IMG/VR virus record: IMGVR_UViG_3300010885_007215 | Span: 1 to 28,637 of that record | Strand: one strand, 5' to 3' | DNA length: 28,637 nucleotides | Source of the DNA: a virus | Shown here: positions 1 to 28,637 of the stretch, piece after piece | Position numbering within the stretch: position 1 is the stretch's first letter | How the letters are laid out: every line of letters starts with the position of its first letter | Translations under genes and position numbers: made by a program | The notes under the pieces: generated by a model | Database searches by the model: none | Seen by the model: the letters and a program-made list of their open reading frames with translations, nothing else | Told to the model about the DNA's origin: nothing

Positions 1-93
1 ACGCATGATGGATTTTTCTGATGCTACGAAAAGTGCTTCAGCGACGATGCTAGGTAGCAGGTCGTTTAGGGTTGTTGTATTTGTTAATGCCAT
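1..93 (-). CDS. Major capsid protein, N-terminal fragment (cut by window edge)
   Basis: Thirty-one codons run in frame off the left edge, starting MALTNTTTLNDLLPSIVAEA and continuing LFVASEKSIMR. The start ATG has a strong ribosome binding site (AAAGGAG) just upstream. The gene follows the scaffold gene directly, the usual place for a major capsid protein. The N-terminal pattern (short leader, a helix with 'IVAEALF', then a basic 'S.MR') resembles N4 gp56/P22-like coat proteins, but 31 residues are too few to assign a family. The probable C-terminus of the same gene lies at the opposite end of the window. Confidence 0.7.
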   Translation of the reverse strand, partial: MALTNTTTLNDLLPSIVAEALFVASEKSIMR

Positions 94-114
94 TATAGGC
101 TCCTTTGGTTTGGT

Positions 115-795
115 TTAGCCAATGCCGTTATCTTTGCGGTACTGGCGATATAAGTCACGATGGGCTGGATTCTTCATATCCAACTTGGTGATATCTAATT
201 TGCCTTGGCCTGAATTGGCAACGCTGGACTTGGTATGTGTGGTAGCAGGGTTTGCGGAAACAAAATGCGGATTCGAATCAAGGAACTCCCGCACTAGGTC
301 TTGCACTCCTAATGGTTCACCACCGTCATTATAACGAACTGAACCTTTTGCATCTACTACTTCTACTTCACCTTCAGGATTAAGTCTTACCTGTGGAGTC
401 AATAGTGCTTTTACTTGTTCTGCATTCACAGCACGGTACTGTGCGGCGGCTGAGAGTAAAGGCGTATTAACTTTGTATTCCTTAATCACGCTGTCTCGTT
501 TCTGGATTTCGGCATCCTTTTTTGCAGCCAATTCTTGTAGAGTTTTTTCAAACTCACCACGCTTGATCTGTTGTTCCTGTTGACGACGATTGGCTTCCTC
601 ACGGAGGCTGCGTAGTTCTTCAGGATCGCCTAGATCCTCGTAGGGCTTGAGAAGTTTCTTCTGTAATGAACCCTTCATACGGGCCATCATGTTGTCTACT
701 TCATCTTGCGTATAAGTTTTGGTTGCTTGTGCCTGATTTTCAGTATCGCCTGTAGCATCAGTTGCTGTGTCGTTTGCCAATGTTGTATCGGTCAT
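115..795 (-). CDS. Capsid scaffolding protein
   Basis: The 226-residue product is acidic at the N-terminus and has a long charged helical middle (about residues 40-110) rich in Glu, Lys, Gln and Arg and likely to form a coiled coil. The C-terminal tail is short and basic. This layout and its position just before the capsid gene are typical of phage scaffolding proteins, which template procapsid assembly and are then removed. The start is preceded by AGGAGGCGAGG. A hydrophobic patch near residues 108-125 (TPLLSAAAQYRAVNAEQ) may contact the coat. No protease motif is visible, so a scaffold-protease fusion is unlikely. Confidence 0.75.
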   Translation of the reverse strand: MTDTTLANDTATDATGDTENQAQATKTYTQDEVDNMMARMKGSLQKKLLKPYEDLGDPEELRSLREEANRRQQEQQIKRGEFEKTLQELAAKKDAEIQKRDSVIKEYKVNTPLLSAAAQYRAVNAEQVKALLTPQVRLNPEGEVEVVDAKGSVRYNDGGEPLGVQDLVREFLDSNPHFVSANPATTHTKSSVANSGQGKLDITKLDMKNPAHRDLYRQYRKDNGIG

Positions 796-826
796 TGTTA
801 CCTCGCCTCCTCTGGAGTAATGTGTG

Positions 827-835
827 TTTATTTAT
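827..835 (-). promoter_or_regulatory. ATAAATAAA motif upstream of scaffold gene
   Basis: Read on the minus strand this 9-mer is ATAAATAAA, 32-40 bases before the scaffold start. The same 9-mer stands at a similar distance before two other structural genes (7779-7787 and 10151-10159). It resembles T4-type late promoter cores (TATAAATA), but no late sigma factor is seen here, so it may only be an AT-rich leader. Confidence 0.3.
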
Positions 836-846
836 GTTGTTTGGGA

Positions 847-1356
847 TTATCGTCGCCGAAATATGGCACAGTAGTCAGTCCATACATCAGCAACAGGTGG
901 AATCAATCTCACACTCACAAGATCAAGGTCATATCTTGATCTCTTGGCCCATTTAACCAAGGCCTGGGCTGAATCTGGATAGAATCTCCAGCAGTCCACA
1001 GGAAATCTATGTATGGGTCCATTGGAGGGTGCATTGATGTACACAAGACCACCAGGACGACAGATCCTTACCATTTCTAAGAATGTTAACCAGAAAAATT
1101 CACTGTGTTCTAACACACTGCTGGCAATCACAAGATCAGCACAAGCAGGAGCAAGTGGAAATTGGTAAGCATCTGTCAACACAACATCAACACCAGGACC
1201 TGCCACATGATCTAGTCCTGTGTAGGTACTGCCCTCTGGTGCATGAGATCTAAGACCACCATTAACATCTTGACTGCCTATTTCTACTATATGCATGTGA
1301 CTTTTTGCATATTCATGCAGAAATTCACGTCCAGCAGTCATTGCGGTATCATGCAT
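847..1356 (-). CDS. Class I SAM-dependent methyltransferase
   Basis: The 169-residue product has the Rossmann methyltransferase motifs in order. Motif I is IVEIGS (residues 23-28). An acidic strand end follows in YTGLDH, then LTDAYQFPL (motif III-like), ADLVIASSVLEHSE (motif IV and the helix after it) and the post-I motif RPGGLVYINAP. These match the Methyltransf_11 type, which methylates small molecules, sugars, lipids or proteins; the substrate cannot be read from the sequence. The start overlaps the stop of the previous gene as TAATG. Its place between small basic head-module proteins and the scaffold suggests late expression and possibly modification of a virion or host-surface component, which is inference. 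Confidence 0.8.
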   Translation of the reverse strand: MHDTAMTAGREFLHEYAKSHMHIVEIGSQDVNGGLRSHAPEGSTYTGLDHVAGPGVDVVLTDAYQFPLAPACADLVIASSVLEHSEFFWLTFLEMVRICRPGGLVYINAPSNGPIHRFPVDCWRFYPDSAQALVKWAKRSRYDLDLVSVRLIPPVADVWTDYCAIFRRR

Positions 1357-1520
1357 TATTTTTTAGGTGGGTTGAACTTGGATTTCTTGCTCTTGGGTGC
1401 GGCTGCGCGAGCCACGCTGAGTGCAATAGCAATCGCTTGCTTTTGTGGTTTACCATGTTTCATCTCTGTAGAAATGTTCTTGCTGATTGTTTTTGCTGAA
1501 TAACCTTTTTTCAATGGCAT
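1356..1520 (-). CDS. Small basic head-module protein (54 aa)
   Basis: The product begins MPLKKGYSAKTISKNISTEM and ends in a lysine-rich tail (SKKSKFNPPKK). The middle KPQKQAIAIALSVARAA is a likely amphipathic helix. Short proteins of this 'MPLKKGYS.KTI..NI..E...GKP.KQA.AIAL..AR' type are frequent in phages and related to the DUF6496 kind; their function is unknown. I chose this start over a longer in-frame one at 1589 because it has AAGGAG at good spacing, directly after the upstream gene's stop. The basic charge suggests nucleic-acid contact. Confidence 0.75.
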   Translation of the reverse strand: MPLKKGYSAKTISKNISTEMKHGKPQKQAIAIALSVARAAAPKSKKSKFNPPKK

Positions 1521-1530
1521 GATCTGCTCC

Positions 1531-1716
1531 TTATTTTGGTTTGATAAATCTTGTTCTTGTTCCTGCTGCCTTGAGGTCTGCTTGTGCAATCCTCATGCCA
1601 GTGTTGAAACTAGAAGAACTCTTGGTTAGTTTACGCCCGCCTCGGTTGGCATAACCATAACCTGCTCTATGTCCATCGCAGACTTCTTTGCAGGGTTTTC
1701 CTCTATAGGTTGCCAT
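1531..1716 (-). CDS. Small basic protein of unknown function (61 aa)
   Basis: The product is 61 residues, begins MATYRGKPCKEVCDGHRAGY and is rich in Arg, Lys, Gly and Ser, with the sequence CKEVCDGH near the N-terminus that could hold a metal or a disulfide. The second half (SFNTGMRIAQADLKAAG) looks helical. It sits between two other tiny basic ORFs and ends just before the ribosome binding site of the next gene, so all three are probably translated together. Function is not known; packaged DNA-contacting or head-decorating roles are possible guesses. Confidence 0.65.
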   Translation of the reverse strand: MATYRGKPCKEVCDGHRAGYGYANRGGRKLTKSSSSFNTGMRIAQADLKAAGTRTRFIKPK

Positions 1717-1719
1717 GAT

Positions 1720-1794
1720 TTAATAACCTTTTTTAGGAGGGCGTGGCCGGCGATTCTTGCGAGTCCTGGATCCGCGGGTTGGTAGTGGTGTCAT
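1720..1794 (-). CDS. Possible 24-residue arginine-rich peptide
   Basis: A 24-codon ORF starts MTPLPTRGSRTRK and ends RPPKKGY. It is preceded by AAAAAAGGA about eight bases upstream of its ATG, a good ribosome binding site, and stops four bases before the next start. About half of its residues are Arg, Lys or Pro. It overlaps the 3' end of the 1733-1933 ORF in another frame. The KKGY ending recalls the LKKGY start of the 54-residue protein nearby. It is too short for statistical support and may not be expressed. Confidence 0.4.
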   Translation of the reverse strand: MTPLPTRGSRTRKNRRPRPPKKGY

Positions 1795-1933
1795 GTTGTA
1801 ATTCCTTTTTTCCAAATATTCTATCCCAGTTGAGGTCAAACTGTTCACTGTTGGAGGGTCTATACACGCTGCCTTTGCCTGCTTCGTGATGATAGTTATC
1901 AACTGGATCTGATTTCTTTTTTACTATGTTCAT
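1733..1933 (-). CDS. Hypothetical protein (66 aa)
   Basis: The ORF encodes 66 polar residues with no clear domain: a basic start (MNIVKKK), a middle FDLNWDRIFGKKE and a low-complexity C-terminus rich in Thr, Ser and Pro. Its ATG overlaps the stop of the upstream secreted-protein gene as ATGA, which supports real translation. The last 20 codons overlap the 24-residue basic ORF in another frame. I do not recognise it. Confidence 0.5.
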   Translation of the reverse strand: MNIVKKKSDPVDNYHHEAGKGSVYRPSNSEQFDLNWDRIFGKKELQHDTTTNPRIQDSQESPATPS

Positions 1934-2130
1934 TTCTTGTCTTTCTTCACAGGATCTGTAGGTGAGCCTTTTGTGACTTTCTCTGCTTTGTGGTGGATCC
2001 GTATGTTTTTACAGGATTCTTTTTTTGTGTTTTCGTCCACATGGCATACTCGTTTGGTTCTGGCTTCAGCCTGGGCCTGCACAGGTAGTGCTAGGCTTGA
2101 GATTATGAGTACTATTGAGATCAGTCGCAT
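1930..2130 (-). CDS. Small secreted protein with signal peptide (66 aa)
   Basis: Starting at MRLISIVLIISSLALPVQAQ, the product has a classic Sec signal peptide: Arg, a hydrophobic core of about 13 residues, then a small-residue cleavage region near AQA (residues 18-20). The mature part is about 46 residues, very basic, with two cysteines (RVCH and ESCKN) that could form a periplasmic disulfide. An upstream in-frame Met adds 12 residues that would spoil the signal peptide; AAGGA before this ATG supports the shorter form. It starts right after the portal stop. No lipobox is present, so it should be soluble and periplasmic or exported. Function is unknown. Confidence 0.65.
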   Translation of the reverse strand: MRLISIVLIISSLALPVQAQAEARTKRVCHVDENTKKESCKNIRIHHKAEKVTKGSPTDPVKKDKK

Positions 2131-2131
2131 G

Positions 2132-3736
2132 TTAGTTGTTCCTTGCAGCGGCAGCACCTGCATCAATGATATCTTGCAAGATTAGTTCTGGATGCAGTGC
2201 TAGGATTTCATCATTGGAATAGCCTTCCATCAACATGCCTTGAATATGTTCAAGTCTTTGTGCTTGAGTAAAGTTTGCTAGGCTAGGATGTTCACCTTCT
2301 GTGGTCACAGGTGTGGTGGGTGTTGTGGTGTCTGGCAAATTCTCCAAACTGGCCTGTATCTTCTCAATCTCATCAATCTCGGCTTGATACATGGCCTGTT
2401 CACGGCTTTCTTCATACTGTATTTCATAGCGTGGATCTTCCAGAAGTTCACGCACACGATATTCAACCAGTGCTCGTGCTTCTGGTGTTTGCACACTGCC
2501 TGCAATGGTCTGTAGACTACGTAGTGCATTTGGAACATCACGCACATTGAATTCATCTGGATATTCAATCTCTCCATCAAACGCAGTGCCTTGATACAGT
2601 GCATACCAGCGCCAGATCTGTTCTTCTGCCAGTTCAAGATTGTCAGCAAACTCTGCCAGGCGTGCATTCAGCAACTGGAATTCTGTTTCCATTGCCACAC
2701 CTGATAAACTGCGTGATTCTGTGGCACGAATAGCACCTGTGTTGGCCATCTTGTCAATGGAGTTCACAAGATTGGTAATTGCTGTGTAGATCTGATTGAT
2801 GTCTGTGCTCACATTCAACAGATATGGCTTGAGTCCAGGGTCCATACCGTCTGGCATGAGTGCAACTGAACCTGCTCCTGCTGATGCTTCCACATCCACT
2901 GTCTTTACCAGCGTAGGATGTCCATTGATACGAATACTTTGTTCAACTTCGCTGTGTAGATTATAGATCATGCGCTGACAATCAGCAATATCTGATATCA
3001 TGGAGGCACCTATTCCACGCACAGGAGAGCGTGTGCCATAGGCAATGACAGCAGGAATACGTCCTAGTCCGTTGGGTTCAATGATCTCATCTACTATTCG
3101 TCTTGCGTTGTGATTCACCTGTGTGGTACGAATCTCTTCTGGTGTCCAGGTCTTGATAGTACTGAACGTGTCATTGACTTCTTCCACATACTTGAGATAT
3201 ACCAGTGTGTATGCACCTGATGCTTCTCTGCTCCATTCCCAGTCTGTCACAGTGAGAGGTGTGATCAGGTTCACATAAGGTCGCACTCCACTCGATATTT
3301 CATCAGCACGAGTAGCGGCATTGGTCTGTGGTTTCACAGTGAGTATCCAGCAGTGACCAAACACAGCAGCCCAGATAGCAACATCACGCATGAATGCATC
3401 CATGGTGCGACCATCTAGGTCAGCATCCTGTAGGAAATCTTTGATATTTGCATCATTGTCCAGGCTTGCAAGGTCACGTTCTGGTCCTTTGCGGAACATG
3501 AACGAAGTATAAACTGATATCACACTGCGACAATGGTTGTCTAGTGGTGTGACCGACAGTCTTGTGGCATAGTCATTGTCGCTTTCTGTCACATACTTGG
3601 CAAGATGGTTGCCATCTCGGTATTCTTGTCCACCAATGTAACTCTGCAGTAGAAATTCCCAACGATCTCTGTTGCGTTGATACAGTAGGTTCTGGCTTGT
3701 TACGACGGTATATGCGTCTCTTAGGGTTTGATCCAT
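2132..3736 (-). CDS. Portal protein
   Basis: At 534 residues this has the size, position (directly after terminase large subunit) and character of a phage portal, the dodecameric ring at the head vertex through which DNA is packaged. It resembles the DUF4055 portal type: an N-terminal YIGGQEYRDG segment, a helical stem region around SFMFRKGPER, a GRIPAVIAYGTRSP loop in mid-protein, and the long C-terminal helical part with SLSGVAMETEFQLLNARLAE and AEEQIWRWYALYQG. The C-terminal 100 residues are acidic and rich in Gln and Thr. The start is a few bases after the terminase stop. Confidence 0.88.
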   Translation of the reverse strand: MDQTLRDAYTVVTSQNLLYQRNRDRWEFLLQSYIGGQEYRDGNHLAKYVTESDNDYATRLSVTPLDNHCRSVISVYTSFMFRKGPERDLASLDNDANIKDFLQDADLDGRTMDAFMRDVAIWAAVFGHCWILTVKPQTNAATRADEISSGVRPYVNLITPLTVTDWEWSREASGAYTLVYLKYVEEVNDTFSTIKTWTPEEIRTTQVNHNARRIVDEIIEPNGLGRIPAVIAYGTRSPVRGIGASMISDIADCQRMIYNLHSEVEQSIRINGHPTLVKTVDVEASAGAGSVALMPDGMDPGLKPYLLNVSTDINQIYTAITNLVNSIDKMANTGAIRATESRSLSGVAMETEFQLLNARLAEFADNLELAEEQIWRWYALYQGTAFDGEIEYPDEFNVRDVPNALRSLQTIAGSVQTPEARALVEYRVRELLEDPRYEIQYEESREQAMYQAEIDEIEKIQASLENLPDTTTPTTPVTTEGEHPSLANFTQAQRLEHIQGMLMEGYSNDEILALHPELILQDIIDAGAAAARNN

Positions 3737-3748
3737 ATTCTTTCCTTG

Positions 3749-4990
3749 TTATGCGGCTATTCCATGTCCCCAACGCTGTGGTTGCACAATCGTTGCGTCA
3801 CGATCACGGCGTACAGGGAACAGGTAATCTACCATGTATCCCAGTGCATCATTACCATGATCATATCCTGAGTCTTTGTCTGGAGTTGTTGATCCAGGTT
3901 TGTATGTTTGTTTCTCAAGGCCTTCCAAGAGGCTCTTCACACCAGGTGCAAATGTAAGGTTAACATCTCCGTCCGCATTCTTGAGTCTGGAGTTTACTGC
4001 GTTGATCCTGTCACGAACCGGTGTGTGTGAGTTAGGACACTTCACCACAAAGTTCGCGTTCTGCAGGATGGTGAGGTCAGTAACACCGCCTGCTGACGTT
4101 TTTCTTTGACGTGATGCAGGATCTGGGAAGGCCCAGATGCGGCTTCTTGGATAGCGAGTCTTGATCTCGTCCACCGCTTCTTGGGTGTTAGAAGAAAACA
4201 AACGGATTTCGTCGATGACATGTAGATGATCTCCTGTGCGAACAGCAATCACCACGCTCATTGGGTCAATGTTAAAGTCCCAGCCTGTGTACAGCACCTG
4301 TGTGTCTAGGTCATGACTGCGAACATGCATGCCACGATCAAATGCATAGTAGATCCTGTTGCCTGCTGTTTCAAAGGTGGCCATATATTCCTGACGAAAT
4401 GTTCTTTCATCAAGATCTCGGCGTGCTTGTTCTATTTCATCCTCTGATACATTACCGCCATCCAGTGTGGTATATTGAAAACTTTCCCAGGAATGCTCTA
4501 CAGGATCATGTCCACGTTGATAGAGATCATATGCCCAGTTGCCCTGTCCCATTGGAGTGGAAATGAACATAGCACTTCCACGTTTGTCACTCAGCGTGGG
4601 TCTAAGCACTTCAACCCAGGCTTTTTCATCAATCATCGCGAACTCATCCATGACCACAAAATCTAATCCAACGCCACGCAGGCTATCTGGATTATCTGCT
4701 CCACGAAGACTGATACTAGATCCGTTGATCAGTGTGATGGTGAGATCACTTTCATTTACTTTTCGTGCCCAGCCTAGATCCTGCATGCGCCATTTGAGTG
4801 TGTCCCACACAATCTGTTTGGCTTGACGATAGGTTGGTGCAACATAGAACACACGTTTGTTTGGCTCACGACATCTCTTGGCCAGTTCACGAATAGCCAG
4901 GTGAGTCTTGCCCCAACGACGTCCAGCGATAACCACACGGAATCGCGCACCGCTGTCTGAGACCTCACGCTGACCAGGATTAAGACTCAT
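3749..4990 (-). CDS. terL: Terminase large subunit (packaging ATPase and nuclease)
   Basis: The 413-residue product has a Walker A motif GRRWGKT (residues 23-29), a Walker B VVMDE (112-116) and a coupling segment FISTPMGQGNW. The C-terminal RNase H-like nuclease is marked by Asp in TGWDFNIDP (Asp238) and Asp in DHGNDALGYM (Asp381). It drives DNA into the prohead and cuts concatemers. A longer frame opens at 5044, but I chose MSLNPGQREV because it places the Walker A at the usual distance and leaves only an 11-base overlap with the small subunit. It lies between the small subunit and the portal, the standard order. Confidence 0.93.
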   Translation of the reverse strand: MSLNPGQREVSDSGARFRVVIAGRRWGKTHLAIRELAKRCREPNKRVFYVAPTYRQAKQIVWDTLKWRMQDLGWARKVNESDLTITLINGSSISLRGADNPDSLRGVGLDFVVMDEFAMIDEKAWVEVLRPTLSDKRGSAMFISTPMGQGNWAYDLYQRGHDPVEHSWESFQYTTLDGGNVSEDEIEQARRDLDERTFRQEYMATFETAGNRIYYAFDRGMHVRSHDLDTQVLYTGWDFNIDPMSVVIAVRTGDHLHVIDEIRLFSSNTQEAVDEIKTRYPRSRIWAFPDPASRQRKTSAGGVTDLTILQNANFVVKCPNSHTPVRDRINAVNSRLKNADGDVNLTFAPGVKSLLEGLEKQTYKPGSTTPDKDSGYDHGNDALGYMVDYLFPVRRDRDATIVQPQRWGHGIAA

Positions 4991-5441
4991 CGGGTTTTTT
5001 ATCCTCAGGTGAATCTGTCCATGGTAGCACACGATTGGTATCAACCGTGGTAGGATTGTCTGACTGTCCTAGGAATTGTTTGCCCAGCCAGATCAGCATG
5101 GTTGGGTTGCCATTCAGTGCTACTTCTATCTGTTTGTTTCTCAATCGTGTGTAGAGTTCACTCTCAGCACGTTTGATATAGGGCATGAAATTGTACTTGA
5201 GTGTTTCACGATTAACACCAAAGAAGTTGCTCATTTCTTCAATGGAACAACCAATCTCACTCAATCTATAGACCTCGTCTGGGTCCACTATCTTTTGATT
5301 TGCACCTTTACCAACCACAAGCCCACGCTTGGTTACTTCACCCCATTTGGGATCCTTGCGTGGTTTGAATTCCCATTTGATCTGCACCTTTTGTTCAGGT
5401 GCTTCACTGGGAAGATCAGGCAGTTCTTGTTCTGCTATCAT
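4980..5441 (-). CDS. terS: Terminase small subunit
   Basis: The 153-residue protein has a helix-turn-helix-like core, VYRLSEIGCSIEEMSNFFGV followed by NRETLKYNF (about residues 58-86), then a helical segment ending TMLIWLGKQFLGQSDNP. That last pattern (about residues 113-129) is characteristic of phage small terminases, which recognise the packaging start site and load the large subunit. The N-terminal region (KWEFKPRKDPKWGEVTKRG) is basic. The gene overlaps both neighbours by a few bases. A pac or cos site may lie near this gene but I could not identify one. Confidence 0.85.
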   Translation of the reverse strand: MIAEQELPDLPSEAPEQKVQIKWEFKPRKDPKWGEVTKRGLVVGKGANQKIVDPDEVYRLSEIGCSIEEMSNFFGVNRETLKYNFMPYIKRAESELYTRLRNKQIEVALNGNPTMLIWLGKQFLGQSDNPTTVDTNRVLPWTDSPEDKKPDES

Positions 5442-5740
5442 AGATATCTCTGTGTTACTCGCAGTCTAAAGCGTCTGGAATCAATCTGTCCATCGCTTGT
5501 GGTAATCCTATTGGTAATCACATAGGTATTGCCTGCACTGCCACCTGATATGTCTGCATAGGTAAGGTTTCCACTAACAATGGCGTTGGAATGTATTGTG
5601 ATGTTGGCAGTGTCACCTGCTACATTGGAAGTGGTAAATGTGCTTGCGGTCACTGTTTCACTGTTGGCCAGCCAGTCAGTCCAGTCCACACTGTAGGTTA
5701 ATCTAGCACTGGGGTCTTTGTCAAGATATTTTGTTGTCAT
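5438..5740 (-). CDS. Phage fibre-tail adaptor protein (100 aa)
   Basis: The 100-residue product follows the pattern of phage fibre-tail adaptors: an N-terminal DPSARLTYSVDWTDWLANSE, then an Ig-like beta domain ending GNTYVITNRITTSDGQIDSR. The family's hallmarks are the 'D.a....Y..DW..WL' start and the 'Y.vtNrIttsdG..d.R' end, both visible here. Such proteins are thought to join fibres to the tail or baseplate. It lies between the 20-residue-repeat fibre-like gene and the small terminase, so the fibre block ends here. Confidence 0.8.
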   Translation of the reverse strand: MTTKYLDKDPSARLTYSVDWTDWLANSETVTASTFTTSNVAGDTANITIHSNAIVSGNLTYADISGGSAGNTYVITNRITTSDGQIDSRRFRLRVTQRYL

Positions 5741-5765
5741 TGTTTGTTTGTCCTTTTATGAATGA

Positions 5766-7289
5766 TCAGCACACTGCCTCTATCACTCTATCTTCTGCAG
5801 GTACCAGTTGATATTCCACGCCAGGTGATACCATATTTACACGATCTTCAAAGGGTACCTGAATCATTGGCTTGGCTGTGACCAAGAATCGTCTGGTCTC
5901 CGCAGAAACTGTGACTGTTCTGCATGCTTCAATGTGTACGATAAATCCTGTGGCCAGCACAAAGTCAAAGGCCTGTAGATTTGCAATACCACCTTTGACC
6001 AATCCACCATTGTTATAGGTAGTGAACGCACTGTTGAGTGCAGCAGAAGCACCTAGAGTTCTTGTTCCTGATGCGGTGAAAGTACTGATACTTGCAAGTG
6101 CTGCTTCTCCCCGTGCATCACCTCTAGCAGTAGCAGCAAGTGTGACTGTGCTCACAAGATCACGTGCACCTGATAGTAGAATAGATGTGGATGCACTCAG
6201 TGAGGCAGAAGTTTGTAGTGCAGTTTCACTGGTAAGTGTGGCTCTGGCAGCAATACTCACAGTATCAAAGGCCTGCAAAGCAGCAGAACCCACTGCCAGT
6301 AGTCCACCGGTTGCATTCAAAGTTGCGGAACTGCTCGAAGCAGCAGAGGCTTCTTTGGTTCTTGCTCCGCCGGCAGTAATTGACACAGCACTTACTAGAG
6401 CCGCTGATACATCTCTTGTTCTATCACCAGACGCTGACTGAACGAACACACTGTTAACTGATGCTGTGCAATCTCGTTGTGCGCCTGCTGTGGCTGAGAC
6501 CTGGGCTGAAGAATTCAAAGCACCCGTAGCACCCAGCACACGTTCGACTTGTGCAGAAACAGTTGAGGTTGAGGTCAGAGCACCAAATGCCAATAATCCT
6601 GCTTCGGCCTGTACCGTAAAGTCTGATCTTGAATTAAACAGTATGCCTGTGGGTTCATCCCAGGTACTACCTGTCCAGGAATCCCAGGACCAGGATTGAT
6701 CATTCCAGGTTATGATATTTGGTGTGAGCCCTGCATCCACTGTGCGTGATGCTGTGGCAGAAACTGTGACCACTGCGGCAAGGCCAGCCACAAAGTTTTT
6801 GTTGGCACGAGCACTAACACCAAATGTGTCTATGGAAGCAAGATCAGCAGAGCCTGTACGAATTGGACTTGCACTTGTGCTCAAGGTACTCACAGCACCT
6901 GGTGTGGCTTGAGCATCTGCTGACTTCACACCTGTCACTGTGACTGTGGATGTGCAAACGAGACTGGCCGCAGCAGATCGATTCACTTCAGCCACTGCAC
7001 TTATAGCATGAACAGAATTCACACTCGCAGTGGCATCACATGTGGCTGCTGCGATCGTGGTTGTGGTTGCTGCTGAAGCGAAGTCTGCTGAGCCTGTTTT
7101 AAGTGTTACTCTATCACCCTGGGGGCCTGTACTCACATAACCAGGATCCCAATAATCATCCAGGGCCCAACCAGAGTCTGGTGGCCCATCCATGCTGAAG
7201 GCTGTGACAATCGCCACAGCCCCGTCTAGTGTAGAAACTGTATAACCTGGATCTACATAGTCTAAGTCAACATAGATGATATCAGCCAA
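5766..7289 (-). CDS. Repeat-rich fibre-like structural protein (507 aa)
   Basis: After a head region (residues 1-69, rich in Tyr, Asp and Gly), the protein consists of repeats with an exact 20-residue period: six copies at 70-189 and twelve at 218-457, with no insertions or deletions within either run. The rough consensus is L.S..T[VF].[AS]..[AG].R....SA[AD]. A Trp-rich spacer (TWNDQSWSWDSWTGSTWDEP) separates the two runs. The C-terminal 50 residues (FLVTAKPMIQVPFEDRV, then VEYQLVPAEDRVIEAV) form a separate domain. The Ala, Ser, Thr and Val composition suggests a beta-rich shaft, probably a tail fibre. Its fold and partner are inferred. Confidence 0.65.
   Translation of the reverse strand: MADIIYVDLDYVDPGYTVSTLDGAVAIVTAFSMDGPPDSGWALDDYWDPGYVSTGPQGDRVTLKTGSADFASAATTTTIAAATCDATASVNSVHAISAVAEVNRSAAASLVCTSTVTVTGVKSADAQATPGAVSTLSTSASPIRTGSADLASIDTFGVSARANKNFVAGLAAVVTVSATASRTVDAGLTPNIITWNDQSWSWDSWTGSTWDEPTGILFNSRSDFTVQAEAGLLAFGALTSTSTVSAQVERVLGATGALNSSAQVSATAGAQRDCTASVNSVFVQSASGDRTRDVSAALVSAVSITAGGARTKEASAASSSSATLNATGGLLAVGSAALQAFDTVSIAARATLTSETALQTSASLSASTSILLSGARDLVSTVTLAATARGDARGEAALASISTFTASGTRTLGASAALNSAFTTYNNGGLVKGGIANLQAFDFVLATGFIVHIEACRTVTVSAETRRFLVTAKPMIQVPFEDRVNMVSPGVEYQLVPAEDRVIEAVC
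5919..6638 (-). repeat. Twelve in-phase 60-base coding repeats (20 residues each)
   Basis: This segment encodes residues 218-457 of the fibre-like protein as twelve consecutive 20-residue units, for example LVSAVSITAGGARTKEASAA and LASISTFTASGTRTLGASAA. The units have diverged in sequence but keep the period exactly. Confidence 0.7.
6723..7082 (-). repeat. Six in-phase 60-base coding repeats (20 residues each)
   Basis: This segment encodes residues 70-189 of the same protein as six 20-residue units, for example VNSVHAISAVAEVNRSAAAS and LASIDTFGVSARANKNFVAG. The Leu/Val-first and Ala/Ser-last pattern matches the other run. Confidence 0.65.
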
Positions 7290-7316
7290 GGCCTGCTCCT
7301 GTTAGCACAGGTGCTG

Positions 7317-7736
7317 TTAAGCCAGGCTTACTGTTAGATTGGTTGAACTGATCTGGAATGTATCACCAGATGAGATAGCCTTGGCTGCAGTGAGGTTGCC
7401 ATAGAACAACACGTTGCCGGCTGTGGTTGCATCCATCACAGCAACTGCTGTCACAGTGCCCCAGTCTGCAGTGGCTGTGGTCCAACTTACTGTGCCTGAT
7501 GTTGCGGCAGTGCCTGATGCGGCTGCTGAAAAGGTCACTGCGGTACGAGCATAGGCAGTGCCTGATGTTGAAATCTCATCTGTTAGTGTACCTGCTTCAA
7601 GATTGGCTAGAGTACCTGTGCCTGTTTCTTTGAACAGAGCAAGGTAAATTGCTGCTGGACTGGTCATGGTACGAGCGCCTTTGCCTAGAACATGATCTAG
7701 GACTTTGTTTTCCAAGTAATTACTGGCTGCTGACAT
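7317..7736 (-). CDS. Virion structural protein, fibre-associated type (139 aa)
   Basis: The product starts MSAASNYLENKVLDHVLGKG and continues with SPAAIYLALFKETG, YARTAVTFSAA and SGTVSWTTATADWGTVTAVA, ending with a beta-rich ISSGDTFQI segment. This is a widespread phage structural family ('NYLEN.lLdHvl', 'YvALf', 'W.tvth'), usually annotated as a tail fibre or other virion protein and found beside fibre-tail adaptors, as here. The exact location in the virion is not certain. The ribosome binding site is AAGGAG. Confidence 0.7.
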   Translation of the reverse strand: MSAASNYLENKVLDHVLGKGARTMTSPAAIYLALFKETGTGTLANLEAGTLTDEISTSGTAYARTAVTFSAAASGTAATSGTVSWTTATADWGTVTAVAVMDATTAGNVLFYGNLTAAKAISSGDTFQISSTNLTVSLA

Positions 7737-7778
7737 TTTTGTGTCTCCTTAAGGGGTTTGTGAGTCTTGTCCGGACTG

Positions 7779-7787
7779 TTTATTTAT
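7779..7787 (-). promoter_or_regulatory. ATAAATAAA motif upstream of 139-aa structural gene
   Basis: The minus-strand 9-mer ATAAATAAA lies 43-51 bases before the start at 7736, in a 57-base gap between genes. It is the same 9-mer as at 827-835 and 10151-10159. A late promoter core is possible; proof is lacking. Confidence 0.3.
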
Positions 7788-7793
7788 TTGTGG

Positions 7794-8390
7794 TTAGAAT
7801 TTGATCAAGTTGAAGTAACTCACATGCATGCTCTGCCCTAGGGTAGCACCTTGGTTTGTTACTAATCTTGTTCTCATTTCAAACGTGGTTGCTTGTGCAA
7901 GAGAAAAATAATCTGCTGCTTGACTTGTTCCATCACCTAGCACCAGGATATTGAATCCTGCACTATTACTGGTGGCTAACTTGCTCCAGTCCAGAGTTGA
8001 CGCAGCATCTGTGGCCGCTGCCACATCATGTAGGTAACAATCATAGGTGTTGGAAGCGCTTATTTTTATTGGTGGAAGAATCGTGAGATAGTTGCCTGCA
8101 GGCAGTGTGATCCTATAGTTGCTGTCACTGAGTGTACCAATAGAGCCAGGATCCTGGGTGAGGCTTAATTGACTTCGATAGTAAAAGAATCCATCATCTC
8201 CTGGGTTTCCCACACGTGGTGCACTTGAACTTGTGGTCAAGCCTATTTTGATATACTTGCTGCCATTGCCTTCTGTGATCATGGCATTCACAGCATCAGC
8301 CATGAGTTTGATGTCTGCTCGTGCTTGGCTAGGACGATCGCTACCTGCATCAAGATATGTTGTGGAGATTGCGGTATTGGGCCAGGTCAT
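7794..8390 (-). CDS. Tail fibre protein with shared N-terminal module (198 aa)
   Basis: The first 30 residues (MTWPNTAISTTYLDAGSDRP then SQARADIKLMADA) closely match those of the 143-residue fibre protein at 14038-14469 (MTFPTANVSISNLDSASDDP, SQARADLLDAVNKL). This points to a common attachment module with different distal parts. The rest is beta-rich with no recognised enzyme motif (FFYYRSQLSLTQDPGSIG, RITLPAGNYLTILPPIKISA). It is probably a short fibre or accessory tail protein exposed on the virion surface. Confidence 0.65.
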   Translation of the reverse strand: MTWPNTAISTTYLDAGSDRPSQARADIKLMADAVNAMITEGNGSKYIKIGLTTSSSAPRVGNPGDDGFFYYRSQLSLTQDPGSIGTLSDSNYRITLPAGNYLTILPPIKISASNTYDCYLHDVAAATDAASTLDWSKLATSNSAGFNILVLGDGTSQAADYFSLAQATTFEMRTRLVTNQGATLGQSMHVSYFNLIKF

Positions 8391-8391
8391 G

Positions 8392-8673
8392 TTATTTTCC
8401 TATTACAAAGGTTGTGAGCAGATAGCCGGTTACACTCACTAGGCCTGCAATGATCACACCTGCCCACATCAGATAGGTTCTCAGAGTTTGATCCTGCTGT
8501 GTGGTGATCCTGGTGTGGATCTCCTGCACAACAGTTTCCATACGATCAAAACGTATGTCCACGCTGTCTAATCGTTGCAGTATCAGGGCATAGCGTTGAG
8601 CACACACATCCACGTGAGTCTCAAGACTGGTTCGCTCTGCTGCTATATCGGGTATGAGTTCTAGTTGTGTCAT
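8392..8673 (-). CDS. Small membrane protein, possible holin (93 aa)
   Basis: The N-terminal two thirds form a probable coiled coil (RLDSVDIRFDRMETVVQEI, about residues 34-52) and the C-terminus has a single membrane segment (residues 68-90, MWAGVIIAGLVSVTGYLLTT). This layout resembles XhlA-type holin accessory proteins and some class III holins. It is the only protein in the window with this shape, which makes it a lysis candidate, but no endolysin is recognisable nearby. The gene starts at an ATGA overlap with the LamG fibre gene. A tail-anchoring role is an alternative. Confidence 0.45.
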   Translation of the reverse strand: MTQLELIPDIAAERTSLETHVDVCAQRYALILQRLDSVDIRFDRMETVVQEIHTRITTQQDQTLRTYLMWAGVIIAGLVSVTGYLLTTFVIGK

Positions 8674-9434
8674 GATGTTGGGAATTCTGCTGTGGGTGGT
8701 GTGAATGTTGTGGTGTATCGTGCCACACCCTTGGTCACACGCAGTTCATCCATGTAGCCCTGGAATCTATCACCTGCGCTCACGGAGTACACGTTCATGC
8801 CCACATCAAACTTGGAATTGCCTTTGAAGAAGATACTACCTGAGTAGGTACTGCCACACTGGTTACCATCTAGGTACAGTCTGTAGTCAGTGGAGCCATT
8901 GCGTACAAATGCAATGTGCATCCAGGTGTTTGTTGTAACTGCACGAGTGGAATTGTTCACACGATTACCACCATTGGCTGCTGTGTCTGTGTACACTTCA
9001 GGATAAGCACCATTTAGATACACCACGTTACGAGAACTTGAGCCTGTGCCCCATTCAAACAAGTGTCCATATGTGGAAGTAGAGGTCACATAGATCCAGG
9101 CTTCAACAGTGAATGCATTGTCTGTGTCATTGGCAAGATTAAAGTTTGCCACAGCAGTGGAAGTATTGGGCCAGGTCAAATAAGCATTGGCACTGTTGCC
9201 CACTGAGAATCTCATAGAGGCTGTGCCAAACTTGGCCTGTGTGGTGCTTGTGGTTACACCTGTTACTGAAGGTGAACTATAACCATTCAGACTGGAGTCA
9301 GTAAAGGTAGTGCCGCCATCTGATCCATTGGCCTTGACCAAGAGTTGCACATTGTTCCAGTAGGGATCAGTATCTCCTGCTGGTGCTGCTGGCACGCCAA
9401 GAATACCCTGCGTAACTGTTTTTGCAAAAAACAT
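8670..9434 (-). CDS. Tail fibre with LamG / concanavalin A-like lectin domain (254 aa)
   Basis: Residues from about 100 on show the LamG_3 pattern: AFTVEAWIYVTST, then TWMHIAFVRNGSTDYRLYLD, then FQGYMDELRVTKGVARYT and a final FTPPTAEFP. This lectin-like jelly roll is common at the ends of phage fibres and probably binds host surface glycans. The N-terminal part (YWNNVQLLVKANGSDGG, TTFTDSSLNGY) is the usual start of this domain class. It is preceded by GGAGA and followed by the possible holin gene with an ATGA overlap. Confidence 0.82.
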   Translation of the reverse strand: MFFAKTVTQGILGVPAAPAGDTDPYWNNVQLLVKANGSDGGTTFTDSSLNGYSSPSVTGVTTSTTQAKFGTASMRFSVGNSANAYLTWPNTSTAVANFNLANDTDNAFTVEAWIYVTSTSTYGHLFEWGTGSSSRNVVYLNGAYPEVYTDTAANGGNRVNNSTRAVTTNTWMHIAFVRNGSTDYRLYLDGNQCGSTYSGSIFFKGNSKFDVGMNVYSVSAGDRFQGYMDELRVTKGVARYTTTFTPPTAEFPTS

Positions 9435-9443
9435 ATGATCTCC

Positions 9444-10118
9444 TTACCAGTACTTGGCTAGGCCAGCAATGTATGACGTGCCATCATAGAAGATTGTGAG
9501 TGCATCCACATTGCCTGCTGTGGTAGAGATTGTTTTGGTTCCACTCACAAATTTAAGATTGCTTGTGAGTGTGTAATTGCCTGTTTGATACAGCAACAGC
9601 GTGACTGATTCGCCTGCTGACAGATTTGTGATGTTGTTGGTATTGATCGTGATTGATCCTGTCACAGCGCCTGTTTGGATAGGTGCTGTGTTGGCATTCA
9701 CTGTGACTGTGCCTGTGAATGGACCTGTGTTGGCAATCTTTTCTTTATAGTCCACAAGAATGATATTGTCCATGTACTGACCATTGCCATTCACATTGGC
9801 AGTGAATCCATTTGATCCTGCAGTCACACGTCCATACACATCGGTGGTCACAGTGCCTTGATATGTGCCTGCTGTGCCCACTGTGATAGGTGTTAGGCTA
9901 ACTGTGCCTGAGGTTTGACTTGCACCAATGGTAGCGGTGTTTGCAAATGTGATTGCGGTGGGTGCGCCTGATGCGCCATTTAATGCCACATTGCTTGTGG
10001 TTCCACCTGCTGAAACGCCAACTGTGGCATTAGCGAGATTCTGGAAGTTGGTGTCTGCTTCAGTGAATGTGAGAGCAGACCCTTTGGTATTTCGTAGTGT
10101 TAGGCTTGGAATGGCCAT
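9444..10118 (-). CDS. Tail fibre-like protein (224 aa)
   Basis: The product starts MAIPSLTLRNTKGSALTFTE followed by ADTNFQNLANAT, a start often seen in marine phage fibres, where the short helix probably anchors the fibre. Beta-rich, Gly/Thr/Asn-rich sequence follows (TVSLTPITVGTAG, TGTVTVNANTAPIQTG, SITINTNNITNLSAGE), ending in DALTIFYDGTSYIAGLAKYW. No enzymatic motif is visible. It is the first fibre gene after the block of small unknown genes and has AAAGGGG as ribosome binding site. Confidence 0.65.
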   Translation of the reverse strand: MAIPSLTLRNTKGSALTFTEADTNFQNLANATVGVSAGGTTSNVALNGASGAPTAITFANTATIGASQTSGTVSLTPITVGTAGTYQGTVTTDVYGRVTAGSNGFTANVNGNGQYMDNIILVDYKEKIANTGPFTGTVTVNANTAPIQTGAVTGSITINTNNITNLSAGESVTLLLYQTGNYTLTSNLKFVSGTKTISTTAGNVDALTIFYDGTSYIAGLAKYW

Positions 10119-10150
10119 AGTAGGGGTCCCCTTTGTGTTGTCTAGACCCT

Positions 10151-10159
10151 TTTATTTAT
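10151..10159 (-). promoter_or_regulatory. ATAAATAAA motif upstream of fibre gene
   Basis: The minus-strand 9-mer ATAAATAAA lies 33-41 bases before the fibre start at 10118, in the 73-base gap after the small-gene block. It is the third identical copy ahead of a structural gene and may start late transcription of the fibre block. Confidence 0.3.
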
Positions 10160-10191
10160 GGCAGTTTTTTTTACCAGGGTTTAACTAACAC

Positions 10192-10386
10192 CTATTGAGG
10201 GAACCCCAGTTGTTGTGCCAGAATATCCTGTCGTGTGTTGAGTCTTTCACAGGCAGCACACAATAGATCAGTGGCCTGCTGTAGTCTCTGTTGATTTTCA
10301 TTCAACAGGCGTTGATTCTCGCTCAGTAACAGGAATGCCTGTTGCAGTTCCTGTAACACCTGATAAGGGTCAAAATCCATGTTCAT
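10192..10386 (-). CDS. Coiled-coil small protein (64 aa)
   Basis: The 64-residue product is largely one predicted helix: VLQELQQAFLLLSENQRLLN and ENQQRLQQATDLLCAACERL show Leu/Gln/Glu heptad spacing. Two cysteines (LLCAACERL) are near the end. The start overlaps the upstream stop as ATGA; a second Met two codons later (MDFDPYQ) is an alternative. It is last in the small-gene operon that begins at 11226. Function is unknown; it could be an oligomeric or adaptor protein. Confidence 0.6.
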   Translation of the reverse strand: MNMDFDPYQVLQELQQAFLLLSENQRLLNENQQRLQQATDLLCAACERLNTRQDILAQQLGFPQ

Positions 10387-10619
10387 ATCCAGTGATGTCC
10401 TCTCTCTTGTGCTGCTCGTCCAAACAGTTCAAATGCTTGCAGTGCCTGATCACGCAGTTCAGGATCTGCACTCACACAGTCCACTAATCGTCTCAAGCGC
10501 ACAAGATACAGCACCTCAGGGTCCTTTTGCATCATGATCAAGGCCTGTGCAACTCGTGAGATCTGTTGTGCATCAGGTTCTGGTGTGTGTGCAGTGGTCA
10601 CAGTGGAGATTGTGTTCAT
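10383..10619 (-). CDS. Hypothetical helical protein (78 aa)
   Basis: The product begins MNTISTVTTAHTPEPDAQQI. After a disordered N-terminus of about 17 residues comes a helical part (SRVAQALIMMQKDPEVLYLV, then RRLVDCVSADPELRDQALQA). I chose this start because it overlaps the upstream stop as ATGA; a longer in-frame ORF from 10745 would run through the 64-residue upstream gene. I do not recognise the family. Confidence 0.6.
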   Translation of the reverse strand: MNTISTVTTAHTPEPDAQQISRVAQALIMMQKDPEVLYLVRLRRLVDCVSADPELRDQALQAFELFGRAAQERGHHWI

Positions 10620-10810
10620 AGGCCTGGTACCTCTACTCCTGACCATACAAAACGTGCTCCGGATACAGGATTTCCGATCTCTTGGTCTATCTCCAGATGC
10701 CACGAATCGGGTTCGCCGGGCAGGCTTTGATCCTGTATCAACCATTGCAGTTGCTGGGCCAGGGTCATGCCACGCACATGGTCAAATTCTTGTGCAGTAA
10801 GTTCTCTCAT
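10616..10810 (-). CDS. Hypothetical protein (64 aa)
   Basis: The 64-residue product begins MRELTAQEFDHVRGMTLAQQ and continues LQWLIQDQSLPGEPDSW, with a helical first half and a beta-like end (IGNPVSGARFVWSGVEVPG). It overlaps the upstream gene by four bases and the downstream one by four. It is part of the four-gene operon driven by the promoter at 11281-11309. Function is unknown. Confidence 0.55.
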   Translation of the reverse strand: MRELTAQEFDHVRGMTLAQQLQWLIQDQSLPGEPDSWHLEIDQEIGNPVSGARFVWSGVEVPGL

Positions 10811-11226
10811 GTGGATTCCTCAAACAGGCTCTTGCGAAACACTATTCTCTGTGGAGGTGCGTCCAGATCATCATACAGGGTTTCAATCATGTCAAATATG
10901 TGTTCCAGTGGTTCCAGTTGTGGTTCACTGATGTTGTGCTTGGGGTTTGCAAGTCGGGCTGCAATGATGCCTGCAATCATGGAGGCAGTGGAGTTGGGTC
11001 CACGTGTGCCCTTGGGATAGCGTCTGGGCTGACGGCGGAACCATTCACGCCGGAGTTCTTCGTCGTGTGTGGCCAATTCTGTTAGGTCAGCAAGAAAACG
11101 GATCAGCCAGTCATATATGTAGGCAGTGTCCGCATCGCTCATGTCATAGTATTGTGTACGTGCCGCTGTGACTCGGGGCAGTATGGTGACCGTTCGTGGT
11201 TCAGGTCTTGGTCTAGGTTGTAGCAT
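10807..11226 (-). CDS. Hypothetical protein (139 aa), first gene of small operon
   Basis: The N-terminus is rich in Pro and Arg (MLQPRPRPEPRTVTI) and is followed by a helical region with many charged and aromatic residues (AYIYDWLIRFLADLTELATH, EELRREWFRRQPRRYPKG) and a C-terminal helix (LEPLEHIFDMIETLYDDLD). The ATG has a strong ribosome binding site (GGAGGAG, six bases upstream) and lies about 48 bases from the predicted transcription start of its own promoter. Not recognised; its size and early-type promoter fit a host-directed accessory protein. Confidence 0.6.
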   Translation of the reverse strand: MLQPRPRPEPRTVTILPRVTAARTQYYDMSDADTAYIYDWLIRFLADLTELATHDEELRREWFRRQPRRYPKGTRGPNSTASMIAGIIAARLANPKHNISEPQLEPLEHIFDMIETLYDDLDAPPQRIVFRKSLFEEST

Positions 11227-11280
11227 CTCAATCTCCTCCGGAGTATCTGAGTTTAAGCGTCCACTCAGTAAGCAACATCA

Positions 11281-11309
11281 ATTGTATTTAGTTCTGCGTG
11301 AAAAATCAA
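11281..11309 (-). promoter_or_regulatory. sigma70-type promoter P3 for the 11226-10192 operon
   Basis: On the minus strand there is a -35 element TTGATT (11304-11309), a spacer of exactly 17 bases, and a -10 element TACAAT (11281-11286). Transcription should start near 11274. The -35 overlaps the stop of the upstream gene. A small inverted repeat (CTGAGT and ACTCAG) lies in the leader. Confidence 0.6.
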
Positions 11310-11653
11310 GTCTTTTGGCAACGTGCAATCCAGATACCTGGTATCTCCATATCATGTGTGAGTTCAGGATCCAGTCTACAGGTCAGGTCCAGTGCAGTGG
11401 TGATCAGCACACTATCAATACCTCGAGTTATCTCTGCCAGTTCCAGATATTGCCGTAGATCCTCATGATCAAACAGATCCAGGCTATAGTAATAGGCCTG
11501 ATCCTGTTCTGTTTGGTTAACCCAGTCACTGATAGGCAGTGCAGTGCCTGGATAAAGATCCACAGTGAGATACTGTGCAGAATTCAGGGTTTGCCACCAG
11601 TGTAGCAGTACTCGTGTGAATCCTCTTGTGCCTGGTACAAGCATGTTGGTCAT
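11306..11653 (-). CDS. Hypothetical protein (115 aa)
   Basis: The product begins MTNMLVPGTRGFTRVLLHWW and has an acidic, Tyr-rich middle (QTEQDQAYYYSLDLFDHEDL), a Leu-rich helix (RQYLELAEITRGIDSVLITT) and two cysteines near the end. No signal peptide or known motif is visible. It starts eight bases after the stop of the 270-residue gene with only a weak ribosome binding site, so it is probably translated by coupling. Function is unknown. Confidence 0.55.
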   Translation of the reverse strand: MTNMLVPGTRGFTRVLLHWWQTLNSAQYLTVDLYPGTALPISDWVNQTEQDQAYYYSLDLFDHEDLRQYLELAEITRGIDSVLITTALDLTCRLDPELTHDMEIPGIWIARCQKT

Positions 11654-11660
11654 TGATTAT

Positions 11661-12473
11661 TTAAGGATTAAATGTCTTGCGTTTGAGTGTGGCCAACGTT
11701 GGTGTTGGTTTTGTACTTGACAGGTTACCATAAATGCCTGTGTTATGATATATTTTTTCTTGACTAGGACTCATTTGTCCATCAAGCACAATTTCATACT
11801 CTTCACCATTGATATTGATCACAACATCAGTTGCTATTGTTCCAGATTCATCTAGTGTAGCAACTACCATGATATTTGCAACCCATTTACCTCTAAGACC
11901 ACGTTCGTGTAATCTACCTATTGCTATTCTTTTGCCTTGTTTGGGTGAAAGTTCTTTTAGTTCATTTATTGTTGCAATGTACAGTTCTTCAAACTCATAA
12001 CTATCACCTTTGTAACGTTTGAGTTCACGTAGTCGTCCATGACGTTTGAGTTCTGCTGTGAGTTCTACATATAATCCTTGTTTGGCATCCTCTTCATCTT
12101 GTATTGCAACATTGATCTTGATACCTCGCTCAGTGCGAACATGTTGCATGGAAATACCAGTGATGCGAGGACTTGTTCTCGCGGGCGTGATAACACTAAC
12201 CTCTTCCTCTTGAGAACACAAGCCCTCCAAGCCCTCTGGGCTGACTTCCCTCGCAGAGGGGCCAAGAGGAGACGAAGTCAAAGGATCAATTTCTTCGCTC
12301 AAGCGAGAAACATACTTTACTATTTTATTCTTTTTATCTTTATATACTTCTCGCGAATTGTCGTCTGCGATTATAAGTTCTCGCGCGAGATGTTGTTCTC
12401 GCGAATCTTGATTATCAAGTTGTTGTCTAGCATGTGCAACCATGCTGAATATTTCATCAGTGGTATATTTCAT
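11661..12473 (-). CDS. Unknown two-part protein (270 aa)
   Basis: The product starts MKYTTDEIFSMVAHARQQLD. An N-terminal charged helical part contains four S/A-R-E motifs (DSREQ, LARELI, NSREV, SAREV). A low-complexity linker rich in Ser, Pro and Glu follows (about residues 65-105), then a C-terminal region with alternating strands and helices (IKINVAIQDEEDAKQGLYVE, ELYIATINELKELSPKQGKR, GKWVANIMVVATLDESG, DVVININGEEYEIVLDG). I chose this ATG because it overlaps the upstream stop as ATGA and has GGAGG upstream. The family is not recognised. It is the largest gene in the accessory region without a structural assignment and so a candidate for replication or host-takeover functions. Confidence 0.65.
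   Translation of the reverse strand: MKYTTDEIFSMVAHARQQLDNQDSREQHLARELIIADDNSREVYKDKKNKIVKYVSRLSEEIDPLTSSPLGPSAREVSPEGLEGLCSQEEEVSVITPARTSPRITGISMQHVRTERGIKINVAIQDEEDAKQGLYVELTAELKRHGRLRELKRYKGDSYEFEELYIATINELKELSPKQGKRIAIGRLHERGLRGKWVANIMVVATLDESGTIATDVVININGEEYEIVLDGQMSPSQEKIYHNTGIYGNLSSTKPTPTLATLKRKTFNP
12176..12405. repeat. Four copies of TTCTCGCG inside the 270-aa gene
   Basis: On the plus strand TTCTCGCG occurs at 12176-12183, 12348-12355, 12378-12385 and 12396-12403. The third copy is part of a perfect 12-base palindrome, TCTCGCGCGAGA (12379-12390). The last three lie within 56 bases, 30 and 18 bases apart. A seven-base inverted repeat (CCCTCTG and CAGAGGG) lies in the linker-coding part between them. 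They encode the S/A-R-E motifs, so part of the recurrence is set by the protein. Confidence 0.4.
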
Positions 12474-12673
12474 TGGTCTGCCTCCACTAGATCTAGTTGT
12501 TGCAGTTCGCCTAGTTCTTGTAAGCCTACCCATTTGAGCCACTGGTCATGATCTCTACAGCGCAGAGCACCTGCATGAGTTGTGATCAGATTGCCTTTTT
12601 TGTCTTTGGGGAATATATCAACATACACATCACAGTTGCAATGACGTTGATAGATAGAGGGATGGATTCGCAT
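12470..12673 (-). CDS. Small probable zinc-binding protein (67 aa)
   Basis: The product begins MRIHPSIYQRHCNCDVYVDI. A CNC pair near residue 13 and a later LRCRDHDQWLKWVG give Cys and His ligands in a small zinc-ribbon-like layout; the pattern 'HAGALRC..HDQWLKW' recalls short zinc-binding proteins of marine phages. I chose this ATG because it has AAAGGA five bases upstream and lies about 35 bases downstream of the promoter at 12714-12742; a longer frame from 12757 would start upstream of that promoter. The Glu/Leu/Gln-rich C-terminus looks helical. Function is unknown. Confidence 0.65.
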   Translation of the reverse strand: MRIHPSIYQRHCNCDVYVDIFPKDKKGNLITTHAGALRCRDHDQWLKWVGLQELGELQQLDLVEADQ

Positions 12674-12713
12674 ATTTTTCCTTTGATAAAATGTTTCCTG
12701 ACTCCGAGTCACA

Positions 12714-12742
12714 AGTATATATGACAATCCGAAAAATAACAA
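12714..12742 (-). promoter_or_regulatory. sigma70-type promoter P2 for the 12673-11306 operon
   Basis: On the minus strand there is a -35 element TTGTTA (12737-12742), a 17-base spacer and a -10 element TATACT (12714-12719). The -10 is identical to that of the promoter at 13330-13358. It lies just downstream of the terminator at 12758-12784 and before the zinc-binding gene. Confidence 0.6.
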
Positions 12743-12757
12743 TGATTTTGAGGCCAA

Positions 12758-12784
12758 GAAAAAGCCCAGAGTCAGACTGGGCTT
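12758..12784 (-). terminator. Intrinsic terminator ending the lipoprotein unit
   Basis: The stem AAGCCCAG / CTGGGCTT (12762-12769 with 12777-12784) encloses a seven-base loop, and on the minus strand it is followed by a run of five T (12759-12763). It ends transcripts carrying the lipoprotein gene and the structured sequence next to it. Confidence 0.75.
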
Positions 12785-12909
12785 GTTTCCCGATCTAGCA
12801 TTGCGCTGGATCTAGTTTCCCTGGAGAAGATTCGGAGTCTTTATCAGAGGATGTCCCGACAACCGCGAAGAAGTCAGATAGGAGGTAATGGCTGTAACCT
12901 CTTGGGACA
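12785..12909 (-). ncRNA. Structured 3' region B, candidate non-coding RNA
   Basis: Between the lipoprotein stop and the terminator lie about 125 bases with no ORF but with nested inverted repeats. TGTCCC / GGGACA (12852-12857 with 12904-12909) encloses GAGGT / ACCTC (12882-12886 with 12897-12901). Closer to the terminator, GTTTCCC and GATCTAG each occur twice within 37 bases, with an eight-base hairpin between them. The 8-bp stem at 12792-12812 is slightly better on the plus strand (one G-U) than on the minus strand (one C-A). Transcription as a separate RNA is inference. Confidence 0.35.
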
Positions 12910-12916
12910 GTAATAT

Positions 12917-13135
12917 TTACCTTGCAGGCGTGACCACTGTAAAACTGCGTCCATTCACTGTGATAGGAGTGATGTTTACACCTGTGGTATAATGATCTGT
13001 GTATCGGGGCTGGGCCAATTGCTCAGATGTTTTGCCCACTGTGTTGATCCAGTCCCAGTGGCTCTGTGCTGCCTGCTGTGTGTTGGCACAGCCAGTGAGC
13101 ATCAAGATTGCGACAACTGTGATGACTCGGAACAT
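12917..13135 (-). CDS. Small lipoprotein (72 aa)
   Basis: The product begins MFRVITVVAILMLTGCANTQ. The hydrophobic stretch followed by LTGC is a textbook lipobox, with lipidation at Cys16 after signal peptidase II cleavage. The mature part is about 57 residues (WDWINTVGKTSEQLAQPRY, ending NGRSFTVVTPAR). The ribosome binding site is AGGAG, and the gene overlaps the previous one by 34 bases. It lies in a unit with its own promoter and terminator. By analogy with T5 Llp and similar phage lipoproteins it could block superinfection, or it could be an outer-membrane spanin; neither is shown. Confidence 0.75.
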   Translation of the reverse strand: MFRVITVVAILMLTGCANTQQAAQSHWDWINTVGKTSEQLAQPRYTDHYTTGVNITPITVNGRSFTVVTPAR

Positions 13136-13284
13136 ACAGACTCCTGTTTGAGTGAGAGTGCAAGATTGGCCACAATGGCCTGTTCAATGATGTGCCAGGC
13201 AGTATCTTCTCCGAACTCGCGCCTAACTTGAGTTATCTGTTCCCTAAGTGAGAGATATGCACGACTTTGATCTATGGTTGACAT
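13102..13284 (-). CDS. Small helical protein (60 aa) co-transcribed with the lipoprotein
   Basis: The product begins MSTIDQSRAYLSLREQITQV and is mostly helical and charged (REFGEDTAWHIIEQAIVANL). A longer frame begins at 13329, but that ATG lies on the -10 element and upstream of the predicted transcription start, and it lacks a ribosome binding site; this ATG has GGAG at good spacing. The 3' end overlaps the lipoprotein gene by 34 bases. No membrane segment is visible with this start, so a spanin pair is less likely. Function is unknown. Confidence 0.55.
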   Translation of the reverse strand: MSTIDQSRAYLSLREQITQVRREFGEDTAWHIIEQAIVANLALSLKQESVCSESSQLSQS

Positions 13285-13329
13285 GTGGCCGGCTCCGATT
13301 AGTGCAGTGGAACATACCACCATAAACAT

Positions 13330-13358
13330 AGTATATAACTTCGTGGATTTTTAGTCAA
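13330..13358 (-). promoter_or_regulatory. Strong sigma70 promoter P1 for the lipoprotein unit
   Basis: On the minus strand there is a -35 element TTGACT (13353-13358), a spacer of exactly 17 bases and a -10 element TATACT (13330-13335). Ten of twelve bases match the bacterial consensus. It lies within three bases of the terminator ending the upstream operon. Confidence 0.8.
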
Positions 13359-13360
13359 AC

Positions 13361-13388
13361 AAAACGGGCTAACTTGTAGCCCGTTTTT
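13361..13388 (-). terminator. Intrinsic terminator after the zinc-finger gene and RNA element A
   Basis: The stem ACGGGCTA / TAGCCCGT (13364-13371 with 13377-13384) has a five-base loop and A/T runs on both sides, so it can act in both directions. On the minus strand the stem is followed by TTTGTTT. It should stop read-through from the tail operon into the lipoprotein unit. Confidence 0.75.
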
Positions 13389-13397
13389 GGAGAAGGT

Positions 13398-13472
13398 GTA
13401 ATCCGGGCGGAAGCCTGACATGGCAAGGCAGACTTCCTGGGTGGATGAGTCAAAGTAGACAACCCGGATTAC
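13398..13472 (-). ncRNA. Structured element A, candidate non-coding RNA (75 bases)
   Basis: GTAATCCGGG (13398-13407) and CCCGGATTAC (13463-13472) pair perfectly over ten bases and close a 75-base element. Inside is a second strong hairpin, read on the minus strand as GGAA, GCCT, a nine-base loop, AGGC, TTCC, with a small bulge. The remaining single-stranded part would form a junction. It starts just after the zinc-finger gene's stop and runs into the terminator at 13361-13388. It lacks a T-arm and D-arm, so it is not a tRNA. The function is unknown. Confidence 0.45.
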
Positions 13473-13476
13473 GCAA

Positions 13477-14007
13477 TTATTTATTTGTTCTCATTGCTTC
13501 TAGTCTATCCAGTAGTTCAGCACGTCTACCCTGAGCATCTGATGCAGAATGATTGATGATAGTGCCCGCTGTGGATTCTGTATTACGCACAACAGGTGGA
13601 CCTTCGTTCCACCATTTGGGCTTGGGAGGTCTTCCCAGTTTGTTCCCAGGCTTTGCTGTTCTTAGACCACGTGCTCGATAGTATATTCCAACACCATTTT
13701 GGTTACCAAGTTCCTGTGTTTGAGGATTATAGATCTTGTTGCAGGTGCCACAGACCCAGCGCCAAAAGGTTACAAAAGTTTTTGGGTCACACACACGGGT
13801 GTATTTTTTATAGTTTTGGCAGGTACCCTTTTGTTTGCACCATTCACACAGTTGATCCTGGGCGTAGGTTATTCGCTTGATCTCAGGTCCTGTTTGAGCA
13901 TGAGTTTCATTTTGAACACGGCTCACGCGAGCAGCGGTATCATTGGGTTTTGGTTTATGCCATTCAGCAACGGTACTTAACCATGTTTCGAATTGTTTTT
14001 GGTCCAC
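13477..14007 (-). CDS. Probable zinc-binding, DNA-binding protein (176 aa)
   Basis: The product begins MDQKQFETWLSTVAEWHKP. The middle carries CEWCKQKGTC, then KYTRVCD and FWRWVCGTCNKIY, giving two CxxC pairs plus extra Cys in about 45 residues, consistent with one or two zinc-binding sites. After it comes a basic GNKLGRPPKPKWWNEGPP resembling an AT-hook. The start is GTG with a near-perfect AAGGAGGT upstream. It follows a short fibre gene and precedes structured element A and a terminator. Nucleic-acid binding is inferred from the Cys pairs and the AT-hook-like motif; a regulatory role is possible. Confidence 0.7.
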   Translation of the reverse strand: MDQKQFETWLSTVAEWHKPKPNDTAARVSRVQNETHAQTGPEIKRITYAQDQLCEWCKQKGTCQNYKKYTRVCDPKTFVTFWRWVCGTCNKIYNPQTQELGNQNGVGIYYRARGLRTAKPGNKLGRPPKPKWWNEGPPVVRNTESTAGTIINHSASDAQGRRAELLDRLEAMRTNK

Positions 14008-14037
14008 AAGACCTCCTTGAATAACACAGATTGAACA

Positions 14038-14469
14038 TTATAGATTCACGAACACATTGGCAGTGAGTGAGAGTCCGCGCCAGGCACTTCCAGAATAGAT
14101 TGCCAGTCCTGGTCTGCTGGCCACATTGCCCACATTAGAACAGAATGCAATGTCACCTTCTTGTGGGCTGCTCAGTGCCAGTATGGTTGCTGTGGTCTGA
14201 CTAGGCAAACGGATCACGCTCTGTATGTTCACGATACCAGTACTAGGACTGATTGTTTGTGTGCCACCCACAGAAATAGTACTAGGTATCTGTGCAGTTG
14301 CGATATAACCTGATCCATCCAAGGTCACAACACCACCTGCGGTGTTTTGTTCTGCCATGATCAGGTTTAGTTTATTAACAGCATCCAACAGATCAGCACG
14401 TGCCTGACTTGGATCGTCACTGGCGCTGTCTAGGTTGCTGATGCTTACGTTTGCGGTTGGAAATGTCAT
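14038..14469 (-). CDS. Short tail fibre protein (143 aa)
   Basis: The N-terminal module (MTFPTANVSISNLDSASDDP then SQARADLLDA) matches the start of the fibre protein at 7794-8390. A collagen-free beta region follows (GGVVTLDGSGYIATAQIPST, a motif common in phage fibres), ending with GDIAFCSNVGN and LAIYSGSAWRGLSLTA. It is next to the beta-propeller fibre gene. A role as an accessory or short tail fibre is likely. A TATTTATT sequence, minus-strand AATAAATA, lies about 20 bases upstream. Confidence 0.65.
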   Translation of the reverse strand: MTFPTANVSISNLDSASDDPSQARADLLDAVNKLNLIMAEQNTAGGVVTLDGSGYIATAQIPSTISVGGTQTISPSTGIVNIQSVIRLPSQTTATILALSSPQEGDIAFCSNVGNVASRPGLAIYSGSAWRGLSLTANVFVNL

Positions 14470-14503
14470 TCTCTTGTTCCTTTGGAATATTTATTCATGG
14501 TGA

Positions 14504-16591
14504 TTATCTCACACCTAGATTGGTGCTGTCCATGTACTGTTCTGGTAGTACTTTTAGTCTGGCATCAAACACACCATCAATCACATTGTGTTCCAGATCC
14601 TGTATGACCACAGTGGGTTCAGTTCTGTCCTTGCTGCCAATAAATGCAATAGCAGAAGTGGTTGTTGCGGATTTCTCAAAATAAAGAGCATTGGATATCG
14701 TGGATATCAGGCTCACTTCACTGCCTGCAGGATGTGTGTTGGCAGTGGAAGTGCCAAACTGTGTGGTAGTGTATCCACGTGTGATACCTTCTAGTCTATG
14801 TGGTGAAGCAGTGGTATTTGCAGTGGTAAAGCGCATGGTCTCATTTCGCACACGAATATTACCACCACCAATGAATGGAGTAGCATTGGCTACCTGTAGA
14901 TAGTCATTGTATTCTGCTAGATATGCACTCACGGCATAGGCATTGCCTGCCAGTTGTGCGCCCACACTGGTCAGTGCGGTCACTGTGTTGGCAGTGTAGT
15001 CAAAATCATAAACATCTAGACCTTTGTTTGCTGCCACTGTGGAATCATGATGCACAACATACAGTTGACTGTCTCCACCACCCCAGCGAATGTCATACAC
15101 AGGTACATCTAGAGAAGTTGCTACATTGGCCCACACAAAGTTGTTGCTGTACACACGATACACACCAAATCTCTTGGAGGTTGTGCCATCAGTTCTTGTG
15201 CTACTCCAGCCAATGGCCAAGGCATTGCCAGAAGTGTTGAAATCCAGTGTGAACACACCTGATCCATCCAGTGTAGGAATCAAATTGACGCTGGATGTGG
15301 AAGCAGTGAGTGTGCTGCCTGACCTTGTGTAGATCTTGAGAGTGGCCGTGGATCCCAGTCCTGTTGTGCATACCAATCTGGTACCATCAGCCGACCAGTC
15401 TAGGTCAATCACTGCGCTCACAGGCAAACTCGCAGGATCAGCAAGTTTGGTCAGGGTGTTACCACTCTTGGCATACACAGAGAGATAAGGACTGGTGTCA
15501 TGTCCCACTGCAAGATAAGCATCATCGGGTGTCCAGGCCACGCAGTATGCACCACCTGTGGGCAGTGTGGCAGGGTTATTGCGTTTGTTATAGGTGTTGC
15601 CTGCATACACACTGATATAAGGACTGGATGCATGTGCTACCACAAAGGCATCATTGTCACTGCGTGTCCAGGCCAGGTCTCTAACTGTGCCCACAGGGAA
15701 TGTGTTTGGATCACCACTCTTGGTCAGTGTATCTCCACTTCTTTCATAGATACGTAGATTATTTGGTGCACTGGCAGCATCAGTTCCCAGAATAAATTTG
15801 CTACCATCTGAGTTCCATGCCACGCTTTCACCATAAGAGGATACTCCATTGGCAATGTTGCCAATCAGGCTGTAACTCACACCACTGTCTGTGGTCTTGT
15901 AAACCAGTACACTGGGACTCGCAGTGGTTGCCACTGCCACATAGCCTGTGTAATTGGTTGCGGCACTGATGGTTGTGCTCAGTGTGGTGGCAGCGGTAGC
16001 AGTGAAATCCAGTACATAGCCAACATTGCCTGTGGCAACATACTGTAGGGTTTGTTCTGTGGGCACATGTGGTGTTACCTGCATGTTGACCACTGCACTG
16101 ATCACACGATTCAGCGGCAGTATGTGTCCACCCGAATCATTTGGACTCAGTGTCAAAGCAGCAGTGTCTAGATCATCATATTCAATGTCAAATGCATCGT
16201 TAGTGCTGGTTATAGTGAGGTTGCGTAATTCCGTACCTGTACCGCCTGAAACCGTGGCAGAAATTGCATAATATTGGCCATAAAACGCTGAAAGATTACC
16301 TGTGTTAGGCGTGATTGTGGTTGAGGTTTCTTCACCTGCAAACTCACCTGTGCTACTGGTGTACACAGTGTAGGCTATGGATCCTGACACGTCTGCTGAG
16401 GTCTTGAGGTTAAAATAACCAATACGACCACGATTTGAAACATCACTAACAACAACAAAACTATTTGCAGGCCTAAAATTCCAACTGGTCCAAGTACTCC
16501 ATGATGAAAGATTTGCCCATGTTCCAGTATTGGCTGGCACGAATGAATTGTTTGCTGTGTCAAATACACCTGTTGGTCCTGGTAATGCCAT
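14504..16591 (-). CDS. Tail fibre with predicted seven-bladed beta-propeller (695 aa)
   Basis: The N-terminal part (Trp-rich WANLSSWSTWTSWNFRPAN) is followed by a set of blade repeats from about residue 210 to 530. Each blade shows 'xxLAW..D...[LF]AVGH..SPYLSVYxxxG..' , for example YCVAWTPDDAYLAVGHDTSP, IDLDWSADGTRLVCTT and YDIRWGGGDSQLYVVHHDST. I count about seven blades, like WD40 or YncE propellers. The C-terminal part ends VIDGVFDARLKVLPEQYM. It follows the gpJ-like gene, so it is probably the main receptor-binding fibre; the propeller would bind a host surface component. The fold is inferred from the repeats. Confidence 0.75.
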   Translation of the reverse strand: MALPGPTGVFDTANNSFVPANTGTWANLSSWSTWTSWNFRPANSFVVVSDVSNRGRIGYFNLKTSADVSGSIAYTVYTSSTGEFAGEETSTTITPNTGNLSAFYGQYYAISATVSGGTGTELRNLTITSTNDAFDIEYDDLDTAALTLSPNDSGGHILPLNRVISAVVNMQVTPHVPTEQTLQYVATGNVGYVLDFTATAATTLSTTISAATNYTGYVAVATTASPSVLVYKTTDSGVSYSLIGNIANGVSSYGESVAWNSDGSKFILGTDAASAPNNLRIYERSGDTLTKSGDPNTFPVGTVRDLAWTRSDNDAFVVAHASSPYISVYAGNTYNKRNNPATLPTGGAYCVAWTPDDAYLAVGHDTSPYLSVYAKSGNTLTKLADPASLPVSAVIDLDWSADGTRLVCTTGLGSTATLKIYTRSGSTLTASTSSVNLIPTLDGSGVFTLDFNTSGNALAIGWSSTRTDGTTSKRFGVYRVYSNNFVWANVATSLDVPVYDIRWGGGDSQLYVVHHDSTVAANKGLDVYDFDYTANTVTALTSVGAQLAGNAYAVSAYLAEYNDYLQVANATPFIGGGNIRVRNETMRFTTANTTASPHRLEGITRGYTTTQFGTSTANTHPAGSEVSLISTISNALYFEKSATTTSAIAFIGSKDRTEPTVVIQDLEHNVIDGVFDARLKVLPEQYMDSTNLGVR

Positions 16592-16600
16592 TTATTTTCC

Positions 16601-19600
16601 TTAAACTACTGCTGGTCCGTCTGCTGGTGTTGCTAGAACCTGTGATGTACCTTTTACTGTGGTAATTATTCTAAAATCACTCTTGTTGGCATCAGTGGCA
16701 CTGGTAGCCAATGCTACACTTGTGGTTCTTGCTTCACTGAGTCTACGTTGATAACCTGCGGTATAATCACTGTCTTGAATTGTTGGATAACTTGCATAGG
16801 TAATTATGCTAGGCTTGTTTGGGCTGATCAAATTGATAGAAAGATCACTGGCTATCTGTGGTACTGTTCTGATCAGTAGGCCTTTGTTGCTCACTGTACT
16901 ACCAACCACTGTGACAATCAGCAGATCAAATTGATTAGCCTCATCACTGGCAGTGTACAATCCACCAGTGGCAGCAATCACTGTGGATCCTGTGGGTTCA
17001 CCTAGACTGGCCTTGACCAAGGTTGGATATGATGTAGCATATCCAGCAACTCCATAGTAGGTACTGAATTCTTTGAAGTGAGTTGGAAAGCGCAGATTAA
17101 CAATCTTGTTGCCTGTGCCTGTGTGTGTGATTTCCACACGTTCCCAACGACCCACTCCATAGTGCGTGGCATAGGTTCCACCAGCAGCACTTCCTGTTGT
17201 TCCGTAGCCTGTATATCTCATACGACGATAGATATAGAGTTTGCTTAATCCTGTGATTTTATCACCATTGTATTGCAAGCGAATGTAATTGGTTCTTGTG
17301 ACCACAGTTCCTGCAAGACTAAAACCAGTATAACCACAATTGGTTGCAAGACTAATCTTGTTGTCACAGGCAATGATATCCACAGTGGGATCCACTAGAT
17401 CAAATGCTTGATTTTCTTTGGCCAGGGCTGTGTTGGTATCCATTTGCACAAATCCAAAACCTGGAGCCCAGTTGTTATTGCTGGGAAAATCAGTACTCTG
17501 TGTTCTATTATGAACATAACCAACACCACGCAGGCTATAGTTGCTGTCCTGCACCACACCACTGCTGCTGACTCGTGGAGTGATCACAATATCATACACT
17601 TGGTCAAATGTCATACCATAAACATCAATCACACGCAGTCCATTGGTATTGATTGTGACTGCGCTGTCTGAATACACAGTGAGTGCAGGATTTGTTCCAG
17701 GCACAACTGGTCTATAACTGATTTTAACACCACGCCAGGTAGCACGATTGGCCACATCAGGTGGGTCCAGGAAGAATCGCATGCCTGTTGTGGTGCCACT
17801 CACAAGATAGTTGATACCAGCATTGGCACTGCCAATTCCCAGTTTGGTATCCAATGCTGATGCCACTGCACCAGGAGGTGCTTGGTCCACTGTGGCAATT
17901 GGGTATTCTGTTATGGTTTTCACAGCGGTTACATTATTCACACCATAGGTTGCTTCATATGGATATATAGCACTAGGTGATTCCATTCTTAGTCCTGGCA
18001 ACACATACTGTTTGGTGCTTTCTGTACCTGATGTATAGGTTAGTCTAAACACAAAGTCATACAGCACAGGACCACCACTCACACCAATGTCTCCTGGAAA
18101 CGCAAATGTGGTAGCAGTACCAGGAGCATAAGAAGCAAATACCTTTGATATTTTGGTATAGTAGGTATCAGTGCTGACCTTGTAGTAGCAGTTCACACCA
18201 TTCACATTAGTATTCAGGGCTTCTGTACGAACGTTCTGTGTGAGTGTGATGTTCAGCGTTCTTGTGGCACTGAGACTAGGCACAGTAGCAGTGAGCAGTT
18301 CAATTGAGTTGTTTGTGGCTGAAAGATCTGCTTCTGTAAATGTAGGCCATGCCTGCGAAACCACTTGAACAGTTTCACTTGGATTGGTTCCTGCGCCTGC
18401 GCTGTTGGCAGGGTTCAATGTGATTTTTACAAAGTTGGTACTGTATTCACCTGTGGAATATTTTACTCTGGCCCAGAAAGTATATGAGTTAGCAGTGGCT
18501 TGCAGTGTGGAAATAATAGCCAATGGACCTACATCAGTGGTGATACTCTTGCCTGCTCCAGCCAGTGTGGTTTCTGTGCCCTTGGTCACATTTGTTGTGG
18601 ATGTACCTAGTCCAAAATAATAATCAAATCCTGCATACATCGCATGCTGTGGTTGTGTAAACACCAGCCTTGCATAGGTAAGTCCATTCTTGGTCACATA
18701 GGTAAGATTGGTTATGTCAATGGTATCTGTTAATGGTGCTGGTTTGGGTGCAGTGGTAGGAGTTGTGTTGGTTCCATTTGTATTGGTGGTACCTGTTGCA
18801 CTACCAACGCCTCCACCTGCGATATTACCAGTGGTTGTGGTAGGAGTTGTGGGTGCAGGATTGGTTGTGGTTCCACCAACCACAGTGGTAACTGCCTTGG
18901 TAGGTGGCACAAGACTATAGTCTGGTTTGTCTACTTCTATTGGATAATAGATACTGGCGCCTTTTGGCACATAGATTGGATTCACACGATCAGGTTCACC
19001 AATGCGTGTGTATGGATACAAGAAATCTGGATTACGAACACAGCCTAGATCAAAGGTATAGTTTTCCTTGTGACTGATGTTGATCACACGCCAGGGCACA
19101 TCACCAAAGTTTAGCAATTTGCTCTGTATCCTGATATTGTCGCCAGGTTCAAGTTCAAATGCATGGCTGCTCACTGTGAGAGTGGCGCTTTCTGCATAAC
19201 GACTCTTGTTCAACAGGATCTTGGCAAAGTCCTTGGCCATGGCATAGTTGGTTATGCTACCAAAGGTCACTTCCAGTTTGTTTTCACGACCGCCATCCAG
19301 CGCAACCAGTGTCAGGCGTTCTGCTTCTGTTTCTGGATACACAACCTGTTGTGTGCTCCATTTGAATTCTGTTCTTGGGTCAACATAGGTCACAACCACT
19401 TGGTTGTACTTGCTGCTTCTGTCAATGCCTGTGTAGGTTACTTCACCTGAGATTTCATAGGTATTGTCCAGCAATGTGGCATCAATGATCTGATAGGTAC
19501 TCACGCATTCAGCAATGATCTCAGCAGAACCTGATGTGATATCTGTTGCATTGCCTGCATCTTCAATCTTGAGTTTGTACTTGCCCTGCACATAGGGTAG

Positions 19601-20617
19601 ATATGCACGGAATCCTTGCAACAACAGTTTTACATTTTGAAAAATGCTGTTGTTGGTATCCAGTACATAGTTACAGGTCATGATTGGACCTTTGATATTG
19701 GTTGTGGTATAGGTCACTTCAGTGTTACACTTGGCAGCGGCTGTTCTAAAACTTGCCCAGTCAATTTCGCTGTTGCTCATGCCTTTACCATAGCGTGGAT
19801 TACGTAGATAATCAAGTAGAATCTCAGCAGGGTTAGTGCTATAGCGTTCTGTATATCCTGTGCCACCATATGTGAAATTTTCATTTGTAGTTCCTGCCAC
19901 AAGACTGGCCACTCGTTTGCCCAGTATCACTGCGGCAACATCAGGTATGTTTCCTGAGAATGGATTTGCATCTGCTTCGGCCTGTGTTGTAACTGCCAAC
20001 CATTCATAGCGAACAAACAGTGTGGCTAGACCATTATAGGTCATGGTGTTCTTGAAACTAGGAGAATCTTTCATGAGTCCTGTTTTGAGAGCAGTACCTA
20101 GTGTGGACGAGGAAGGAGTATCAAAATACACGCCTGGACTCCAGCGCATGACCACACGCTTGGCATATTTGCCAGTGGTGATAGTGACTTCTTTGCCTGC
20201 ATTTAGATCAGCAATGATTGTGCCATCCAATTGATTGTCATCAATGTAGAGTTCATATAAACCTTCCACTGCGCCTTCACTAAACACATAAGCAACCCAA
20301 AGATATTTGTTTGTGGTTGATCCTGTTTCTGCAAAAGTGATCAATCCACCTGCTTTGCGAAAACCATAGATAACTGGAACACTTTCTGCACCACCTGCAC
20401 GGCGTGTTACCAACACACCCTGTTGGCGTTCTGCTTCGCCACTCATGTCAGGAGCATCAAACAACCCCATGAAAGGTTGTACCACAAAGTCTACAACAGC
20501 GTTAACAACTTTTTCGCCAACCTTGGTTGCACCTAGACCAGCACCAATCACGGCACCAACAGGTCCACCTACAACAAATCCAACTACTGCACCAACTAAT
20601 GAACTAAACCATCCCAT
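16601..20617 (-). CDS. Tail tip / host specificity protein, gpJ-like (1338 aa)
   Basis: The N-terminus is a glycine-rich hydrophobic stretch (FSSLVGAVVGFVVGGPVGAV) as in gpJ-like proteins. The hub region VPVIYGFRKAGGLITF, AEILLDYLRNPRYGKGMSNS and the ATDITSGSAEIIAECVST area match phage tail-tip J-type proteins (Phage-tail_3 and TipJ). After it comes a Thr/Pro/Gly-rich linker at about residues 570-632, then fibronectin-like beta domains to the C-terminus. The size is close to lambda gpJ (1132 residues) but longer. It forms the tail tip and, with the fibres, makes host contact. Start is one base after the GNAT-like gene's stop. Confidence 0.85.
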   Translation of the reverse strand: MGWFSSLVGAVVGFVVGGPVGAVIGAGLGATKVGEKVVNAVVDFVVQPFMGLFDAPDMSGEAERQQGVLVTRRAGGAESVPVIYGFRKAGGLITFAETGSTTNKYLWVAYVFSEGAVEGLYELYIDDNQLDGTIIADLNAGKEVTITTGKYAKRVVMRWSPGVYFDTPSSSTLGTALKTGLMKDSPSFKNTMTYNGLATLFVRYEWLAVTTQAEADANPFSGNIPDVAAVILGKRVASLVAGTTNENFTYGGTGYTERYSTNPAEILLDYLRNPRYGKGMSNSEIDWASFRTAAAKCNTEVTYTTTNIKGPIMTCNYVLDTNNSIFQNVKLLLQGFRAYLPYVQGKYKLKIEDAGNATDITSGSAEIIAECVSTYQIIDATLLDNTYEISGEVTYTGIDRSSKYNQVVVTYVDPRTEFKWSTQQVVYPETEAERLTLVALDGGRENKLEVTFGSITNYAMAKDFAKILLNKSRYAESATLTVSSHAFELEPGDNIRIQSKLLNFGDVPWRVINISHKENYTFDLGCVRNPDFLYPYTRIGEPDRVNPIYVPKGASIYYPIEVDKPDYSLVPPTKAVTTVVGGTTTNPAPTTPTTTTGNIAGGGVGSATGTTNTNGTNTTPTTAPKPAPLTDTIDITNLTYVTKNGLTYARLVFTQPQHAMYAGFDYYFGLGTSTTNVTKGTETTLAGAGKSITTDVGPLAIISTLQATANSYTFWARVKYSTGEYSTNFVKITLNPANSAGAGTNPSETVQVVSQAWPTFTEADLSATNNSIELLTATVPSLSATRTLNITLTQNVRTEALNTNVNGVNCYYKVSTDTYYTKISKVFASYAPGTATTFAFPGDIGVSGGPVLYDFVFRLTYTSGTESTKQYVLPGLRMESPSAIYPYEATYGVNNVTAVKTITEYPIATVDQAPPGAVASALDTKLGIGSANAGINYLVSGTTTGMRFFLDPPDVANRATWRGVKISYRPVVPGTNPALTVYSDSAVTINTNGLRVIDVYGMTFDQVYDIVITPRVSSSGVVQDSNYSLRGVGYVHNRTQSTDFPSNNNWAPGFGFVQMDTNTALAKENQAFDLVDPTVDIIACDNKISLATNCGYTGFSLAGTVVTRTNYIRLQYNGDKITGLSKLYIYRRMRYTGYGTTGSAAGGTYATHYGVGRWERVEITHTGTGNKIVNLRFPTHFKEFSTYYGVAGYATSYPTLVKASLGEPTGSTVIAATGGLYTASDEANQFDLLIVTVVGSTVSNKGLLIRTVPQIASDLSINLISPNKPSIITYASYPTIQDSDYTAGYQRRLSEARTTSVALATSATDANKSDFRIITTVKGTSQVLATPADGPAVV

Positions 20618-20618
20618 A

Positions 20619-21068
20619 TCACACTATTCCTTTCGCGATAACAGTAGCGCCAGGAGCATAGCCAAGATCGTCAAATAGTTCTTGGTATGTTTCAGGGATC
20701 TCATATCCACTGGGTGCTATGATACTCACTGCTGATCTTTCACGTGCCCAGTTTTCAAAAGCATGATGCAACAGCATAAAATTGTCTGAATCTAGGTATG
20801 GTTCCTCTAGATACACATAGTGAATCTGTGAAGTTACTATTCCTGAATGTGGTACAGCACTGATAGCACCTGAAATGAATCCTACCATTTCATTCATGTT
20901 GTTGTAAAAACACAGCCAACAGGCATGAGCATAGATACTGTACTGTCTTACGTTTTGACCCCATGAGTGTTCATCATAGTCTGTGCTAACGAATTGATCT
21001 GCCCAGTGATTACCCATGATAATCACTTGATCAATCGCATCCGGTCCACATGCTCTTACTGTTGCCAT
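20619..21068 (-). CDS. GNAT-fold acetyltransferase-like protein in the tail module (149 aa)
   Basis: The product begins MATVRACGPDAIDQVIIMGN. The C-terminal half shows GNAT features: SQIHYVYLEEPYLDSDNFML, then LHHAFENWARERSAVSIIAP and a final LFDDLGYAPGATVIAKGI. The family transfers acetyl groups from acetyl-CoA. The acetyl-CoA loop is not the canonical Q/RxxGxG/A (here it reads YLDSDNF), so catalysis is uncertain. A GTG at 21083 would add five residues; I prefer this ATG because it overlaps the upstream stop as TAATG. Its place between minor tail and tip genes suggests a virion protein or a tail-assembly role. Confidence 0.6.
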   Translation of the reverse strand: MATVRACGPDAIDQVIIMGNHWADQFVSTDYDEHSWGQNVRQYSIYAHACWLCFYNNMNEMVGFISGAISAVPHSGIVTSQIHYVYLEEPYLDSDNFMLLHHAFENWARERSAVSIIAPSGYEIPETYQELFDDLGYAPGATVIAKGIV

Positions 21069-21679
21069 TAAAGTTTGCCCCACTTGTATTCTGTTTGTCC
21101 AACATAACCTGATTGTTCCATGGAGGTATCATACTGTACACCTTGAAACAACCAATTGCTGTTGTTATTGGTTCGTCTTCCTGCTGTGCGTTCAAAGTCA
21201 CTGAACAAACTAGAACATTCTAGGTTGATCACGCAGGTTCTTGCACTCTCTTGTATACTTACATTAAAAATTTGACCATCAAATAACATCAGTGGTGTAC
21301 CAGCGATTGAAAGATCAGCATAGTTCAAGAATGCCTTGTACACAACCACTCTTGCACCTTCATAGCCAACCTTGTTGGTTATGTCAGTGCTCACATCAAT
21401 GAATTTTTCTATATAGTTGTTGCCAACACCACTGAGTGTGATGCTGAACTTGCCCACACGAACATCAAAGTCTTCTGCCATGCCAGAAAAGTTCATGAAG
21501 TTGCCTTGTGCGCCATAGGTATTGGTTCCTGCTGTGGGTGCAGTGGCACTGTCATAGGCAATGTCAACACCACCTGATGCAAGATAAAGAGGAGTTGAGA
21601 GATGTATTTCTACAAGATCTACTGCTACGAAGTTCTGTCTATAGAATTCTTCGCGTACTGTGTTGCTTATGGTTTTCAT
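21068..21679 (-). CDS. Minor tail protein (203 aa)
   Basis: The product begins MKTISNTVREEFYRQNFVAV and continues DLVEIHLSTPLYLASGG, VRVGKFSITLSGVGN, ending LFSDFERTAGRRTN and YDTSMEQSGYVGQTEYKWG. The 'F..g.r...........D' ending resembles the DUF2163 / GTA gp14-like minor tail proteins that sit near the tail tip. It lies between another minor tail protein and the GNAT-like gene, with starts and stops only a few bases apart. The exact role is inferred from position. Confidence 0.7.
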   Translation of the reverse strand: MKTISNTVREEFYRQNFVAVDLVEIHLSTPLYLASGGVDIAYDSATAPTAGTNTYGAQGNFMNFSGMAEDFDVRVGKFSITLSGVGNNYIEKFIDVSTDITNKVGYEGARVVVYKAFLNYADLSIAGTPLMLFDGQIFNVSIQESARTCVINLECSSLFSDFERTAGRRTNNNSNWLFQGVQYDTSMEQSGYVGQTEYKWGKL

Positions 21680-22300
21680 TTACCATACCTCTCTCATGGC
21701 AAGAGATACTGTGCTGATACCACCATAACTGCTTTCAAATGACTGTTCTGGACTGTCTAGTACCATGGTAAATGGCACGCCATTGGTCCAGATCCTGGTA
21801 CCTGATGGCACTGAACTCACACATGCTCCTGAGAACTGTACATTGGCAGTGCCTGATCCAGAAGTTGTGACTTCTTGTGTTACCATATAGACCTTGCTGT
21901 GTGTGTTAAAACGAAAGAAGTCTCCTGCTTTGAGAATCACTGTGTTATTCACACCTACACCTGTGAGATTCACCCAGCGTTGACCTGCTGCGACTGTGCC
22001 AGTGGTGGCCACATTGTTTGCACTGGTGTTGGAGGCCTTGGAGGTGCTGAGTTCTGGTAACACGATTTCAAAACTGTACATTGGTCCTAGTGCAGTTGCA
22101 CAAAAACCTGTGACTTCACCCAGTTGGCTGGCAGTTAGGCTGGGATATTTTACTTCAAAACTATAGTAACTGTGTCCATGTGCCACACGGCGCAGTTTGC
22201 CAGCATTGGTTTCACTGGTGATAACAGGTGTGTTGATTTTGAAATTAACACTTTGGAAACTGGGCGTTTGTGGAAACTGCCCTGGTGATATATCTGCCAT
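21680..22300 (-). CDS. Minor tail protein (206 aa)
   Basis: The product begins MADISPGQFPQTPSFQSVNF and continues with HSYYSFEVKYPSLTASQLGE, then FCATALGPMYSFEIVLPEL and a beta-rich C-terminus (KAGDFFRFNTHSKVYMVTQE, ending STVSLAMREVW). It follows the tape measure gene with a TAATG overlap, the position of distal tail proteins that start the tail tip. The family is not securely identified. The gene ends directly before the next minor tail gene. Confidence 0.7.
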   Translation of the reverse strand: MADISPGQFPQTPSFQSVNFKINTPVITSETNAGKLRRVAHGHSYYSFEVKYPSLTASQLGEVTGFCATALGPMYSFEIVLPELSTSKASNTSANNVATTGTVAAGQRWVNLTGVGVNNTVILKAGDFFRFNTHSKVYMVTQEVTTSGSGTANVQFSGACVSSVPSGTRIWTNGVPFTMVLDSPEQSFESSYGGISTVSLAMREVW

Positions 22301-25300
22301 TATGCTCTACGTCCTTTTTCTAGTTGTGCTTCTGCAATGATACCAGTAATCATGCCTCTACGTGAAAGCAATAGTCTATCAAATCCTGATGCATCCACTG
22401 TAGAAATATTAAAGTTCACTGTGGTATTACCACCATTCAATTGATTGTTGGGTGTGATTGTACCAGTGGTTGCTGGAGTAAACAATTCTGGTCCTGCTTC
22501 ACCAACCATATAGGTCTGTCCACCCATGACCGGACCACCTAACTGGCGTCCTGAGAATGTCTGGCTACGGATTGCTGCTACCTGTGCAAGACCTGCGGCA
22601 ACCACTGCGGCTGCTGCGATAAAGTTAAAAGGAGGAGGGAATGTTGCCAGTGCCTTGGTTGCACCCATGTAGGTATTGATCAACGCAGAAGCAACGTTGA
22701 ATGCCTTGGCAGCACGGAATGCATCCTTGTTATAGGTACCCAGTTGACCAAACACATAGGCCAATTGATCCACTGTGCCTGTTGCTGCCTGTAGTCCACC
22801 CTGTTGCATCAAGCGCACATTGTCCATGCTTTTGCTCACAGCATCCAGGATACCTGTGTTGGTAACACCTGCCATACGCAGACTGTCTTCCATCTCACGT
22901 TTTCTGATATCATACAGTGCCTGTGATTTCTGTGTTTCCAGTTTGATAATCATTTGATTATACTGGTCTTCAGTGATCAGGGCATTGGCTCTTGCTGCCT
23001 CCAGTGCCTGTTGATCCTGTGCAAACTGTACATTTGTATTAGAAGTAGGATCAAGTTTTGCTACCACACCAGGAGCACGACCAATTGCCTGTGTTGTGGT
23101 CATTGTACCAGAGATTGCACGTCTTGCTTCATCAACTGCCAGTGCTTCTTTGGTAGCCTGTGTTTGGGCTACACTGGCTCGGACTTGCGCTTCGAGTTCT
23201 TGCGTGAGCGCGGAGCCGTATTTGACTCTGGCTTGGTCAACAGCGGCTTGCTGTTCTCTGGTGTTGAGATCGCTGATTGAGAGTCGCGCTTGCTCCATCT
23301 GACTCTGGACCAGATCTTGGTTAATAGCGTCACGAGCCTGGTCAATCTGCTGTTGCTGGACTGCTGCTCTGAGTTGTTGTTCTTGTTCATCTGTAAATGC
23401 ACTCCCGTATTGTAATCTTGCACTGTCTATGGCCTGTTGTTGATTGCGTAGTGCCACATCCTGTGTGGCCAATCTCTTGCTTTCTTGACCCATGGTCAAG
23501 AGTTGTTGTTTGATTGCAGCAGATGCTCGCTCAATACTCAATTGACGAACAGCCGCTGCGAGTTCATTTTGTTTTTCTACTGTGAGTGCAAAACCATATT
23601 TTAATCTTGCAGCATCAGTGGCTTCCAGTTGTTGTCTAACCAGTGCATCGCCTTGGCTTAGACGATAACCTTCTTCTTTGAATCTAGCGATCTGTGATTC
23701 AATATCAGCATTGGCTACCTTGACTTGATTTTCTTGTATTGCACTGCGTAAAGTACCAATTGCTTCATCTGAAAGTGCTCGACCATGTTTTACTCTCAGT
23801 GCATCCACTGCTTCTGATTCTTTTCTCACAGCAACATCAACAATGCCTAGACGTCTGTTTTGATTGGCTAGATCTAGTACTGTACGAGCAACATCAGCAC
23901 CTGCCACAGCCACTTGATTTGCAAACATCGCAGATTGCAACTGTGACTCTAGTTCAGCAGTGAATGCTTTTCCATACTGTAGTCTTGCACCTTCGGTGGC
24001 TGCAAGCACAGCATTGTAACCTACATCAGTGTATTTTAGTCTATTGCTATCAGCATTTAGTTTGTTAACCTGTTCCATCACAGCAGCATAGGCCTTGGCT
24101 TCTTGTGCTTCTTCAAATGCCAGAGTCAATCTTGCTTTCTGGGTATCAGTCATCTTCAATCCGGCTTTTTCAAGTTTAGCGGATTGATCTGCAATTTCTT
24201 TCATCAAGGCTGCTTCTTGGATGCCTAGATTGATCCTATCACGATCATACTGTGCGGCTGCACGTAGATTTTTAAGATGTTCTTCAAAGTTGGCAAGAGC
24301 ACGTTCAGCGGCTTTGTTGGCCTTGTCGTCTGAAACAACCTGTGCTGGTTTCTTGTATACTTCGTCTGTGGCTTTCTTGAGGTCTTTGGTCTTGGTCAGT
24401 GCCTTGTCAATTGAAGCAAGGTCTGCATCACTTACCAGTTTCACACGCTGTGTGGTAAGAATCTTGCCCATGATAGCATTGATCTCGCTGAGACTCTTCT
24501 TGGCTGCTTCAACCGGAGCACCTGATATGGCACCTGCAATGGTATCAGCAATGAATTTGCCAATGCTAGGGAATATAGCAATGGCTGCTTCACCAACCTG
24601 TAGGAATGCATTGATCAAATTCTGTGCAATGTACAGCGCAATAGTTTTGCTGTTGATACCTGCATCATTCATTGGTTTGATCACACTCTGATAGATCTCT
24701 GTGCCAATCCAGGCCAGGCCAGCAATCAGGATTGCAATCCAGTTCTTGGCAATGGCAGCATTCACAGCCAGTATGGCTGCTTCAAGTCCACCCATGGCAA
24801 TGGTGGCAGCAACTATTCTTTCCACAGCCAGCGTGGCAATAAATGCGGCTGTGCTGATCACTATTTTGTCTAGATGTTCAGCAACAAAACCCAGTGCTGA
24901 TCCCAACGCGGCACTGACACCACTGGTTGTATCAAACTCCATCCACAACTGTGTGGCTGCATTCTTTACTCGGGTGATACCATTGGAGATTGTTTCTGTT
25001 CGCTTGCCAAAGTTGGCCTCAATCTCATCCATGTTGTCCAGGAAAGCATTGCGAAGTATCTCGCCTGTGATCTTGCCTTCTGAACCTAGTTTCTTGAGTT
25101 CACCCACAGTAACACCCATGCTCTTGGCAACCAGGTGCATGATCTGCGGACTGGCTTCCATGATACTGCGGAATTCATCACCTTGCAGTTTGCCACTGTT
25201 GAATGCTTGACTCAATTGCAACAGTACGCTTGAGGTTTCTTGTGCGGTGAGACCTGAAGCAGCAAGACTCTTGCTGATCAGTTCTGTCATTTTCACAACA

Positions 25301-25650
25301 CCAGCACCTGTTAGGCCTGCTGTGTCCTGTGCCATGCTGAGTCTTTGATACAGTTGTGCAACATCCTTGACCTGTTGTCCTGTTTTGTTGCTGATATCAA
25401 ACACTGCTTTTTGTACTCGAGCCAGTTCTTCGCTGGAAGAAGTTACCTGACGTAGTCTATTGGTAAGAGTGGTTGCGCTGTCTGCAAAATCAATGAATGC
25501 ACTGATAGAAGCAGCGCCAATCACAGCACCCAGTGCTCGAGATGCTAGATTGGCTGTGTCACTGAGATTGCCCAGTGCTCGATCAAGATTGCCAAGTGCT
25601 CGTTGAGCATCGGTGGTATCCGCCGTTATCTTAATTTCTGCTTCTGCCAC
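22300..25650 (-). CDS. Tape measure protein (1116 aa)
   Basis: The N-terminus carries the classic tape measure domain: DTTDAQRALGNLDRALGNLS, then QLYQRLSMAQDTAGL, FNSGKLQGDEFRSIMEASPQ and MHLVAKSMGVTVGELKKLG. A hydrophobic membrane-active part lies at about residues 255-315 (LAVERIVAATIAMGGLEAAI, NWIAILIAGLAWIG). The middle is helical with 63-residue repeats (residues 553-848). The C-terminus has LGGPVMGGQTYMVGEAGPEL, the usual ending. The protein sets tail length and probably helps DNA delivery. The start is GTG with AAGGAGA upstream. At about 1.5 angstroms per residue the tail would be roughly 160 nm; that number is inference. Confidence 0.92.
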   Translation of the reverse strand: MAEAEIKITADTTDAQRALGNLDRALGNLSDTANLASRALGAVIGAASISAFIDFADSATTLTNRLRQVTSSSEELARVQKAVFDISNKTGQQVKDVAQLYQRLSMAQDTAGLTGAGVVKMTELISKSLAASGLTAQETSSVLLQLSQAFNSGKLQGDEFRSIMEASPQIMHLVAKSMGVTVGELKKLGSEGKITGEILRNAFLDNMDEIEANFGKRTETISNGITRVKNAATQLWMEFDTTSGVSAALGSALGFVAEHLDKIVISTAAFIATLAVERIVAATIAMGGLEAAILAVNAAIAKNWIAILIAGLAWIGTEIYQSVIKPMNDAGINSKTIALYIAQNLINAFLQVGEAAIAIFPSIGKFIADTIAGAISGAPVEAAKKSLSEINAIMGKILTTQRVKLVSDADLASIDKALTKTKDLKKATDEVYKKPAQVVSDDKANKAAERALANFEEHLKNLRAAAQYDRDRINLGIQEAALMKEIADQSAKLEKAGLKMTDTQKARLTLAFEEAQEAKAYAAVMEQVNKLNADSNRLKYTDVGYNAVLAATEGARLQYGKAFTAELESQLQSAMFANQVAVAGADVARTVLDLANQNRRLGIVDVAVRKESEAVDALRVKHGRALSDEAIGTLRSAIQENQVKVANADIESQIARFKEEGYRLSQGDALVRQQLEATDAARLKYGFALTVEKQNELAAAVRQLSIERASAAIKQQLLTMGQESKRLATQDVALRNQQQAIDSARLQYGSAFTDEQEQQLRAAVQQQQIDQARDAINQDLVQSQMEQARLSISDLNTREQQAAVDQARVKYGSALTQELEAQVRASVAQTQATKEALAVDEARRAISGTMTTTQAIGRAPGVVAKLDPTSNTNVQFAQDQQALEAARANALITEDQYNQMIIKLETQKSQALYDIRKREMEDSLRMAGVTNTGILDAVSKSMDNVRLMQQGGLQAATGTVDQLAYVFGQLGTYNKDAFRAAKAFNVASALINTYMGATKALATFPPPFNFIAAAAVVAAGLAQVAAIRSQTFSGRQLGGPVMGGQTYMVGEAGPELFTPATTGTITPNNQLNGGNTTVNFNISTVDASGFDRLLLSRRGMITGIIAEAQLEKGRRA
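23107..23994 (-). repeat. 63-residue tape measure repeats (189-base period)
   Basis: Five units begin at residues 553, 616, 679, 742 and 805, so 63 residues separate each. The repeated start is D.AR.KYG.ALT.E...., for example DAARLKYGFALTVEK and DSARLQYGSAFTDEQ, followed by a helical A/Q/R-rich part ending R.QQ.A. Four units are full length; the fifth diverges after about 44 residues. Confidence 0.7.
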
Positions 25651-25652
25651 GA

Positions 25653-26164
25653 TTATCTCCTTTTGCTGGCTTTCTTAATCTCTTCTGCTTCTATTTGGTA
25701 GAACGCGATCCAACCACGAAACTCTGTTGTGCTCATTTCCATCACATGTTCTACCAACATACCGAGATCCCGTGCTAATCTGTACATGAACATGAGATCT
25801 CGGTCAGTGGTTAGTTTTTTCTTACTGCGTCCTGATCGTTGTCTTCGTTAACAACATCATTCATCTCACCAACTATACGAATCACCACAGCAGGATCCAC
25901 TTCATTCATGAGTGTGACCTTGTCTGGCATGTTGAACATGCGACTGCCGTCTTCATTCTTTGCACGTTGAACCAGGGTTTCAACCAGTGCTTCTACTGTT
26001 TTGCCTGCCTGCGCTAATTCTATCAAGCGGCTTTGTTCTTTTAGATTGCTGCTGGCCTTGAACCAAATCTTGGTTCCCCACTCAGGCACATCTATGCTTT
26101 TCATATCGCCACCAATGCGATTGCGAAAATGTTCTGTTGCTTTTTGAAGTACATTCTGACTCAT
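25653..26164 (-). CDS. Tail assembly chaperone GT by -1 frameshift (170 aa)
   Basis: The first 117 residues are those of the G-like protein. At codons 116-117 the ribosome can slip on A AAA AAC and continue in the -1 frame for 53 more codons: LTTDRDLMFMYRLARDLGML, then VEHVMEMSTTEFRGWIAFYQ and IEAEEIKKASKRR, ending in TAA at 25653-25655. The T part has the family hallmarks: 'LG.....E.M s..EF..W.aFY'. The position just before the tape measure gene and the ratio-type control are as in lambda gpG/gpGT. The frameshift product is not seen in ordinary ORF calling. Its stop lies three bases before the tape measure start. Confidence 0.8.
25811..26164 (-). CDS. Tail assembly chaperone G (117 aa)
   Basis: The product begins MSQNVLQKATEHFRNRIGGD and continues EWGTKIWFKASSNLKEQSRL, GKTVEALVETLVQRAKNEDG, ending with an acidic VVNEDNDQDAVRKN. 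This size and position (before a T-like frame and the tape measure gene) match lambda gpG and its relatives, which coat the tape measure protein during tail assembly. It ends at a TAA immediately after AAAAAAC, the slippery site. The start overlaps the previous stop as ATGA. Confidence 0.8.
   Translation of the reverse strand: MSQNVLQKATEHFRNRIGGDMKSIDVPEWGTKIWFKASSNLKEQSRLIELAQAGKTVEALVETLVQRAKNEDGSRMFNMPDKVTLMNEVDPAVVIRIVGEMNDVVNEDNDQDAVRKN
25814..25820 (-). promoter_or_regulatory. Slippery heptamer A AAA AAC for -1 frameshift
   Basis: On the minus strand AAAAAAC lies in the correct phase (codons AGA AAA AAC then TAA), the strongest type of X XXY YYZ slippery site. The zero-frame stop is immediately downstream, and the -1 frame is open for 53 codons that encode the T domain. 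Confidence 0.85.
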
Positions 26165-26463
26165 TTGAATTTTCCTTTTACGTTATTTAGAGCAGGTCCT
26201 ATTATGCCCCGACCACGGGTTTGTTTTGACCAGTTTTTCTCTAGTCTTTCAATATACGGTACCCGATTCACTTCCTCAAAACTGCTGTTGCTACGTGTTT
26301 TAGTTTGCCAACCAGCACGAGCACGACCAGATCGAACTGGCGTGTGATCTATCAGGCTTTGATGCAGTTCAGTCTTGATCTGATTAACGAATCGTTTGAA
26401 ATCGTTGCCCAGTTCAGTCTTGGCTGCATCAAGTCCACGAATGGTCACACGCAGTTCAGCCAT
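26161..26463 (-). CDS. HK97 gp10-like protein (100 aa)
   Basis: The product begins MAELRVTIRGLDAAKTELGN and continues IKTELHQSLIDHTPVRSGRA with RAGWQTKT. The 'HTPVRSGRARAGW' motif (about residues 39-51) is the signature of the HK97-gp10-like family, usually placed at the head-tail junction. Its location downstream of the tail tube genes is unusual: the family often lies before them. A basic C-terminus (SKQTRGRGIIGPALNNVKG) is typical. Confidence 0.82.
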   Translation of the reverse strand: MAELRVTIRGLDAAKTELGNDFKRFVNQIKTELHQSLIDHTPVRSGRARAGWQTKTRSNSSFEEVNRVPYIERLEKNWSKQTRGRGIIGPALNNVKGKFK

Positions 26464-26466
26464 GGC

Positions 26467-26904
26467 TTAGGAAGTTAAGAATGCCACGTTGGTACCTGTG
26501 CTATAGCCCAGTGCACCTGAACCCTGGAAGGAGATTGAAGCCTCAACCATACCATCCATGCTGCTGTTCACAGTGTAACCTGTGATCAACAGTGCATTGG
26601 CCCAGAACACAGTGTCTGTTGCACCGTTACTCACGTAGAACTTGCCAGCAATAGGTGCGGCACCCACTGTGGCACTGGTACTACCAATTTGGAAATGTGC
26701 ATTTCCATTAAACTCCACTGGATCAAAATAGATATCAGCGGAACCTGAGAATGAACTCAGTCCTGTTACATAGGTGCGAGCATCTTGTCCCATGATTGTG
26801 GTTTCAATCGTATCCGCAGCAGATTCAACTGAGAAATTACGAACTGAACCCACAGCGATGTTTGCAAATGTTACTACACCATCATTGCCTGTTAATGTTG
26901 CCAT
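26467..26904 (-). CDS. Major tail tube protein, second copy (145 aa)
   Basis: The product begins MATLTGNDGVVTFANIAVGS. It shares NFSVE, DTIETT.MG.D.R.YV, GLSSFSGSADIYFDP and TVNSSMDGMVEASISFQGSG with the adjacent 142-residue gene. These are features of phage tail tube proteins with the beta-sandwich fold, which polymerise as hexameric rings around the tape measure. The middle (about residues 65-105) differs from the first copy. The ribosome binding site is AAGGAG. Confidence 0.8.
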   Translation of the reverse strand: MATLTGNDGVVTFANIAVGSVRNFSVESAADTIETTIMGQDARTYVTGLSSFSGSADIYFDPVEFNGNAHFQIGSTSATVGAAPIAGKFYVSNGATDTVFWANALLITGYTVNSSMDGMVEASISFQGSGALGYSTGTNVAFLTS

Positions 26905-26915
26905 CAGTGTTCTCC

Positions 26916-27344
26916 TTAACTTGCTGCGTAGGTCATTGCACCAGATCCTTGGAAGGAAATAGATGCTTCTACCATACCGTCCATGCTGCTGTTAACAGTA
27001 AAGCCAGTGATGATAATCTCACCTGAGAACTTGTTTGCTGTGGTGTTCAGATAGAGTTCAATCGAGTATGGACTTGTGCCCACTGCACTCAGTGTTGGGT
27101 TTAGACCAATCAGTCCGCTGGCGCTGGAAGTTGGGTACTCTGCTGGGTCAAAATAGATATCAGCAGAACCTGAGAATGAACTCAGTCCTTTCACGTAGGA
27201 ACGTGTGTCGTTACCCATGGTAGTGGTTTCAATTGTGTCAGTGCTGACCTCAACTGAAAAATTGCGTACTGCTGCTAGAGCAGTTGGGGTACCTGCCGCG
27301 TTATCAACCTTGACAACGCCGTTATTGCCTGTTAAAATTGCCAT
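26916..27344 (-). CDS. Major tail tube protein, first copy (142 aa)
   Basis: The product begins MAILTGNNGVVKVDNAAGTP. It shares the conserved start, the GLSSFSGSADIYFDP core and the TVNSSMDGMVEASISFQGSG end with the adjacent 145-residue gene. The central region (about residues 70-110) and the last ten residues differ. Two tail tube genes in tandem suggests either mixed tubes or one tube and one special ring, for example at the tip. The 12-base gap between the genes contains a good ribosome binding site for the second. Confidence 0.8.
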   Translation of the reverse strand: MAILTGNNGVVKVDNAAGTPTALAAVRNFSVEVSTDTIETTTMGNDTRSYVKGLSSFSGSADIYFDPAEYPTSSASGLIGLNPTLSAVGTSPYSIELYLNTTANKFSGEIIITGFTVNSSMDGMVEASISFQGSGAMTYAAS

Positions 27345-27346
27345 CG

Positions 27347-27547
27347 TTATTCTCCTTTATAAGTTTCAATGGTATTGTTGTCTTCGGCGTCTTTTACGGC
27401 TGCCTTGACACGGGCCGGCGGCTTCAAGATGGTAACACCTTCTGCCTGCTCTGAACCAGATTGTTGCCAACCTGCATCCAGATATTCTTGTAATTTTGTG
27501 GGTTTGATGGCTCTTGTGTAGCCATCCTTGGTAACATCTAGTTTCAT
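27347..27547 (-). CDS. Small hypothetical structural-region protein (66 aa)
   Basis: The product begins MKLDVTKDGYTRAIKPTKLQ and continues EYLDAGWQQSGSEQAEG with a basic, then acidic tail. Short proteins with a '..LQ.YL.aGW' motif are common between connector and tail genes in phages, without known function. The start overlaps the upstream stop as ATGA and has AGGGGAG as ribosome binding site. Confidence 0.6.
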   Translation of the reverse strand: MKLDVTKDGYTRAIKPTKLQEYLDAGWQQSGSEQAEGVTILKPPARVKAAVKDAEDNNTIETYKGE

Positions 27548-27984
27548 TTTGCTCCCCTTAGATAGTTGTATTTCACTTGTAGTGTTAGACTAAACTCTGC
27601 AAGTGGTGCCAAGCGACGAACAACTTCTATTCTTGTGACTTGGCTGTCAATCACTCCTGATGCCTGTAGACCTAGATAACGATCTTTTTCCAGTGCATTT
27701 TCAATGCCAGTGAGTAGTTCAGTACGTTTGGTATCAAGATCAGTGCCACGCACATATCCTGACAGTTGATATATCAAGGTGCCTGCTCGTCTGCCAACAC
27801 CAACAGCACCCATGCTTATGGTTTCGCGTTCTTCTAAATCTAGGTGTACAAGAACAGCGGGAAATTGTGTGATTGCCAGTTTGTCTGCTTCAAATGGTTC
27901 TCTTGTGACCAAGAGGATCTGAGGTGTTTGTACTGCTGAAAGTACAGTGACAATTTTAGCCGAGATTGTTTCTCTTAGGCTCAT
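27544..27984 (-). CDS. Probable tail terminator protein, gpU-like (146 aa)
   Basis: The product begins MSLRETISAKIVTVLSAVQT and continues VTREPFEADKLAITQFPAVL, with TLIYQLSGYVRGTDLDTKRT, then ENALEKDRYLGLQASG and a final FSLTLQVKYNYLRGAK. The pattern 'P..p........fPa..v...., ......y.v..yvrg.d......el...ie.aL..D..Lg' and the C-terminal strand '...v.Y.y..g' match tail terminator or tail completion proteins that cap the tail tube. It follows the connector gene with an ATGA overlap. Confidence 0.7.
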   Translation of the reverse strand: MSLRETISAKIVTVLSAVQTPQILLVTREPFEADKLAITQFPAVLVHLDLEERETISMGAVGVGRRAGTLIYQLSGYVRGTDLDTKRTELLTGIENALEKDRYLGLQASGVIDSQVTRIEVVRRLAPLAEFSLTLQVKYNYLRGAK

Positions 27985-28418
27985 CGCTGTAGTCTCAAGG
28001 TAGCAATGGTAACACGTTCTGTATCACTCACTGTGCCTGAGTCGTCCGCATCATACTGTACGCCTTCACGAGTGCAAAGGTCCATCTCGTGTTCAAAGCG
28101 ACCACGATAGTATTCCATCATTACTTGAAATTTATCAGTTTCTGGAGAGAATTGTGTGAGTTTAGGACAGATATGATAGGCTAGAGCATGATACACAGTG
28201 GCCTGTGTCCATTGCGAGGCAGTGAGTAGATCTGCATCTAGGCGAGCAGAGTCTCCAAGTGAAAGACGTTTCTTGTAGGAATTCCACCAACGAACAGTGA
28301 GCACACGGACCACTTCAGTCTGGCTTCTTGCCAGTTCAATGTCAAAGTCCAATTGACCGTAGTCTTGTATTGTGGGTTCTACCTCTAAGAGGTCAGAGAT
28401 TGTTGCGAATATAGCCAT
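27981..28418 (-). CDS. Head-tail connector protein (145 aa)
   Basis: The product begins MAIFATISDLLEVEPTIQDY, with a helical middle (LDADLLTASQWTQATVYHAL, then AYHICPKLTQF) and a C-terminal MEYYRGRFEHEMDLC with GVQYDADDSGTVSDTERV. It matches the head-tail connector (gp6-like / adaptor) family in size, order and helical content. It is the first gene after the capsid gene and its terminator. The ribosome binding site (AAGGA) lies in a small hairpin loop. Confidence 0.65.
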   Translation of the reverse strand: MAIFATISDLLEVEPTIQDYGQLDFDIELARSQTEVVRVLTVRWWNSYKKRLSLGDSARLDADLLTASQWTQATVYHALAYHICPKLTQFSPETDKFQVMMEYYRGRFEHEMDLCTREGVQYDADDSGTVSDTERVTIATLRLQR

Positions 28419-28421
28419 CAG

Positions 28422-28434
28422 CGAGTCCTTCTCG
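28422..28434 (-). promoter_or_regulatory. Ribosome binding site presented in a hairpin loop
   Basis: On the minus strand CGAG-AAGGA-CTCG forms a four-base stem with the Shine-Dalgarno AAGGA as its loop, four bases before the connector ATG. The stem is short but could tune initiation. Confidence 0.35.
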
Positions 28435-28448
28435 TGTAAATTGTTGTG

Positions 28449-28467
28449 CAGTAGGTCCTACCTACTG
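28449..28467 (-). promoter_or_regulatory. Perfect hairpin in the leader of the connector operon
   Basis: CAGTAGGT (28449-28456) and ACCTACTG (28460-28467) pair over eight bases around a three-base loop, between the capsid terminator and the connector gene. There is no T run after it, so it is not a terminator. It may be a processing site, a transcript stabiliser or an operator. Confidence 0.4.
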
Positions 28468-28484
28468 TGTTATTTAGTCCAAAC

Positions 28485-28507
28485 AAAAAGGGCCCTTGTG
28501 AGGCCCT
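28485..28507 (-). terminator. Intrinsic terminator after the capsid gene
   Basis: The minus strand reads AGGGCC, a seven-base loop, GGCCCT, then a run of T. It lies 29 bases after the capsid stop and before the tail operon, and probably limits read-through so that capsid mRNA is made in excess. Confidence 0.75.
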
Positions 28508-28535
28508 CTTCGTAATTGAATAATCCTAGTGTGGA

Positions 28536-28637
28536 TTAAACAATAGTTGAGTCAAATGTTGCTAGAACACCTGCATTGTCATACAACTCGCCTGTGCCAT
28601 AAATTGCACTACCAACGATGTCATAACCGCGGATACC
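28536..28637 (-). CDS. Probable major capsid protein, C-terminal fragment (cut by window edge)
   Basis: The last 33 codons of a minus-strand gene read GIRGYDIVGSAIYGTGELYD followed by NAGVLATFDSTIV and a TAA. The pattern 'RGYDIVGSA.YG.GEL.D..GV' resembles the C-terminus of capsid proteins of the N4 gp56/P22 type. It is followed by a terminator and then the head-tail connector gene, the standard order. It is likely the other end of the capsid gene that begins at 93. Confidence 0.6.
   Translation of the reverse strand, partial: GIRGYDIVGSAIYGTGELYDNAGVLATFDSTIV

Follow-up and report, generated by a model that had tools for sequence, protein, structure and literature searches.

The window analyzed here, which is the whole 28,637-bp stretch, carries all of its plausible genes on the minus strand, as the initial annotation had stated. 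Read along that strand, the terminase, portal, scaffold, and capsid genes come first, then those of the tail and tail tip; an early region of about 3.8 kb follows, and further fiber-like genes lead back to the terminase (Table 1). PHROG and Pfam scans of the window proteins returned head, tail, and packaging families and a methyltransferase. The zinc-ribbon-like early protein yielded a weak structure model (pLDDT of 67).

Table 1. Features of the window and the evidence for each, grouped by region
Feature	Position	Strand	Details
Candidate replication initiator	11661..12473	-	270 aa from ATG at 12473; ORF extends to GTG at 12542
Candidate origin	12177..12403	-	Holds all five exact CGCGAGA sites of the 29,303-bp map
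CGCGAGA sites	12397-12403, 12384-12390 (inverted), 12379-12385, 12349-12355, 12177-12183		Degenerate inverted site at 12303-12308
AT tract, 40 nt, 85% AT	12309..12348	-	Lies between two inverted sites, inside the 50-nt stretch of lowest GC on the map
Linker with small hairpins, including AGCCCAGAGGGCT	12168..12302	-	
Early block, ~3.8 kb	10192..14007	-	No recognizable replication family
176-aa early protein	13477..14007	-	Four conserved cysteines (zinc-ribbon-like); kept in relatives
Major capsid protein, N-terminal 31 aa	1..93	-	Residues 1-31 of the 286-aa protein of contig L002; runs off base 1
Major capsid protein, C-terminal 33 aa	28539..28637	-	Enters at base 28637; stop codon at 28536-28538
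Capsid scaffold protein	115..795	-	PHROG 206, E value 4e-10
Portal protein	2132..3736	-	PHROG 145, E value 8e-62; 43% identical to DSL-LC06 portal
Terminase large subunit (TerL)	3749..5044	-	PHROG 2, E value 2e-52; 52% identical to DSL-LC06 TerL
Probable terminase small subunit	4980..5441	-	PHROG 606, E value 0.009, and position before TerL
Head-tail connector, tail, tape measure, and tail-tip block	14504..28418	-	PHROG/Pfam matches; synteny with G002, G007, G008, and DSL-LC06

Within the tail region, two adjacent and related tail-tube-like genes (26467-26904 and 26916-27344, minus strand) share 74 to 82% nucleotide identity over long stretches, and this tandem duplication is also seen in relatives at the protein level. 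At 25653-26164 (minus strand), a 46-aa ORF lies between the tail assembly chaperone gene (25811-26164) and the tape measure gene, an arrangement in which a programmed frameshift is possible. The tail-tip block includes an acetyltransferase-like gene (20619-21083, minus strand; PHROG 1249), and annotated acetyl- or acyltransferases occupy the matching position in phages DSL-LC06 and HTVC111P. A 695-aa tail-region protein (14504-16591, minus strand) has Pfam beta-propeller (WD40-like) similarity, which is unusual for a phage fiber.

The window record is classed as linear in IMG/VR, and neither an end repeat nor a tRNA gene was found in it. Minus-strand bases 93 to 1 encode MALTNTTTLNDLLPSIVAEALFVASEKSIMR, 31 aa that begin with MALTNTTTLNDLLP and stay open at base 1, and minus-strand bases 28637 to 28539 encode GIRGYDIVGSAIYGTGELYDNAGVLATFDSTIV, 33 aa that end in FDSTIV before a stop codon. 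A portal-protein search of IMG/VR retrieved a 10,526-bp contig (L002; IMGVR_UViG_3300027971_000633), separately assembled and from a sample that may or may not be that of the window, which encodes a complete 286-aa major capsid protein whose termini are the two window pieces (31 + 222 + 33 aa). Positions 1 to 4033 of this contig are 100% identical to window positions 4033 to 1, and positions 4700 to 10526 are 100% identical to window positions 28637 to 22811. The fill between the window ends is therefore positions 4034 to 4699, exactly 666 nt (222 codons), with no further gene there, and it gives a circular map of 29,303 bp, of which the window covers 97.7%. The initial annotation had read both ends as one capsid gene in a nearly closed genome, and the bridging contig bears out both statements; its figure of 64 residues for a direct join was also right, and its estimates of 0.7 to 1 kb for the missing part and about 29.5 kb for the genome were close but slightly too large. 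We regard it as practically certain that the window represents almost the whole genome of a small tailed phage and that this genome maps as a circle.

A common reason for a contig to break is a shared stretch that exceeds the assembler k-mer. The capsid gene has 96.9% nucleotide identity with its counterpart in a near relative (G002; IMGVR_UViG_3300027734_000245), and the two have 200 nt exactly in common, whereas its neighbors, the portal and scaffold genes, are 79% and 87% identical, respectively. Because the capsid gene is nearly identical in the two phages and the portal gene is only 79% identical, the break within the capsid gene is probably an assembly effect, in which case it is unremarkable that both ends fall in one gene. 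The near identity of the capsid genes, next to neighboring genes that differ by 13 to 21%, may itself reflect recent exchange or strong capsid conservation.

Among the relatives fetched with TerL, four have exactly overlapping ends and so form circles (G004, 28,551 bp; G008, 30,025 bp; G005, 26,103 bp; and G013, 25,533 bp), and the gene order is common to the window and its relatives. Circular assembly of the relatives would fit headful packaging, with the circularly permuted DNA that the initial annotation proposed, but would fit cos packaging as well. The closest named record is phage DSL-LC06 (OR003941), a circular lake phage of 29,811 bp in the proposed “Nanhuiviridae” (PMC10611076), followed more distantly by HTVC111P-type pelagiphages. 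The window and DSL-LC06 share the order terminase, portal, scaffold, capsid, and tail (TerL 52%, portal 43%, and capsid 36% identical), and the GenBank annotation of DSL-LC06 lists no replication gene. In contrast to that of the window, the early region of DSL-LC06 is filled with glycosyltransferases, methyltransferases, and HNH genes and lacks the candidate initiator gene described below. In assigning phages to the DSL-LC06 group, its authors used a gene-sharing cluster, VC_342_0 (PMC10611076); judged by related TerL, portal, and capsid genes in the same order on a circle of about 30 kb, the 29,303-bp map groups with DSL-LC06. The Pelagibacter phages HTVC111P, HTVC112P, HTVC026P, and HTVC202P (31.6 to 32.5 kb) have TerL proteins 49 to 50% identical and portal proteins 43 to 44% identical to those of the window. 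DnaB-type helicase, DNA polymerase A, and integrase were not found in HTVC111P, as in the window, but HTVC111P differs from the window in carrying an HTH regulator, a lysozyme, and an annotated DnaD-domain protein and in using both strands for its genes. A TerL scan and an origin-pattern scan of bacterial genome contigs for a prophage or host match were both empty.

No replication family appeared in the PHROG and Pfam scans of the window proteins. Six-frame searches for DnaB_C, DNA_pol_A, IstB/DnaC, phage integrase, and ERF, run on 13 genomes, were empty, whereas the control genomes produced matches; an HTH_3 regulator was found in HTVC111P only. A helicase-loader gene (P or DnaC-like) was likewise not found, with no IstB match in six frames and no Pfam match among the early proteins. 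Because the six-frame searches were empty and their controls positive, the absence of the tested replication families across the lineage is well supported. The statement of the initial annotation that no polymerase, helicase, integrase, repressor, or endolysin is recognizable thus stands for known families. According to the paper on DSL-LC06, every genome of that study has replication proteins such as primase, helicase, and polymerase (PMC10611076). For DSL-LC06 itself this is unsupported, as its annotation lists none and neither a helicase, DNA polymerase A, nor a loader was detected in the six-frame searches. In a joint scan that covered 110 early proteins of twelve genomes, the 25 commonest families listed included endonuclease VII/HNH, methyltransferases, glycosyltransferases, and ferritin-like proteins. 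Genes of 149 to 170 aa adjoin the portal gene in G007, G008, and G009 (L095:2820-3317, L098:8868-9380, and L099:9396-9845) and are probably the three ferritin/Dps-like proteins of the joint scan; the window has other small genes there.

The largest gene of the early block is the candidate initiator gene, and its ATG start is kept by homologues. A single-sequence search for relatives of two early proteins was empty, and an alignment-based search found five loci. Close homologues of the candidate initiator occur in G002, G013, L109, and L111, and distant ones occur in G007, G008, G009, and L083, with leave-one-out profile E values of 6e-6 to 5e-30; a profile built from the distant group alone matches the window protein with an E value of 4e-4. 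The gene was not found in G003, G004, G005, G010, G012, or DSL-LC06, and plasmid and phage collections held no relative. Searches of Pfam and PHROGs with the protein were empty, and PDB sequences gave nothing significant; a protein of an uncultured Caudovirales phage that is 77% identical to it (A0A6J5N5A6) is uncharacterized, with no function assigned. The structure model of the candidate initiator (mean pLDDT of 58.6) starts with a short helix and has, toward the C terminus, a beta-rich domain (about residues 100 to 230) mostly at 75 to 88, and the origin-bearing stretch encodes a very-low-confidence region between the two, as disordered linkers show. A fold search with this model gave no PDB match and, in BFVD, only an uncharacterized phage protein.

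The motif CGCGAGA is confined to the candidate initiator gene, with 5 of 5 occurrences in the window, 5 of 5 in G002, and 5 of 6 in G013. Its sites occupy the 5′ part of the gene, in both orientations, up to about 300 nt past the start codon. General repeat density did not single out this gene, but a scan for 7-mers clustered in two orientations, made with no prior motif, did: CGCGAGA and the overlapping GCGAGAA form the only such clusters of the window genome, and the only cluster of G002 lies at the corresponding region (0.15 to 0.25 clusters expected in shuffles). When codons were permuted synonymously, the observed count of repeated 8-mers was reached in 0 of 1,000 trials for each of five genes. 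Because synonymous shuffles never reach the observed count, the repeats are not a by-product of the protein sequence. Four homologues keep the repeat and AT-tract layout of the window, and of the five genes, four have a spacer of 40 nt between opposite-orientation sites and one has a spacer of 32 nt (81 to 90% AT). The CGCGAGA repeats are not present in the distant homologues. Neither DnaA boxes nor a GC-skew switch was found at the candidate origin, and Rfam gave no match. Contig L116, considered as a further carrier of the site-spacer pattern, was rejected as a chance match with no other similarity.

Beyond the AT tract, the hairpin AGCCCAGAGGGCT occurs once per genome, at the same place, in the window, G002, G013, and G009. 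The folding energy of the linker was below the synonymous-recoding mean in 9 of 9 homologues (z of -1.3 to -3.7, compared with an average of about -0.2 for matched control segments), with linker limits that were chosen after the hairpins had been seen. In a genome-wide folding scan (background mean of -0.6 to -0.9), the gene came first in two genomes, G008 and G002, but only at ranks 11 to 24 in the four others. Since these ranks are uneven and the limits were set after the fact, we take the hairpins as weak support for an origin.

We favor, with moderate confidence, the explanation that the candidate gene encodes a replication initiator and contains its origin, because a rare motif is confined to one gene in three genomes, synonymous recoding destroys the repeats, and the AT tract has a nearly fixed length. 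Weakening this explanation are the lack of a fold match, the absence of the repeats from the distant homologues, and the absence of the gene from several relatives, in which replication must begin by different means. The last point also speaks for a different reading, in which the repeats are an operator, copy-control, or partition site, the protein acts in autoregulation or host takeover, and replication begins at another place, through other proteins or host factors alone. Opposite-orientation sites are typical of operators too, and the protein shows no initiator homology. However, the sites lie inside coding sequence, as far as about 300 nt into the gene, and an operator would not need a fixed-length AT tract, located where the map has its GC minimum and bordered by two of these sites; we consider this reading rather unlikely, though a serious contender. 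The repeats could instead be a packaging (pac) site, as pac lies within an early or terminase gene in some headful phages, but the probable small terminase gene is about 7 kb from the candidate gene and a fixed-length AT tract is not expected of a pac site, which makes this improbable. That the capsid fragments belong to different genes, or that the contig covers part of a larger genome and lacks its replication genes, would fit the linear classification of the record and its lack of end repeats but is ruled out for practical purposes by the bridging contig, identical on both sides, and is opposed by the relatives that close as 25.5- to 30.0-kb circles with matching gene order and by DSL-LC06, a 29.8-kb circle with an annotation free of replication genes.

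If the candidate protein is an initiator, it would bind the CGCGAGAA repeats inside its own gene and melt the adjacent 40-bp AT tract, and the host replisome would then load, perhaps at the hairpins beyond the tract. Binding, melting, and replisome loading are inferred here, as is the packaging mode. The phage would thus encode its own initiator and borrow the host replisome, and given an initiator-like early gene, it probably needs the host for the replisome but not to recognize the origin. In this respect, the description of the genome as being without replication genes is accurate for described families but incomplete, as one of the early genes is built like an initiator gene that contains its origin. 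The reading as a whole, comprising closure of the map, the missing replication enzymes, and the initiator with its origin, seems to us fairly probable. More tentatively, the candidate protein could represent a new initiator family with no assigned fold, with an origin (inverted CGCGAGAA sites, a fixed-length AT tract, and hairpins) within its own gene, in a lineage of small aquatic phages that have no helicase, loader, or polymerase of their own and replicate on the host replisome.

In several small aquatic phages, replication genes seem to be missing entirely. If our explanation is correct, part of that lack is a gap in naming, as an initiator would be present that lies outside the described families and is betrayed by the layout of its origin DNA.

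The nearest parallel is found in lambdoid phages, in which gene O carries the origin, with its iterons and AT-rich tract, in its middle part (PMC7466680). The candidate protein has no homology to lambda O (BLASTP E value of 7.9; hhalign probability of 0.1%), and unlike those of lambda, the window sites occur in both orientations and flank the AT tract on both sides, in a genome with no recognizable P-like loader gene. As a control, lambda O passed the synonymous-codon test (0 of 300 trials), and its AT tract ranks among the lowest 0.7% of 50-nt windows by GC content. The lambda iterons escape the stricter two-orientation scan, which is therefore conservative. Like gene O, the candidate gene, of similar length, holds repeats beyond what its protein requires and an adjacent AT-rich tract, both within the linker-coding part. 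Judged from its sequence, it is laid out like an O-type system and is not a member of the O family; if its protein is an initiator, it would add another case, seemingly of independent descent, in which the linker of an initiator gene contains the origin.
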